Positions 1-64,000 of a stretch of DNA of 64,000 nt are shown piece by piece. The first letter of the stretch is position 1; every line of letters begins with the position of its first letter. The translations under genes were made by a program, and so were the position numbers. The notes beneath the pieces are model-generated. The model saw only the letters and a program-made list of their open reading frames with translations. It did no database searches and was not told the origin of the DNA. The stretch is taken from positions 87,670-151,669 of the forward strand of contig JAIXYO010000065.1 in assembly GCA_027490215.1 (NCBI GenBank), given 5' to 3'. The stretch comes from Rubrivivax sp. GTDB lineage: Bacteria; Pseudomonadota; Gammaproteobacteria; Burkholderiales; Burkholderiaceae_C.

Positions 1-382
1 CCTGTTGCCGTTCGTGATCGGCGCAGTGCTGTTGTGGATCGTGCGGCCCGATGCGCATCCGTATGTCGCCGCAGCTTTGTCTGCCTATGCCGGCGTCATT
101 GTTTCGTTCCTCGGCGGCATCCACTGGGGCTTCGGCTTTCGTGCGCAGCCGGCCGACCCGGCCCGCTTCGTCTGGGGCGTCGTACCCTCGCTGGTGGCCT
201 GGGTCGCGGTGGTGATGCCCGCGTATGCCGGTCTGGTGGTGCTGGGGGTGATGCTGGTGGTTTGCTACCTGGTGGACCGCCGTGTCTACCCGGTGCATTT
301 TTCAGGCGCCTGGCTCATCCTGCGTTTCCGGCTCACCGTCGTTGCCAGCCTGGCCTGCTTCATCGGCGCGGCCGGCAGTTGA
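1..382 (+). CDS. DUF3429 family membrane protein, 5' end cut by window edge
   Basis: The reading frame is open from the first bases of the window and ends at TGA 380-382, so the N-terminus probably lies outside; an internal TTG at position 5 is an unlikely true start. The visible ~126 residues are strongly hydrophobic, with about four membrane segments. The segment around GGIHWGFGF and the closing RFRLT...ASLACF pattern resemble the DUF3429 family of small inner-membrane proteins, whose function is unknown. It lies 15 bp upstream of nei on the same strand. The family call rests on recalled family features, not a search. Confidence 0.65.
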   Translation, partial: LLPFVIGAVLLWIVRPDAHPYVAAALSAYAGVIVSFLGGIHWGFGFRAQPADPARFVWGVVPSLVAWVAVVMPAYAGLVVLGVMLVVCYLVDRRVYPVHFSGAWLILRFRLTVVASLACFIGAAGS

Positions 383-397
383 TCGGCGCAACAGGCC

Positions 398-1234
398 ATG
401 CCCGAAGGCCCGGAAATACGCCGTGCGGCGCAAGCGCTGCACCGTGGCATCGCAGGTCATCCGGTACGGATGACGCTGTCGCACCCGGCACTGGCACCGA
501 TGGAACGCGCACTGCGCGGTGCCAGCGTCGAGTCGGTCAGTGCGCGCTCGAAAGCGATGCTGACGCGCTTCTCCACCGGCGACGTGCTGTATTCGCACAA
601 CCAGCTGTACGGCGAGTGGGTGGTCGACCGGCCCGATGAGCCCTTGCGTTCCCGCGCGATCCGTCTGGTGCTTGAAACGAGTGCGCAGCGGGCGGTGCTG
701 TACAGCGCGACCGATTTCGCCTGGCTGCGTCACGGCGCGGAAAACGCGCATCCCTATATCGCCAGGCTCGGTCCCGAGGTGCTCGACGATGCGACGACGG
801 TGCGCGACATCGCCGCGCGTCTGGCGCAGTTTCCGCGTCGGCGCATCGCCGCTGCGCTGCTCGATCAGCAGGTGCTGGCCGGCCTCGGCAACTACCTGCG
901 CAGCGAGATTGCCTTCGTCGCGAAGCTGAACCCGTGGCGCCGCCTGGGCGAACTCAGCGATGCCGAACGGCATCGGCTGGCCAAGGCGGTTCACGACATC
1001 ACCCATCGCAGTTTCCGCACCGATGGTGTGTGCGTGCCCATGGCGCTGTACCGTGCGCAGCGACAACAGGGCGCGAGCTTCGAGGCGGCGCGATTCTTCG
1101 TCTTTGACCGTGAGCAGCAGCCGTGCCACGAGTGCGGCGCCACCATCGAGCGCGCCACGCTCGCAGGGCGCAAGCTGTTTGTCTGCATCGCCTGCCAGGG
1201 CGTGTTCCCGCTGCCTGACGAGCTGTGGCGCTGA
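398..1234 (+). CDS. nei: Endonuclease VIII (Nei-type DNA glycosylase/AP lyase)
   Basis: Base-excision repair enzyme that removes oxidised pyrimidines and cleaves the abasic site. The 278-residue protein starts MPEGPEIRRA: after Met removal Pro is the N-terminal nucleophile, followed by the catalytic Glu, and the PEGPEIRR signature separates Nei from MutM (PELPEVE). A helix-two-turn-helix region lies around LAGLGNYLRSE (about residues 160-170). A C-terminal zinc finger uses Cys243, Cys246, Cys263 and Cys266. Length is close to that of E. coli Nei. ATG 398 places Pro directly after the initiator Met as the chemistry requires, so the start is firm. Confidence 0.93.
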   Translation: MPEGPEIRRAAQALHRGIAGHPVRMTLSHPALAPMERALRGASVESVSARSKAMLTRFSTGDVLYSHNQLYGEWVVDRPDEPLRSRAIRLVLETSAQRAVLYSATDFAWLRHGAENAHPYIARLGPEVLDDATTVRDIAARLAQFPRRRIAAALLDQQVLAGLGNYLRSEIAFVAKLNPWRRLGELSDAERHRLAKAVHDITHRSFRTDGVCVPMALYRAQRQQGASFEAARFFVFDREQQPCHECGATIERATLAGRKLFVCIACQGVFPLPDELWR

Positions 1235-1276
1235 TGCCGCGATACCCATCACTCACCGATTCCATTCGACTCGCCC

Positions 1277-3079
1277 ATGATTTCCTACCGAATTGACGTC
1301 CACAACCCGAACGCGCACCTTTTCCGCGTCACGCTGACCGTGCCCCAGCCCGCGGCCATGCAGCGGCTGAGCCTGCCGGTGTGGATCCCGGGCAGCTACT
1401 TGGTTCGCGAGTTCGCGCGCCACCTGAGCGGGATCGAGGGGAAGCAGGGCAGTCGCGCGGTCCCGCTGGCGCAGCTGGACAAGGCGACCTGGCAGGCCGA
1501 GTGCAACGGGCGCGGTGCGTTGGTGGTGACGTATCTCGTCTATGCCTTCGACACCTCGGTGCGCGCCGCCTTCCTGGATGCGCAGCGTGGCTTCTTCAAC
1601 GGCACCAGCCTGTGCCTGCGTGTCGAAGGCAGGGAGGCCGAGCCTCACCGCATCGATCTGCGTTCGCTGCCGCGCGGCTGGCGCATTGCAACGTCGATGT
1701 CTGCCACCTCGATGCCGGCGGCCGCGGCCACCGTGTTCGAAGCGCGCGATTACGACGAGTTGGTCGATCACCCCTTCGAACTGGGCAACTTCTGGCGCGG
1801 CGAGTTCAAGGCCCACGGCGTGCCGCATGAACTGGTGGTGGCCGGTGCGCTGCCTGACTTCGACAGCGCCCGGCTGCTCGCCGACACGAAACGCATCTGC
1901 GAGACCGAGATCGCTTTCTGGCACGGCGATGCGCCCAAGCGCGGCGACGTTCCGTTTCAGCGCTATGTCTTCATGCTGAACTGCGTCGACGACGGCTACG
2001 GCGGACTGGAACATCGCGCGAGCACCGCGCTGATCGCTTCTCGGCGTGACCTGCCGCGGGTGCTTGCTGCCAACGCGGCCCCGAGCGCCCGTTCCGAGGA
2101 AAAGAGCGACAGCTACGTGACGCTGCTGGGCCTGATCAGCCACGAGTATTTCCACACCTGGAACGTCAAGCGCCTGAAGCCGCGAGACTTCGCGCCCTAT
2201 GACTACACCCGCGAGAACTACACCGAACTGCTGTGGTTCTTCGAGGGCTTCACCTCGTATTACGACGACCTGCTGCTGCGCCGCGCCGGGCTGATCGACG
2301 AGGCGCGCTACCTGAAGGCGGTGGCCAAGACCGTGACCGGTGTGCTGGGCATGCCGGGGCGGCAGGTGCAAAGCGTGGCGCAGTCCAGCTTTGACGCCTG
2401 GGTGAAGTACTACCGCAGCGACGAGAACACCCCGAACGCGACCATCAGCTACTACACCAAGGGTTCGCTGGTGGCGCTGGGGCTGGATCTGAGCTTGCGT
2501 GCCGCCGGATCGCGCCGCCAGGCCACGCTCGATGCGGTGATGCGCGGCTTGTGGGCACGCAGCGCCGGTGGCCCGATCACTGAGGGCGATGTCGTCGATG
2601 TGCTGCGCGAGGTCGCCGGCCCCGCACAGGCCGATGCGCTCAGTTGCCACCTGCGCGAGTGGGTGCACGGCACCAGTGACTTGCCACTGCAGGAGTTGCT
2701 TCAGCGCTTCGGCGTGCAGTGGCAGACGTCACCTGCCACGCTGACCCAGCGCCTCGGTGTGCGCGTCAGTGAAAGCGCGTTGACCGGCATCAAGGTCACG
2801 CATGTGCTGCGCGGCGGTGCCGCTGAACGTGCCGGGCTGTCGGCTGGGGACGAGGTGCTGGCACTCGGTGACTGGCGATTGCGCCGGCTGGACGATGTGC
2901 TGCGTGTTCTGACGCCTGGTCAGGCGTCAGCACTGCTGGTGTCACGCGACCAGCGTCTGCTCACGCTGTCGCTGGAAGTGCCCGAGTCAACCGATGTGAC
3001 GGGTGCGGTCACATTGACGACCGATGCCAAGGCCCCGCGTGCCGCGCTCGCGCTGCGCAGCGCCTGGCTGGGCTGCTGA
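1277..3079 (+). CDS. M61 family metallopeptidase with C-terminal PDZ domain
   Basis: A 600-residue protein of the glycyl-aminopeptidase-like M61 family. The zinc motif HEYFH is at residues 289-293, and the downstream metal ligand is probably Glu323 in WFFEGFTSYY. The N-terminal part is the beta-rich M61 domain (WIPGSYLVREFARH near residues 35-48). A PDZ domain occupies roughly residues 490-575 (VLRGGAAERAGLSAGDEVLAL). No signal peptide is visible, so it looks cytoplasmic. It lies 42 bp after nei and 25 bp before the DUF3108 gene on the same strand. The physiological substrate is unknown. Confidence 0.9.
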   Translation: MISYRIDVHNPNAHLFRVTLTVPQPAAMQRLSLPVWIPGSYLVREFARHLSGIEGKQGSRAVPLAQLDKATWQAECNGRGALVVTYLVYAFDTSVRAAFLDAQRGFFNGTSLCLRVEGREAEPHRIDLRSLPRGWRIATSMSATSMPAAAATVFEARDYDELVDHPFELGNFWRGEFKAHGVPHELVVAGALPDFDSARLLADTKRICETEIAFWHGDAPKRGDVPFQRYVFMLNCVDDGYGGLEHRASTALIASRRDLPRVLAANAAPSARSEEKSDSYVTLLGLISHEYFHTWNVKRLKPRDFAPYDYTRENYTELLWFFEGFTSYYDDLLLRRAGLIDEARYLKAVAKTVTGVLGMPGRQVQSVAQSSFDAWVKYYRSDENTPNATISYYTKGSLVALGLDLSLRAAGSRRQATLDAVMRGLWARSAGGPITEGDVVDVLREVAGPAQADALSCHLREWVHGTSDLPLQELLQRFGVQWQTSPATLTQRLGVRVSESALTGIKVTHVLRGGAAERAGLSAGDEVLALGDWRLRRLDDVLRVLTPGQASALLVSRDQRLLTLSLEVPESTDVTGAVTLTTDAKAPRAALALRSAWLGC

Positions 3080-3104
3080 ACGCCGTCCCGATTCAACGAC
3101 CGCG

Positions 3105-4274
3105 ATGACGTCCACGGCGCAAGCCCCGGTGGCCGGCCGCAAGCGGATCGCAGGCGGCGTGGCGCTGGTCGCCGCTGTTCTGGTGATGCACGCCTGCGTG
3201 GTGCGCAGCATCAAGGACAGCTTGATCGATTTCGACCAAGGCGGGAAGCCGGCACGCATCGAACTGGTGGCGGGGCAGGACATGGCGTTCAGCGCGCCGC
3301 CCGAACCCGCGGCCGCACCCCCGCCGCCAGCCCCCGTCGCGCCCCCGCGGCCACCACGGCAGGCTGCACCGGTGGCGGAGGCGGCATCAGCTCCTGCCGA
3401 GGCGGCCTCCGCGCCTGCCGCGGATCCTCTGCTTGCTGCAGAGTCAGCCGAACGTCTTGCCAGTGCGCCTGAGCTTGCGGCATCGACCGCGGCCCTGCCG
3501 GTGGTCGCCGCTGCCGCAGAACCTGCAGCGTCGCTACCGGTGGTGGCTGCAGCAGCTGCGCCCGCACTCGCGCCGGCATCAGCTCCCGCGGCGACCACAG
3601 AGACCTTCGGCTGGCCACCTTCCACCCGCATCACCTACGAGCTGACCGGCAACTTCCGCGGCGAGGTCTACGGCAGCGCGCAGGTCGACTGGGTGCGTGT
3701 CGGCGAGCGCTACCAGGTGCACCTGGATGTGGTTGTCGGTGCTTCGTTCGCGCCGTTGTACTCGCGCCGCATGAGCAGCGACGGGCAGCTGACCGACGCC
3801 GGCCTGGTTCCCGAGCGCTATGACGAGGAAAGCAAGGCCGCGTTCAAGGACCGCAAGCGTGCCAGCGTCACGCTGGAGCCTGATTCGGTGGTGCTCAACA
3901 AAGGACAGCGCATCGAGCGCGTGCCTGGCGTGCAGGACACGGCCAGCCAGTTCGTGCAGCTCACCTACCTGTTCACCCGGCAGCCTCAGCTCCTGAAGCC
4001 CGGTGGCACGATCGAGTTGCCATTGGCCCTGCCACGGCGCATGAGCGTGTGGACCTACGACATCCGCGAGTCCGAGCCGGTGTACACCCCGTTCGGCGCC
4101 GTTGACGCGATCCCGCTGCAGCCGCGCCGCGAGTCGCGCAAGGGTGACGAGCTGTCGGCCACCGTCTGGTTCGCGCCGAGCCTGAAGTACCTGCCCGTAC
4201 GCATCCGCATCCAGCAGGATGCCGAGACCTACATCGACCTGATGATCAAGCAGCGGCCGCAGCTGATGCAGTGA
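3105..4274 (+). CDS. DUF3108 domain protein with membrane anchor and Ala/Pro-rich linker
   Basis: A 389-residue protein starting at ATG 3105, 25 bp after the M61 stop; a longer in-frame start at 3024 would overlap M61 and is less likely. A single N-terminal hydrophobic segment ([15 protein letters not shown]) suggests a membrane anchor or uncleaved signal. Residues of about 65-165 are a low-complexity Ala/Pro/Glu linker. The C-terminal ~220 residues ([19 protein letters not shown] onward) match the DUF3108 pattern of a periplasmic beta-rich domain. Function is unknown. It is followed by a short dispersed repeat and then an enoyl-CoA hydratase. Confidence 0.8.
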
Positions 4275-4278
4275 GGGT

Positions 4279-4355
4279 GCCCCCCAGTCGCTGCGCTCCT
4301 GCCCCCGAGGGGCGTTGCCCGGCTTCGGGCGGCCGGGCGCCGGGCAGAGCCCCCC
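4279..4355 (+). repeat. Short intergenic repeat R1, copy a
   Basis: A 77-bp GC-rich sequence that recurs almost unchanged at 42924-42998. It contains two tandem hairpins: GCCCC-CGA-GGGGC, then a GCCCGGC/GCCGGGC stem. It begins GCCCCCCAGTCGCTGCG and ends in a second run of six C. It sits 4 bp after the DUF3108 stop, between two co-directional genes, and encodes nothing convincing. From memory, similar CCCCCCAGTCGCTGCGC sequences are common between genes in Burkholderiales; I did not check this. Confidence 0.75.
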
Positions 4356-4392
4356 TTCGCTAAAGTCAACTCAATCTAATCAGGAGTCCGCC

Positions 4393-5181
4393 ATGCCACA
4401 CGAATTCATCCTCATCGACACCGTGGGCGACGGCCCGCTGAAGACTGGACTGATCACGCTGAACCGGCCGAAGCAGCTCAATGCCCTGAACGATGGCCTG
4501 ATGAGCGAGCTGGGCGCGGCGCTGCAGGCCTTTGATGCTGACGAGGGCATCGGCTGCATCGTCATCACCGGCAGCGAGAAGGCGTTTGCCGCTGGTGCCG
4601 ACATCGGCGCGATGGCGACGCTGACTTACATGGAGGCCTACAAGGGCGACTTCATCACACGCAACTGGGAAACGCTGCGCAGCGTCCGCAAACCGGTGGT
4701 CGCGGCCGTGGCGGGTTTCGCGTTGGGTGGTGGCTGCGAGCTGGCGATGATGTGCGACTTCATCATCGCCGCTGACACCGCGAAGTTCGGCCAGCCCGAG
4801 ATCAAGCTGGGCATCATCCCCGGCGCGGGCGGCACCCAGCGTTTGCCGCGTGCGATCGGCAAGGCCAAGGCGATGGACATGGTGCTGACCGGCCGCATGA
4901 TGGATGCGGCCGAGGCCGAGCGAGCCGGCCTGGTGTCACGCGTGGTGCCGGCAGCCGAGTTGATGGCGGTCGCGCTGGCCGCCGCGCAAAGCATCTGCGA
5001 ATTCAGCGGGCCGAGCGTGATGATGGCCAAGGAGTGCGTCAACCGCGCGTTTGAAGGCACGCTGGCCGATGGCGTCAGTTACGAGCGCCGGATGTTCCAC
5101 TCGCTGTTCGCGACCGAAGACCAGAAGGAAGGCATGGATGCCTTCGTGAACAAGCGCAAGCCGGTGTTCAAGCACAGATAG
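4393..5181 (+). CDS. Enoyl-CoA hydratase
   Basis: A 262-residue crotonase-fold protein that hydrates trans-2-enoyl-CoA to 3-hydroxyacyl-CoA in fatty-acid or related acyl-CoA oxidation. The two catalytic glutamates are Glu116 (in GGGCELAMM) and Glu136 (in GQPEIKLG), 20 residues apart as in the classical hydratases. The oxyanion-hole segment is KAFAAGADI at residues 63-71. ATG 4393 is preceded by AGGAG at 4382-4386. It appears to stand alone, between repeat R1 and the compound repeat element copy A. Its acyl-CoA substrate range cannot be read from the sequence. Confidence 0.9.
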
Positions 5182-5244
5182 GACTCCGCTCGAATCCCGT
5201 TCGGATGTCTCGAACGGCTGTCCGTATGCGAACCTGGTTGCGGT

Positions 5245-5605
5245 GCTGCCGAGGCCATGAGGTGACCGGCTCCGCTCGTGCCTGGGGACAGAGCCCCCAG
5301 GCGCTCGTCAGGCACAAGCAGTCCTCAGGACTGCTTGTGTCCGGGCTTGCTCCCCCGGGCCGGGTCACCTCCCAAACGCTTGGGTAGGACCGATCCGGCC
5401 TTCCTCCTTTACTTCGCTGCGCCGGTCACCCCACGCCCTCGGCAGCCGGCACCACCGTTGCACACCCAGATATCACCCCCGCGGACGTTTCGGTGGTTGT
5501 AGGAGCGCTGTGACGGGCCGTTGTGTGGAGCGAAGTAAAGGAGGAGGGCCTGTCTTTTCAGGCCCGGGGGACATGAGCGCAACACAACGGCTCGGCGCAG
5601 CGCTC
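5245..5605 (+). repeat. Compound palindromic element, copy A (units X + Y)
   Basis: The 361-bp copy has unit X at 5245-5446, a 56-nt spacer at 5447-5502 and unit Y at 5503-5605. Outer arms of X begin GCTGCCGAGG and end CCTCGGCAGC; outer arms of Y (5503-5526 with 5582-5605) pair over about 24 bp. Both units carry the core GAAGTAAAGGAGG, on the minus strand in X and the plus strand in Y. X carries about 70 extra bases near 5281-5350 with two private hairpins (5281-5301 and a perfect 12-bp stem at 5313-5339). The inner loop of Y is shortened. It lies between the convergent echA and lysS genes; the rest of that 525-bp gap shows nothing else. Confidence 0.85.
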
Positions 5606-5706
5606 ACGCGCGGACCCAGCTACGTCAGCTTCGATACTGCGCCGGCGCCTGCCGAACAAGCAGCAGGGTGTCATCAGCAAAGTCGGTCGTTTTGCGCCGC
5701 GCGCGT

Positions 5707-7269
5707 TCAACCTTCCTTGCGCAGCGACGGGAACAGGATCACGTCGCGGATGCTCGGGCTGTCGGTGATCAGCATCATCAGGCGGTCGATGCCGATGCCG
5801 CAGCCGCCGGTCGGCGGCATGCCGATCTCCAGGGCGCGGATGAAGTCGGCGTCGTAGTACATCGCCTCCTCGTCACCGGCGTCCTTGTTGGCCGCCTGGG
5901 CCTGGAAGCGCGCGGCCTGGTCTTCGGCATCGTTCAGTTCGGAAAACCCGTTGGCGTATTCGCGGCCAGTGATGAAGAGCTCGAAGCGTTCGGTGATCGA
6001 CGGGTCGGTGTCCGAGGCGCGGGCCAGCGGGCTGACTTCGACCGGGTAGTCGATGATGAAGGTCGGGTTCCACAGCTGTTCCTCGACCACCGCCTCGAAC
6101 AGGCCGAACTGCAGTTCGGGCAGCTTCCAGTGCGCCGGCGGTTCCTCGCCCAGTGACTTCAGCTTCGCGCGCAACACCTGCACATCGCCTGCTTCAGCGG
6201 CGCTCAGGCCGGCGTAGGCGACCAATGAATCGCGCACCGTGAGTCGGGTGAACGGCGCATCCAGGTCGACCGTCTTGCCGCCATAGCTGAGCGTGGCCGA
6301 ACCGGTGGCGCCGCGCGCCGCGTGGCGCAGCACCTGCTCGGTGTAGTCCATCAGGTCGTGGTGGTTCCAGTAGGCGGCGTAGAACTCCATCATCGTGAAT
6401 TCGGGGTTATGCCGCACGCTGATGCCTTCGTTGCGGAAGCTGCGGTTGATCTCGAACACCCGCTCGAAGCCGCCCACGATCAGCCGCTTCAGGTACAGCT
6501 CGGGCGCGATGCGCAGGAACATCTGCTGATCGAGCGCGTTGTGGTGGGTGACGAAGGGTTTCGCGTTCGCGCCACCCGGGATCGGGTGCAGCATCGGCGT
6601 CTCGACTTCCATGAAGCCGTGGTCGACCATGAACTGGCGTATCGAACTCAGCGCCTTGCTGCGGGCGGTGAAACGCGCCCGGGCGGCGTCGTCGGTGATC
6701 AGGTCGACGTAGCGCTGGCGGTACTTCTGCTCCTGGTCGCTCATGCCGTGGAACTTGTCGGGCAGCGGGCGCAGGCTCTTGGTCAGCAGGCGCAGCGTGG
6801 TCACCCGCACCGACAGCTCGCCGGTCTTGGTCTTGAACAGCAGTCCCTCGGCGCCGAGGATGTCGCCCAGGTCCAGGTGCTTGAACGATTCGTAGGCTGC
6901 CTCGCCCAGCGCGTCCTTGGTGACGAACAGCTGGATGCGCCCGCCAGTGGCGCCGAGTGATCCGTCCTGCAGAGTGCAGAAGCTGGCCTTGCCCATCACC
7001 CGTTTCAACAACATCCGACCGGCCACGCTGACGGTGAGGTTCAGCGTTTCGAGTTCCTCGTTACTGCGCTCGCCGTATGCCGCAACCAGTTCGGCGGCGC
7101 GGTTCGCGGGTTTGAAGTCGTTCGGGAAGGCGACACCGCCACTGGCTTTCGCGGACTCGCGGATGGCGGCAAGCTTCTCGCGGCGCTCGGTAATCAGCTG
7201 GTTCTCGTCAGCCGCAGGGCCTGTGGTGCTCGGCGCGGGCGCTGAGGAAGGGGTGTGTTCTGGGGTCAT
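5707..7269 (-). CDS. lysS: Lysyl-tRNA synthetase, class II
   Basis: Charges tRNA-Lys with lysine. The 520-residue protein has an N-terminal OB-fold anticodon-binding domain ([16 protein letters not shown]) and a class II catalytic core. Motif 2 is in [20 protein letters not shown] and motif 3 in [12 protein letters not shown] near the C-terminus. The start is placed at ATG 7269 (MTPEHTPSS); upstream in-frame ATG codons would add an unlikely tail. The extension before residue ~35 is Ser/Pro/Ala-rich. It is transcribed toward element copy A and divergent from the polysaccharide locus. Confidence 0.95.
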
Positions 7270-7442
7270 GAGTGCGCGGTCGGTGTGATCGTTGATTTTA
7301 GGTTGGGGCATTCCAACCAATGCTGCAGCGGGCGTGCCTAAAATCCCGCGCATGCCCGAACACGCATTTGCAGACGCCGCACGATGAGCACTTGTGTCGC
7401 CACCGTGGGCATGCCGTGCCGCCGTGATCGGCGAGCCAGCCG

Positions 7443-8030
7443 ATGAGCCTGATTCATCCGACGGCGGTGATCGACCCAGGTGCGCAGCTCGGGGCGGGAA
7501 CCCGGGTGTCGCACTTCGTGCATGTGTGTGCAGGTGCCCGCATCGGTACCGACTGCGCTCTGGGCCAGGGCGTCTACATCGGCAATGAAGTCAGCATCGG
7601 GCGCAACGTCAACATCCAGAACAATGTGTCCGTGTACGACGCGGTGACCCTCGAAGACGACGTCTTCTGCGGTCCGAGCGTGGTCTTTACCAATGTCTTC
7701 AACCCGCGCGCCGCGGTGTCGCGCGATGGAGAGTTGTGCAAGACGCTGATCCGCCAGGGCGCGACGCTCGGCGCCAATTGCACCGTGGTTTGCGGCACCA
7801 CCATCGGTCGCCACGCCTTCGTCGGCGCCGGGGCGGTCGTCAGCCGCAACGTGCCGGATTTCGCGCTGGTGGTCGGCGTGCCCGCCCGCCAGATCGGCTG
7901 GATGAGCCGACACGGCGAGCCGCTGGCCTTGCCGCTCAAGGGCGACGGCATCGCTTCGTGCCCGGCCAACGGGGAGCGTTATGTGTTGCGCGAAGGGTTA
8001 TGTAGTCTGGCGACGGAAGTGCCGGCTTGA
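7443..8030 (+). CDS. Left-handed beta-helix N-acetyltransferase, WbpD-like
   Basis: A 195-residue hexapeptide-repeat acyltransferase. Repeated [LIV]-G-x4 units run from about residue 8 to 150, and the stretch NNVSVYD...[11 protein letters not shown] and the closing [11 protein letters not shown] match the WbpD/WlbB type, which acetylates an amino group on a UDP-linked amino sugar using acetyl-CoA. It is the first gene of the plus-strand polysaccharide block. Its partner could be the DegT aminotransferase at 14925. The WbpA/WbpB dehydrogenases of the classical WbpD pathway are not in this window, so the exact sugar is inferred only. Confidence 0.8.
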
Positions 8031-8059
8031 GCGATCTCTGATCTGCCGCATTCGCCCTC

Positions 8060-8833
8060 ATGCGCCATGAAGACCGCTGGATCGAAAGCAAGTATGTGCT
8101 GCGCCGGGGGCGCTTGCGAGCCTCGCGTGATTCAACTGAGGTCGGAATCGGCTCCCGACTGATCACGGACCGCATTGCGTCGCTGTATGACCAACATCTG
8201 CCTCACTGTGCCCGTGGCCGGCTGATCGACCTGGGTTGCGGCAAGGTTCCGCTCTACGGCGCCTATCGCCGCCTGGTCGACGACGTGACCTGCGTGGACT
8301 GGCCGCAGTCGGTGCGCACCAGTGCCCACCTTGATCTGCAAGCGGACTTGTCGCAACCGCTTCCCTATGCCAATGCGAGCTTCGACACGATCATCCTGTC
8401 CGATGTGCTGGAACACGTGCCAACGCCCGACGCCCTGTGGTTCGAGATGGCGCGCCTGCTGGCCCCGGGCGGGTACGTTCTGCTGAACACACCCTTCCTT
8501 TACGGTGTGCACGAGGCGCCGCACGACTACGGCCGCTACACCGAATATGCGCTGCGGCGTTTCGCGCTGCAGGCCGGACTGGAGGTGCGCTTGTTGCTGC
8601 CGGTCGGTGGCAGCCTGCATGTGCTGGCCGATCTGCTGGCCAAGCACCTGGCGCACCTGCCGGCCGTCGGCGGCGCGCTGGCTTCAGCTGTTCAGGGCGT
8701 CGTCGCGCTGCTCGACCTCAGCCGCTTCGGGCGGCGTGTGTCCACGCGCACCGCCACACGATTTCCGCTGGGCTATTTCATGGCGGCCCAGCGCCCGCTG
8801 GCGGCCGGCGCTGCGCTGGCTGCTGTCGGATGA
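8060..8833 (+). CDS. Class I SAM-dependent methyltransferase
   Basis: A 257-residue protein with a Rossmann methyltransferase fold: motif I LIDLGCGKVPLYG (about residues 53-65), the acidic ribose-binding residue in VTCVDWP, and the motif LSDVLEHVPTPD followed by LAPGGYVLLNTPF, as in Methyltransf_11/25 proteins. Its stop overlaps the start of the flippase gene (ATGA at 8830-8833), so the two are probably translationally coupled. A role in methylating the polysaccharide or a glycan precursor is inferred from location. The substrate is unknown. Confidence 0.8.
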   Translation: MRHEDRWIESKYVLRRGRLRASRDSTEVGIGSRLITDRIASLYDQHLPHCARGRLIDLGCGKVPLYGAYRRLVDDVTCVDWPQSVRTSAHLDLQADLSQPLPYANASFDTIILSDVLEHVPTPDALWFEMARLLAPGGYVLLNTPFLYGVHEAPHDYGRYTEYALRRFALQAGLEVRLLLPVGGSLHVLADLLAKHLAHLPAVGGALASAVQGVVALLDLSRFGRRVSTRTATRFPLGYFMAAQRPLAAGAALAAVG

Positions 8834-10026
8834 GGCCGTCGCAGCGCGCATTGCTGACCTACGTTGCGGCCCGTGTCGTCCCGGCGATCGCGTCGATGGC
8901 GCTGACCTTGCTGTGCATCGACGCGCTGCGACCGGAGGACTATGCGAGCTACAGCCTGACGTTGCTGGCCGCGGGTGTGGCTGCGGGTTTTGTCGGTGGG
9001 GTCAGCGCGCAGGCGATGCTGCGCTATGCGCGGGAGTTGTCTGCGTCGGCCTTGCGGCGCGGGCTGCTCGGCGTGCCCTTGTTGGCGTCGGCTCTGGCCT
9101 GCCCGCTGGTCGCGGCTTACCTGGCGTGGCGCGGCCAGTGGTCGGCGGCGGCGCTGATCGCGATCGCGGCCATACCGGCGCTCGCGGTGATGGACACCCG
9201 GCGCAGCCTCTTCGTTGCCGTCGCGCGTGCCGATGCGGTGTTTGCGCTCGATGCCTGGCGCGCTGGCCTCGCCCTGCTGCTGACCTTCGTTCTGTTGAAT
9301 CTGTGGGGCGCGCGCCCGGAGTCACCGTTGTTGGCGCAAGCACTGTCGGTGTTGGCCGGCCTGCTGCTGGTGGGCAGCCGGCGCGCCGCGATGGTTCCCG
9401 CCGGCAGTCGCGCCATCGATGCCCGGTACCTGGGCTACGGCGTCGGTCTGGCGGGCTGGATGGCGGTGATCGTCGCGCTGTCGCTGGCCGAGCGGTCGGT
9501 CGTGGCTGCCGCCTCGGGGCTGGCCGCCAGCGGGCGCTATGCCGCGCAGGCCGATGTGATCAATGCGGTGTTCGCGGCGCTGGGCGGTGCGCTGGCCCAG
9601 GCGATGATGCCGGCCTACCTGGCACAAGCGGCCGATCCCGACCAGGCTGCCTTGCGTCGCCTGCGCCGGCTCGCGCTGCTCGGCGTGCTGGCGATAGGCG
9701 GCTTGTGTGTGCTGCTGGGGGGCGCGTTGGCGGTGTCGGGCCTCGGGCGAATCTCGACGGCATTGACCGATGACAGGTCGACCGCCTTCGTCCTGGTTGC
9801 GGCGGGCGCGCTGTGGACCGCTGCTGGCTTCGTGCAGAAGCCCATCGAACTGCGTGGCCGCACGCACTGGCTGTTTGCCGGAGTCGGGTTGTCGCTGCTG
9901 CTGTTCCTGCTGATCGCACCGATGCTGGCCGAGCGCCACGGCCCGATCGGTGTGGCCGCGGCCAAGCTGATCGCCGGGCTGGCCTACACCGGCATGGCCT
10001 GGCAGCTGTGCCGCACACGCCGATGA
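8830..10026 (+). CDS. Polysaccharide flippase-like multi-spanning membrane protein (Wzx/MOP type)
   Basis: A 398-residue integral membrane protein with about 10-12 hydrophobic helices from LLTYVAARVVPAIASMALTL to the C-terminus, with short basic loops. Size, topology and position among glycosyltransferases fit a lipid-linked oligosaccharide flippase. The start is set at ATG 8830, which overlaps the upstream methyltransferase stop; the longer upstream frame lies inside that gene. The stop overlaps the next glycosyltransferase start by the same ATGA pattern. Sequence divergence in this family makes the Wzx assignment moderate only. Confidence 0.7.
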   Translation: MRPSQRALLTYVAARVVPAIASMALTLLCIDALRPEDYASYSLTLLAAGVAAGFVGGVSAQAMLRYARELSASALRRGLLGVPLLASALACPLVAAYLAWRGQWSAAALIAIAAIPALAVMDTRRSLFVAVARADAVFALDAWRAGLALLLTFVLLNLWGARPESPLLAQALSVLAGLLLVGSRRAAMVPAGSRAIDARYLGYGVGLAGWMAVIVALSLAERSVVAAASGLAASGRYAAQADVINAVFAALGGALAQAMMPAYLAQAADPDQAALRRLRRLALLGVLAIGGLCVLLGGALAVSGLGRISTALTDDRSTAFVLVAAGALWTAAGFVQKPIELRGRTHWLFAGVGLSLLLFLLIAPMLAERHGPIGVAAAKLIAGLAYTGMAWQLCRTRR

Positions 10027-11012
10027 CATTCGCGGTGGTCATCGTCAACTGGAATGGGGCGGCCGACACGCTGGCCTGCCTGGAATCCATTTATGCCGGC
10101 TCCGATCAGGCGCTGGCCATCATCGTCGACAACGGATCGTCTGACGATTCGATCTTGCGGATCACGAACGCGCTGGTGCAACAAGGCATCGAATTGCTTC
10201 GGGTTGCGCCCACCGTCATGCCCACGACGTGGGGCGGTGCCCGCGTCCTGCTGATCGAGGCTGGCGAGAACCTCGGCTTCGCAGCGGGTTGCAACCTCGG
10301 GTTGCGCGCCGCGGCTGCGACGGCCTGCGACGCCACCGTGTTCCTGAACAACGACACCGTGGTCGAAGCCGATGCACTCGATCGCATCGTGGCGCGGCTC
10401 ATCGGCGACCCCGCGTGCTACGCCTGCCTGCCGATGCTGACAGTGCACGGCAGCGACCGCATCTGGAATTGCGGCGGTGCGGTTTACCCGATCGGTGTGC
10501 GGCGCTATCACCTGGCCGGTCGGCCTCGTGCCGAGGGCGCGCAGCGCGGCGAAATCAGCTGCAGCTTCTTCACCGGCTGCTGCTTCGCGGTGCGTACTGC
10601 CGATTTCGCGGCCCGGGGCGGGTTCTCCGAGCGCTTCTTCTTTGGCGAGGAAGACTTCGAACTCGCGCTGTGGATGCGCGACCGCGCACTGTCGGCGGTG
10701 TGCCTGACGACCGCCGTGGTGCAGCACAAGGTCAGCGCGTCATTCAATGCGGCAGCGGGCCCGCGCCAGAATGCCCGGGTGTTCATCTACTACCTCAACC
10801 GCTTCATCCACATGCGCCTGCGCTTCGGTGCAGTGCGCTGGTGGTGCTGGCTCGCGGCCTACCTGCCCTATGTTGCCGTGCTGTTGTGGCGCAGCGGTCG
10901 CTGGTCACCGGGTGAATTGCGTGGCTTTCTGCGTCGTCTGGTGCAGCGGGCGCGGACCATGGATCGGGTGACCCGCGATGATTTCGAGGCGGTGATGGCG
11001 GGCCGGCTGTGA
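10023..11012 (+). CDS. Family 2 glycosyltransferase (rhamnosyltransferase-like)
   Basis: A 329-residue GT-A glycosyltransferase. It opens with VVIVNWNGAADTLACLES, the nucleotide-binding strand is VDNGSSDDS, and the metal-binding motif is FLNNDTVV (NND variant of DXD). GFAAGCNLGLR and the acceptor-side ED motif FFGEEDFELALW follow, all as in WcaA/WbbL-type enzymes that often transfer rhamnose. A hydrophobic segment near the C-terminus (WWCWLAAYLPYVAVLLW) suggests membrane association. ATG 10023 overlaps the flippase stop. The dTDP-rhamnose genes downstream make rhamnose a reasonable donor guess, not a demonstrated one. Confidence 0.82.
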   Translation: MTFAVVIVNWNGAADTLACLESIYAGSDQALAIIVDNGSSDDSILRITNALVQQGIELLRVAPTVMPTTWGGARVLLIEAGENLGFAAGCNLGLRAAAATACDATVFLNNDTVVEADALDRIVARLIGDPACYACLPMLTVHGSDRIWNCGGAVYPIGVRRYHLAGRPRAEGAQRGEISCSFFTGCCFAVRTADFAARGGFSERFFFGEEDFELALWMRDRALSAVCLTTAVVQHKVSASFNAAAGPRQNARVFIYYLNRFIHMRLRFGAVRWWCWLAAYLPYVAVLLWRSGRWSPGELRGFLRRLVQRARTMDRVTRDDFEAVMAGRL

Positions 11013-11995
11013 GTGCGGTTCCGCGTCTCGACTCAGGGCCGCGCTGCCGCATCTGCCACAGCCTCGGCCCCTTCCAGGATCACCGTGTGCGCGACATGAT
11101 GTTCGGCCCGGGCGAGCATTTCGACTACCGGCTGTGCGCGGCCTGCGGTTGCCTTCAGATCGCCGAGATCCCGGCGGACTTGTCGCGCCATTACGGCGCG
11201 GGCTATTACTCGTTTGGCGAGCGCACGACACCAGGTCGCCTGAGCGGTCTGCTGGTGCGCGCGCGCAACCGTCATCTCATCGGGCGCAAGAACCCTCTGG
11301 GCTGGGCGCTGGCGAAGCTGCGGCCTTTCCGCGCGCTGGCTTCGCTGCAGCCCTTGGGTTTGCGGCTTGACGTGCGCATCGTCGATGTCGGCTGCGGTAG
11401 CGGCGAACTCCTGCTGGCCTTGCAGTCGGCCGGCTACACACGGCTGCACGGTGTCGACCCGTTCATCGAGCAAGACCTCGACCTGGGCGGTGGGCTTCGC
11501 GTGCAGAAGGCCGAGTTGGAGGCCTTGCCTGCATCGGCGTTCGATCTGGTGATGTTCCACCATTCGCTCGAACACATCGTCGACGAGCCCGCGGCCTTGC
11601 GCGCGGCGCACCGACTGCTGGTGCCCGGTGGTCGCTGTCTGGTGCGCATCCCGACCGTCAGCTCGCACGCCTGGCAGCACTATGGCGTCGACTGGTGCGC
11701 GCTCGATGCGCCCAGGCATCTGGCGCTGCATTCGCGGCAGAGCATCGGTTTGCTGGCCGAGCGTTGCGGGTTCAGGGTGTCCCGCATCACCGACGATGCC
11801 GACGCCTTCCAGTTCTGGGGCAGCGAGCAATACCGACGCGGCATCCCGCTGATGCGCAGCGGCTGCCACGACATCGCGCCGGCGCCGGGTGCGTTCACGG
11901 CCGCGCAGTTGCGGGACATGGATCGCCGCGCCGATCGGTTGAACCGCGAGCAAGCGGGCGACCAGATCGCAGTCGAGCTGCAGCGCGTCGAATGA
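11009..11995 (+). CDS. Class I SAM methyltransferase with N-terminal Cys4 motif
   Basis: A 328-residue protein starting at GTG 11009, overlapping the previous stop. The N-terminal ~50 residues hold two Cys pairs (CRIC and CAAC) that look like a zinc-binding element. A methyltransferase domain follows, with motif I VRIVDVGCGSGELLLAL and the FHHSLEHIVDEPAAL / LVPGGRCLVRIPT segments. This arrangement is typical of the methyltransferases found in O-antigen and capsule loci, often annotated as Methyltransf_23. A 46-bp gap separates it from the next gene. The substrate is unknown. Confidence 0.8.
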   Translation: MSAVPRLDSGPRCRICHSLGPFQDHRVRDMMFGPGEHFDYRLCAACGCLQIAEIPADLSRHYGAGYYSFGERTTPGRLSGLLVRARNRHLIGRKNPLGWALAKLRPFRALASLQPLGLRLDVRIVDVGCGSGELLLALQSAGYTRLHGVDPFIEQDLDLGGGLRVQKAELEALPASAFDLVMFHHSLEHIVDEPAALRAAHRLLVPGGRCLVRIPTVSSHAWQHYGVDWCALDAPRHLALHSRQSIGLLAERCGFRVSRITDDADAFQFWGSEQYRRGIPLMRSGCHDIAPAPGAFTAAQLRDMDRRADRLNREQAGDQIAVELQRVE

Positions 11996-12041
11996 ACAGG
12001 CCGCTGCACGGACCCCGAGGCCGGTCGATCGCCACCGCCCG

Positions 12042-13154
12042 ATGAAGCTGCTGATGCTCGCGCCGGCCAGCGTGATCCACACCCAGCGCTGGGTCGAGGC
12101 GCTGCACGAGCGTGGTATTCAACTGGTGCTGGCGACGCAGCACGATGAAGGGTCGTGGCAAGTGCCGGACGGCGTGCGGCTGGTTCGCCTGCCGCACCGC
12201 GGAACGCCGGGCTACTTTCGCAATGTGCCTGCGCTGAGGCGGCTGCTGCGCGAGGTACGGCCCGATCTGCTCAGCGCGCACTACGCCAGCGGCTACGGCA
12301 CCACCGCTGCGCTTGCCGGCTTCCGGCCCTGGTTGCTGTCGGTCTGGGGCAGTGATGTCTACGACTTCCCGTACGAGGGCTGGCTCCAGGGCTGGCTGCT
12401 GCGCTGCAACCTGCGACACGCCGATGCGGTGGCATCGACCAGCGAGGCGATGGCGCAGCAGGTGCGCCGACTGGTGCCCGGCATCGGCCCGGTCGCGGTG
12501 ACGCCTTTCGGCATCGACACCGAGCGTTTCGCGCCGCAGCCGCAGCCTCACGAAGGCATCGTGATCGGCACCGTGAAGACGCTGGCGCCGAAGTACGGCA
12601 TCGATCTGCTGCTTCGGGCGTTTGCGCAGGTGCTCTCTGCTGCGGGCCCGAGCGCCTTGCTGTCGCTGGTCATCGTGGGTGACGGCCCGCAGCGCGCTGA
12701 GCTCGAGGCATTGAGCGCCACGCTGGGTATCGCGGCCCACGTGCGTTTCGCCGGTGCCGTGCCGCACGCCGAGGTGCCGCTGTGGTTGAACCGCTTCGAC
12801 CTCTACGTGGCCGCGAGCCGGCTCGACAGCGAGAGCTTCGGCGTCGCGGTGCTCGAAGCGTCGGCCTGTGCTTTGCCCGTCGTGGTCAGTGATGTTGGGG
12901 GCCTGCCCGAGGTGGTGGTGCAGGGCGAGACAGGCTGGGTCGTTCCGCGCGAAGACGTACCTGCATTGGCGCAGGCGATTCAGCGGCTGATCGACGCACC
13001 CGAAATGGGCCGCCGTCTCGGTGCAGCCGGGCGCGAACGGGTACTCGCGCACTACCGCTGGCAGCACAGCGTCGATGAGATGCTGCGCTGCTTCGAAGCC
13101 GTCATTTCGCACCGTGCGCAGCGGCGCACCGTGTCGGCAGGCACTCTCCAATGA
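12042..13154 (+). CDS. Family 4 glycosyltransferase
   Basis: A 370-residue GT-B retaining glycosyltransferase. The N-terminal domain begins MKLLMLAPASVIHTQRW, the acceptor domain continues to about residue 170, and the donor domain carries VIVGDGPQRAELEALS and the E-x7-E region SESFGVAVLEASACALPVV followed by SDVGGLPEVV. These mark a family 4 enzyme using a nucleotide-sugar donor. Its last bases overlap the start of the next glycosyltransferase (ATGA at 13151-13154). Donor and linkage cannot be read from the sequence. Confidence 0.88.
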   Translation: MKLLMLAPASVIHTQRWVEALHERGIQLVLATQHDEGSWQVPDGVRLVRLPHRGTPGYFRNVPALRRLLREVRPDLLSAHYASGYGTTAALAGFRPWLLSVWGSDVYDFPYEGWLQGWLLRCNLRHADAVASTSEAMAQQVRRLVPGIGPVAVTPFGIDTERFAPQPQPHEGIVIGTVKTLAPKYGIDLLLRAFAQVLSAAGPSALLSLVIVGDGPQRAELEALSATLGIAAHVRFAGAVPHAEVPLWLNRFDLYVAASRLDSESFGVAVLEASACALPVVVSDVGGLPEVVVQGETGWVVPREDVPALAQAIQRLIDAPEMGRRLGAAGRERVLAHYRWQHSVDEMLRCFEAVISHRAQRRTVSAGTLQ

Positions 13155-14185
13155 ATCAGGCGATGAACCTCGTCAGCGTGATCGTGCCCTGCCGCAACGA
13201 GCGCGCGCACATCGCCTCGTTCTGCGCCGATCTCGCCCGCCAGACCCTGCCTGAGGGTTGGGCCCTGCAGGTGCTGATCGCCGATGGCCGCAGCGACGAC
13301 GGGACGCGCGAGCTGCTGCACTCCCTGTGCGCCGACGACCCGCGCTTGCAGCTGATCGACAACCCGCAGCGCATCGTCTCCACGGGGTTGAACCGGGCGA
13401 TCGACGCGGCGCGCGGCGAGATGATCGTGCGCATGGATGTGCACACTGCCTATGCGCCCGACTACATCGCCGAGTGTCTGGCCGCATTGCAGGCGACCGG
13501 GGCCACCTGTGTCGGCGGGCCCTGGCGGCCAGTGGGCGAAGGCTGGCCGCAGGCGGCGATTGCGCTGGCGTTTCAAAGCCGATTCGGCTCCGGTGGTGCC
13601 GCCTCCCGGCGCGTGGATTACAGCGGCCCTGTCGATACCGTCTATCTGGGCGCCTGGCGCCGCGAGGATCTGTTGCGACTCGGCGGCTTCGACGAGTCGC
13701 TGGTGCGCAACCAGGACGACGAGCTGAACCTGCGTATCGTGCGCAGCGATGGCAGTGTCTGGCAGAGCGCGACCATCCGCTCAAGCTACGCGCCGCGCGG
13801 CTCGTTCGCGGCGCTGTTTCGCCAGTTCCACCAGTACGGCTACTGGAAGGTGCCGGTGATCCGAAAGCATCGGCTGCCCGCGTCGCCACGGCATCTGGCG
13901 CCGTTTGCCTTCGTGGCCGGGCTCGGCGGGCTGGCCCTCCTGGCGCCCTGGTCGATGCTGGCGCGTGCCGCACTGGTCGGGGTCATCGGTGTCTATGCGT
14001 TGACAGCGCTCGTCAACGGTGCCGCCCTCGCGCGCGCCCCGCATCGTCTGCGCGATACGGTGGGTATCGCAGCAGCGATCGCCTGCATGCATCTGGGTTA
14101 CGGCCTGGGCTTTGGGCGGGCGCTGGTTGAAGTGCTGCTGTTGAAGCGCACGCCGGGCGCCGCGGCTACTCGCCTGACACGCTGA
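13151..14185 (+). CDS. Family 2 glycosyltransferase, ExoA-like, with C-terminal membrane segments
   Basis: A 344-residue GT-A protein: VSVIVPCRNERAHI at the N-terminus, the nucleotide-binding VLIADGRSDDGTRE, and a DXD-like MDVHTAY. The catalytic-domain end is FDESLVRNQDDELNLRI, and three or so hydrophobic helices occupy the last ~90 residues. This pattern resembles ExoA-type transferases of succinoglycan assembly, which act at the inner membrane on lipid-linked precursors. It is translationally coupled to the family 4 enzyme upstream. The sugar transferred is not known. Confidence 0.82.
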   Translation: MNQAMNLVSVIVPCRNERAHIASFCADLARQTLPEGWALQVLIADGRSDDGTRELLHSLCADDPRLQLIDNPQRIVSTGLNRAIDAARGEMIVRMDVHTAYAPDYIAECLAALQATGATCVGGPWRPVGEGWPQAAIALAFQSRFGSGGAASRRVDYSGPVDTVYLGAWRREDLLRLGGFDESLVRNQDDELNLRIVRSDGSVWQSATIRSSYAPRGSFAALFRQFHQYGYWKVPVIRKHRLPASPRHLAPFAFVAGLGGLALLAPWSMLARAALVGVIGVYALTALVNGAALARAPHRLRDTVGIAAAIACMHLGYGLGFGRALVEVLLLKRTPGAAATRLTR

Positions 14186-14208
14186 CCTGACGCGCGGACA
14201 ATTCTCCC

Positions 14209-14928
14209 GTGAGCACAACGCCCCAGCACAACGACGAACCGATGGCGGTGGCCGAACGCTACGCCCGGCGTGCGGCGCGCGGTGTTGGCGACGAGCTCTA
14301 CAGCCCGTTGCGCCCGGAGGTGACGCTGGCGCGGCAGGAACGGCAGCGGGTCATGCTGGATCTGCTGTCTCGCCATTCACTGCAGCCACTGGACCAGTTG
14401 CGAGTTCTTGAGGTCGGTTGCGGCAGTGGCAGCAACCTGCTCGAGCTGGCGAGCCTTGGCTTCGACGCCAGTCGGTTGGTCGGTAATGAACTGCTGCCCG
14501 AGCGTGCAGCGGCCGCGCGCCGCCAGCTGCCGGCCGCGACCGTGCTGCACGAAGGCGATGCCACCCAGCTGCCGTTCCACGGCGACAGCTTCGATCTGGT
14601 CTATCAGTCGACGGTGTTCAGCTCGCTGCTCGACGACGTGTTCCAGCAGCGGCTGTCCGACGCGATGTGGCGCTGGGTTCGGCCGGGCGGTGCCGTGCTC
14701 TGGTACGACTTCACTTACAACAACCCGCGCAACCCCGATGTGCGTGGCATGCCGTTGACTCGGGTGCAGGCGCTGTTCCCGAGTGCCCGCATCGATGCAC
14801 GGCGTGTCACGCTGGCACCGCCGCTCAGCCGCCGTGCAGCGCGCATTCACCCGAGCGTCTGCCAGTGGCTGAGCGGGCTGCCACTGCTGCGAACGCATCT
14901 TCTCTGCTGGATCGGCAAACCCCGATGA
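14209..14928 (+). CDS. Class I SAM-dependent methyltransferase
   Basis: A 239-residue protein starting at GTG 14209. Motif I is [18 protein letters not shown] (about residues 65-82), followed by [10 protein letters not shown], the acidic motif [20 protein letters not shown] and [13 protein letters not shown]. It is the third methyltransferase of the locus and its sequence differs from the other two. Its stop overlaps the start of the aminotransferase (ATGA at 14925-14928), tying it to the same transcript. The substrate is unknown; methylation of the amino sugar or of the glycan terminus is possible. Confidence 0.8.
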
Positions 14929-16109
14929 CCACCCCGCCTTCAACCCCCTTCATCCCCTTCGCCCTGCCTGACATCGGCGACGACGAGATTGCCGAAGTCG
15001 TCGACACGCTGAAATCGGGCTGGATCACGACCGGGCCGAAGACGCGGAGATTCGAGGAAGACTTCAGCGCCTTCCTCGGTGCATCGAACCCGGCTGAAGC
15101 CCCGCTGCATGCGATGGCCGTCAATTCGGCCACGGCCGGGCTGCACCTGGCGCTCGAAGCCCTTGGCATCGGCCCGGGCGACGAGGTCATCACCACCACG
15201 CACACCTTCACTGCCACCGCCGAGGTGGTGCGCTACCTCGGCGCCGACGTGGTGCTGGTAGACATCGACCCAGCTACCTTGTGCATCGATGTGGCAGCCG
15301 TCGAGGCTGCCATCACGCCGCGCACCAAGGCAGTGATGCCGGTGCATTACGCCGGGCTGGCGGCCGACATGGAAGCGCTGCTGCCTCTCGCGCGGCGCCA
15401 CGGCCTGAAGGTCGTTGAAGATGCTGCCCACGCGCTGCCGACCACCTGCGGCGGCCGACTCGTCGGCACGCTGGCGAGCGACGCCACGGTGTTCAGCTTC
15501 TATGCCAACAAGACGATGACCACCGGCGAGGGTGGCATGGTGGTGACGCGCGATGCCGATCTCGCCAAGCGCATCCAGGTGATGCGGCTGCATGGCATCA
15601 ACCGCGATGCCTTCGACCGCTTCACCGCCAAGGTGCCGAGCTGGTACTACGAGGTGATCGCCCCCGGCTTCAAGTACAACCTGACCGATATCGCCTCGGC
15701 GATCGGCATCCACCAGCTGAAGCGGGCGATAGCCTTCCAGCAGGTCCGCGCCGACATTGCCGCACGCTACGGCGCGGCGTTCGCCGAACTGCCGGTCATC
15801 AGGCCGCCGCAGCCCCTGCCGGGCGATACCCACGCCTGGCATCTGTATGCGCTGCGTCTGGCCGAGGGTGCAAAGCTGACCCGCGAGGAATTGATCGAAG
15901 GCCTGTATGCCGCCGGCATCGGCTGCAGCGTGCACTACATCCCGCTGCATCTTCAGCCTTACTGGCGCGACCGATACCAGTTGCAACCGCAACAGTTCCC
16001 ACACAGCCAGCGGGCCTACGAGCGGATGCTCAGCCTGCCGCTGTACACCCGGATGGGACCGGCCGCGGTGCAGCGCGTCATCGATGCGGTGCGCTCCCTG
16101 CTGGGCTGA
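14925..16109 (+). CDS. DegT/DnrJ/EryC1/StrS PLP-dependent sugar aminotransferase
   Basis: A 394-residue aspartate-aminotransferase-fold enzyme that transfers an amino group onto a keto nucleotide sugar. It opens with the substrate-loop pattern [20 protein letters not shown], and has the PLP-contacting VEDAAHALP and the Schiff-base lysine in [14 protein letters not shown]. The latter is close to the NKTxTTGEGG form of C4-aminotransferases such as ArnB/PseC. ATG 14925 was chosen because it overlaps the previous stop. With the WbpM-like 4,6-dehydratase two genes downstream it could make a 4-amino-4,6-dideoxy sugar, which the WbpD-like enzyme might acetylate; this pathway is inference. Confidence 0.88.
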
Positions 16110-16125
16110 TCGCGTCGACGCATCG

Positions 16126-16746
16126 ATGGCGAAGCGACTGTTCGATTTGTGGGCCTCAAGCCTCGGCCTGCTGCTGTTGGCGCCTTTCCTGGCGCTCATG
16201 GCCATCGCGATCAAGCTGGATTCGCCCGGGCCGGTGTTTTTTCGGCAGGTGCGGGTCGGGCGTGATGGCGTGGAGTTCCGCATCCACAAGTTCCGCACGA
16301 TGACGCACCGGGATGCTGGTGCCGATGCCGCCACCGCGCAGATCACCATCGGTGCCGATCCTCGCATCACCCGCGTCGGGGAACTGTTGCGCCGCACCAA
16401 GCTCGATGAACTGGCGCAGTTGATCGATGTCTTCGTTGGGCGCATGAGTCTCGTTGGCCCGCGACCGGAAGTGCCCCGCTATGTCGCGCTGTATCCGAAG
16501 CACCTGCGCGACAAGGTGCTCAGTGTGCGCCCCGGCATCACCGACCCAGCCTCGTTGGCCTATCGCGACGAATCAGCCCAGCTGGCGCGCGCGGCGGACC
16601 CCGAGCGCGAGTATGTCGAGGTGCTGCTGCCCGCCAAGCTGCAGCTGTCGGTGCGCTATGTGGAAGAGGCCAGTTTTACCGGTGATCTTCGGCTGATCGC
16701 CGCGACGCTTCATGCGTTGTTGATGCGCAAGCCGCCATCGCGATGA
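16126..16746 (+). CDS. Polyprenyl-phosphate sugar phosphotransferase (bacterial sugar transferase)
   Basis: A 206-residue monotopic phosphoglycosyl transferase that puts the first sugar phosphate onto undecaprenyl phosphate. The N-terminal reentrant hydrophobic helix (LLLLAPFLALMAIAIKL) is followed by SPGPVFFRQVRVG, then HKFRTM, RTKLDELAQLIDV and GRMSLVGPRPEVPRY. These are hallmark blocks of the PglC/WcaJ-C family; the usual catalytic Asp-Glu is represented by the TKLDEL segment. It lacks the long N-terminal region of WcaJ and so is PglC-sized. ATG 16126 follows the aminotransferase stop by 16 bp. Confidence 0.88.
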   Translation: MAKRLFDLWASSLGLLLLAPFLALMAIAIKLDSPGPVFFRQVRVGRDGVEFRIHKFRTMTHRDAGADAATAQITIGADPRITRVGELLRRTKLDELAQLIDVFVGRMSLVGPRPEVPRYVALYPKHLRDKVLSVRPGITDPASLAYRDESAQLARAADPEREYVEVLLPAKLQLSVRYVEEASFTGDLRLIAATLHALLMRKPPSR

Positions 16747-16797
16747 CGATATCGGTGACCTTGGTGTCTGGCATCGCGCCAACATAATCGGCGCCTC

Positions 16798-18675
16798 ATG
16801 TTCTGGCACCGCATCGATCGCTTCCTGGCCCGCTGGCGACCGCACCGCCGGCCACTGACGCTGCTCATCGACGCCGCGGTGATCGCCCTCTGCTGGAACT
16901 TCACCTACCTGTTCCGGCTGGGCTTCGAGCGCTGGTGGAGCCACCGGCCGGCTTACGACGGATGGGTGCTGCTGGGCGTCGTCGTGACCTACCTGTCGGT
17001 GTTCGCCGTGGCCGGTGTGCCCCGAGGCATGTGGCGCTTCTCGGGCTTCGGCGAGGTCAAGCGACTGACCTGGTGCTGCGGCATCGCGGGTGCGCTGTGT
17101 GCCACTGGTGTGTTGATGCTGCAGCTCTACCAGGTGCCGCGCGCGGTGCTGGCCTTGCACCCCATCGTCTCCCTGATGGGGCTGTGCATGACGCGCATCG
17201 CCTACCGCATGCTTTACGAACACGCCCGCGCGCAAATCACCGGTGCGAACGGCGAGGGCCATGGCGAGGTGCGGCGTGCCATCGTGATGGGGGCCGGCGA
17301 GGCCGCGCGGCTGCTGGTCGCCGGGCTGCCTCAGCAGGGTTGGACGGTGCTCGGCCTGCTCGATGACGATCCCGCCAAGCGCGGCGCGCGCATCTCCGGT
17401 GCCCCGGTGCTGGGCCGCTTCGACGAGCTGAGCGATCCGCGCGTGATCGCCGGTGCTACGCACATCATCACGGCGCTGCCGAGCGCCACGGCCGCCCAGC
17501 GGCGCCGTGCGATCGAGCTGGCGGCCGCCACGGCGCTGCCGGTGCTGACGGTGCCCTCGGTCAGCGAGTTGCAATCGGGCAGCGCGCGCGTCGAGCGCAT
17601 CCGTGCCATCGAGCCCGACGACCTGCTGGGGCGCGAGCCCGTGGTGCTCGACGAGGCTGGCATTGCCGAGCTGGTGTCCGGCAAGACGGTGCTCGTGACC
17701 GGCGCGGGTGGTTCGATTGGCAGCGAGCTGTGCCTTCAGATCGCTCGCTATGGCCCGGCACGGCTGGTGCTGTATGAGCTGAGCGAGTTCGCGCTTTACC
17801 AGATCGAGCAGCAGCTGGGCGAGCTGCATCCCGGTCTGCCGCTGGTGCGCTTGATGGGCGATGTGAAGGATCTGTCCCATCTGCGAGCCACCTTCGCGAC
17901 GCATCGGCCACAACTGGTGTTTCACGCGGCGGCGTTCAAGCATGTGCCACTGATGGAAGAGGACAACGCCTGGGCCGCGCTGCAGAACAACACGCTGGGT
18001 ACGCACCATGCCGCGCTGGCCGCGATGGAGAGCGGCGCCGAGCGCTTCGTGATGATCAGCACCGACAAGGCGGTCAACCCGACCAATGTGATGGGCGCCA
18101 GCAAGCGCGCCGCCGAGCGGGTGCTGTCGCACCTGGCCACGCAGGGCTCGGGCACGATGTTCTCGGCGGTGCGTTTCGGCAATGTGCTGGGCTCCAGCGG
18201 CAGCGTGATCCCGAAGTTCAAGGAGCAGATTGCCCGCGGTGGTCCAGTGACGGTCACGCATCCGGACATCACGCGTTACTTCATGACCATTCCCGAGGCC
18301 GTGCGGCTGGTGCTGCAGTCGGCGGTGCTGGCCCGCAGCGGGCAGGTCTATGTGCTGGACATGGGCGAGCCAGTGAAGATCGTCGAGCTGGCGCGCGACC
18401 TGATCCGTCTCGCCGGTCATCGTGAGCGCGAGATCGGCATCGTCTTCAGCGGTTTGCGACCGGGCGAAAAGCTCTACGAGGAACTGCTGGCCGACGACGA
18501 CCTGACACAGCCCTCAGCCCATCCGCGGCTGCGCATTGCACGGCTCAATGACGATGCCGCCGAGGGATGGATGCACGAGCTGCTGAACTGGCTCGCCCAG
18601 CCGCAGGACGGGCGAACCCCCGTTGATCAGCGCGCTGCGCTGGCCCGCTTCGTTCCCGAATACCAGCCGCGCTGA
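16798..18675 (+). CDS. WbpM/CapD-type nucleotide-sugar 4,6-dehydratase, membrane-anchored
   Basis: A 625-residue inner-membrane protein. Four hydrophobic helices in the first ~130 residues are followed by a CoA-binding-like Rossmann domain (VMGAGEAARLLVAGL) and a catalytic SDR domain starting near residue 302 with GAGGSIGSEL. The catalytic region reads STDKAVNPTNVMGASKRAAE, with Met where most SDR enzymes have the catalytic Tyr, as known for WbpM. The expected reaction is UDP-GlcNAc to UDP-4-keto-6-deoxy-GlcNAc. It ends the plus-strand block and faces the WecA-like gene across a 22-bp convergent gap. Confidence 0.9.
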   Translation: MFWHRIDRFLARWRPHRRPLTLLIDAAVIALCWNFTYLFRLGFERWWSHRPAYDGWVLLGVVVTYLSVFAVAGVPRGMWRFSGFGEVKRLTWCCGIAGALCATGVLMLQLYQVPRAVLALHPIVSLMGLCMTRIAYRMLYEHARAQITGANGEGHGEVRRAIVMGAGEAARLLVAGLPQQGWTVLGLLDDDPAKRGARISGAPVLGRFDELSDPRVIAGATHIITALPSATAAQRRRAIELAAATALPVLTVPSVSELQSGSARVERIRAIEPDDLLGREPVVLDEAGIAELVSGKTVLVTGAGGSIGSELCLQIARYGPARLVLYELSEFALYQIEQQLGELHPGLPLVRLMGDVKDLSHLRATFATHRPQLVFHAAAFKHVPLMEEDNAWAALQNNTLGTHHAALAAMESGAERFVMISTDKAVNPTNVMGASKRAAERVLSHLATQGSGTMFSAVRFGNVLGSSGSVIPKFKEQIARGGPVTVTHPDITRYFMTIPEAVRLVLQSAVLARSGQVYVLDMGEPVKIVELARDLIRLAGHREREIGIVFSGLRPGEKLYEELLADDDLTQPSAHPRLRIARLNDDAAEGWMHELLNWLAQPQDGRTPVDQRAALARFVPEYQPR

Positions 18676-18697
18676 ACGCCACTTGGGCAGCGCCGGT

Positions 18698-19789
18698 TCA
18701 GCGGCGTGGCAACAGCCACTTCGGCACCCTGAAGCGCACGATGCGCCAGTACAGCACCACATACGAGACCATGAACAGCACCAGAAAACCCGTCAGCACC
18801 GCGGTGTCCCGCCACCAGAGCACGGCCGGGATCACCGTCAGACTGCAGAGCAGCCAGAGGTAGGGCGAGGTCATTGAATTGCGTGCGGTGAGTCGGTTCG
18901 TTGAGGTCTCGCCGATCATCTGCCGCACCAGACGGCGGTGGATCAGCGAGTGCATGTGGATGCCGTCAGGCTGAGATGAGGCCACGCCCTTGAGCACCTT
19001 GCGCCGGTACATCGAGAACAGCGTCTCGAAGATCGGGTAGGCGCACAGCAGCAGCGGAAACAGCGGCGAAACGTCGGCGTTGCGCACGATCAGCAGCACG
19101 CCGATTTCCGCGACCATGAATCCGAGCAGGTAGGCGCCGCCGTCCCCCAGGAAGACCAGGCCGCCGGGGAAGTTCCAGACGAAGAAGCCCAGCACGGCGC
19201 CGGCCGCGATCAAGGCGGCGGTCAGCACCAGACGGTCCTGCACCTGCAGGCCCACATACGCCAGCGCCATCAACATGATCAGCACGCACATCGACGCCAG
19301 GCCGTTGAAGCCGTCAATGATGTTGATCGAGTTGGACACGCCGGTCACCACCAGCAGAGTCAGCGCGACGGCGAGCGGCTCGAGCTGGATCAGGATGTCA
19401 ACGCCGGGGATGGCGGTGTGGCGCACGACGGTCTCCAGCAGCCACACCGCGAGGGCGGCCGAAATGACCGCAGCGATCAGTCGCCACGCCGCCGGCACCT
19501 TTTTCGTCATGTCTTCGGCGAAACCAGCCATGAACGCTGGCAGCGCAGCTGCCAACAACAACCACAGCGACTCGCTGAGCGCCGGCCGCGTGAACTGTGC
19601 CAGCAGTGCGCCGGCGAACATGGCCAGCAGCACGCCAACCCCGCCGATGCGCGGGACGGGGCGGGTGTGAAACTTTTGCGGCCCCGAGATCTCCGTGTCG
19701 GCCGACAGTCCTCCGTGGCGATCGGCAGAGCGCAGCACCGCCAGGGTGCTCAGCAGCGACACCGTGAAACTCAGCAGCAAAAAACTCAT
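18698..19789 (-). CDS. WecA/MraY-like polyprenyl-phosphate GlcNAc-1-phosphate transferase
   Basis: A 363-residue polytopic membrane protein of the PNPT superfamily, with about 10-11 helices. Signature blocks are PQKFHTRPVPRIGGVGVL, DMTKKVPAAWRL, SNSINIIDGFNGLASM (Mg-binding Asp-rich loop), FLGDGGAYLLGF and the HMHSLIHRR histidine loop near the C-terminus. Such enzymes transfer a HexNAc-1-phosphate to undecaprenyl phosphate. It is the last gene of the minus-strand rfb block, 51 bp after rfbC. It is the second initiating transferase in the locus, beside the unrelated PglC-type protein at 16126. Confidence 0.88.
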   Translation of the reverse strand: MSFLLLSFTVSLLSTLAVLRSADRHGGLSADTEISGPQKFHTRPVPRIGGVGVLLAMFAGALLAQFTRPALSESLWLLLAAALPAFMAGFAEDMTKKVPAAWRLIAAVISAALAVWLLETVVRHTAIPGVDILIQLEPLAVALTLLVVTGVSNSINIIDGFNGLASMCVLIMLMALAYVGLQVQDRLVLTAALIAAGAVLGFFVWNFPGGLVFLGDGGAYLLGFMVAEIGVLLIVRNADVSPLFPLLLCAYPIFETLFSMYRRKVLKGVASSQPDGIHMHSLIHRRLVRQMIGETSTNRLTARNSMTSPYLWLLCSLTVIPAVLWWRDTAVLTGFLVLFMVSYVVLYWRIVRFRVPKWLLPRR

Positions 19790-19840
19790 GCGAGACGTCG
19801 AGCGCCCGGTCCCGCTGTGTTCATCAGCGCCATCGCTGGC

Positions 19841-20377
19841 TCAACGGCCGAACGGCGGCGCCGCGGCGTCCTTGGCCGACAAGGCGGGCGTGCTCCCATT
19901 CAGCGGCCAGGCGATGGACAGCGTGGGGTCGTCCCAGCGGATCGAGAACTCGGCATCGGGGCGGTAAAAGGCGGTCGTCTTGTAGAGGAAATCGGCGCTG
20001 TCGCTGGTCACCAGAAAGCCGTGCGCCAGGCCTGGCGGGATCCAAAGCTGCCGGTGGTTGGTGCCGCTGAGTTCGACGCCCACCCACTGGCCATAGGTGG
20101 GGCTGTCGGCACGCACGTCCACGGCCACATCGAACACGCTGCCTTGCGTGACGCGCACGAGCTTTCCTTGCGCATGTGGCTCACGCTGCCCGTGCAGGCC
20201 GCGCAGCACACCGCAGGCGGAGCGTGAATGGTTGTCCTGCACGAAGTCGATGTCCTGACCCACCGCCTGATTGAATGCCTGCTGATTGAAGCTTTCGAGG
20301 AAGAACCCGCGTTCGTCGCCGAACACCTTGGGTTCCAGGATCAGCACGCCATCGATGGCTGTCGGAATCACCTTCAT
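19841..20377 (-). CDS. rfbC: dTDP-4-dehydrorhamnose 3,5-epimerase
   Basis: Third enzyme of dTDP-L-rhamnose synthesis, a 178-residue cupin. Signature segments are EPKVFGDERGFFLESF, FVQDNHSRS, the catalytic His region GVLRGLHGQ, and WIPPGLAHGFLV. Start ATG 20377 gives the family N-terminus [16 protein letters not shown] and shares one base with the rfbA stop (TGATG), so the longer upstream frame inside rfbA is not used. Operon order on the minus strand is rfbB, rfbD, rfbA, rfbC. Confidence 0.95.
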   Translation of the reverse strand: MKVIPTAIDGVLILEPKVFGDERGFFLESFNQQAFNQAVGQDIDFVQDNHSRSACGVLRGLHGQREPHAQGKLVRVTQGSVFDVAVDVRADSPTYGQWVGVELSGTNHRQLWIPPGLAHGFLVTSDSADFLYKTTAFYRPDAEFSIRWDDPTLSIAWPLNGSTPALSAKDAAAPPFGR

Positions 20378-21267
20378 CAGAACACCTGGTTGTTGACGAT
20401 CTGCATCAAATACTGGCCGTAGCCGTTCTTCAGCATCGGACGCGCCAGCGCTTCCAGCTGGGCCGCGTCGATCCAGCCGGAGCGGAATGCGATTTCCTCG
20501 GGGCACGCCACTTTGAGGCCCTGCCGTTTTTCCAGCGTGGCGATGAACTGGCCAGCTTCGAGCAGGCTGTCGTGCGTGCCGGTGTCGAGCCAGGCATAGC
20601 CCCGCCCCATGATCTCGACACTCAACTGCCCCTGCGCCAGGTAGCGTGCGTTGACGTCGGTGATCTCCAGCTCGCCGCGTGAGGAGGGCTTGATGTCCGC
20701 AGCGATGTCGCAGACCTGGTGGTCGTAGAAGTACAGGCCGGTGACCGCATAGTTGCTCTTCGGTGCTTTCGGCTTTTCCTCGATGCTCATTGCACGCTTC
20801 TGGGCGTCGAAGGCGACCACGCCATAGCGCTCCGGATCCTGCACGTGGTAGGCGAATACCGAGGCGCCGGTGATGCGCTCGTCAGCGGCCGACAGCAAGC
20901 CCTGCAGATCGTGTCCGTGGTAGATGTTGTCGCCCAGTACCAGCGCACTCGGCGCGCCGGCGACGAAGTCCCGGCCGAGGATGAAGGCTTGCGCCAGCCC
21001 GTCGGGGCTGGGCTGAACGCAATAGCTGATCTGAATGCCCCAGCGGTTGCCGTCGCCCAGCAAACTCTCGAAACGTGGCGTGTCCTGTGGGGTGCTGATC
21101 AGCAGTATGTCGCGGATGCCGGCCAGCATCAGCGTGCTCAGCGGGTAATAGACCATCGGCTTGTCGTAGACCGGTAGCAACTGCTTGCTGATGGCGAGCG
21201 TGGCCGGGTGCAGGCGGGTACCGGAGCCACCGGCCAGCAGGATGCCTTTTCGGCTGGGGGTGTTCAT
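20377..21267 (-). CDS. rfbA: Glucose-1-phosphate thymidylyltransferase
   Basis: First step of dTDP-L-rhamnose synthesis: glucose-1-phosphate plus dTTP to dTDP-glucose. The 296-residue protein has the nucleotidyltransferase signature [18 protein letters not shown] near the N-terminus, [27 protein letters not shown] (metal-binding Asp) and [23 protein letters not shown] 21267 (MNTPSRKG) is preferred over the longer in-frame extension into the rfbD gap. It lies 25 bp after rfbD and overlaps rfbC. Confidence 0.96.
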
Positions 21268-21292
21268 GCGCGAAGGACGTCCAAGGATGAGG

Positions 21293-22183
21293 TCATAGGA
21301 TTTCCGCCAGCAGCCGATCGACACCGGTCTGCCACGCCGGCAGGCGCAGACCAAAGCTGTGTTGCAGCTTGCGGGTGTCCAGCCTTGAATTGCGGGGCCG
21401 CTGAGCGGGTGTCGGGAATGCGCTGGTCGGGACCGCTTCGATCGCGCCGGGTGCCACGCGGACCGGACGGCCCGCAGCCCGCGCGTGCTCGATCACATGC
21501 CGTGCGTAGCCATGCCAGCTGGTCTGGCCACCAGCGACAGCGTGGTAGGTGCCGCTGAGTTCAGGCTGCCGCGCGAGTTGGCGCAGCGCATGCGCCGAGA
21601 TGTCAGCCAGCAGGTCGGCGCCCGTCGGCGCCCCGATCTGATCGTCGATGACCTTCAATGCGTCGCGCTCGGCCGCCAGCTTCAGCATGGTCTTCGCGAA
21701 ATTGCCGCCGCGAGCAGCGTAGACCCAGCTGGTGCGCAGAATGAGGTGTTGGCAGCCGCTGCGGCGGATCTCTTCTTCGCCTTCGAGCTTGGTCGCGCCG
21801 TACACACTCAGTGGGCCGGTCGCCGCCTCTTCCACCCAGGGTGCGCTGCCACTGCCGTCGAACACATAGTCGGTGCTGTAGTGCAGCAGCGTGGCGCCAA
21901 GGGCCGCCGCTTCGCGGGCCAGCACGCCGGGGGCGGTCGCGTTGATGGCACGTGCCAGTTCGGGTTCGCCTTCAGCCTTGTCGACGGCGGTGTGCGCCGC
22001 GGCATTGACGATCCACTGCGGCGCCACGGCGCGCACGGTCGACGCCAGCGCTTCGGGGTTGGCAAAGTTGGCGTGCCAATCGGTGCTGTCGGCGTCGAGC
22101 GCGACCAGTTCACCCAGCGGTGCCAGCGCACGCTGCAGTTCCCAGCCGACCTGCCCACTCTTGCCGAACAACAGGATCTTCAT
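21293..22183 (-). CDS. rfbD: dTDP-4-dehydrorhamnose reductase
   Basis: Last step of dTDP-L-rhamnose synthesis. The 296-residue SDR protein starts [16 protein letters not shown] (NADPH-binding Gly motif) and carries [27 protein letters not shown] and the catalytic YGATKLEGE (Tyr and Lys four residues apart), with [12 protein letters not shown] downstream. Start ATG 22183 overlaps the rfbB stop in an ATGA arrangement, so rfbB and rfbD are coupled. Length is normal for the family. Confidence 0.95.
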
Positions 22184-23259
22184 GGCGGGGTGTTGCTGGC
22201 GTTGCGCGCTGAGTAATTGGCATCGACCCATTCACGGTAGGCGCCGCTTTGCACCCGGGCCACCCAGTCGGTGTTCTCGAGGTACCAGCGCACCGTCTGG
22301 CGAATGCCGGTCTCGAAGGTCTCGGCTGGCTTCCAACCGAGCTCCCGCTCGAGCTTGCGGGCGTCAATGGCGTAACGGCGGTCATGGCCGGGGCGGTCGG
22401 TGACGTGGGTGATGAGTCGGCGGTAAGGGCCGGCCGCATCGGGGCGCATCTCGTCGAGCAGCGCACACACCGTGTGCACGATGTCGATGTTGGGTTGCTC
22501 GTTCCAGCCGCCGATGTTGTAGGTCTCACCGACCCGGCCGCCTTCCAGCACGACGCGGATCGCAGCGCAGTGGTCCTTCACATACAGCCAGTCGCGCACC
22601 TGCCGGCCGTCGCCATAGACCGGCAGCGGCTTGCCCGCCAGCGCATTGACGATCAGCAGCGGGATCAACTTCTCGGGGAAATGGAAGGGCCCGTAGTTGT
22701 TGCTGCAGTTGGTGGTCAGCACCGGCAAGCCGTAGGTGTGGTGCCAGGCGCGTACCAGGTGATCGCTGGCGGCCTTGCTGGCCGAATACGGGCTGTTCGG
22801 CTCGTACAGATTCGTTTCGGTGAACGGTGGGTCGTTCGGGCCGAGCGAGCCGTAGACCTCGTCAGTGGACACATGATGGAAGCGGAACTGGCTCTTTTCG
22901 GCGTCCGGCAGCGTCAGCCAGAAGCCCCGCGCCGCTTCCAGCAGGCTGAACGTGCCCTGCACATTGGTATGGATGAATGCGCCAGGCCCGTGGATGCTGC
23001 GATCGACATGGCTTTCGGCCGCGAAATGCACCACCGCACGAGGGCGATGGATGGCAAACAGGCTGTCGAGAAGTGCGCGGTCGGTGATATCACCATGGAC
23101 GAACACATGGCGCGCGTCGCCGTCCAGCGAGCGGAGATTCTCGCGGTTGCCCGCGTAGGTCAGTGCATCGAGGTTGAGTACCGGCTCGCTGGAATGACTC
23201 AGCCAGTCAAGAACGAAGTTTGCACCGATGAAACCGGCGCCGCCTGTCACGAGGATCAT
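22180..23259 (-). CDS. rfbB: dTDP-glucose 4,6-dehydratase
   Basis: Second step of the rhamnose pathway, converting dTDP-glucose to dTDP-4-keto-6-deoxyglucose. The 359-residue extended SDR protein has [12 protein letters not shown] at the N-terminus, [33 protein letters not shown] (catalytic Asp-Glu pair), [16 protein letters not shown] (catalytic Tyr and Lys) and [18 protein letters not shown]. It is the first gene of the minus-strand rfb operon, divergent from the rhlE-type helicase 120 bp away; both promoters should lie in 23260-23379. Confidence 0.97.
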
Positions 23260-23379
23260 GGGTGCTGGGGCTGAGTCTGGGGGTGCGAATCGGCTGGAGA
23301 TGCCGAGCTGAGAACCATTCTAGGGGCGACTTTTGACGAGCTCTCGCTCTTGCCGGGCGCCAGCGGCGATAATCAATCG

Positions 23380-24906
<1,527 letters not shown>

Positions 24907-24950
24907 CCGCCATCGGATGACGGTTGCTGCCCTGCAGCTGTCGGGCGAGA

Positions 24951-25724
24951 TCAGGCGAGCAAGGAAAACACCGCGGGTATGTCGTTCGGCATCGATGCCG
25001 GCCTGGATTTCCAGTCTGCGACTGTATCTGTCCGGCTCCAGCCCTGGGCGAGTGTCAGGGCACAACTGACAGACAGGCGCGTTCCGCCATTCAGCGCGTC
25101 CAGCAAGGCGCCCAGCAGGGCTGTGTTTCTGTAGGGCGTTTCGATCATCAGCTGCGTCTGCTGTGCCCGGCGAGACATCGATTCCAACTCGCGAATGCGC
25201 GCTGCGCGCGCGACGGCATCGACGGGGAGGTAACCCACAAAAGCAAAGCTTTGGCCATTGAGCCCGCTGGCTGCCAGCGCCAGCATCAGCGAGCTGGGTC
25301 CTGACAGCGCCTCGACGCGGAGCTTCATGCCGTGCGCCGCTTGCACGAGCGCTGCGCCCGGATCGGCTACTGCAGGCAATCCGGCTTCTGAGATCAGCCC
25401 GATGTCCTGGCCATCCAATGCGGGCGTCAACAGCGCGTTGAGGGATGAACCAGGTGGCTGCAGAGCGCCCTTGTTGGCGCGAGGCAATTCGACGATCCGG
25501 ATCGCCTGCAGGGGTTGCGAGAGCGGCACGACCTCGTTCACGCGCTTCAGGAAAGCACGTGTCGTCTTCGCGTTCTCTGCCACCCAGCAAGGCAGCCGCG
25601 CGGCGATGCGTATCACGCCCAGAGGCAGCACGTCCTGCAGATCTGGCAAGGCGCCCGCGCCCTGACCAAGAGGCGCCACGCCGAAATCCAGTGTGTTGGG
25701 CACCAGGTACAGCGTGCCGTTCAT
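24951..25724 (-). CDS. RsmI-like tetrapyrrole-methylase-family methyltransferase
   Basis: A 257-residue protein of the RsmI/uroporphyrin methylase superfamily. It begins GTLYLVPNTLDFG, has the SAM-binding GLISEAGLPAVADPGAALV and PLSGPSS-type (ALSGPSSLMLALAASGL) segments, then FVGYLP, and LMIETPYRN. It is shorter than RsmI and diverges at the N-terminal catalytic segment, so it looks like the RsmI paralogue often found beside maf in Burkholderiales, not RsmI itself. It overlaps the maf stop (ATGA at 25721-25724). The modified target is unknown. Confidence 0.8.
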   Translation of the reverse strand: MNGTLYLVPNTLDFGVAPLGQGAGALPDLQDVLPLGVIRIAARLPCWVAENAKTTRAFLKRVNEVVPLSQPLQAIRIVELPRANKGALQPPGSSLNALLTPALDGQDIGLISEAGLPAVADPGAALVQAAHGMKLRVEALSGPSSLMLALAASGLNGQSFAFVGYLPVDAVARAARIRELESMSRRAQQTQLMIETPYRNTALLGALLDALNGGTRLSVSCALTLAQGWSRTDTVADWKSRPASMPNDIPAVFSLLA

Positions 25725-26323
25725 GAGCCTGAGCGCCCCAGCGGATCGATCCCTGCCTGACGCAGCAACGCGCAGGTGCGGATCAACGGAAGTCCGATCA
25801 GCGCTGTCGGGTCATCCGACTCGACCGCGTCGAGCAGTGCGATGCCGAGGGTTTCGACCTTCGCACTGCCTGCGCAGTCATAAGGGCGATCGATGCGCAG
25901 GTAGTGTTCAATCTCGGTGTCCGACAGATACCGGAAGGTCACGCTGACGCGTGCCAGGGCACTCGCTTCGAAGCCGCTGTTGGCACACACCACGGCCACC
26001 GCAGTGTGGAAGACCACCTGCCGGCCGCGCATTGCACGCAGTTGTTGTACCGCCGCCTCGTGATGGCCTGGCTTGCTCACCGCATCTCCGTCCAGTTCGG
26101 CGACCTGGTCCGAGCCAATCACCACTGCCCACGGATGCCGCGCTGCCACTGAACGGGCCTTGGCCAGGGCCAGGCGTGCGGCCAGTGATTCCGGCGGCTC
26201 CGCCGGTTGCGGTGATTCGTCGACATCTGGCGCCATCACATCGAACGGCATCTGCAGCCGCCGCAGTAATTCCTGCCGGTACACCGAGGTGGAAGCCAGA
26301 ATCAGCGGTGCGTGCATGTGCAT
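25721..26323 (-). CDS. maf: Maf/YceF-type nucleoside triphosphate pyrophosphatase
   Basis: A 200-residue house-cleaning pyrophosphatase that hydrolyses non-canonical or modified nucleoside triphosphates. Typical blocks are LILASTSVYRQELLRRL, the acidic PDVDESPQP, AKARSVAARHP, VIGSDQVAELDG and GSAKVETLGIALLDAVESDDPTALIGLPL. The start is ATG 26323 (MHMHAPLIL) or ATG 26317; both are in frame and two residues apart, and upstream in-frame codons fall in the divergent yceD gene. It is divergent from the L32/fatty-acid block. YceF subgroup specificity (m7GTP) is likely but not proven. Confidence 0.93.
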   Translation of the reverse strand: MHMHAPLILASTSVYRQELLRRLQMPFDVMAPDVDESPQPAEPPESLAARLALAKARSVAARHPWAVVIGSDQVAELDGDAVSKPGHHEAAVQQLRAMRGRQVVFHTAVAVVCANSGFEASALARVSVTFRYLSDTEIEHYLRIDRPYDCAGSAKVETLGIALLDAVESDDPTALIGLPLIRTCALLRQAGIDPLGRSGS

Positions 26324-26389
26324 TTTCGGGATTGTCCCATCGGGTCGAGCACTGCCTGTGCTGCCTGCCCCCACCGTACACTCGCTGCC

Positions 26390-26941
26390 ATGACGGTGCG
26401 TGTATTCGACCCCCTGTGCGTGGACATGGCTACGTTTGCCAAAGAAGCCGTCGAGACGGCGGGGACTTGGCCGCTGGCAGCGCTTGATCGGTTGTGCGGG
26501 GAGGCTCACATCGACGCCAAGCCGGCGACCGGCGAGCAGGTCGAGTGGCAGGCAACCGGTGAATCCCGTGCCTGCCGTGGCAGTGAACCTCAGATCTGGC
26601 TGCACTTGGAATGCCGTGCGCGGCTCGGTTTGGTCTGTCAGCGCTGCCTGCAGCCGGTAGACACGCCGGTGGACGCTCAGCGCAGTTTTCAATTTGTTGC
26701 CGATGAAGCACTGGCGGCAGAAATCGACGCTGACAGCGAAGAGGATGTGCTGGCGCTCAGCCGCACGCTGAACCTTATTGAGCTCATCGAGGACGAACTG
26801 CTGCTGGCCCTTCCTCTGGTGCCACGCCATACAACATGTCCGCAGCCCTTGAAGCCGCCTGAGAATACCGAGCCCTTCGAGGAGCGTGCCAACCCCTTTG
26901 CGGTGCTGGGCGAGCTGAAGCGAAAGTCACTGCCCAATTGA
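26390..26941 (+). CDS. DUF177 / YceD family protein
   Basis: A 183-residue protein of the YceD family, which is nearly always encoded just upstream of rpmF. It has the conserved CQRCLQPVDTPV motif near residue 85 and the acidic NLIELIEDELLLALPLVPRH block followed by a Cys-Pro near the C-terminus. The family is linked to ribosomal or rRNA-related functions in some lineages; no activity can be assigned here. ATG 26390 (MTVRVFDPL) is chosen because upstream codons run into the maf promoter region. Confidence 0.88.
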   Translation: MTVRVFDPLCVDMATFAKEAVETAGTWPLAALDRLCGEAHIDAKPATGEQVEWQATGESRACRGSEPQIWLHLECRARLGLVCQRCLQPVDTPVDAQRSFQFVADEALAAEIDADSEEDVLALSRTLNLIELIEDELLLALPLVPRHTTCPQPLKPPENTEPFEERANPFAVLGELKRKSLPN

Positions 26942-27086
26942 TGCATGCTGCTGATATACTCATGGGCTTTTCGGCAGGTGTTGTCCCCAGGGTTCAATCC
27001 GGGCCAACTGGCCGCAGGCTCTGACAAGGGCCCGTCCCGCAGTGGTTCGCCACCGGGCGCCACCACCAACGTATGCGGAGATTCAC

Positions 27087-27269
27087 ATGGCTGTCCAGCA
27101 AAACAAGAAGTCGCCCTCGAAGCGCGGCATGCACCGTTCCCACTATGCGTTGAATACGCCGGGAACCGCCATCGAGCCGACCACCGGTGAATCGCATCTG
27201 CGCCATCACATCAGCCCCAATGGCTTCTACCGCGGGCGCAAGATCTTCAAGACCAAAGCTGACGCATGA
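27087..27269 (+). CDS. rpmF: 50S ribosomal protein L32
   Basis: A 60-residue protein starting [19 protein letters not shown], the canonical bacterial L32 N-terminus, and continuing with [20 protein letters not shown]. It lies 145 bp after yceD and 183 bp before plsX, the conserved order. A GGAG sits upstream at 27077-27080. No Cys zinc motif is present in the C-terminal half, as in the zinc-independent L32 form. The 145-bp gap before it may hold a promoter, but no clean -35/-10 pair was found. Confidence 0.97.
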
Positions 27270-27342
27270 GCGTTTGACGCCCAGTCGATCAAAAGCGTTG
27301 CGCCGCCGCAGCGCTTGGATCGATGAGCCCCTGTCACCGATG

Positions 27343-27377
27343 GCCCGGCCGCTGCACACTTGCAATGCCGGGCTTTT
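27343..27377 (+). terminator. Weak rho-independent terminator candidate after rpmF
   Basis: GCCCGGC at 27343-27349 pairs with GCCGGGC at 27367-27373 and is followed by four T. The 17-nt loop is long and the T tract short, so full termination is doubtful; partial read-through from rpmF into plsX would fit the usual shared transcription. Confidence 0.4.
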
Positions 27378-27452
27378 GCATTTCTGTCAGGCCCCTGTGG
27401 TCCCCGCGGACCCTCAACCGGTGAGCGTCACTGTGATCGCTGTCTCGACAAC

Positions 27453-28562
27453 ATGAATCAGGGTGCCTTGCGCGGGACGGTACGTCTGGCCGTCGATTGC
27501 ATGGGCGGTGACCATGGACCATCAGTCACCTTGCCAGCCTGCCAGGCTTTCCTGGCCCGTCACCCACACGCTGAATTGATCTTGGTCGGGCGTCCCGATG
27601 CGTTGCTGCCCGCGGCCGATTGGGCGCGGTGTCGGCGCGTCGAGGCACCTGAAGTCGTCGAGATGCACGATGCGATCGAAGTTGCCTTGCGCCGCAAAAA
27701 GCGATCCTCGATGCGCATGGCCATCGACCTCGTCAAACCCGATGACGAGGGGGTTTCAGCTGCCGATGCTTGCGTATCGGCCGGCAACACAGGTGCCTTG
27801 ATGGCGGTTTCGCGGTACGTGCTGAAGACCCTGGAGGGCATAGACCGTCCTGCGATCGCCACTGTGATGCCCAATCAGCGAGACGGCTACACCACCGTGC
27901 TCGACCTCGGTGCCAACGTGGACTGCACCGCCGAGCATCTGCTGCAGTTTGCGGTCATGGGTAGTGCGCTGGTGTCGGCGGTCGAGGGCAAGGAGCATCC
28001 GAGCGTCGGCTTGTTGAACATCGGCGAGGAAGCCATCAAGGGCAGCGACACCATCAAGCGGGCCGCCGAACTGCTGCGTGCTGCAGCGGCAAGCGGGCAC
28101 CTGAACTTTCACGGCAATGTCGAGGGCAACGATATCTTCAAGGGCACGGCCGACATCGTTGTGTGCGATGGTTTCGTCGGCAATGTGGCCCTGAAGACCG
28201 CCGAAGGCCTGGTGGCCATGCTGTCGGACTTCATCAAGCAGGAATTCAAGCGCAACCTGCTCACCAAGATTGCAGCCTTGGCGGCCATGCCCGTGCTGAA
28301 CCGCTTCAAGGCGCGTGTCGATCACCGGCGCTACAACGGCGCCGCGTTGCTTGGATTGCGAGGGTTGGTTTTCAAGAGCCATGGCTCCGCCGATTCGTTT
28401 GCGTTCGAGCAGGCGCTGAACCGGGCTTATGATGCCGCCCGCAACGGGTTGCTCGACACCGTACACGACCGCATTCGCGACACCCTGCAGGCCATGCCGG
28501 CTCATCCGCTTACTGGCGACAACGACAACCCCAAGATGATGGCGTCCCGCCTCACCGCATGA
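27453..28562 (+). CDS. plsX: Phosphate acyltransferase PlsX
   Basis: Converts acyl-ACP to acyl-phosphate, the donor for PlsY in phospholipid synthesis. The 369-residue protein begins with [17 protein letters not shown] and carries [56 protein letters not shown] and [24 protein letters not shown] 27453 (MNQGALRG) is chosen over longer in-frame starts that lie in the terminator region. Its stop overlaps fabH (ATGA at 28559-28562). Confidence 0.96.
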
Positions 28563-29569
28563 ATCGCACGGTCTTCACCGCAGTTGGATCGGCGGTGCGC
28601 TATTCGCGCATCGCAGGGACCGGTGGCTACTTGCCTGCCAGGCGATTGACCAACAGCGCCCTGGCCGATCAACTCGCCGCGCGTGGGGTCGAGACCTCCG
28701 ACGAGTGGATCGTTGAGCGCACTGGCATCCGGGCACGGCATTTCGCTGCCGAGGGAGAGCAGTGCAGCGATCTTGCCGTGGCTGCTGCGCGGCGAGCACT
28801 TGAGGCTGCCGATTGCGATGCCGCCTCAATCGACCTGATCATCGTCGCCACCTCTACGCCTGATATGGTGTTCCCATCGACGGCCTGCATCGTTCAGCAA
28901 AAGCTCGGTGTTTCCGGCTGTCCGGCATTCGACATCCAGGCGGTGTGTTCCGGGTTCGTGTATGCGCTGACGGTGGCCGATTCGATGATCCGCACCGGCG
29001 CAGCCAACAAGGCCCTGGTGATCGGCTCCGAGGTGTTCTCTCGCCTGCTTGACTTCGATGACCGAGGAACCTGCGTGCTGTTCGGCGACGGTGCCGGCGC
29101 AGTGGTGCTGCAAGCCAGCGATACGCCGGGTCTTATCGCCAGCGAGCTGCACGCTGACGGCCGACATGTCGATATCTTGTGCACACCCGGCAGCATTGCT
29201 GGCGGCCAGGTTCGAGGTGATCCCACGCTGAAGATGGATGGCCAAGCGGTGTTCAAGCTGGCGGTCGGTGTGCTGGAAGACGTGGCCCGCTCGGTACTGG
29301 TCAAGGCGGGCCGCAGCGAAGCCGACATCGATTGGCTGATCCCGCACCAGGCCAACATCCGCATCATGCAAAGCACCGCGCGCAAGCTGAAGCTGTCGAT
29401 GGAAAAAGTGATCGTCACCGTGGCCGACCACGGCAACACGTCTGCCGCGTCGATCCCGCTGGCGCTCGATGTCGCTGTACGCGACCGGCGTATCAGGCGG
29501 GGCGACACTGTCATGCTCGAAGGCGTGGGCGGTGGGTTCACCTGGGGCGCTGTGCTGTTGGATTTCTGA
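28559..29569 (+). CDS. fabH: Beta-ketoacyl-ACP synthase III
   Basis: Starts fatty-acid elongation by condensing acetyl-CoA with malonyl-ACP. The 336-residue thiolase-fold protein has the Cys-His-Asn triad at Cys130 (IQAVCSGF), His263 (IPHQANIRI) and Asn293 (HGNTSAAS), plus the closing [13 protein letters not shown]. It is about 10-15 residues longer than E. coli FabH at the N-terminus; the first ~17 residues may be an extension. It is coupled to plsX by a 4-base overlap and followed by fabD. Confidence 0.96.
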
Positions 29570-29626
29570 GGTTGCTGCCGCGGCTGGGCCTGTCGTGCGC
29601 TGCCTTGTTTCTCTTGTTTCTTTTCC

Positions 29627-30571
29627 ATGTCGATCACTTCATTCGCTTTTCTATTTCCTGGTCAGGGCTCACAGGCTGTGGGCATGCTCGATGCCTGGGG
29701 CGACCACCCCGCAGTTGCGCGGACCCTTGCAGAGGCTTCTGATGCGCTGGACTCTGATCTCGCGAGGCTCGTCCGCGAGGGTCCGAAGGAGCAACTCGAC
29801 CTGACGACCAACACGCAACCGGTGATGCTGACAGCAGGTATAGCTTGCTACCGCGCCTGGATGGCCGAAACCGGGCTGGCGCCAGCGGTGGTCGCCGGGC
29901 ATTCGCTGGGTGAGTACAGCGCGTTGGTGGCCGCCGGCTCATTGAGCTTGGCCGATGCCCTGCCGCTGGTGCGATTTCGAGCGCAGGCGATGCAGGAGGC
30001 GGTGCCGGTTGGCATCGGTGCGATGGCAGCGATCCTCGGGCTCGATGCCGACGCGGTGCGCGCCTGCTGCGCCGAGGCCGCGGCGGCCAGCGGCGAAGCC
30101 GTGGAGGCGGCCAACTTCAATGATCCGAAGCAGACCGTGATTTCCGGCTCGCAAGCCGGCGTGTCGAAGGCGTGTGAGTTGCTGAAGGCTGCAGGCGCCA
30201 AGCGCACCTTGCCTTTGCCCGTGTCCGCGCCATTTCATTGCAGCCTGATGAGGCCTGCCGCCGAGCGCTTGAAGGAGCGGCTGGCGTCGGTGACGTTCCA
30301 ATCCCCGGCTGTGCCGGTGGTGAACAACATCGACGTGACCGCCGAAATCGACCCGATGCGCATCCGCGATGCGCTGTATCGGCAGGCTTTCGGACCGGTG
30401 CGCTGGTTCGAGACCGTTCAGGCCATCCGTGCGCGGGGCGTTACTCATCTGATCGAATGCGGCCCTGGGAAAGTGCTTGCAGGCATGGTCAAGCGCATCG
30501 ATGCCGAGGCGATCTCGGCAGCGCTGTTTGATCCTGTTTCGCTGGCTGACGTGCGTGGAGTGCTGGGATGA
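29627..30571 (+). CDS. fabD: Malonyl-CoA:ACP transacylase
   Basis: Loads malonyl groups onto ACP. The 314-residue protein begins FAFLFPGQGSQAVGM and has the nucleophile Ser93 in GHSLGEYSAL and the catalytic His204 in SAPFHCSLM. ATG 29627 gives the standard N-terminus MSITSFAFLFPGQGSQ. It overlaps fabG by four bases (ATGA at 30568-30571). Length is normal. Confidence 0.97.
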   Translation: MSITSFAFLFPGQGSQAVGMLDAWGDHPAVARTLAEASDALDSDLARLVREGPKEQLDLTTNTQPVMLTAGIACYRAWMAETGLAPAVVAGHSLGEYSALVAAGSLSLADALPLVRFRAQAMQEAVPVGIGAMAAILGLDADAVRACCAEAAAASGEAVEAANFNDPKQTVISGSQAGVSKACELLKAAGAKRTLPLPVSAPFHCSLMRPAAERLKERLASVTFQSPAVPVVNNIDVTAEIDPMRIRDALYRQAFGPVRWFETVQAIRARGVTHLIECGPGKVLAGMVKRIDAEAISAALFDPVSLADVRGVLG

Positions 30572-31317
30572 CGACTGAACAAACAACGACCCGTATCGCG
30601 CTGGTGACCGGTGCCTCGCGCGGCATCGGCCGGGCGATTGCGCTTGAACTGGCTCAACGCGGTCTGACGGTGATCGGTACTGCGACGACTGAATTGGGAG
30701 CGCAGGCGATCAGCGAGGCGCTGGCTGCTTTTCCGGGTTGCTCCGGCGCCTGTCTTGACGTGAACGATGCGACCGCTGTCGATCAGACGGTCGACGCTGT
30801 TCTGAAGGCCCATGGCGCACTGCATGTGCTGGTCAACAACGCCGGCATCACCCGCGACAACCTGTCGATGCGGATGAGGGATGCCGATTGGGACGCGGTC
30901 ATCGACACCAACCTGAATGCTGTGTTCCGCCTCAGCCGAGCCGTGATTCGGCCCATGGTCAAGCAGCGGTACGGGCGCATCATCAATATCACCTCGGTCG
31001 TGGGCGCCAGCGGCAATGCCGGTCAGGCTAACTACGCTGCGGCCAAGGCCGGCGTGGCTGGCATGACCCGCTCTTTGGCGCGTGAGCTGGGCAGCCGCAG
31101 CATCACGGTGAACTGCGTGGCGCCGGGCTTCATTGCCACAGACATGACCGACGCCCTGCCAGCCACGCAGAAGGAAGCCCTGCTGACGCAGATTCCGCTC
31201 GGCAGGCTCGGCAGTGTCGACGATGTGGCCCATGCGGTGGCCTTCCTCGCGTCCGATGCCGCGGGCTACATCACCGGCACCGAACTGCATGTCAACGGCG
31301 GCATGTTCATGAACTGA
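30568..31317 (+). CDS. fabG: 3-oxoacyl-ACP reductase
   Basis: NADPH-dependent reductase of the fatty-acid elongation cycle. The 249-residue SDR protein has the cofactor motif TGASRGIGRAIA, NNAG at residues 90-93, and the catalytic Ser143, Tyr156 and Lys160 (YAAAK). The C-terminus GYITGTELHVNGGMFMN is typical of FabG. It is translationally coupled to fabD and followed 128 bp later by acpP. Confidence 0.97.
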   Translation: MTTEQTTTRIALVTGASRGIGRAIALELAQRGLTVIGTATTELGAQAISEALAAFPGCSGACLDVNDATAVDQTVDAVLKAHGALHVLVNNAGITRDNLSMRMRDADWDAVIDTNLNAVFRLSRAVIRPMVKQRYGRIINITSVVGASGNAGQANYAAAKAGVAGMTRSLARELGSRSITVNCVAPGFIATDMTDALPATQKEALLTQIPLGRLGSVDDVAHAVAFLASDAAGYITGTELHVNGGMFMN

Positions 31318-31445
31318 CCGCCCTCGGCGCATCAATCCATCGAACCGGATTGCCCGGCCGGCCGAAGCGCGCACCGTCTCCGTGAGGCGACATGTTGCAA
31401 CCTTTAGAATCCCGGGCTGTTTCAGACAACACTCCTGGAGGAGTC

Positions 31446-31685
31446 ATGAGCGATATCGAATCCCGTGTCAAGAAAATCATCGCCGAACAACTGGGCGTAC
31501 CCGAATCTGACGTCTCCAACGAAAAGGCCTTCGTCGCTGATCTGGGTGCGGATTCACTCGATACGGTCGAACTGGTGATGGCCCTCGAAGACGAGTTCGG
31601 TATCGAGATTCCAGACGAAGAAGCCGAAAAAATCACCACGGTTCAACTCGCGATCGACTACGCGTTGAAGCACCAAAAGGCCTGA
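31446..31685 (+). CDS. acpP: Acyl carrier protein
   Basis: A 79-residue acidic carrier protein. Ser37 in [10 protein letters not shown] receives the 4'-phosphopantetheine group; the holo-ACP synthase gene acpS lies in this window at 44658. The N-terminus [18 protein letters not shown] matches the family. A strong AGGAG occurs just upstream (GGAGGAGTC before the ATG), as expected for a highly expressed gene. The 128-bp upstream gap probably holds its own promoter, though no element was clear. Confidence 0.98.
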
Positions 31686-31779
31686 GACCGAGCCTCCATT
31701 GCATGCATTTCCGCCCGCCATGTTCGATTGATCCAGCCTGCTTGACAACCAGCGGGCTCGCTCCACATTGGGGATGCCA

Positions 31780-33024
31780 ATGACCCGGCGTCGCGTTGTG
31801 GTCACCGGACTGGGACTGATCAGCCCAGTTGGCAATTCGGTCAAGGAAGGCTGGGCCAACATCCTGGCAGGCCGCTCCGGCATTGCCAACATCACCCGCT
31901 TCGATGCGTCCAGCTTCTCGTGCCGTATCGCGGGAGAGGTGAAGAACTTCAATGTCGAGGACTACTTCCCCGCGAAGGAAGCCCGACACATGGATGTCTT
32001 CATGCAGTTCGGCATGGCGGCATCAATTCAGGCGGTGCGCGACTCCGGTCTGAACACCAATGACGAGCTGAGCGAAGAGCAGGCCGAGCGAATCGGCTGT
32101 CTGGTCGGCTCTGGCATCGGTGGCCTGCCTTTGATCGAGGCCACTCACGCGGAGCTGTCGGCACGCGGCCCCCGCCGCATTTCTCCGTTCTTCGTGCCAG
32201 CCTCGATCATCAACATGATCTCTGGCCACCTGTCGATCAAGTTCGGTTTCCAGGGGCCCAACCTGGCGATCGTGACGGCCTGCACCACTGGCTTGCACTG
32301 CATCGGAGAAGCCGGCCGCATGATCGAATACGGTGACGCCGACGTGATGGTCGCCGGCGGTGCAGAGGCCACAGTGTCGCCGCTGGGCGTTGGCGGCTTC
32401 GCGGCCGCGCGGGCGTTGTCCACCCGCAACGAGGACCCTGCAACCGCGTCGCGCCCGTGGGACAGAGACCGTGACGGCTTCGTTCTGGGGGAAGGCGCTG
32501 GTGCCATGGTGCTTGAAGAGTACGAGCATGCGAAGCGGCGCGGCGCCACGATTTACGCTGAGCTGGTTGGCTACGGCATGGGTGCTGACGCGCATCACAT
32601 GACTGCGCCCAGCGTGGATGGCCCTAAGCGGTCCATGCGCGCGGCCCTGCGCAACGCCGGTGTGTCGGCCGATCAGGTGCACTACCTGAATGCCCATGGA
32701 ACATCGACGCCGCTGGGTGACGTGAACGAAACCAACGCGATCAAGCTTGCGTTTGGTGACCACGCGCACAAGCTGGCTGTCAGTTCCACCAAGTCGATGA
32801 CCGGGCACCTGCTCGGCGGTGCAGGGGGCATCGAATCGCTGTTCACTGTGCTGGCGGTACGCGATCAGGTGGCGCCGCCGACGATCAACATCTTCAATCA
32901 GGATCCTGAATGCGACCTTGATTACTGCGCCAACGCAGCGCGCGAGATGAAAATCGAACTGGCAGTCAAGAACAATTTCGGGTTTGGGGGAACCAACGGC
33001 ACGCTCGTTTTCAAGCGTGTCTGA
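31780..33024 (+). CDS. fabF: Beta-ketoacyl-ACP synthase II
   Basis: Condensing enzyme that elongates acyl-ACP with malonyl-ACP. The 414-residue protein has the active-site Cys in [12 protein letters not shown] (Cys168) and the two His in [11 protein letters not shown] and [11 protein letters not shown]; it ends [14 protein letters not shown]. The start is placed at ATG 31780, giving [12 protein letters not shown] as in the family, with GGGG at 31770-31773 as a possible ribosome-binding site. In-frame alternatives are ATG 31774 and TTG 31768. Confidence 0.95.
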
Positions 33025-33041
33025 GGGTCGACTGCGGCGTC

Positions 33042-33533
33042 ATGCAAGCGGCGTCGGCAGTGCAAGTGACGGTCCGGCGCTTCGGTGTCTGGAACGCATT
33101 ACTTGGCATGATCAGCGGGACGACGTTGGCCGTCGCAATGGCTTGGTTGGTCATCCACCATGACGATCCGTTCGACGGGATCAGCATGCCCCTGATCTTT
33201 TCCCTGCTGGTGAGTTTGCTCGGAACGATTGATCTGGTGCGGCGACAGCCAATCGTGCTGAGATGGGATGCGCAGCGCTGGCACGTCACCGATCCCAGCC
33301 GCGGTGCAGTCGAGATCGAGTTGCTCGGGCTGAGCGTCGTGCTGGATCTTGGCAACTGGATGCTGCTGAAACTCCATGCCGATCTGCAGCCGTACCGTCT
33401 GCGAAGCGGATGGATCCCGGTGCAACGCCGCGGTATGGAGACCCATTGGCAGTCCTTGCGCTGTGCACTGTATGTCCGCGGCGCGCAGTCGACTCGGACC
33501 ACCGCAATCGATCGGCAGGTCTCGCGTGGTTGA
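33042..33533 (+). CDS. Small two-helix membrane protein between fabF and rpoE, function unknown
   Basis: A 163-residue protein with two hydrophobic helices near the N-terminus (about residues 14-37 and 50-64) and a soluble C-terminal domain of about 95 residues (PIVLRWDAQRWHVTD... LHADLQPYRLRSGWIPVQRRG). The layout recalls the YgfX/CptA type: two helices followed by a compact domain that opens with a W-D-G-like strand. Similar unnamed genes occupy this slot upstream of rpoE in Burkholderiales, from memory. It is 4 bp from rpoE, so probably co-transcribed. No function is assigned. Confidence 0.7.
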   Translation: MQAASAVQVTVRRFGVWNALLGMISGTTLAVAMAWLVIHHDDPFDGISMPLIFSLLVSLLGTIDLVRRQPIVLRWDAQRWHVTDPSRGAVEIELLGLSVVLDLGNWMLLKLHADLQPYRLRSGWIPVQRRGMETHWQSLRCALYVRGAQSTRTTAIDRQVSRG

Positions 33534-33537
33534 TCGC

Positions 33538-34146
33538 ATGAGCGCTCCTGACGCCGACGCGCCGCTGATCGATCGGGTCAAGCAAGGTGACGTCAAGGCC
33601 TTCGAGATGCTCGTTGTCAAGTACCAGCGTCGTATCGAACGTCTGATCGGGCGCATGGTCAGGGATGTCGATCTGGTGCCTGACATCGCGCAAGAGACTT
33701 TCATCCGCGCTTACCGTGCCATTCCACAGTTCCGTGGCGAGAGTGCGTTCTATACCTGGCTCTACCGGATCGCGGTCAACACTGCCAAGAAAGCGCTGGG
33801 TGAGCTCAAGCGCGATTTGCTTGTGACCGACGCATCGAGAGCGTCTCATGACGACGAAGATGAAACTTCCCGCACTGAGAACGAACTAACTGACGGTGAA
33901 ACGCCTGAATCGTTGCTCGCCAGCAAGGAAGTGGCCATAACGGTCAACGCCGCCATCAATGCGTTGTCTGAAGATCTGCGGCAGGCAATCACTTTGCGTG
34001 AGATTGAGGGTTTGAGCTACGAAGAGATTGCAGAATTGATGAATTGCCCGATCGGCACGGTGAGATCACGGATTTTTCGCGCCCGGGAGGCGATTGCACT
34101 GCGTTTGCGACCCTTGTTGGACACTCAGGTCGGTGAGCGGTGGTGA
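33538..34146 (+). CDS. rpoE: RNA polymerase sigma factor RpoE (sigma-E, AlgU type)
   Basis: ECF sigma factor of the envelope stress response. The 202-residue protein has the region 2 segment RDVDLVPDIAQETFIRAYRA with FRGESAFYTWLYRIAVNTAK, and the region 4 helix-turn-helix LREIEGLSYEEIAELMNCPIG then TVRSRIFRARE. A charged linker of ~25 residues (DDEDETSRTENELTDGE) joins them. ATG 33538 is chosen; an in-frame GTG at 33526 is possible. rseA, rseB and mucD follow, the standard regulatory cluster. Confidence 0.95.
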   Translation: MSAPDADAPLIDRVKQGDVKAFEMLVVKYQRRIERLIGRMVRDVDLVPDIAQETFIRAYRAIPQFRGESAFYTWLYRIAVNTAKKALGELKRDLLVTDASRASHDDEDETSRTENELTDGETPESLLASKEVAITVNAAINALSEDLRQAITLREIEGLSYEEIAELMNCPIGTVRSRIFRAREAIALRLRPLLDTQVGERW

Positions 34147-34217
34147 TCATGAGCAGGCTTTGACTGCGGTCGGGGCCTCGGGTGATGTGTGTTTTGGGGT
34201 GGGGACGGGAGATTGTC

Positions 34218-34904
34218 ATGGCAGATCATTCGGGTTCCGGGTCCGACCCGGGGCGCGCACGAGGCGAGGAGTTGTCGGCGTTGCTCGACGGCGAATTGCA
34301 GGGCGTCCCGGTCGAGCGCATCTGTTCTGAATGGCGCGCTGATGAGCGCAGCCGTCTCACCTGGCATTCCTACGCCCTGATCGGCGACGTCCTGCGCTGC
34401 GAGGATTTGGCGCACTCCTGCGCGAGTGACGAGCAGTTTCTGCGCGATTTTCGTAAGCGGATGGCGGCCGAACCGGTCGTCCTGGCTCCGCGTGCGTTTC
34501 AGCATTCTGTCGAGGGCTCGTCGGGTGATGGCGAGTCGCCAACGGTTCGGCCCGGGCCTGCCTGGGCGTGGCCGGCGGCCTTGGCCGCGGGATTTGTGGT
34601 TGTCGTGGGTGCTGTTGTCGGTGTGCAGCATCCCGGCGTGACCGCGAGCCCTGAGCCTCAGATTGCGGCGGTGCCCGCAGGCAATTCCCCCGACTCGCTG
34701 ATGAAGGTAAGTCGTACGGAAGACGCTGCGCCTCCATCGGATGTTTACCCCGCAGGGATGGAGTTGGTGTTTGACGGGCAGATCATTCGCGATCCGCGCC
34801 TGGATCGGTACCTGCTGGCCCACAAGCAGTTTGCCAGCACCTCGGTGCTAGGGCCGTCCTCGGGTCTGTTGCGCAATGCGGCCGTCGAAGTCCCTGAGCG
34901 GTGA
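34218..34904 (+). CDS. rseA: Anti-sigma-E factor RseA
   Basis: Inner-membrane anti-sigma factor that holds RpoE inactive until proteolysis under envelope stress. The 228-residue protein has a cytoplasmic N-terminal RseA domain (EELSALLDGELQGVPVERIC... SRLTWHSYALIGDVLR), one transmembrane helix (WPAALAAGFVVVVGAVVGV, about residues 116-134) and a periplasmic C-terminal half. ATG 34218 (MADHSGSG) is taken over an earlier in-frame ATG at 34182. It lies 71 bp after rpoE and runs close to, or into, rseB. Confidence 0.9.
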   Translation: MADHSGSGSDPGRARGEELSALLDGELQGVPVERICSEWRADERSRLTWHSYALIGDVLRCEDLAHSCASDEQFLRDFRKRMAAEPVVLAPRAFQHSVEGSSGDGESPTVRPGPAWAWPAALAAGFVVVVGAVVGVQHPGVTASPEPQIAAVPAGNSPDSLMKVSRTEDAAPPSDVYPAGMELVFDGQIIRDPRLDRYLLAHKQFASTSVLGPSSGLLRNAAVEVPER

Positions 34905-35955
34905 GCCATTGAACGTGCACGCCGTGGATCGGCGTCGGGCGCGGGTGGTCTCGGCTGGGTCGAGGCTGATGGTGTCCCTGATGTTTCTGATCTTCGCAGC
35001 TCAGGCGGTAGCAGCCCCAGGCGTGGCGGTCGAACCGCAGGAAGTGCGAGAGTGGCTCACGCGCATCCAAGCCGCGGCTAACCAGCGGAATTTCCAGGGC
35101 ACGTTCGTCGTCAGTTCTTCGGGCGCGATGACCAGTGCGCGCATCTCGCATTTCTACGATGGCACTGACCAGTTCGAGCGGATCGAGCCGTTGGATGGAC
35201 AAGCACGCCAGGTGCTCCGACATAACGGTGTCGTGCACACCGTCTGGCCTTTCGACAAGGTCACGCTGATTGAGCAGCGCGATGTGCTCGGTTCATTCCC
35301 GTCCTTGGTGCAGGGCACCGACGACAACGTCGCAGATTTCTACGACGTGCATCTGCAGCCCGCCGAACGCGTCGCTGGTCACGATGCCAATGTGCTGATG
35401 CTCAAGCCGCGCGACGAATTCCGCTACGGCTATCGACTGTGGACTGACAAGCAAACTGGCTTGCTGCTGCGCGCTGAAATCCTCAATGCGCTGGGCGAGA
35501 CGCTAGAGACCTCGGCGTTTTCAAATGTGGACATAGGTGTGCGATCGCAGCCCAACTTGGTTCTGTTGCCGATGCGCAAGCTGGCCGGCCACCGCGTCGT
35601 CAAGCCGCAACTGACGGCGACCCGGCTCGAAGCAGAAGGCTGGCGGCTGCGCAAGACGGTCCCAGGATTCCGGCAACTGAGTTGCATCCGCAGGCCGCTT
35701 GACCTACTGGCAACCGCTGATCGGAAATCGGCATCCAACCATCTGATCCAGACGGTTTTTTCCGATGGCATCACCAACGTGTCGTTGTTCATCGAACCGT
35801 ACAACGTTGATCGACACCCGCAGCCAGCCATCACCGTCGTTGGTGCCACCCAGACGCTGATGAGCCGCCAGGGGGATTTCTGGATCACGGTGGTTGGTGA
35901 TGTGCCGAGGGTGACGCTGCGGGCCTTCTACGAAGCCGTGGATCGCAGCAAGTAA
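34876..35955 (+). CDS. rseB: Periplasmic regulator RseB/MucB
   Basis: Binds the periplasmic part of RseA and protects it from cleavage. The 359-residue product has a signal peptide (LMVSLMFLIFAAQAVAAPG) and the MucB/RseB domain: WLTRIQAAANQRNFQGTFV near the start and LKPRDEFRYGYRLWTDKQTG in the lipid-binding half. ATG 34876 overlaps the rseA end by 29 bases; an alternative GTG at 34915, after the rseA stop, would leave a 346-residue precursor with the same mature protein. The start is therefore uncertain, the identity is not. Confidence 0.9.
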   Translation: MRPSKSLSGEPLNVHAVDRRRARVVSAGSRLMVSLMFLIFAAQAVAAPGVAVEPQEVREWLTRIQAAANQRNFQGTFVVSSSGAMTSARISHFYDGTDQFERIEPLDGQARQVLRHNGVVHTVWPFDKVTLIEQRDVLGSFPSLVQGTDDNVADFYDVHLQPAERVAGHDANVLMLKPRDEFRYGYRLWTDKQTGLLLRAEILNALGETLETSAFSNVDIGVRSQPNLVLLPMRKLAGHRVVKPQLTATRLEAEGWRLRKTVPGFRQLSCIRRPLDLLATADRKSASNHLIQTVFSDGITNVSLFIEPYNVDRHPQPAITVVGATQTLMSRQGDFWITVVGDVPRVTLRAFYEAVDRSK

Positions 35956-36025
35956 GTTTTCTGTGAATAACTGATGCAGTGACTGCCATGTCAGTCACTG
36001 CCCAATTGAGACAAGAGTACCGAAC

Positions 36026-37525
36026 ATGCAGATCTTCTTTTCCTGGGCCCAGTTTGCCCGTCGCTCCCTCATGTCCACGGCCTTGAGGGCCTCGCGCCGT
36101 TCCGTCGGTGCGCTTGCCGCCGTGCTGGTGTTGTCCGCCGGCATGCCCGTTGTCGGACAGGCGCAAGGGCTGCCGGATTTCACGGTGCTGGTCGAGAACG
36201 TTGGTGGATCGGTGGTGAATATCCGAACTACGGAACGGCCGCGGGCAGGGCGCGGCAGCGGTGCTCCCGAGATGGACGAGGATATGCTGGAGTTTTTCAA
36301 GCGCTTCGGGGTCCCCATTCCTGGTCCGCAGAATCCGCGGCGCGCACCACAGCCATCCGCCCCCCAGGAAAGCGAGCCGCAACAACGTGGCGTGGGTTCC
36401 GGCTTCATCTTGAACGCCGAAGGTTATGTGATGACCAACGCGCACGTGGTCGAGGGCGCTGAAGAGGTCTTCGTCACGCTGACCGACAAGCGCGAGTTCA
36501 AGGCCCGCGTCATCGGCGCTGACAAGCGGACAGATGTGGCCGTGGTCAAGATTGAGGCAGCTGGTCTGCAGGCAGTTCGGGTCGGTGACGTCAGCCGCTT
36601 GAAGGTTGGCGAGTGGGTCATCGCGATCGGATCGCCGTTCGGACTTGAGAACACCGTCACCGCCGGAATCGTCAGCGCCAAGGCGCGCGACACCGGTGAC
36701 TTCCTGCCCTTCATCCAGACCGATGTGGCGATCAATCCTGGTAATTCGGGCGGTCCCTTGATCAACATGCGAGGTGAAGTGGTCGGCATCAATTCCCAGA
36801 TATACAGCCGATCCGGCAGCTTCATCGGCATTTCGTTCGCTATCCCTATCGATGAGGCGATCCGTGTTGCCGACCAGCTGCGCACCAGCGGGCGCGTCAT
36901 TCGCGGTCGCATCGGCGTGCAGATCGATCAGGTGACCAAGGAAGTGGCTGAATCGATCGGTCTGGGCAAGCCCAGCGGCGCGATGGTGCGCAGCGTCGAG
37001 GCAGGAGGTCCGGCGGACAAGGCAGGGGTCGAAGCCGGTGACATCATCACGAGGTTCGATGGCCGCGCGATAGATAAGGCGGGGGACCTGCCGCGCATCG
37101 TGGGCAGCGTCAAGCCGGGGACCAAGGCGACCCTTGAGGTTTTCCGCCGGGGTGCGTCGAAGGAGTTGAGTGTGACCGTCGTGGAACTGGAGGCCGAGCG
37201 ACCGCGCAGCGCGCCGGTCGAGCGAAACACCCCGAAACTACCGGCAGTGATCGGGCTTCTGGGCCTCGCAGTCTCCGACCTGAGCGACGCGCAGAAATCC
37301 GAGCTCAAGGTCAAGAACGGCGTTCGCGTCGAAGCCGTCGAAGGTGCCGGTGCCAAAGCAGGCATTCGTGAGGGAGACATCGTCTTGTCACTCGACAAGA
37401 CGGAAATCAGCAGTGTCAAGCAGTTTGAGGCCGCCATCAGCAAGCTGGACAAGCCGAAATCGGTGACCCTGCTGGTCAAGCGTGGCGAATGGGTTAACTA
37501 CATCGTGATCCGTCCTGCGAGGTAA
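36026..37525 (+). CDS. mucD: Periplasmic serine protease MucD/DegP, HtrA family
   Basis: A 499-residue HtrA protease for damaged envelope proteins and sigma-E control. A signal peptide (about residues 24-47, ending GQAQG) precedes a trypsin-like domain with His140 (TNAHVV), Asp170 (KRTDVAV) and Ser241 (NPGNSGGPL). Two PDZ domains follow (about residues 290-385 and 400-495). A further in-frame Met at codon 16 is possible. It is the last gene of the rpoE cluster, 70 bp after rseB. The Q-linker PAPQESEPQQ-like segment sits before the protease domain. Confidence 0.95.
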   Translation: MQIFFSWAQFARRSLMSTALRASRRSVGALAAVLVLSAGMPVVGQAQGLPDFTVLVENVGGSVVNIRTTERPRAGRGSGAPEMDEDMLEFFKRFGVPIPGPQNPRRAPQPSAPQESEPQQRGVGSGFILNAEGYVMTNAHVVEGAEEVFVTLTDKREFKARVIGADKRTDVAVVKIEAAGLQAVRVGDVSRLKVGEWVIAIGSPFGLENTVTAGIVSAKARDTGDFLPFIQTDVAINPGNSGGPLINMRGEVVGINSQIYSRSGSFIGISFAIPIDEAIRVADQLRTSGRVIRGRIGVQIDQVTKEVAESIGLGKPSGAMVRSVEAGGPADKAGVEAGDIITRFDGRAIDKAGDLPRIVGSVKPGTKATLEVFRRGASKELSVTVVELEAERPRSAPVERNTPKLPAVIGLLGLAVSDLSDAQKSELKVKNGVRVEAVEGAGAKAGIREGDIVLSLDKTEISSVKQFEAAISKLDKPKSVTLLVKRGEWVNYIVIRPAR

Positions 37526-37787
37526 CTTGGGAAGTTGGCTTGTTTGTGTGCGCCCACATTCTCGGATCTACTTGCCTCGTCAATCGACTGTGTCGTGTCA
37601 TTCGACTGACAGCTGCGAGTGAGATGCCGGCCCAGGAGGAGCCACTTTCCCAGGGATGCGTAGTGCCAAGATAACAGACTGTTTTCTGTGCATAAACTGT
37701 GCACAAGTTTTCTGTTGGCGATGCGCAACGATCGCCAAACAAGCACTGGCGCGGTTCTGCGGACATGCTTTTGGCTACAATCAAGTC
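37526..37787. other. Non-coding part of the mucD-lepA gap
   Basis: No gene is seen in this stretch. It is less GC-rich than its surroundings and includes two direct copies of GTTTTCTGT around 37680-37720 flanking TGTGCATAAACTGTGCACA, a short palindrome-like sequence that could be an operator or part of a promoter. A -10-like TACAAT lies at 37776-37781 just before the predicted small RNA; no good -35 was found at 16-18 bp. Confidence 0.4.
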
Positions 37788-37852
37788 CCAACAAGCAGTT
37801 GCCAAACATTTTTGTTGGAAGGCGCGTCAATCGTTCGACGTGCCTTTTTTTT
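37788..37852 (+). ncRNA. Predicted small RNA: hairpin plus intrinsic terminator
   Basis: Two hairpins lie back to back. The first pairs CCAACAA (37788-37794) with TTGTTGG (37812-37818). The second pairs AAGGCGCGTC (37819-37828) with GACGTGCCTT (37837-37846, one G-U pair) and runs into eight T, a good rho-independent terminator. TACAAT at 37776-37781 could be the -10 for a start near 37788, giving a transcript of about 65 nt. It could instead be just the mucD operon terminator with an accessory stem. Confidence 0.5.
37819..37852 (+). terminator. Intrinsic terminator upstream of lepA
   Basis: A 10-bp stem with one G-U pair and an 8-nt loop is followed by a T8 tract. It can end the mucD transcript or the predicted small RNA. 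Its position means lepA must have a promoter downstream of or within 37820-37969. Confidence 0.75.
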
Positions 37853-37855
37853 AGC

Positions 37856-37927
37856 TTCAGCACAGGCCTGCGGCCTTTCACATCGCTCCGCGATTGAGAG
37901 CTTTTGCTGAAACGGCTGCGCCGTTTT
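37856..37927 (+). promoter_or_regulatory. Predicted branched leader RNA of lepA
   Basis: TTCAGCA (37856-37862) pairs with TGCTGAA (37905-37911), enclosing GGCC-TGC-GGCC (37865-37875) and ATCGC-TCC-GCGAT (37882-37894). AAACGGC-TGC-GCCGTTT (37910-37926) follows and shares two bases with the closing stem. This could be a multi-branch leader with a terminator-like last hairpin, about 45 nt before the lepA start. It is a fold read by eye with no energy calculation. Confidence 0.35.
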
Positions 37928-37969
37928 GGCACCTCATCGAAGCTCCACTGAAGAACACTCGCAGTCAGC

Positions 37970-39778
37970 ATGGATCACATCCGAAATTTTTCGATCATTG
38001 CCCACATCGACCATGGCAAGTCCACGCTCGCCGATCGCTTGATCCAACGTTGCGGTGGTTTGAGCGATCGCGAGATGGAAGCGCAAGTGCTCGACTCGAT
38101 GGACATCGAGCGCGAGCGCGGCATCACGATCAAGGCGCAGACAGCAGCACTTGAGTACAAGGCGCACGATGGTCGTGTCTACAACCTGAATCTGATCGAC
38201 ACACCGGGGCATGTCGATTTCTCGTATGAAGTGAGTCGATCTCTGTCGGCCTGCGAAGGGGCGCTGCTCGTGGTTGACGCGAGCCAGGGCGTGGAGGCGC
38301 AAACGGTCGCCAACTGCTATACCGCGCTCGATCTGGGCGTCGAGGTGATTCCCGTCCTCAACAAGATGGACCTGCCGAATGCCGACCCGGAGAACGCGAA
38401 GTCGGAGATCGAGGATGTGATCGGCATCGACGCCGATCAGGCGATACCTTGCAGCGCGAAGACCGGCATGGGCATCGACGACATCCTGGAGGCAGTGATC
38501 ACCCGCATGCCGCCGCCTCGTGGCAATCCTGATGCACCGCTGCGCGCGATGATCGTTGATTCCTGGTTCGACAACTACGTCGGCGTCGTGATGCTGGTGC
38601 GCGTGGTCGACGGTACGCTGATCAAGGGTGAACGCATACGCATGATGGCCAGCGATGCGGTCTACGGCGCTGACAACCTGGGTGTCTTCACGCCCAAGTC
38701 GGTGCCGCGAGATCGCCTCAACGCCGGCGAGGTCGGCTTCATCGTGGCCGGTATCAAGGAGCTGCAGGCAGCCAAGGTCGGCGACACCATCACGCTCGAG
38801 AAGAAGCTGCCCAACAACCTGGGCCCGGCCAGAGAGGCGCTGCCTGGGTTCAAGGAAATCCAGCCACAGGTGTTCGCCGGGCTGTACCCGACCGAGGCCA
38901 GCGAATACGACCAGCTCCGCGACGCGCTGGAAAAGCTCAAGCTCAACGATTCATCGTTGCGTTACGAGCCTGAAGTCAGTCAGGCGCTGGGTTTCGGTTT
39001 TCGCTGCGGCTTCCTGGGTCTGCTGCACATGGAGATCGTGCAGGAGCGCTTGGAGCGTGAGTTCGATCAGGACCTGATCACTACCGCGCCCAGCGTCGTC
39101 TACGAGGTACAACTCGGCAACGGCGACGTGATCCAGGTCGACAACCCATCCAAGATGCCGGACCTTGGCCGCATCAACGAGATCCGCGAGCCGATCGTCA
39201 CGGTGCACCTCTACATGCCGCAGGACTACGTCGGCCCGGTGATGACGCTGGCCAATCAGAAGCGCGGCCAGCAGATGAACATGGCTTACCACGGTCGCCA
39301 GGTGATGCTGACCTACGAGATGCCGCTGGCCGAGATCGTGCTGGACTTCTTCGACAAGCTGAAGAGTGTGTCCCGCGGCTATGCGTCGATGGATTACGAG
39401 TTCAAGGAATACCGCGCTGCCGATGTCGTCAAGGTCGATATCCTGCTCAACGGAGACAAGGTCGATGCGCTGTCGATCATCGTGCACCGTAGCCAGAGCC
39501 AGTATCGGAGCCGCGCGGTCGTGGCCAAGATGCGCGAGTTGATTTCACGCCAGCAGTACGACGTCGCGATCCAGGCCGCCATCGGGGCCAACATCATCGC
39601 GCGTGAGACAATCAAGGCGCTCCGGAAGAACGTGATCGCGAAGTGCTACGGTGGCGATGTCTCGCGCAAACGCAAGCTGCTCGACAAGCAGAAAGCGGGC
39701 AAGAAGCGCATGAAGCAGATCGGCTCGGTGGAGGTGCCCCAAGAGGCATTTCTGGCCATTCTCCAAGTGGAAGATTGA
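37970..39778 (+). CDS. lepA: Elongation factor 4 (LepA), back-translocating GTPase
   Basis: A 602-residue ribosome-associated GTPase. Motifs are G1 AHIDHGKST (near residue 10), G2 RERGITIK, G3 DTPGHVDF, G4 NKMDLP and G5 SAKTG. The LepA-specific C-terminal domain ends [24 protein letters not shown] 37970 gives the family start [16 protein letters not shown]. Its stop overlaps the lepB start (TGATG), the conserved lepA-lepB pairing. Confidence 0.98.
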
Positions 39779-40749
39779 TGAGTACGTTGACCGGTCTGCT
39801 TTACGGTTGCCTGGTTGTTTTCCTGGGCGGCTGGTACGTCGGGAAATGGAGCGGCAATTTTTCGCTGCTGCTGCTGGTGCTGACGGTGGTGACGATGGCG
39901 TATTGGCTGGTAGAGCGCTTTTATTTCGCGCCGCGTCGGTTGGCGTCTGCCAATGAACTTGCAGCTCAGGTCGAAACGCGACGTGCCCAACTTGCAGCCA
40001 AGGGCATTACCAAGGTCGATGGCGACGGAGACGTCAGCCAGGCTCGCCAGTCGCTGCTGGCTCAACCGTGGTGGCTGGACTGGACTGCGGGTCTGTTCCC
40101 CGTCATCCTGGTCGTGTTCCTGCTGCGTTCGTTCCTGTTCGAGCCGTTCAAGATTCCATCTGGCTCCATGATTCCCACCTTGCTGGTGGGCGATCTGATC
40201 CTGGTCAACAAATTTCATTACGGCATCAGGCTTCCGGTGATCAACAAGAAGATCATCCCCAACCACGATCCGGAGCGTGGCGATGTGATGGTGTTTCGCT
40301 ACCCGCGCAACCCGAGCATCGACTACATCAAGCGTGTCGTCGGCATCCCTGGCGACGAGATTTCCTACCGTAATCAGTTGCTCTACCTCAATGGGGTGCA
40401 GGTGCCGTCGCAGCCGCTGCCCGATTTCTACAACGAGGAAACGCTGCGTTACGACAAGCAGTACACCGAAAGTTCGGGCGCACAGTCGCACCGCATACTC
40501 GTCGATCGATCCCTGCCGAGCTATGCGCGAGCGATCGACGACTACGCCTTCCGCGAGAACTGCACCTACACCGTCGAGGGCGTGACCTGCAAGGTGCCGG
40601 CGGGCCATTACTTCATGATGGGCGACAACCGCGATCACTCCGAAGATTCCCGCTACTGGGGATTCGTCCCGGAAGAGAACATCGTGGGCCGCGCCTTTCT
40701 GGTCTGGATGAATTTTGGTAATGTGAGTCGAATCGGGTTCTTTCATTGA
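39778..40749 (+). CDS. lepB: Signal peptidase I
   Basis: Inner-membrane serine protease that removes signal peptides. The 323-residue protein has two N-terminal transmembrane segments (about residues 5-45 and 103-119), the nucleophile Ser130 in IPSGSMIPTL and the general base Lys185 in DYIKRVVGIPGDE, 55 residues apart as in E. coli LepB. The box E motif GDNRDHSEDSRYWG lies near the C-terminus. ATG 39778 shares its first base with the lepA stop. Confidence 0.97.
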   Translation: MSTLTGLLYGCLVVFLGGWYVGKWSGNFSLLLLVLTVVTMAYWLVERFYFAPRRLASANELAAQVETRRAQLAAKGITKVDGDGDVSQARQSLLAQPWWLDWTAGLFPVILVVFLLRSFLFEPFKIPSGSMIPTLLVGDLILVNKFHYGIRLPVINKKIIPNHDPERGDVMVFRYPRNPSIDYIKRVVGIPGDEISYRNQLLYLNGVQVPSQPLPDFYNEETLRYDKQYTESSGAQSHRILVDRSLPSYARAIDDYAFRENCTYTVEGVTCKVPAGHYFMMGDNRDHSEDSRYWGFVPEENIVGRAFLVWMNFGNVSRIGFFH

Positions 40750-40820
40750 TCGGGACTTCGCCGAAAATACCCGAGGACGAGGGGTGCTCGGTGCACTCGG
40801 AACGCCTGGAGCATGGACGC

Positions 40821-41192
40821 ATGATGAGCAAGCGGCATCGGGTAGGGCGGCAACAGCAAGGTATCACCCTGCTGGGCCTGCTGTTCTGGGCGATCATCAT
40901 CGGCTTCATTGCGTTGCTGACGGTGCGCGTGCTGCCCACGCTCAACGAGTTCTTCACCATCCAGAAGGCCGTCAACAAGGTGGCGCTTGAAGGTGGAAAC
41001 ACGGTGCCGGAGATTCGCGCCGCGTTTGAGAAGCAGAGGGACATCGAGTATTCGATCCAGTCCGTTACCTCCAAGGATCTCGACATCACCAAAGAGAACG
41101 ACCGGATCGTCATCCGCTTCGCCTACAGCAAGGAAATCGAGTTGTTCGCACCCGTGTTCCTGTTGATCAAGTACGAAGGCCAGTCTCGTTAG
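40821..41192 (+). CDS. DUF4845 family membrane protein
   Basis: A 123-residue protein with one N-terminal hydrophobic helix (GITLLGLLFWAIIIGFIALL) followed by a periplasmic domain, IQKAVNKVALEGGNTVPEIRAAFEK. This matches DUF4845, a family usually found between lepB and rnc in Betaproteobacteria and Gammaproteobacteria. Starts at ATG 40821 or ATG 40824; a GGAG lies at 40808-40811. The N-terminal pattern recalls prepilin-like proteins (QQGITLLGLL), but no type IV pilin cleavage site is convincing. Function is unknown. Confidence 0.85.
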   Translation: MMSKRHRVGRQQQGITLLGLLFWAIIIGFIALLTVRVLPTLNEFFTIQKAVNKVALEGGNTVPEIRAAFEKQRDIEYSIQSVTSKDLDITKENDRIVIRFAYSKEIELFAPVFLLIKYEGQSR

Positions 41193-41236
41193 GTTGACCT
41201 GGCGTTGCTGTCATACGCATAGCTCGTCCTGTCTCG

Positions 41237-41941
41237 ATGGATCCTCGCCTCGATGCCCTTCAGCGCCGTCTCGGACATCGTTTTGCCGACCCCGGTTTAC
41301 TGGCACTCGCGCTGACCCATCGCAGCTTCAGCGCCGATCACAATGAGCGTCTCGAATTCCTCGGCGACGCCGTCCTGAGCCTGGCGATTTCCAGCCTGCT
41401 CTATGAACGGTTCGCTGGTTCTGACGAAGGCGACCTGACCCGTGTTCGTGCGCACCTGGTGCGTGAAGACAGTTTGCACAAGGTGGCGGTGTTGCAGGGC
41501 CTGCCCGAGGTGCTGCGGCTCAGCGACGGCGAGTCTCGGGGCGGAGGCGCGCAGCGTGCCTCGATACTCGCCGATGCGCTGGAAGCGATCATTGGTGCCA
41601 CCTTCGTCGATGGTGGTTTTGCGTCGGCCCGTGCGCTGGTGCAGCGCTTGTTCGGCGACGTCATCAACACCACCGACATCGGCGGCTGGGCCAAAGACGC
41701 GAAAACCGAATTGCAGGAATGGCTGCAGGCGCGGCGCCTGCCCGTTCCTGGCTACCGCATCAGCGCGACCCGCGGTCAGGCTCATGCGCAGACCTTCGAG
41801 GTCGAATGCGAAGTGCCAACGCTCAATATGAAGCACGCTGGCGAAGGCCGTTCGCGGCGCCTCGCCGAGCAGGAGGCTGCCCGACGTATGCTCGACGCCT
41901 TGAAGGCGACCGATCAGCCGGGCGGTCCATTGCGCTCCTGA
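41237..41941 (+). CDS. rnc: Ribonuclease III
   Basis: Double-strand-specific endoribonuclease for rRNA and mRNA processing. The 234-residue protein has the RNase III signature NERLEFLGDAVLSL (residues 36-49), the second metal-binding acidic cluster around ADALEAIIGATFVDGG and a C-terminal double-stranded RNA-binding domain (DAKTELQEWLQARR ... GEGRSRRLAEQEAARRML). The gene order lepB-DUF4845-rnc-era-recO is conserved. Confidence 0.97.
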   Translation: MDPRLDALQRRLGHRFADPGLLALALTHRSFSADHNERLEFLGDAVLSLAISSLLYERFAGSDEGDLTRVRAHLVREDSLHKVAVLQGLPEVLRLSDGESRGGGAQRASILADALEAIIGATFVDGGFASARALVQRLFGDVINTTDIGGWAKDAKTELQEWLQARRLPVPGYRISATRGQAHAQTFEVECEVPTLNMKHAGEGRSRRLAEQEAARRMLDALKATDQPGGPLRS

Positions 41942-41992
41942 GCTGTACGACGTTCGCCGCGTTGCGTCGACATCTGCCATGAATGCCTGTCC

Positions 41993-42922
41993 ATGACCGA
42001 ATCTGTAGAACCTCCCGCTGCCGTCGACCCTGCAGGCCAGCGTTGTGGTCTGGTAGCCATCGTCGGCAGGCCGAACGTAGGCAAGAGCACGCTGCTCAAT
42101 GCGCTGGTCGGGCAGAAGGTCAGCATCACGTCGGCCAAGGCGCAGACCACACGGCACCGCATCACCGGTATCCGCACCGTTGGCGCCTCTCAGTTCGTTT
42201 TCGTGGACACGCCCGGTTTTCAGACGCGCTATGCCGCAGCGATGAACCGCACCCTGAACAAGACGGTCCACAGCGTGCTGGCCGATGTCGATGTGGTGTT
42301 GTTCGTGGTCGAGGCGGGCCGCTTCGGACTTGACGACGCCAAGGTGCTGTCGCTGATGCCGTCCGGCGAATTCGCGAAGCCAGTGTTTCTCATTGCCAAC
42401 AAGCTCGATGCGGTGCATCGCCGCGCCGATCTCGTGCCCTGGCTCAAGGGCATGCAGGACCGTCATGCGTTCGCCGAGTTCGTGCCCTTGTCGGCCAAGA
42501 AGGACGCGGACGTGCAGCGTCTGCTGGCCATCGTCGAGCCTTACCTGCCGAAGCAGCCCTGGTTCTACGAGGAAGATGCCCTGACCGATCGCACCGACAA
42601 GTTCCTGGCCAGCGAGATCATCCGCGAGAAGCTGTTCCGGTTGATGGGCGATGAGTTGCCGTATACCTCGACTGTGGTGATCGACAAGTTCGAGGAAGAG
42701 GGCAACCTGCGCCGCATCGCCGCCAGCATCGTCGTCGAGCGCGATGCGCACAAGGGCATGGTCATCGGCGGTGGCGGCGAAAGGCTCAAGCGCATCGGTA
42801 GCGAAGCGCGGCAGGAACTCGAAAAGCTGATGGGCGCGACGGTGTTCCTCGAGCTGTGGGTCAAGGTGCGTTCCGGTTGGGCGGATGACGAGGAACATCT
42901 GCGCAGTTACGGCTATGAATAG
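41993..42922 (+). CDS. era: GTPase Era
   Basis: GTPase that binds the 3' end of 16S rRNA and helps 30S assembly. The 309-residue protein has G1 GRPNVGKS (residues 25-32), G3 DTPGF, G4 NKLD, and a C-terminal KH domain containing [19 protein letters not shown]. The stop TAG at 42920-42922 is followed after one base by repeat R1 copy b, which fills the gap to recO. Confidence 0.97.
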
Positions 42923-42923
42923 A

Positions 42924-42998
42924 GCCCCCCAGTCGCTGCGCTCCTGCCCCCGAGGGGCTTGCCCGGCTTCGGACGGCCGGGCGCCGGGCGGGCCCCCC
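42924..42998 (+). repeat. Short intergenic repeat R1, copy b, abutting recO
   Basis: Near-identical to 4279-4355: the two differ by a single-base gap in each copy and a few substitutions. The same two hairpins (GCCCC-CGA-GGGGC and GCCCGGC/GCCGGGC) are intact. It occupies almost the whole 78-bp gap between the era stop and the TTG start proposed for recO. Confidence 0.75.
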
Positions 42999-43000
42999 TG

Positions 43001-43861
43001 TTGACGACGCGTCGGACTGCCAAAGCACCCTCCCTGCTGACGGCCTACGTTTTGCACCGCTACGACTGGAGCGAGTCCAGCCTGATCCTGGATGTCTTCA
43101 CGCGCGAGCAGGGGCGGCTGGTCGTGGCGGCCAAGGGCGCGAAGCGGCCCTATTCGCAGTTGCGCTCTGTGCTGTTGCCGTTCCAGCGCGTGCATCTCTC
43201 GCTGGGGCGACCACCCAGAGCCGATGCAGCCAACGCGCAATCCGGCGACCACCCCACGCGCGATGTCCAGACCTTGCGCGGCGCCGACTGGGCTGGCGGC
43301 GCGGCGATGCTGACCGGCGCGGCACTGTTCAGTGGCTTCTACCTGAACGAACTGCTGATGAAGCTGATGGCCCGCCAGGACGCGCACCCACTGTTGTTTG
43401 ACGCCTATGCGCAAACCTTGCCGTCGCTCATCGGAGGCGACGACGTCCGGGTGCAGTCGGCACTGCGCGCCTTCGAGGTCACGTTGCTGCAACAGATCGG
43501 GGTGCTGCCCGATCTGAGCCTGGTCACGCTCACGCTGGAAGCGGTCGATCTTGAGGGCCGCTATGTGTTGCGGCCCGAGGCGGGCGTTGCCCCGGCGCGG
43601 TCCGATGATGTCTCTGTATCAGGCGCGATGCTCATCGGCATGCAGGCCGCGCTGCAGCACGGCAGCGTGCCGGCACTTCAGCAAGCCTGCGCCAGCGCCT
43701 TGCCCGAATGGCGCAGCCTGTTGCGCGGATTGCTTCACTATCATCTCGGCTCATCGGTGTTGCGAACGCGGCAGGTGATGCTGGGTCTGCAAAGCCTGGC
43801 GCCGTTGCTGCCAGCGGCTGTTGCTGCCGCCCACCTCGACTCGGATCCTCGCCCGTCATGA
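43001..43861 (+). CDS. recO: DNA repair protein RecO, likely TTG start
   Basis: RecFOR-pathway protein that helps load RecA on gapped DNA. The ~286-residue product has the N-terminal OB-fold segment LTAYVLHRYDWSESSLILDVFTREQG and KGAKRPYSQLRSVLLPF, and a C-terminal helical part with FSGFYLNELLMKLM. No in-frame ATG exists between the era stop and codon ~100; the candidates are TTG 43001, directly after repeat R1b, or TTG 42959 inside it. TTG 43001 is preferred because translation from the repeat would add a repeat-derived tail. The stop overlaps pdxJ. Confidence 0.88.
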   Translation: MTTRRTAKAPSLLTAYVLHRYDWSESSLILDVFTREQGRLVVAAKGAKRPYSQLRSVLLPFQRVHLSLGRPPRADAANAQSGDHPTRDVQTLRGADWAGGAAMLTGAALFSGFYLNELLMKLMARQDAHPLLFDAYAQTLPSLIGGDDVRVQSALRAFEVTLLQQIGVLPDLSLVTLTLEAVDLEGRYVLRPEAGVAPARSDDVSVSGAMLIGMQAALQHGSVPALQQACASALPEWRSLLRGLLHYHLGSSVLRTRQVMLGLQSLAPLLPAAVAAAHLDSDPRPS

Positions 43862-44661
43862 ACCCCTTGCTCATCACCGGACTCGATGCGCATCGTGGAC
43901 ACACCGCGCTGTCCGTCAATCTGAACAAGGTCGCCTTGCTGCGCAACCAGCGCGACCTCGGCATCCCGAGCGTGACCCGCGCTGCCACGCTGGCATTGCA
44001 GGCCGGCGCCCACGGCATCACGGTGCATCCGCGGCCCGACCAGCGTCACATCCGCACCCACGATGTGTTCGATCTGGCTGCGTTGATGCAGGACTGGCCT
44101 CAGGCCGAGTTCAACATCGAAGGCAATCCGCTGCACAACCTGATGGACGTGATCCGGGAAGTGAGGCGCCGTGGTTTGCCGCTGCACCAGTGCACCTTCG
44201 TGCCCGATGCGATGGACCAGGCCACGTCTGACCACGGTTGGCAGTTTCCGCAGGATGCCGAGGTGCTGGCGCCGCTGATTTCCGAGGCTCGGTCGCTCGG
44301 CGTGCGGGTCAGCCTGTTCATGGATCCGGTACCGCAAGCGATGCCGGCGGTGCGTGCACTGGGCGCAGAGCGCGTCGAGCTCTACACCGAAAGCTATGCC
44401 AGGGTGCATGGAACAGCCGATCAAGCCCCCGTGCTGGCTGGCTTCGCTGCCACAGCCGACGCGGCGCTGATCCAAGGTCTTCAATTGAACGCTGGTCACG
44501 ACCTGAACCGCGAGAACCTGACTGACTTCCTGCGAGCTGTGCCGGGCGTGCAAGAAGTGTCTATCGGCCATGCACTGATCGCCGATGCGTTGGAGCTGGG
44601 TTTGCCGGAGACCGTGCGTGACTACCTGCGCTGCATTCATCACGCGCAGGCCTCCACATGA
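43858..44661 (+). CDS. pdxJ: Pyridoxine 5'-phosphate synthase
   Basis: Closes the pyridoxine ring from deoxyxylulose-5-phosphate and 3-amino-2-oxopropyl phosphate. The 267-residue TIM-barrel protein has [15 protein letters not shown] near the N-terminus, [57 protein letters not shown] and [14 protein letters not shown] 43858 overlaps the recO stop by four bases. It is slightly longer than E. coli PdxJ. Confidence 0.96.
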
Positions 44662-45053
44662 TCTACGGCGTTGGCACCGACATCTGCGATCTGCGACGCA
44701 TGTCCGCAACGCTGAACCGACGTGGCGAGCGCTTCGCCGAAAAGGTGCTGGGCCCGCAAGAGTTGCAGGTGTTTCGCGCCCGGCGCGCCCGGGTCGAGGC
44801 GCGCGGCATCAGGTATCTCGGCACGCGCTTCTCGGCGAAGGAGGCCTTTTCCAAGGCGATCGGTCTTGGCCTGCGCATGCCGATGACCTGGCGCTCCTGC
44901 GAAATCCTGAATCTGCCCAGTGGCCAACCGCACATCGTTCTGCACGGCGAACTGGCCGCCTGGTTCGATGCGCGTGGGCTGAAGGCGCATGTCAGCGTCA
45001 CCGATGAAACCGATTACGCGACCAGTTTCGTGGTCGTTGAGACCCACAAATGA
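44658..45053 (+). CDS. acpS: Holo-ACP synthase
   Basis: Transfers 4'-phosphopantetheine from CoA to the Ser of ACP, here probably AcpP (31446). The 131-residue protein has the metal-binding Asp in [13 protein letters not shown] and the Glu in [15 protein letters not shown]. It is coupled to pdxJ and nagZ by 4-base overlaps, the classical pdxJ-acpS pair. Confidence 0.96.
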
Positions 45054-46165
45054 AGAAGACCCGTTCTGCCAAGGCGAGCCCTCGCCCGACATCCATGCCG
45101 ACGCTGCCAAGCGCTCACGCTCCGATCGTGCTCGACATCGAAGGCGTCCAGCTCGACGCCGACGATCGGCGACGCCTGCGGCATCCACTGACCGGCGGTC
45201 TGATCCTGTTTGGCCGCAACTGGCAAGACCGCCATCAGCTCACCGAGTTGACCGCGGAGATCAAGTCGATCCGTCCGGACGTGCTGGTCTGCGTCGACCA
45301 CGAAGGTGGCCGTGTGCAACGCTTCCGCACCGACGGTTTCACCCACCTGCCGCCGATGAGGGTGCTCGGTGACCAGTGGATGCGCGACCCGCTCGGCGCC
45401 ACCGATGCGGCCACCGCCACCGGTTTTGTGCTGGCGGCCGAGTTGCGCGCCTGCGGCGTCGACCTCAGCTTCACGCCCGTTCTCGACCTCGACTTCGGCT
45501 CCAGCGGGGTCATCGGTGACCGCGCGTTCCACCGCGATCCGCGTGTGGTGACACTGCTGGCCAAGAGCTTGATGCAGGGCCTGCTGCAGGCCGGTATGGC
45601 GCATTGCGGCAAGCACTTCCCGGGGCATGGCCATGTGAGGGCCGACAGCCACGCCGAAATCCCGATCGACAAGCGCTCGCTCAAGACCATCCTTGCCGAC
45701 GACGCACGGCCCTACGAGTGGCTGAGCACGAGCCTGGCCAGTGTGATGCCGGCGCACGTCGTCTACCCGAAGGTCGACGCGAACCCGGCGGGCTTCTCAC
45801 CGCGCTGGTTGAAGGAAATCCTGCGGCAGGAACTCGGCTTCACCGGCGCGGTGTTCAGCGATGACCTGAGCATGGCCGGCGCGCGTCGGATCGCCGGGGT
45901 CGAGGTCAGCTACACCGACGCAGCCGAGGTGGCATTGAATGCGGGCTGTGACCTGGTGCTGCTGTGCAACCAGTCGGTGGATGGTGGCGCTGCCGTCGAT
46001 GCCTTGCTCGATGGCTTGCTGGTCTCGCAAAGCCAGGGACACTGGCAGGCCGACGAGGACAGCGAGCAGCGCCGGCTGGCGCTGCTGCCCCAGACCGCGC
46101 CGCGGACCTGGGACGAGTTGATGCACGACCCGGTCTACCAGCGTGCGCTGGAACGGCTGCCTTGA
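45050..46165 (+). CDS. nagZ: Beta-N-acetylhexosaminidase NagZ
   Basis: Cytoplasmic GH3 enzyme of peptidoglycan recycling that removes GlcNAc from anhydro-muropeptides. The 371-residue protein contains [14 protein letters not shown], the His-containing loop [18 protein letters not shown] and the nucleophile Asp in [12 protein letters not shown]. The first ~17 residues are basic and Ser/Pro-rich; ATG 45095 is an alternative start closer to the family length. It ends at the bidirectional terminator shared with rne. Confidence 0.94.
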
Positions 46166-46186
46166 GGATGTCGTGGCCTGAATGAG

Positions 46187-46215
46187 AAACGGCGCACCTC
46201 GCGGTGCGCCGTTTT
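46187..46215. terminator. Bidirectional intrinsic terminator between nagZ and rne
   Basis: AAACGGCGCACC (46187-46198) pairs perfectly with GGTGCGCCGTTT (46203-46214) across a TCGC loop. Read on the plus strand it runs into TTTT after nagZ; on the minus strand the A-run of the left arm gives a U-tract after rne. It serves both convergent genes. Confidence 0.85.
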
Positions 46216-46231
46216 CACATCGATACCGCGA

Positions 46232-49200
46232 TCAGGCCGCTGGTGGTGTGCCGTCCTGCCCTTCGAACGGCAGCTTCACCTGCGACAGATCCCGGCGCGT
46301 TTCGACCAGTACCAGCGGGCCTTCGTCGACCGCAGCCACTGGCTTCGGTACCCGGGCCACATGCACTGGCTTCGCCTCGTTGGCCATCGCCTCCTGTGCG
46401 GCGCGGATCTTCTCGGCATCGGAATTGACCCACTGCAGGCCAGCGCCTTCGGCCACCGCTTGCAGGGCGTCTGTTTCGAGCACGAACGATGCGGCGAGTG
46501 GCGCCGGCGCAGCGGGGGCTGCTGGTGCGGCGGCAAGCTGAGCAGGCGCGGGTTCTGGCGCTGCGACGGGCGGGGTCGGTGCTGGCTCCTCAGAAGTCGC
46601 CTCGACCGCTGTCGGACTGATTGCCGCCGTCACCTCGGCCAAGGGTGCCGGCACGGGTGCTGACGGCTCGTCATATGTCGCCGCTACTGGTGCGGCGGTC
46701 CATCTCTCCGTCGGTACTGCCTCAGCCGACACGTTCAAGGGCACTTCGTCGGCATCGCTCGCCACCGCTTCGGCCGCGGTGATACCGCTGCTGCCGACTT
46801 CCCCGTCCGTGCGGGGTTCTTCCCTGTCACCGCGGTCGCGGCGGTTGCGCCCGCCGCGGCTGCGACGGCGCCCCTCACGCTGCCCGCTGTCGGGTGTATC
46901 AGCGGCAGCGGGCAGCGCCGCGTCATCGCCTTCGGTCAGATTCGCATCGGTCCCCGCCGCAGGCGTGGTGTCGGACTCGGCGCCAAGGTCACCGCCGACC
47001 TGTTCTTCACGCACCGAATCTCGGTCACGCCCGCCACGTCCCCCGCGACGGCGACGGCGCGCGCCTTCACGGACTTCTGTGCCTTCAATCGCATCCGCAC
47101 CCGGTGTGGCCGGAGCAGGTTGAGAGTCGACGAAGGCCGCTGCGGCCTGCGGCACCTCGTCGGTTGCCAGATCGCCGCCGATTGGCGCGGCGCGCGCATC
47201 GCGGTCCTGGCGTTCTCCGCGCCCCCCACGTCCGCCGCGACGGCCACCGTCGCGTCCCTCGCTGGGTGACTCTCCACGTGATTCTGGGCGTGCGTCACCT
47301 CGGTCCGACCGCTCTCCGCGACCTTCGGGACGAGGTGCGCGTGCCTCGCGCGTGGCTCCGGCATCCGTTCCTGGGGCAGCTTCAAGGCGCTCGCCACGAC
47401 CGCGTCCGCCACGACCCTCACCCCGGCCTTCCGGACGACCTTCGCCCGCACGCTCACCGCGGCGACCATCACGACCACCGCGTCCGCCACGCCCACCACG
47501 ATCGGAGCGCTCGCTGCGTCCTTCAGGTGATTCGCTCGGTGGCGGAGTGGGTGACACCACCGGCTTCAGCACCGGGGTCGGCGTGCCGCCGCCAAACAGG
47601 CGCGACACCCAGCCGAAGAAGCCGCCGCCTGCCGCAGGCGCAGCGGCCGCGCGTGGCGCAGCAGCAGGCGCAGCGGTATTGACGGGAGCGGCCGAAGCTG
47701 GCGCAGGTTTCGGAATGGCTGCGGGGGCGGGCATCTCAGGCAGCAAGCCCTTGATCACCGGCTCCTGCTTCGCGGTGGTTTTCTCGCGTCGGGTGACGCC
47801 AGTTTCTTCGCTCGCCTCCTCGATCATCGTGTAGCTGGCTTGCAGGTTTTCCAGACGCGGATCGTCGTGGCGCAGGCGTTCAAGCCGGTAATTCGGCGTG
47901 TCGAGGTTCTTGTTCGGCACCAGCAGCACGGTGACGCGCTGCTTCAGCTCGATCTTGGTGATCTCGGTGCGTTTTTCGTTGAGCAGGAAGCTGGTGACTT
48001 CCACCGGCACCTGCACATGCACCGCGGCGGTGTTTTCCTTCATCGATTCTTCCTGCACCATGCGCAGGATCTGCAAGGCACTGGATTCGGTGTCGCGGAT
48101 ATGGCCGGTGCCATTGCAGCGCGGGCAGGTGATGTGGCTGCCTTCGGAAAGCGCCGGACGCAGGCGTTGGCGACTCAGTTCGAGCAGGCCGAACTTGCTG
48201 ATGGTGCTGAACTGCACGCGGGCGCGGTCCGGGCGCAGTGCCTCTCGCAATCGGGTCTCAACTTCACGCCGGTTCTTCGACTCTTCCATGTCGATGAAGT
48301 CGACGACGATCAGGCCGCCCAGGTCGCGCAGTCGCATCTGGCGAGCGATCTCATCGGCCGCTTCGAGGTTGGTGCGGGTCGCGGTTTCCTCGATGTCGCT
48401 GCCGCGTGTCGAGCGCGCGGAGTTCACGTCGACCGAGACCAGCGCCTCGGTGTGGTCGATGACGATCGCACCGCCCGATGGCAGGTTCACTGTGCGCGAG
48501 AACGCGGTCTCGATCTGGTGTTCGATCTGGAAGCGCGAGAACAGCGGCGCGTCGTCGCGGTAGCGCTTGACCTTGGACGCCGTCTCCGGCATCACGTGGG
48601 TCATGAACTGCATCGCCTGGTCATAGATGTCGTCGGTGTCGATCAGGATCTCGCCAACATCCGCGGTGAAGTAGTCGCGGATGGCACGGATCACCAGCGA
48701 AGATTCCTGGTAGATCAGGAACGCACCCTTGCCCGCCTTGGCCGCGCCGTCGATGGCGGTCCACAGCTTGAGCATGTAGTTCAGGTCCCACTGCAGCTCG
48801 GGCGCGCTGCGGCCGATGCCGGCGGTGCGGGCGATCAGGCTCATGCCTTTCGGGTATTCGAGCTGGTCGAGGTTCTCCTTGAGTTCCTCGCGGTCTTCGC
48901 CCTCGATGCGGCGCGACACGCCGCCGCCACGCGGGTTGTTCGGCATCAGGACCAGGTAACGGCCCGCCAGGCTGACCATCGTGGTCAGCGCTGCGCCCTT
49001 GTTGCCACGCTCTTCCTTCTCGACCTGCACCAGAAGCTGGTCGCCTTCGCGGATCGCGTCCTGGATGCGGGCGGTGCGCACATCAACGCCTTCGCGAAAG
49101 TAATTGCGCGAGATTTCCTTGAACGGCAGGAAGCCGTGGCGGTCTTCGCCGTAGTCGACAAAACAGGCTTCCAGCGAAGGCTCCACGCGGGTGACGACCG

Positions 49201-49330
49201 CCTTGTAGATGTTGCCCTTGCGCTGTTCGCGCCCTTCGATCTCGGTTTCAAAGTCCAGCAATTTCTGGCCATCAACAATGGCCAGGCGACGCTCTTCGGG
49301 CTGCGTCGCATTGATCAACATGCGTTTCAT
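46232..49330 (-). CDS. rne: Ribonuclease E
   Basis: Essential endoribonuclease and degradosome scaffold, 1032 residues. The catalytic half has the start [20 protein letters not shown], an S1 domain ([20 protein letters not shown]), the DNase I-like catalytic region around [18 protein letters not shown] and the zinc-link CPRCNGTG. The C-terminal ~480 residues are disordered, with an Arg/Gly-rich stretch (repeated RGG-type runs) and acidic/Ala-Pro segments ending in a short conserved tail. ATG 49330 follows a good AGGAG; the further upstream ATG at 49378 is unlikely. It is divergent from rluC with a 650-bp gap. Confidence 0.95.
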
Positions 49331-49978
49331 GGGTGCTCCTGTGCCACCGGCCCGTGGGGTCGGCGTTTCGATCAACATGCCGACACCTGACAGCGGTGTC
49401 GACTCATCGATGCACGAGAAACGTCAAAGAGCCCGACAGGAATCGCCCTGGACTGCCAACGACCTCTAGGGTCGTCGGGGCAGCGTTGGCGCTTGCGTGT
49501 CAGTGCCTACTGCGGAGCCTGAGGCTGACCGTCGGGCTGTGCGCCGTGGGGCGCAAGCGTTTGGGTCAGCAGGGCCGGTCGTACACCCACTGCCCGGTCT
49601 CGCAGCAGGGCTGCCGATCCGCAGCCCGATACCGGGGCCATCGCAGAACGGCGCATCTTGCGCGAGGAAAGCGTGTAGGAAGGCGACATCCGCAGGGTCA
49701 CTGGACGCGGGCCACAGCTCGGAGGCGTTCGACCTGAGGGTCGGCGTACACCGGTCTGCAACCTGAAAACCTTGGTTTCTTCCGAAGCAACGCTTCGGAG
49801 GCTCGTACTTCGTTTTCTCTGCCGCAACCCATCTGGACTGCCCGGTCACTCGGGGACGGGGCCCGTCGCACTTGGAGTGCGTTGCATCACTTCATGGTCA
49901 GGACTCGTGTCCCGACCGCCACGGCGCTCTGAAAGTGCGCGAGTAAACTCAAGAAAATCAAACACTTACAGCGCGAAC
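49331..49978. other. Long rne-rluC intergenic region, candidate rne leader
   Basis: No convincing gene. On the minus strand a perfect TATAAT sits at 49996-49991, but no matching -35 was found; a start near 49984 would give rne a leader of about 650 nt. Stable hairpins include TCCGAAGC/GCTTCGGA at 49781-49799 and TGCGCC/GGCGCA at 49540-49555. From established knowledge, E. coli RNase E autoregulates through its structured 5' leader, so a similar role is plausible. Rlu-side promoter elements were not clear. Confidence 0.45.
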
Positions 49979-51031
49979 GTGGTGGAAATCATTATAGGGG
50001 CCAAAAACGGGCGCGGGGCTGCTTCTGCCAGCCCGGTCTCGGCGGCCCCGACCGTGTCGCGCGTGCAGGTGGACGAGGGGTCCGATGGCCAGCGACTCGA
50101 CAATTTCCTGATCAAGCTGCTCAAGGGTGTGCCCAAGACCCATGTCTACAGGGTGATCCGCTCGGGTGAGGTGCGCGTCAACAAGGGACGTGCGGCGGCC
50201 GACACCCGCCTGTCCCTGGGCGACGAGGTGCGCGTGCCGCCGGTGCGCACGTCGGAACACGCCGCCAGCCGCAGCGAGGAGGCCCCGGCGCCCGCGCGCG
50301 AGTTCCCGATCGTGTTTGAGGACGAGCACCTGATCGCCGTCGACAAGCCGGCCGGTGTGGCAGTGCACGGCGGCAGCGGGGTCAGCTTCGGGGTGATCGA
50401 GCAGTTGCGCCGCGCCCGGCCCGATGCCAGGTTCCTGGAACTGGTGCACCGGCTCGACAAGGAAACCTCCGGCCTGCTGCTGATCGCGAAGAAGCGCTCC
50501 GCGTTGCTGGCCCTGCAGGAGCAGTTTCGCCAGCGCGAAACCGGCAAGACCTATTCGGCCTTGGTGCTGGGCGCCTGGCCGGCGTCGAAGAAGGTGATCG
50601 ATGTGGCGCTGCACAAGTTCCTGTCGGCCGAGGGCGAGCGGCGCGTGCGTGCGGTCGATGACGATGATGCCGCCGGCCGCCGGTCGATCACTCTGGTCAA
50701 GGTGGTGCAGGCGTACACCGCGCACACATTGCTCGATGTGACGATCAAGACGGGTCGTACCCACCAGATCCGGGTTCATCTGTTGCACGAAGGCCACGCC
50801 ATCGTTGGGGACGACAAGTACGGTGATTTCGACGTCAACCGGGCACTGGCCCGCGGCGCGGCCATCCCCGGGTTGCGATTTGCGCGGATGTTCCTGCATG
50901 CGCGTCGATTGAAATTCCAGCACCCTGCCAGTGGCGAGGTCATCGAATTGCACGCGCCGCTGCCCCCAGAATGCGCGGCTTTGCTGCAAGCGCTGACGCC
51001 GCGGCCAACGCCCGCCACACCGACACCATGA
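49979..51031 (+). CDS. rluC: Ribosomal large subunit pseudouridine synthase C
   Basis: Makes pseudouridines in 23S rRNA. The product of about 350 residues has an N-terminal S4-like domain (DGQRLDNFLIKLLKGVPKTHVYR, then GEVRVNKGRAAADTRLSLGDEVRVPP) and the RluA-family catalytic domain with the Asp-containing HRLDKETSGLLLIAKK and GRTHQIRVHLLHEGHAIVGDDKYG. No ATG lies at the family start; GTG 49979 (or the adjacent GTG 49982, or GTG codons near 50054) is used. The longer ATG frame from 49772 is in the rne leader and is not supported. Confidence 0.92.
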   Translation: MVEIIIGAKNGRGAASASPVSAAPTVSRVQVDEGSDGQRLDNFLIKLLKGVPKTHVYRVIRSGEVRVNKGRAAADTRLSLGDEVRVPPVRTSEHAASRSEEAPAPAREFPIVFEDEHLIAVDKPAGVAVHGGSGVSFGVIEQLRRARPDARFLELVHRLDKETSGLLLIAKKRSALLALQEQFRQRETGKTYSALVLGAWPASKKVIDVALHKFLSAEGERRVRAVDDDDAAGRRSITLVKVVQAYTAHTLLDVTIKTGRTHQIRVHLLHEGHAIVGDDKYGDFDVNRALARGAAIPGLRFARMFLHARRLKFQHPASGEVIELHAPLPPECAALLQALTPRPTPATPTP

Positions 51032-51690
51032 ACCGACCGCGCCGTTTTGACTTGATCGTCTTCGACTGGGACGGCACGCTGTACGACTCGACCGCCTTCA
51101 TCGCCCGCTGCATCCAGGCCTCGTGTGCCGACCTGGCGCTGCCGGTACCCAGCGTGCAGGACGCGAGTTATGTGATCGGCATGGGTCTGACCGAGGCCTT
51201 GCAGCACGCCGCGCCGGGCCTGGCGCCGGAGCGCTACCCTGAGCTGAGTGCGAGATACAAGCACCATTACGTCGCCCGGCAGAACGACCTGAGCCTGTTC
51301 GACGGCACGCTGCCGATGCTGCATGCGCTGAGGGAGCGCCAGCACAGCCTGGCGATTGCCACCGGCAAGACCCGGCGTGGGCTCGACGAGGTGTTGCACA
51401 CGGTGCAGCTGAAAGGGCTGTTCGATGCCACCCGCACCGCCGATGAAACTCGCTCGAAGCCGCATCCACAGATGCTGCAGGAACTGATGGCTGAAGTGGG
51501 CATCGCGCCAGAGCGCACGCTGATGATTGGCGACACCACCCACGATCTGCAGATGGCGACGCTCGCCGGTGTGCCAAGCGTTGGTGTCAGCTATGGGGCG
51601 CACGAGCCGGCATCGTTCGCGGCGTTCGAGCCCTTGCACATCGTTCATTCGGTGGCTGAGCTCGATCACTGGCTGGCGCAGTCGGCCTGA
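51028..51690 (+). CDS. HAD-superfamily hydrolase, phosphoglycolate-phosphatase-like
   Basis: A 220-residue haloacid dehalogenase-type phosphatase. Motif I is FDWDGTLYDST, motif II IATGK, motif III the Lys in RSKPHPQML, motif IV MIGDTTHDLQMA. A four-helix cap separates motifs I and II, as in Gph. ATG 51028 overlaps the rluC stop (ATGA). The conserved slot after rluC suggests a housekeeping phosphatase; the substrate is not known. Confidence 0.85.
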   Translation: MNRPRRFDLIVFDWDGTLYDSTAFIARCIQASCADLALPVPSVQDASYVIGMGLTEALQHAAPGLAPERYPELSARYKHHYVARQNDLSLFDGTLPMLHALRERQHSLAIATGKTRRGLDEVLHTVQLKGLFDATRTADETRSKPHPQMLQELMAEVGIAPERTLMIGDTTHDLQMATLAGVPSVGVSYGAHEPASFAAFEPLHIVHSVAELDHWLAQSA

Positions 51691-51709
51691 CGCGCTCGGC
51701 CCTGGCACC

Positions 51710-52147
51710 ATGCCCGAATCTGATCCCGCTGCTGCGCCGGTGCCGCTGTGTGCGTCTGATGCGCTGATCGAGCGCGGCGACGCGGTCGTCTTCGAGGTGC
51801 AGCAGTGGCGCCAGAAGGTCAGGGCATTCGTCATGCGCTTTGAAGGCCGGGTGGTCGCCTACCTGAATCGTTGCGCCCACGTGCCCGCCGAGATGGACTG
51901 GCAGGAAGGCAAGTTCCTCGACCGCGACCGCGAGTTGATCATCTGCTCGATCCACGGAGCCACCTACGACCCGCTCAGCGGGCGCTGTGTCGGTGGGCCG
52001 TGTGCTGGGGGACGGCTGACAGCCTTGCGCGTCGAGGAGAAAGAGGCACAGGTGTATTGGTATCCTTCCTCGGACATCAAGCCGATCCCGGTCCCGTCGA
52101 GTCGCGACGATGACGCCGCTGGTGTCGGCAACGAAAGCCCCCCATGA
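51710..52147 (+). CDS. Rieske [2Fe-2S] domain protein
   Basis: A 145-residue soluble protein with the Rieske cluster motifs CAH (NRCAHVPAEMDW) and CSIHGATYDPLSGRC; the usual C-x-H and C-x2-H ligands are Cys/His in those two blocks. It resembles small Rieske ferredoxin-like proteins encoded between the HAD and S49 genes in Burkholderiales. The protein partner and function are unknown. Its stop overlaps the S49 peptidase start. Confidence 0.88.
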   Translation: MPESDPAAAPVPLCASDALIERGDAVVFEVQQWRQKVRAFVMRFEGRVVAYLNRCAHVPAEMDWQEGKFLDRDRELIICSIHGATYDPLSGRCVGGPCAGGRLTALRVEEKEAQVYWYPSSDIKPIPVPSSRDDDAAGVGNESPP

Positions 52148-53124
52148 GTTCCGAAGACGACGTGTCTGCTCCACGTGCCCCGTCCTCCGTCCCGCCCGCG
52201 CGCAGCGGCTGGGACGGCGCCGCGGAACAGCTCATGCGCCTGTATCTGCAGGACAGGCGCAGCGAGCGCCGCTGGCGCATGTTCTACCGCGGGCTCTGGC
52301 TGGTGATGTTCGCCGGGCTGGCGTGGACCTTACTCAGTGACCGCCTGCATGCCAGCCCGCCCGCCGGCCCGCACACCGCGCTCGTCGAAGTACGTGGCGA
52401 GATTGCCGCCGACACCGAAGCCAGCGCCGAGTTGCTGGTGTCTGCGTTGAAGAACGCCTTCGAGGACGACGGCGCGCAGGCGGTGGTGCTGCGCATCAAC
52501 TCGCCCGGCGGCAGCCCGGTGCAGGCCGGCATCGTCTACGACGAGATCAAGCGCCTGAAGGCCTTGCACCACAAGAAGGTGTACGCGGTGGTCGAGGAGA
52601 TGTGCGCCTCGGGCGCCTACTACATCGCGGCAGCTGCCGACGACATCTACACCGACAAGGCCAGCGTCGTCGGCTCGATCGGCGTGCTGATGGACAGCTT
52701 CGGATTCAACGGCGTGATGGAGAAGTACGGCATCGAGCGGCGGCTTTTGACCGCTGGCGCCAACAAGGGAATCGGTGATCCGTTCTCGCCGCTGAGCGAC
52801 CAGCAGCGTGCCTACCTGCAGGCCACGCTGGACCAGATCCACCAGCAGTTCATCGCGGTGGTGAAAGAAGGCCGTGGCGACCGGTTGAAAGAGACGCCGG
52901 ACACCTTCTCGGGCCTGTTCTGGAACGGCGAGGAGGCCATCAAGCTCGGCCTGGCCGACCACCTTGGCAACCTCGACTACGTGGCACGCGAGGTGGTGCG
53001 CGCCGAAGACATCATCGACTACACACCGAAGGAAAACGTGGCCGAGCGGCTGGCCAAGCGCTTCGGCGCATCGATCGGTGCGGGTGCGATCCGCGCCTTG
53101 AGCAGCCTCGGCCATATTCACTGA
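52144..53124 (+). CDS. S49 family signal peptide peptidase (SppA-like)
   Basis: A 326-residue membrane-anchored serine protease. One N-terminal transmembrane helix (WRMFYRGLWLVMFAGLAWTLLS, about residues 39-60) anchors a periplasmic domain. The catalytic Ser is in EMCASGAYYIAAAAD and the catalytic Lys in DKASVVGSIGVLMDSFGF; RINSPGGSPVQ is also conserved. It is the short, single-domain bacterial form. It probably degrades cleaved signal peptides or membrane fragments. ATG 52144 overlaps the Rieske stop by four bases. Confidence 0.92.
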   Translation: MSSEDDVSAPRAPSSVPPARSGWDGAAEQLMRLYLQDRRSERRWRMFYRGLWLVMFAGLAWTLLSDRLHASPPAGPHTALVEVRGEIAADTEASAELLVSALKNAFEDDGAQAVVLRINSPGGSPVQAGIVYDEIKRLKALHHKKVYAVVEEMCASGAYYIAAAADDIYTDKASVVGSIGVLMDSFGFNGVMEKYGIERRLLTAGANKGIGDPFSPLSDQQRAYLQATLDQIHQQFIAVVKEGRGDRLKETPDTFSGLFWNGEEAIKLGLADHLGNLDYVAREVVRAEDIIDYTPKENVAERLAKRFGASIGAGAIRALSSLGHIH

Positions 53125-53164
53125 GCTTCAGCGCACCGCGCTTCCCCTTTTTTCTTCCTCATCG

Positions 53165-54004
53165 ATGTCCGATCGTCTGGCGGTACTGCCGCAATACCTG
53201 CTGCCCAAGCAGGCCCTGACCGCGCTGGCCGGCCGCATCGCCGGTGCCGAAGCCGGCGCCTTGACCACGCGGCTGATCCGCTGGTTCGTCGGCCGCTACG
53301 GCGTGAACATGGCCGAAGCGGCCGAGCCTGACATTGCGCAGTACCCGAGCTTCAATGCGTTCTTCACCCGAGCGCTGAAACCGGGCGCCCGTCCGCTGGC
53401 CGACGCGCCGTGGGTGTGCCCGGTCGATGGCGCGATCAGCCAGATCGGCCCGCTCGACGGCGAGCGGCTGGTGCAGGCCAAGGGTCATCACTACACAGCG
53501 ACTGCGCTGGTTGGGGGTGACGCAGCGCTGGCAAGAGAGTTCAACGGCGGCCACTTCGCGACGCTGTACCTGAGCCCGCGCGACTACCACCGCATCCACA
53601 TGCCCGCGGATGGTCGCCTGCGCCGCATGATCCACGTGCCCGGTGAACTGTTCTCGGTCAACCCGACGACCGCGCGTGGCGTGCCCGGGCTGTTTGCACG
53701 CAATGAGCGTGTGGTGTGCGTCTTCGATGGCGACACCGCGCCGTTCGTGATGGTGCTGGTGGGCGCGACCATCGTCGGCAGCATGGCGACGACATGGCAC
53801 GGTGTCGTCAACCCGCCGCGGTCAGGCCTGTTGCGCGAATGGAATTACGCGTCGGGTGATGTCAGCCTGGTGCGCGGCCAGGAGATGGGGCGTTTTCTGT
53901 TGGGGTCAACAGTGGTGATGCTGTTTCCGCCAGGGCCGCTGTCGTTCAACCCCAACTGGGCACCGGGTGGGGCGATTCGCATGGGTGAGGCGATGGCTTC
54001 GTGA
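53165..54004 (+). CDS. psd: Phosphatidylserine decarboxylase proenzyme
   Basis: Makes phosphatidylethanolamine from phosphatidylserine in the inner membrane. The 279-residue proenzyme self-cleaves at the LGST motif (Ser248 becomes the pyruvoyl group). Other family blocks are YPSFNAFFTRALKPGARP, CPVDGAISQIG, YLSPRDYHRIHMP, VNPTTARGVPGLFARNERVV and VGATIVGSM. The start at ATG 53165 gives MSDRLAVLPQYLLPKQ as in related proteins. It is followed by compound repeat copy B and converges with ureG. Confidence 0.95.
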   Translation: MSDRLAVLPQYLLPKQALTALAGRIAGAEAGALTTRLIRWFVGRYGVNMAEAAEPDIAQYPSFNAFFTRALKPGARPLADAPWVCPVDGAISQIGPLDGERLVQAKGHHYTATALVGGDAALAREFNGGHFATLYLSPRDYHRIHMPADGRLRRMIHVPGELFSVNPTTARGVPGLFARNERVVCVFDGDTAPFVMVLVGATIVGSMATTWHGVVNPPRSGLLREWNYASGDVSLVRGQEMGRFLLGSTVVMLFPPGPLSFNPNWAPGGAIRMGEAMAS

Positions 54005-54022
54005 AAGTCGATTTCAGTGCGT

Positions 54023-54342
54023 GAGCGCTGCGGCGGGCCGCTGTGTTCCGTTCATGTCCTCCGGGCCGGTTCACCCGACGTTCGCTTCGGCTCAGATCGC
54101 TTCGGCCCTCCCCCTTTACTTCACTCCACACAGCGGCCCACCGCAGCGCTCCAACAACCACCGAAGCATTCTGAGGTTTAGAACACCTTTGCATGCGACA
54201 ACGGTGCCGGCTGTCGAGGGCGTGGGGTGACCGGCGTAGCGAAGTAAAGGAGGAAGGCCGGTTCGGTCTGCCCCGAAACGAAGGGCTGGTGACCCGGCCT
54301 GGGGGACATGAGCGGAGCCGGTCACCCCGCGCCCTCGACAGC
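54023..54342 (-). repeat. Compound palindromic element, copy B (inverted)
   Basis: Intact 320-bp copy in the opposite orientation to copies A and C: unit Y at 54023-54151 (129 bp), spacer 54152-54209 (58 nt), unit X at 54210-54342 (133 bp). Y outer stem: 54023-54046 pairs with 54128-54151, 23 of 24 positions. X arms begin GCTGTCGAGGG and end CCCTCGACAGC. The GAAGTAAAGGAGG core is on the plus strand in X (54240 region) and as its complement in Y (54110 region). It fills most of the 379-bp psd-ureG convergent gap; the remaining 19 and 41 bp show nothing else. Confidence 0.9.
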
Positions 54343-54383
54343 TCCGAGCGCAAGGCGGCAGGTTCGACGATGCGCAGTCCGCG

Positions 54384-55049
54384 TTAAGTCAATTCGCCCG
54401 TCAACATGCCCTTGCGCTCGATGAAGCTGACCACATCGGCCAGGCCCTGGCGGGTTTTCAGGTTGCTCATCACGAAAGGCCGGAGGCCCTGCGCGCTGGT
54501 GCGCATGCGGGTGGTGTCGGCTTTCATCACATCGAGATCCGCGCCGACATGCGGCGCCAGGTCGATCTTGTTGATGACGAAAAGATCGCTCTTCGTGATG
54601 CCAGGCCCGCCCTTGCGCGGGATCTTCTCGCCAGCGGCCACATCGATCACGTAGATCGTCAAGTCGCTCAACTCCGGGCTGAAAGTCGCCGCCAGGTTGT
54701 CGCCACCCGACTCGATGAACACGATGTCGGCGTCGGGGAATTTCTCCAGCATGCGGTCCACCGCTTCGAGGTTGATCGACGCATCCTCACGAATCGCGGT
54801 GTGCGGGCAGCCGCCGGTTTCCACGCCCATGATCCGGTCGGCGGATAACGCGCCAGCCACGGTGAGCAGACGCTGGTCTTCCTTGGTGTAGATGTCGTTG
54901 GTCACCACCACCAGGTCGTACTGCTCGCGCATCGTCTTGCAGAGCATCTCCACCAGCGTCGTCTTGCCTGAACCCACGGGGCCACCAACGCCAACGCGCA
55001 GTGGGGGCAGCTTCTTGGTGCGGTGGGCGATGGTGTGGAGTGCGGTCAT
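54384..55049 (-). CDS. ureG: Urease accessory GTPase UreG
   Basis: GTPase that delivers nickel to apo-urease together with UreE, UreF and UreD. The 221-residue protein has the P-loop GPVGSGKT (residues 23-30), [15 protein letters not shown], the metal-binding CPH in [17 protein letters not shown] and [15 protein letters not shown], then [14 protein letters not shown]. It is the last gene of the minus-strand ureEFG group and points at element copy B. Confidence 0.97.
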
Positions 55050-55088
55050 GGTGTGAATGGCGTCAAGGGTGTTGAAACTGCAGCAAGT

Positions 55089-55859
55089 TCAGGACCTGAA
55101 CAGCCGCGAGTACTGGGTTTCGTGCTGCGCCGACAGGATCGCCAGCATCGGCGTGCAGACCTGCCGCTCGGCGTCGCTGAGCTGGATCGCCGCATCGACA
55201 GCGCCGGGGATCTCGGCCGCCAGCGCGCTCAGGATCCGTTGCCCTGCCGACTGGCCCAGTGGCACTGACTTCAACGCTGCTTGCACCATGTTCTCGGCCC
55301 AGCCGAACGCGAAACAGAGGAGCGTTTCGCGGCACGGCGCGCCGCTCTGCAAAGCAGCCAGGGCGAAGGCCATGGGCCAGGTCGGCGCCGGGCGCAGCGC
55401 CGCCAGCGTATGCAACGGGTCGACGTTGCGCTCGTCGAGCGGCCGGTTCTTCATCCACTCGACCAGCGAGCGGCCCATTTGTTCGGTTTGCTGGCGCAGC
55501 TCAGAGCTTTCCCGCGTGGTGACCACCCAGGTGTTGAGGGCAGCGGCCTCGGCCATGTCGCCGCGTCGCCAGGCGCTGTGGGCCCGCGCGACCAAGGCCA
55601 GATCGCCGCGCGCCAGGCCCAGGTGCAACTGATCGAGCAGCCACTGGCAGGCGTTGGCTTCGGTCGCTGCCAGGCCCGCATCCACGGCGGCTTCCAGCGC
55701 CTCGGAGTAGCTGAACCCGCCCACGGGCAGCGCGGGCGAAGCCAGCCAGACCAGCTGCAGCAGCGAAGCCGGCGTCAGACTCGGCGCCTGAGCCGAAGGC
55801 CGCCGGTGTTGACGGCGCCCAGTCGATCGCATCGCTGGCCGCAGCCGAGGTGTGCCCAT
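55089..55859 (-). CDS. ureF: Urease accessory protein UreF
   Basis: A 256-residue helical protein that bridges UreD and UreG on apo-urease. Family features are [23 protein letters not shown] near the start and [19 protein letters not shown] near the end. ATG 55859 shares a base with the ureE stop, giving an Arg-rich leader of ~25 residues before the conserved part; ATG 55832 would shorten it. UreF N-termini vary, so either is possible. It lies 39 bp upstream of ureG. Confidence 0.93.
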
Positions 55860-56488
55860 CAGTGGTCGTGCTTGCAACCCGGGCCGTGCACGTGGGGCAC
55901 GGCAGCACCCTGGATCGGAATGGTCTTGGGCGCGGCGGAGGCCGACGGCGCGTGCGCATGGCCGTGGTCGTGTCCGTGGTCATGGTCATGTGCGTGGCCA
56001 TGATCGTGCCCACCAGCGGCCGCGCCCGGTGCGTATGCACCGCTTTCCGGTTCGAACGAAGCCTGTGCTTCGCTCACGGTCAAGTGCATCTGGCGCAACA
56101 GGTCGGCCAGCACATGGTCGGGTTCGAGCTTCAGGTGATCTGGTTTCAGTTCGAGCGGCACATGGCGGTTGCCCAGGTGATACGCCGCGCGCACCAGGTC
56201 GAAACTCGAGCCGTGCTCCTTGCAGGGCGTGACCACCAGCACCGGCTGTGGCGCTGCCTGGACCGCGATCAGGGAACCGTCTTCGGCGACCAGCACATCG
56301 CCGCCGCGCACCACCGCACCGCGCGGCAGGAACACGCCGAGCGCTCGCCCTTGCGAGTCGGTGGCATCGAAGCGGCTCTTCTGGCGCACGTCCCAGTCGA
56401 GGGAGACCGTGGCGGCGCGGGCCAGCAGCACGCGGCTCAGTCCGCGTCCCTGGGTGATGAGCTTGTTGATGGTCAGCAGGGTGGACAT
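55859..56488 (-). CDS. ureE: Urease accessory nickel chaperone UreE with His-rich tail
   Basis: A 209-residue nickel carrier. The N-terminal peptide-binding domain (residues 1-75) is followed by the metal-binding domain with [16 protein letters not shown] and the His-containing [18 protein letters not shown]. The C-terminus has a His/Asp-rich run (alternating [23 protein letters not shown] residues) and a final [11 protein letters not shown]. Such tails bind several Ni ions. ATG 56488 ([11 protein letters not shown]) is the family start. It is divergent from fbpA across 217 bp. Confidence 0.95.
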
Positions 56489-56623
56489 GTCGGTGGGCGC
56501 TTGCGGCGCAGCTGAAGCAGTTGAGAAGGCCAAGAGTCTGGCATGACTGGGGCTCAAGGCGCCACCGATCACGACGTGCGGTGCAACACCGAAGACACCA
56601 TCTGCCGCGCGGGAATACGGAAT

Positions 56624-56642
56624 GTTAATGAGAATGGTTTCG
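56624..56642 (+). promoter_or_regulatory. Candidate Fur box upstream of fbpA
   Basis: The 19 bases GTTAATGAGAATGGTTTCG match the Fur consensus GATAATGATAATCATTATC at 12 of 19 positions, with the better half first. It lies 64-82 bp before the fbpA ATG. Iron-repressed expression of a ferric-iron binding protein would fit. The match was counted by eye. Confidence 0.5.
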
Positions 56643-56705
56643 TATACAGTTCCTATCCGGCGTCTTCATTCCCTGTTCCCACCACTGTCATACCGAGGCC
56701 TGTCC

Positions 56706-57743
56706 ATGATCCGTCTGCCATTCATTTTCGGTGCCCGCATTGCGGCCGCCAGCGTGCTGTCTGCCTTGTTGGCTGCCCCTCTGGCGTACGCGCAGGGCGA
56801 ACTCAACATCTACTCAGCGCGCCACTACCAGACCGATGAAGCGCTGTACACCGACTTCACGAAGCAGACCGGCATCAAGATCAACCGCCTCGATGGCAAG
56901 GAAGAGGAACTGCTCGAACGGCTCAAGAACGAAGGCGCCAGCAGCCCGGCCGACCTGCTGATCACGGTGGACGCTGCGCGGCTGGAAATCGCCGACAAGG
57001 CCGGGCTGTTCCAGCCGCTGAAGTCGTCGGTGATCGAGGCGCGCATTCCAGCGGCGCTGCGCACGCCGAACTGGGCGGCGTTCTCGACGCGCGCACGGGT
57101 CATCGTCTATGCCAAGGCCACCGTCAATCCGGAGTGGGTGCAGACCTACGAAGACCTGGCGCTACCGCGGCTGAAGAATCAGCTCTGTGTGCGGTCCGGC
57201 GCTCACCCCTACAACCTGTCGCTGGGTGCTGCCGTGCTGGCGCATGACGGCGAGGCGAAGACCGAGGAATGGGCGCGTGGCCTCGTGTCGAACTTTGCCC
57301 GGGCCCCGAAGGGAGGCGACACCGATCAGTTGAGGGCGGTGGCGGCCGGTGAATGCGGTGTGGCGATCTCGAACAGTTACTACCTCGCCCGCCTGATGCG
57401 TTCGACCAAGCCGGAAGACCAGCAGGTCGTGCGGGCCTTGGGCGTCGTCTGGCCGAACCAGAAGACCTGGGGTGCGCACATCAATGTGTCGGGCGCTGGC
57501 ATCACCAGGTACGCGCCGAACCCGGCCGCCGCGCTGAAGTTCCTCGAGTACCTCGCGAGCGACTCGGCGCAGGTCTACTTTGCCGATGGGAACAACGAAT
57601 GGCCGGTCGTCAAAACCGCGCCCGTGAAGAACCCTGCGCTCGAAGCACTGGGGTCCTTCAAGCCGGACACGCTCCCTATCGGCCAATTGGCGGCCAACGC
57701 GGCGCAGGCCCAGCGCATCTATGACCGCGCCGGCTGGCGCTGA
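56706..57743 (+). CDS. fbpA: Ferric-iron ABC transporter, periplasmic binding protein
   Basis: A 345-residue periplasmic protein that captures Fe(III) and hands it to the inner-membrane transporter. The signal peptide (about residues 1-29, ending APLAYAQG) is followed by LNIYSARHYQTDEALYTDF and the Tyr pair in ISNSYYLARLM typical of FbpA/FutA metal-binding tyrosines. The start is placed at ATG 56706 (MIRLPFIFG), which gives a proper signal peptide; the longer in-frame ATG at 56622 lies in the Fur-box area. It is convergent with the permease gene. Confidence 0.92.
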   Translation: MIRLPFIFGARIAAASVLSALLAAPLAYAQGELNIYSARHYQTDEALYTDFTKQTGIKINRLDGKEEELLERLKNEGASSPADLLITVDAARLEIADKAGLFQPLKSSVIEARIPAALRTPNWAAFSTRARVIVYAKATVNPEWVQTYEDLALPRLKNQLCVRSGAHPYNLSLGAAVLAHDGEAKTEEWARGLVSNFARAPKGGDTDQLRAVAAGECGVAISNSYYLARLMRSTKPEDQQVVRALGVVWPNQKTWGAHINVSGAGITRYAPNPAAALKFLEYLASDSAQVYFADGNNEWPVVKTAPVKNPALEALGSFKPDTLPIGQLAANAAQAQRIYDRAGWR

Positions 57744-57781
57744 GCAAGGCCCAAGCGCACCGAAAGCCAGCTCGGGAGCGC

Positions 57782-59470
57782 CTATCGCCGATCGTTTGCG
57801 ATCTGGCGGCAGAGCACGATCAGCGGCAACAAGCCCACGGCCACGATCGCGATCGTGGCCGTCGACGCTTCGGCCAGCCGTTCGTCTGATGCCAGCGTGT
57901 AGGCCTGGGTGGCGAGCGTGTCGAAGTTGAATGGGCGCATCACCAGTGTGGCGGGCAGTTCCTTCATCACATCGATGAAAACCAGCAGCCCGGCAGTCAG
58001 CAGACCACGCCGCATCAGCGGCAGGTGCACGAGGCGCAGCGTTCGAACCGGTGACAGGCCCAGGCTGCGAGCCGCGTCATCCATGTGGGGTGTGACGCGG
58101 TAGAGCGTCGAATCGACCGTCTGCAGTGCGGCGGTCATGAAGCGCACCAGGCAGGCGAACACCAGCGCGGCAATGGTCCCGGTGAAGAGCAGTCCCGTTT
58201 GCCAACCGAAGCTGGCTTGCAGCCATTGCGCCAATGCGTTGTCCAGCCGGGCCATCGGAATCAGCACGCCGACGGCGATCACCGACCCCGGCAGCGCGTA
58301 GCCGAGGCCGACCGCCCAATGCGCCGATCGGGTCAGCGGCAGAGGCTCCAGCCGTCTGGCGTAGGCGACGAGCAGTGCGAGCACCACGGCGAGAAGGGCG
58401 GTCAGGCCAGACACCAGAACGCTGTTGCGGGCCAGCGTCCAGAAGCGGGCCCCGAACTGCGCGTCCCCTTCGGTCATGGCCATGTGCAGCAGCACACCGC
58501 CAGGCAGCACGAAGCCGATCAGGATGGGCAACGCGCACAGTGCGACCGCTACCGCGGCCTGCAGACCGGTGAGCGGCGCGCCGCGGGTCGGCTGGCGGCG
58601 CAGCCCGCTGCCGTGAAAGCGGGCGGTACCGCGCGACTGACGCTCCAGCGCCAGCAGCAGCACGACGAAGCCGAGCAGGCACATCGCCAATTGCGCGGCA
58701 GCCACCCGGTCGCCCAGTGAGAACCAGGCCCGGTAGATGCCGGTGGTGAAGGTCTGCACCGCAAAGTAGGACACCGTGCCGTAGTCGGCCAGCGTTTCCA
58801 TCAACACCAAGGCCATGCCTGCGGCCACCGCGGGCCGTGCCATGGGCAGGGATATGCGCAGAAAGCTCTGCCACGGCGACAGCCCCAGCGAGCGGCCTGC
58901 CTCCATGACGGCGACGCCGCGTTCCATGAACGCCGAGCGCGCCAGCATGAACACGTAGGGGTACAACACAAAGGTGAACATCACCACCGCGCCACCCAGC
59001 GTGCGCACGTCGGGGAATGAGTAATCAGCGCGCGTCCAGCCCATCGTCGCGCGCAGCCAGCTTTGCAGCGGGCCAGCGAACTGCAGCAGATCGGTGTAGG
59101 CGTAGGCCATCACATAGGCCGGCATCGCCAGGGGCAGCACCAGCGCCCATTCGAAGCTGCGGCGCAGCGGGAAATCGAAATGCGTGACCAGCCAGGCCGT
59201 GCCCACGCCGACCAGCGCGGCCAGGCTGCCGACGCCGACACACAGCCACAGCGTGGTGGTGATGTACTCCGGCAGCACCGTCGACACCAGGTGCGCCCAG
59301 GTGTCGCCAGTGCCAGTCGAAAACACATTCGTCGCCACCGACAGGATCGGCAGCGCGACGAACAGCGCCACCACGGCGGCAGCCACGCTCAGCCATCCGA
59401 TCTGACGTCGATGGGTCAGGCTCGCGGCATCGAGGGACGATGGTGGAGGGGAGGCGGAGGCGGCGGTCAT
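57782..59470 (-). CDS. fbpB: Ferric-iron ABC transporter, permease (duplicated domain)
   Basis: A 562-residue inner-membrane permease made of two related halves, each with about six helices. The cytoplasmic EAA loops are EAGRSLGLSPWQSFLRISLP in the first half and DDAARSLGLSPVRTLRLVHLP in the second, which contact the ATPase FbpC. This architecture is typical of FbpB/AfuB-type Fe(III) permeases. It is on the minus strand, convergent with fbpA and divergent from fbpC, so the three subunits cannot share one transcript. Confidence 0.92.
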   Translation of the reverse strand: MTAASASPPPSSLDAASLTHRRQIGWLSVAAAVVALFVALPILSVATNVFSTGTGDTWAHLVSTVLPEYITTTLWLCVGVGSLAALVGVGTAWLVTHFDFPLRRSFEWALVLPLAMPAYVMAYAYTDLLQFAGPLQSWLRATMGWTRADYSFPDVRTLGGAVVMFTFVLYPYVFMLARSAFMERGVAVMEAGRSLGLSPWQSFLRISLPMARPAVAAGMALVLMETLADYGTVSYFAVQTFTTGIYRAWFSLGDRVAAAQLAMCLLGFVVLLLALERQSRGTARFHGSGLRRQPTRGAPLTGLQAAVAVALCALPILIGFVLPGGVLLHMAMTEGDAQFGARFWTLARNSVLVSGLTALLAVVLALLVAYARRLEPLPLTRSAHWAVGLGYALPGSVIAVGVLIPMARLDNALAQWLQASFGWQTGLLFTGTIAALVFACLVRFMTAALQTVDSTLYRVTPHMDDAARSLGLSPVRTLRLVHLPLMRRGLLTAGLLVFIDVMKELPATLVMRPFNFDTLATQAYTLASDERLAEASTATIAIVAVGLLPLIVLCRQIANDRR

Positions 59471-59498
59471 GCGGGGGATATCATCGCGGCGCGTCGTG

Positions 59499-59520
59499 AA
59501 CGCGATTGATTCTCAGACAG
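59499..59520. promoter_or_regulatory. Weak candidate Fur box between fbpB and fbpC
   Basis: The complement reads CTGAGAATCAATCG, which keeps the TGAGAATCA core seen in Fur sites; about 10 of 19 positions match the consensus. It sits in the 104-bp divergent gap and could serve both fbpB and fbpC. The match is weaker than the fbpA site. Confidence 0.3.
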
Positions 59521-59574
59521 TGTACGACCCGTGTGGACGGCGACGCGCCTGCATGCCACCGACCAGCCCCAACG

Positions 59575-60654
59575 ATGACCACCCCGACTCCCGTCCCTGT
59601 CCTGAGCCTGAACGGCGTGCGTCATGCCTACGGTGCGCGAGCCACCGTCGATGGACTGGATCTGGCACTGTCCACTGGCAGCATCTGCTGTCTGCTGGGA
59701 CCCTCGGGCTGCGGCAAGACAACGGTGCTGCGCTGCATCGGCGGCTTTGAGCCGCTGGCCGGTGGCGACATCCGCATCGCGGGCGAGGTGGTCAGCGGGC
59801 CGGGCCGGCATCTGCCACCCGAGCAGCGTCGCATCGGCATGGTGTTTCAGGACTACGCGCTGTTCCCGCACTTGAGCATCGAGCGCAATGTCGCTTTTGG
59901 AACGCATGGCAGCGCTGAAGACCAAGCGCGCGTGGATCGTCTGCTCGACATGGTCGGCTTGAAGTCACACGCGCAGCGCTACCCCCACGAGCTGTCCGGC
60001 GGACAGCAGCAACGTGTGGCGCTGGCTCGTGCGCTGGCGCCACAGCCGCGACTGTTGCTGATGGATGAGCCGTTCTCGAACCTCGATGTCGATTTGCGCG
60101 AACAACTCGCGACAGAAGTGCGCGAGATCCTCAAGGCCACACACACCACCGCAGTGTTCGTCACCCACGATCAGAACGAGGCCTTCGCGATGGCCGACGA
60201 GATCGCGGTGATGTCCGACGGCCGCATTCAGCAGATCGACACCGCCTACAACCTCTACCACAGCCCGGCCAGTCGATTCGTCGCCGACTTCATCGGTCAG
60301 GGCGTGTTTGTGCGCGGCACGGTGATCGCCGAGCGGCAACTCCTGATCGAGATCGGAGCGGTCTCGGCCCTCGAGGACATCCGCTATGCCTCCGACGGAA
60401 GACCGTGCCCCACCGGCAGCCAGATCGATGTGCTGCTGCGCCCCGACGACGTGGTGCACGACGACACCAGCTCCGCACAGGGCATCGTGCGGCACAAGGC
60501 ATTCAGGGGTGCGCAGATCCTGTACACGCTCGAGCTGGCAAGTGGCACCCGCGTGCTGTCGATGGTGCCGTCGCACCACAACCACCGCCTCGGCGAGGCC
60601 ATCGGCATCCGCCTCGACCTGGACCACCTGATCGCTTTTCCGGCGGCGGCTTGA
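59575..60654 (+). CDS. fbpC: Ferric-iron ABC transporter, ATP-binding protein
   Basis: A 359-residue ATPase that powers the FbpB permease. Walker A is GPSGCGKT (residues 42-49), the signature LSGGQQQR, Walker B LLLMDEPFSNLD, and the switch His is in VFVTHDQNEAF. A C-terminal TOBE-like domain (about residues 240-355, RPDDVVHDDTS and HHNHRLGEAIGIRL) may sense regulators. ATG 59575 (MTTPTPVPVLSLNG) is chosen over a longer in-frame start. It ends 50 bp before element copy C and converges with ureC. Confidence 0.95.
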   Translation: MTTPTPVPVLSLNGVRHAYGARATVDGLDLALSTGSICCLLGPSGCGKTTVLRCIGGFEPLAGGDIRIAGEVVSGPGRHLPPEQRRIGMVFQDYALFPHLSIERNVAFGTHGSAEDQARVDRLLDMVGLKSHAQRYPHELSGGQQQRVALARALAPQPRLLLMDEPFSNLDVDLREQLATEVREILKATHTTAVFVTHDQNEAFAMADEIAVMSDGRIQQIDTAYNLYHSPASRFVADFIGQGVFVRGTVIAERQLLIEIGAVSALEDIRYASDGRPCPTGSQIDVLLRPDDVVHDDTSSAQGIVRHKAFRGAQILYTLELASGTRVLSMVPSHHNHRLGEAIGIRLDLDHLIAFPAAA

Positions 60655-60703
60655 AATCGTGTGTTGGCATGCAAGCGTCGTTGCGCGCAACCTTTCGCGC
60701 GAT

Positions 60704-61021
60704 GCTGTCGAGGGCGCGGGGTAACCGGCTCCGCTCATGTCACCCGGGCCGGCTCACCGCTCAGGGGCTTCGAGTCGAGTTGATCCGGCCCTCCTTCTTT
60801 ACTTCGCTGCGCCGGTCACCCCACGCCCTCGACAGCCGGCACTTTGGTTGAACACCAAGGAATTCAAGCTCCGACTGCTTCGGTGGTTGGGAGAGCGCTG
60901 CGGTGGGCCGCTGTGTGGAGTGAAGTAAAGGAGGAGGGCCGGCGGAGATCGACCCGAAGCGAACTGATGGTGAACCGGCCCGGGGGACATGAACGCAACA
61001 CAGCGGCCCGGCGCAGTGCTC
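60704..61021 (+). repeat. Compound palindromic element, copy C (units X + Y)
   Basis: Intact 318-bp copy, same orientation as A: unit X at 60704-60836 (133 bp), spacer 60837-60892 (56 nt), unit Y at 60893-61021 (129 bp). X arms begin GCTGTCGAGGG and end CCCTCGACAGC. Y arms (60893-60916 with 60998-61021) form a ~24-bp stem with one mismatch. Inside Y the order is GAAGTAAAGGAGGAGGGCC, variable loop, then CCGGCCCGGGGGACATGAACG; X carries the same core reversed. It occupies most of the 406-bp fbpC-ureC gap, with 49 and 39 bp of featureless flank. Confidence 0.9.
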
Positions 61022-61060
61022 CCGCGCTGCCCTCACCCGACTCCGATGAATTGTGTGGAA

Positions 61061-62788
<1,728 letters not shown>

Positions 62789-62836
62789 GGGTTTCCTGCG
62801 AAATCGTGTGGGGAGATGGCGTTCAGAGCAGGCCGC

Positions 62837-63142
62837 TCAGAGCGCGCCCTGAACCTGCGCTCGGAAGCCGTAGACCTGACGGTCACCAGCGAAATCGACC
62901 AGTTCGACCGTGCGCTGCTGGCCGGGCTCGAAACGCACCGCGGTGCCCGAGGCGATGTTCAGCCGCATGCCGCGTGCTGCTGCCCGGTCGAACACCAGCG
63001 CGCCGTTGGTCTCGGCGAAGTGGTAGTGCGAGCCGACCTGTATCGGCCGATCGCCGCTGTTCTCGACCACGCGGGTGATGGTGCGGCGACCGACGTTGAG
63101 TTGGTGGTCGGGGCCGTCGCAGAGAAGTTCGCCTGGAATCAT
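62837..63142 (-). CDS. ureB: Urease beta subunit
   Basis: A 101-residue structural subunit of urease. Typical segments are [40 protein letters not shown] and [22 protein letters not shown], ending with [12 protein letters not shown]. It lies 48 bp upstream of ureC and 24 bp after hupE/ureJ on the minus strand, so co-transcription is likely. Confidence 0.97.
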
Positions 63143-63166
63143 GGAAGTGGCTCCGTCTTCGTGGGG

Positions 63167-63778
63167 TCAGGCCCAGCCGCCCAGCAGCGCCACGCCGAAT
63201 ACTGCGACGCCGCCGCCCACCAGTCGCGGCAACCACGCCTGGCGTTCACGCAGAGCGAGGCCCAGAACCAGGCCTGCGGAGTGCAGAACGACGGTGGCCA
63301 CCACCATGCCGATCAGGGCTCCCGTACCGCCGCCTGCCGAACTGCCCAGTTCGATGCCGTGGGCCACGCCGTGGAAGAGCGCGAAGAAACCGACCAGCGC
63401 TGCCGCGAACAGGCCCGGCAGGGCGAGCCGCAGGCAGGCCAGCAGACCTACCAGCAGCACCGAGGCCGCAATCATGGATTCCACCGCCGGCATGGCACTG
63501 CCGTTCCAGCCCAGCAGCGCACCCACGAGAAGCATGGAGGCGAAACCGAACGGCGCCCAGAGCAGGCTGCGATTCACTGCGCGCGCGGACAGCGCACTCC
63601 ACAGGCCGACGCCCAGCATCGCTGCGAGGTGATCGAGTCCGGTGATGGGGTGCAGGAATCCGGTGATGAAGCCATGGTGGCTCCCGGCATCTACTCCGGT
63701 GTGGGCTCCGGCGCCGCTGGCGACGAACAGGCTCATCAGCGCAATGGCGGGCAGCGAGAGCAGTCTGGGACGGGACAT
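63167..63778 (-). CDS. ureJ: HupE/UreJ family nickel permease
   Basis: A 203-residue inner-membrane protein with a signal-like N-terminus (MSRPRLLSLPAIALMSLFVASGAGA) and six hydrophobic helices. The family motif HPITGLDHLAAMLGVGLW contains the His/Asp residues tied to Ni transport, and FALFHGVAHGIEL carries the second His pair. ATG 63778 follows GAGGAG; a longer in-frame start at 63847 is less likely. Lying between ureA and ureB it probably feeds nickel to urease. hupE would be an equally valid name. Confidence 0.9.
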   Translation of the reverse strand: MSRPRLLSLPAIALMSLFVASGAGAHTGVDAGSHHGFITGFLHPITGLDHLAAMLGVGLWSALSARAVNRSLLWAPFGFASMLLVGALLGWNGSAMPAVESMIAASVLLVGLLACLRLALPGLFAAALVGFFALFHGVAHGIELGSSAGGGTGALIGMVVATVVLHSAGLVLGLALRERQAWLPRLVGGGVAVFGVALLGGWA

Positions 63779-63882
63779 TGAGGGCTCCTCGAGTGATGCG
63801 GTTGGCGGAAATTCAGGGTCTGTGGGATGTGAAGCGGATGTAGTCATTCCGACTGTCTGGAGACTGGAGCGTGGGTATGCCG

Positions 63883-64000
63883 TCAGGTGATCGGTTGGTG
63901 CACGGTCACCAGCTTGGTGCCGTCGGGGAAGGTGGCTTCCATCTGGATCTCGGGGATCAGTTCGGCCACGCCGTCCATCACATCGGCGCGCGTGAGCACC
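63883..64000 (-). CDS. ureA: Urease gamma subunit, C-terminal part (runs off window)
   Basis: The last 38 residues are visible: the frame read on the minus strand gives [18 protein letters not shown], then [20 protein letters not shown] and TGA at 63885-63883. This is the standard UreA C-terminus with the [13 protein letters not shown] block. The N-terminal ~60 residues lie beyond position 64000. It precedes hupE/ureJ by 104 bp. Confidence 0.93.

What the first reader, a model, noticed from the sequence alone, without database searches (positions are those of the whole stretch)
5245..61021. A three-copy compound palindromic element of about 320 bp, built from two different hairpin units
Seen: three loci (5245-5605, 54023-54342 inverted, 60704-61021) share the same layout: unit X, a 56-58 nt spacer with conserved ends (CGGCAC at one end, TTCGGTGGTTG at the other), and unit Y. 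In the two intact copies X is exactly 133 bp and Y exactly 129 bp. X and Y have unrelated outer stems but the same inner core (GAAGTAAAGGAGG on one arm, GGGGGACATGARCG on the other) in opposite orientation. No transposase or coding gene lies within. I cannot match it to REP, BIME, ERIC or any MITE I know. It could be a non-autonomous mobile element, a bidirectional termination/processing element, or a structured RNA.
Basis: seen in the sequence. Interest (0 to 1): 0.78.

Follow-up and report, generated by a model that had tools for sequence, protein, structure and literature searches.

The report
Paired strand-specific hairpin repeat family
Scattered through this bacterium and about half of the sampled genomes of its family is a short non-coding element made of two back-to-back hairpins, one on each DNA strand, whose shape selection appears to protect strand by strand; it is likely a mobile repeat copied by a still unidentified enzyme, and it has no match in the Rfam catalogue of RNA families.

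Summary
The element is X (133 bp), a 56-58 bp spacer and Y (129 bp). X and Y are two inverted copies of one hairpin: variable outer stem, conserved purine-rich internal loop (GARGTAAAGGAGGA opposite GGGGGACAYGARCG), variable inner stem-loop. The own genome has 27 match places. A covariance model finds the hairpin in 142 of 299 sampled genomes of the family (79 of 141 genera), patchily in two other families of the order and one of the class. Paired hairpins are almost always head-to-head: 35 of 37 loci, 27 of 27 close pairs. Stem mismatches are mostly G.T, rarely A.C, on the purine-core strand, which is minus for X and plus for Y (41:3 and 40:5). So each strand seems to carry one hairpin selected as a single strand. 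Copies sit at gene 3' ends, often between convergent genes; 0 of 37 classed in the genus lie between divergent ones. Presence shows no association with Y1 (RAYT-type) transposases or reverse transcriptases. Best reading: a REPIN-like non-autonomous element with an unknown partner; RNA versus single-stranded DNA is unresolved.

The parts
5245..5446 (-). Copy 1, hairpin X (purine-core strand is minus), enlarged by an insert of about 70 nt at about 5282-5350
   Evidence: weak R1 hit 5325-5435 minus, 22.1 bits
5447..5502 (.). Copy 1, spacer
5503..5605 (+). Copy 1, hairpin Y (purine-core strand is plus), short apical loop
   Evidence: R1 hit 5512-5595 plus, 98.2 bits (this unit is among the 19 the model was built from)
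54023..54151 (-). Copy 2 (inverted), hairpin Y
   Evidence: R1 hit 54033-54142 minus, 80.6 bits
54152..54209 (.). Copy 2, spacer
54210..54342 (+). Copy 2 (inverted), hairpin X
   Evidence: R1 hit 54221-54330 plus, 84.8 bits
60704..60836 (-). Copy 3, hairpin X
   Evidence: R1 hit 60716-60825 minus, 82.7 bits; folds alone at -87.1 kcal/mol, z -8.5
60837..60892 (.). Copy 3, spacer
60893..61021 (+). Copy 3, hairpin Y
   Evidence: R1 hit 60902-61011 plus, 87.5 bits; folds alone at -67.7 kcal/mol, z -5.6

Best explanation
This is a dispersed non-coding repeat made of two inverted copies of one conserved hairpin, so that each DNA strand carries one hairpin that selection appears to maintain as a single strand, and it likely spreads as a non-autonomous mobile element whose hairpins would be gripped, through their purine-rich internal loop, by an unidentified enzyme acting in trans. 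SHOWN: the repeat, its head-to-head architecture, the covarying stems, the strand-specific wobble bias on opposite strands for X and Y, near-identical copies at unrelated sites, presence and absence between the same two genes, location at gene 3' ends, and no association with Y1 (RAYT-type) transposases or reverse transcriptases. INFERRED: that the wobble bias is selection, that the acting strand is single-stranded DNA (as exposed at a replication fork, the way REP hairpins are used) rather than RNA, that a protein recognises the internal loop, and that movement rather than recombination between copies spread it.
For: Copies: 27 match places in the own genome; 15 of 60 genomes by BLAST, own included, 12 of these among the 15 genus members; 142 of 299 family genomes, own included, by covariance model. 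Structure: 19 of 22 pairs with changes on both sides in 19 sequences, 13.5 when shuffled; 595 cells with changes on both sides in 91 distinct sequences, 157 when shuffled. Architecture: 35 of 37 multi-hairpin loci are minus-then-plus (one duplicate removed), 27 of 27 close pairs in 14 genomes other than the own. Strand-specific bias: on 23 near-full-length genus copies, gathered by BLAST or neighbour gene without using structure, G.T against A.C is 41:3 for X on minus and 40:5 for Y on plus. Both C>T (65) and A>G (16) give the G.T cells, while G>A (8) and T>C (0) give A.C, so a one-strand C>T mutation bias alone does not explain it. Resident copies: at 4 orthologous sites, 13 non-independent comparisons, one-sided stem changes are 50 WC/G.T, 5 WC/A.C, 11 WC/other, while spacers are 63-100% identical. 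Core: 122 of 123 units keep matched variants on the two sides of the internal loop; X and Y vary independently (24 of 36 alike, 24.3 when shuffled). Spread: seven G286 copies 86-99% alike (an eighth 79-82%) and five G240 copies 93-98% alike, matching only within the element. Empty site: G003 has the two flanking genes 6 bp apart where G000 has 525 bp. In co-directional pairs the better-scoring hairpin is sense in 10 of 21, which fits a strand-symmetric DNA role.
Against: No enzyme was found. No target-site duplication was seen in four G286 copies. Orthologous copies persist across species of the genus and keep their stems, which also fits a host function. Parts replace each other at fixed sites (L002 and L035 have identical spacers but different X), so recombination between copies could account for part of the dispersal. 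The minimum-energy fold of the whole strand pairs X with Y rather than making two local hairpins, as RNA and as DNA, although evolution gives no sign of X-Y matching. The strong convergent-gene bias in the genus (26 of 37, partly orthologous copies) fits a transcript-end role as well. In the model-fitted alignment the number of pairs with changes on both sides (21 of 22) was reached by 5 of 500 shuffles. Which state of the G003 site is older is unknown.
Confidence: 0.5

Rival explanations
1. A host RNA element: each strand's hairpin acts in the 3' end of transcripts coming from either side, for example blocking 3' exonucleases or recruiting an RNA-binding protein, and the convergent position serves both genes.
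For: G.T wobble on the purine strand; convergent neighbours at 12 of 18 own-genome copies and 14 of 19 in other genus members (partly orthologous), against 75 of 696 background neighbour pairs; short distances to the stop codons at most of the 18 own copies with both neighbours called; resident orthologous copies keep their stems.
Against: In co-directional loci the sense hairpin is not better kept than the antisense one: 10 of 21 pairs, and of 8 single hairpins 2 are sense and 6 antisense (duplicate removed). No promoter-like site around copy 3 and no conserved sequence apparent by eye in spacers across genera. No Rfam family.
Confidence: 0.3
2. An ordinary MITE: a short relic moved by a DDE transposase through terminal inverted repeats, the inner hairpins being passengers.
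For: Imperfect terminal inverted repeats read by eye in G286, G240 and one own-genome subfamily; GGCCCRTTGCRGTCKTTCGC with up to 3 mismatches has 35 sites against 6 for the reversed control in G240, 17 against 6 in G000, 13 against 7 in G286.
Against: The ends differ between lineages while the internal cores are conserved; no target-site duplication in four copies; a passenger would not be expected to show G.T over A.C on opposite strands.
Confidence: 0.13
3. A bidirectional intrinsic transcription terminator.
For: Stable hairpins at gene ends, all three window copies between convergent genes.
Against: No T-run after the hairpins; the two terminator-like calls near copy 3 lie outside it; terminator-like hairpins lie beside copies L003, L007 and L010 (read by eye); an internal loop conserved across families is not needed for termination.
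Confidence: 0.04

Closest known systems
REPIN / BIME (paired inverted REP sequences linked to RAYT / TnpA-REP)
   Same: Two inverted hairpin units with a spacer, extragenic, compensatory changes, one unit in functional orientation per strand, a conserved mismatched zone in the stem of E. coli REP; strand-specific recognition of single-stranded REP and not inverted REP is reported for TnpA-REP (passages of PMC3116915 and PMC8266576).
   Different: Unit of 85-133 nt instead of 20-40 (REP size from the abstract start of PMC3733652); X and Y have unrelated outer stems; no GTAG tag (9 of 107 upstream stretches against 17.4 shuffled); the Y1 domain is absent over cut-off in 15 of 15 genus genomes, two having weak sub-cut-off hits, and shows no association with presence in 299 genomes.
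MITEs (IS-derived miniature elements)
   Same: Short, non-coding, multi-copy, inverted ends in some lineages.
   Different: The conserved part is internal and structured; ends vary; no target-site duplication seen in four copies; no parent transposase found.
Burkholderiales-1 candidate motif (PMC2864571, 2010 list)
   Same: Listed for the same order, RNA status given as ambiguous (table passage).

Membership tests
REPIN / REP-RAYT | Pair of inverted palindromic units separated by a spacer, extragenic | tested here: met
   35 of 37 multi-hairpin loci, 27 of 27 close pairs
REPIN / REP-RAYT | GTAG (or CGTC) tag at the foot of the unit | tested here: not met
   In the 60 nt upstream of the unit: GTAG 9 of 107 against 17.4 shuffled; CGTC 21 of 107 against 30.7
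REPIN / REP-RAYT | RAYT (Y1 transposase domain) in the genome | tested here: not met
   0 of 15 genus genomes over cut-off, 2 weak; 36 of 142 carriers have no hit, Fisher p 0.79 for association. PF01797 does not tell RAYT from IS200 enzymes
REPIN / REP-RAYT | Unit length 20-40 nt | tested here: not met
   85-position model; 133 and 129 nt in this window
MITE | Terminal inverted repeats | tested here: inconclusive
   Read in G286, G240 and one own subfamily; G286's differ from the others
MITE | Target-site duplication | tested here: inconclusive
   None seen by eye in four G286 copies with both flanks; other copies not systematically tested
Known Rfam RNA family | Score at or above a curated threshold | tested here: not met
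   Whole window (only RF02514, outside the element); copy 3 region, best sub-threshold hit 23.4 bits against a threshold of 90
Intrinsic terminator | G+C-rich hairpin followed by a T-run | tested here: not met
   copy 3 region only: two calls, both outside the element
ERIC | 127 bp conserved enterobacterial palindrome | not tested
   No alignment with ERIC was made

The most novel reading that the evidence does not exclude
A new class of mobile or RNA-based system in Burkholderiales: a paired hairpin whose conserved internal loop is built of consecutive purine-purine pairs, with one active hairpin per strand, propagated by an enzyme family not yet connected with dispersed repeats.
Probability: 0.4. 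Interest if true: 0.82.

Novelty: new variant of a known kind. Interest (0 to 1): 0.66.

Why it matters
About half of the sampled genomes of a large environmental family carry this element, and it was not found in Rfam or in the paper searches made. It offers a case in which strand-specific selection on each half of an inverted pair can be measured, and it suggests that REPIN-like architecture can exist without RAYT. The matched variants across the internal loop (A.G, G.A, C-G and G-C at one position, G.G and A-T at the next) predict a defined three-dimensional fold that a binding screen can use to fish out the partner.

Tried and rejected
Y1/RAYT as driver: no association. Reverse transcriptase as driver: 64 of 142 carriers against 66 of 157 non-carriers, p 0.64. 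X pairing with Y as the selected structure: core variants independent, although it is the minimum-energy fold. Divergent promoter in the spacer: none called at copy 3, spacers look unrelated between genera. mRNA 3' end acting on the sense hairpin only: no sense preference. A gene carried by the recent G286 and G240 copies: the shared stretch is only up to about 350 bp per match; open frames were listed mechanically around L198 only and no protein search was made there. Phage carriage: no match of the window query in phages, and none in two exact-pattern scans of viral contigs. Plasmids: the 20 listed of 35 records hit by the window query match only its urease-gene end. A query from G085 found three Variovorax megaplasmids whose stretches hold a minus-plus pair each and no listed annotation; two of them share one locus at 95% identity. 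Papers: core-oligo text searches gave 1 unrelated paper and 25 papers, 20 listed, all unrelated by title; topic searches (20 of 46, 20 of 64, 20 of 35 and 3 of 3 listed) showed no such element in titles or abstract starts. Papers seen as passages only: PMC2864571, PMC2267715, PMC3116915, PMC8266576; in PMC3733652 none of the six searched Burkholderiales-related names occurred.
Full report
What is there. The three copies are real and as described. Read on the strand that carries the purine core, X and Y are the same object: an outer stem, then G.S.A.G.Y against R.C.G.S.A, then GARGTAAAGGAGGA on one side and GGGGGACAYGA on the other, then an inner stem-loop. X has that strand on minus, Y on plus. 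Copy 1 has an extra insert in X. All three copies lie between convergent genes (own codon-model gene caller trained on the window).

How widespread. In the own genome (3.5 Mb, 72 contigs) the 318 bp query gives 27 separate match places; several lie at contig ends and may be halves of one copy. By BLAST 15 of 60 genomes match, own included: 12 of the 15 genus members and 3 others. A covariance model (R1, 85 positions, built from 19 units with a structure I drew) hits 142 of 299 genomes sampled from the family and 79 of 141 genera (at most 15 places per genome were scored, so copy numbers are floors). Wider samples, all with the own genome included and partly overlapping: 5 of 369 in the class (two own family, two in family f37, one weak at E 0.0097), 15 of 310 in the order (five own family, eight of f13, two of f21), 7 of 309 in the phylum (four own family, three f37). 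So the distribution is dense in one family and patchy beyond. By the neighbouring urease gene, the closest named genome returned is MAG PBB1, Burkholderiales (99%; the window's own records may be left out there).

Structure. In the 19-sequence alignment 97.8% of cells pair (72.4% shuffled, 33-39% when slid), and 19 of 22 pairs change on both sides (13.5 shuffled, none of 500 as high; the structure came from these sequences, so the slid control is lenient). In 91 distinct model-aligned units 96.8% pair and 595 cells change on both sides (157 shuffled); the number of such pairs, 21 of 22, was reached by 5 of 500 shuffles (fitted to the model). The internal loop covaries in an unusual way: GGAGG faces GGGGG, GGGGG faces GGAGG, GAAGG faces GGGTG, and C-G or G-C occur at the middle position; 122 of 123 distinct units fit, the exception having GAAGG opposite GGGGG. 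An earlier looser count shows the same three main classes and one unit with GGAGG on both sides.

Strand specificity. G-C and A-T pairs can decay to G.T or to A.C, and in double-stranded DNA both should be equally likely because G.T on one strand is A.C on the other. On 23 near-full-length genus copies (orthologues included, partial copies dropped), X read on minus has 541 Watson-Crick, 41 G.T, 3 A.C and 12 other cells; Y read on plus has 498, 40, 5 and 8. Over 111 units from many genera, collected with a filter that counts G.T as paired, it is 81 against 2. The G.T cells come from C>T (65) and A>G (16), the A.C cells from G>A (8) and T>C (0). Column identity is 94% in outer stems, 95-96% in the core, 71-80% in apical loops and 75-78% in the spacer. 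The simplest reading is selection on each hairpin as a single strand, on opposite strands.

Architecture and position. Of 54 distinct loci analysed (one search held 55, one a duplicate; loci had been fetched by their best model hits or BLAST hits), 37 have two or more hairpins: 35 are minus-plus, one minus-minus-plus, one plus-minus. Among 98 listed hits in 14 genomes other than the own, the 27 close neighbours are all minus-plus, with lineage-specific gaps (63-66 in f21, 109-176 in f13). Three Variovorax megaplasmid loci are minus-plus too. Neighbouring genes: own genome 12 convergent, 6 co-directional, 0 divergent of 18 with both neighbours called (8 of 26 fetched copies dropped, one neighbour not called); other genus members 14, 5, 0 of 19 (3 of 22 dropped); background 75, 552, 69 of 696 pairs (the background includes some element-bearing gaps). 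Across genera 17, 30 and 4 of 51; the gene caller made some doubtful calls there. In co-directional pairs the sense hairpin scores better in 10 of 21, and single hairpins are sense in 2 of 8, so a role confined to the upstream gene's mRNA is not supported.

Mobility. In G286 seven copies are 86-99% alike and an eighth (L203) 79-82%, and in G240 five are 93-98% alike, matching only within the element. G286 copies end in imperfect inverted repeats, read by eye, without visible target-site duplication in four of them. Between the gene ending at 5181 and the one ending at 5707, G003 has 6 bp where G000 has 525 bp including the element; G009 and G013 also carry it and G006 a remnant. Which state is older is not known. 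At orthologous sites parts are exchanged as modules, for example L002 and L035 have identical spacers but different X.

Partner. The Y1 domain occurs in 106 of 142 carriers and 115 of 157 non-carriers (p 0.79); reverse transcriptases in 64 and 66 (p 0.64). Neither is a candidate on this evidence.

Conclusion. The element works most like a REPIN: inverted pair, strand-specific single-strand hairpin with a mismatched zone, dispersed and extragenic. It is not a member of the REP/RAYT family by the tests made (no GTAG, no RAYT link, other size). Single-stranded DNA is preferred over RNA because both hairpins are kept equally whatever the neighbours' direction, but this is an inference; the RNA reading keeps about 0.3.

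Noticed in passing
window 5282-5350 (about); also L007, L013, L014, L025, L027, L052, L219: An insert of about 70-80 nt with two hairpins sits at the same point of the internal loop (between GGGGGA and CATGARCG) in several copies, on X or on Y: a module nested in the element (read by eye).
   Followed up: partly
window 4279-4313 and 42924-42958: An exact 35 bp repeat, overlapping a 52 bp pair at 83% identity, G+C-rich and of another kind.
   Followed up: no
window 62331-62625: Rfam 5_ureB_sRNA (RF02514, 79.7 bits) on the plus strand, antisense to the gene at 61061-62788, whose end matches ureC, urease alpha.
   Followed up: no
L051 (G009) about 1726-1783: A stretch of about 57 nt interrupts the strand-1 core of Y in one copy.
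   Followed up: no
G000, G240, G286: Terminal motif GGCCCRTTGCRGTCKTTCGC recurs above its reversed control most clearly in G240 (35 against 6) and might mark the ends of a wider family of repeats.
   Followed up: partly
G029: Fourteen Y1 transposase matches in one genome without a listed hairpin hit: probably an ordinary IS200-like expansion.
   Followed up: no
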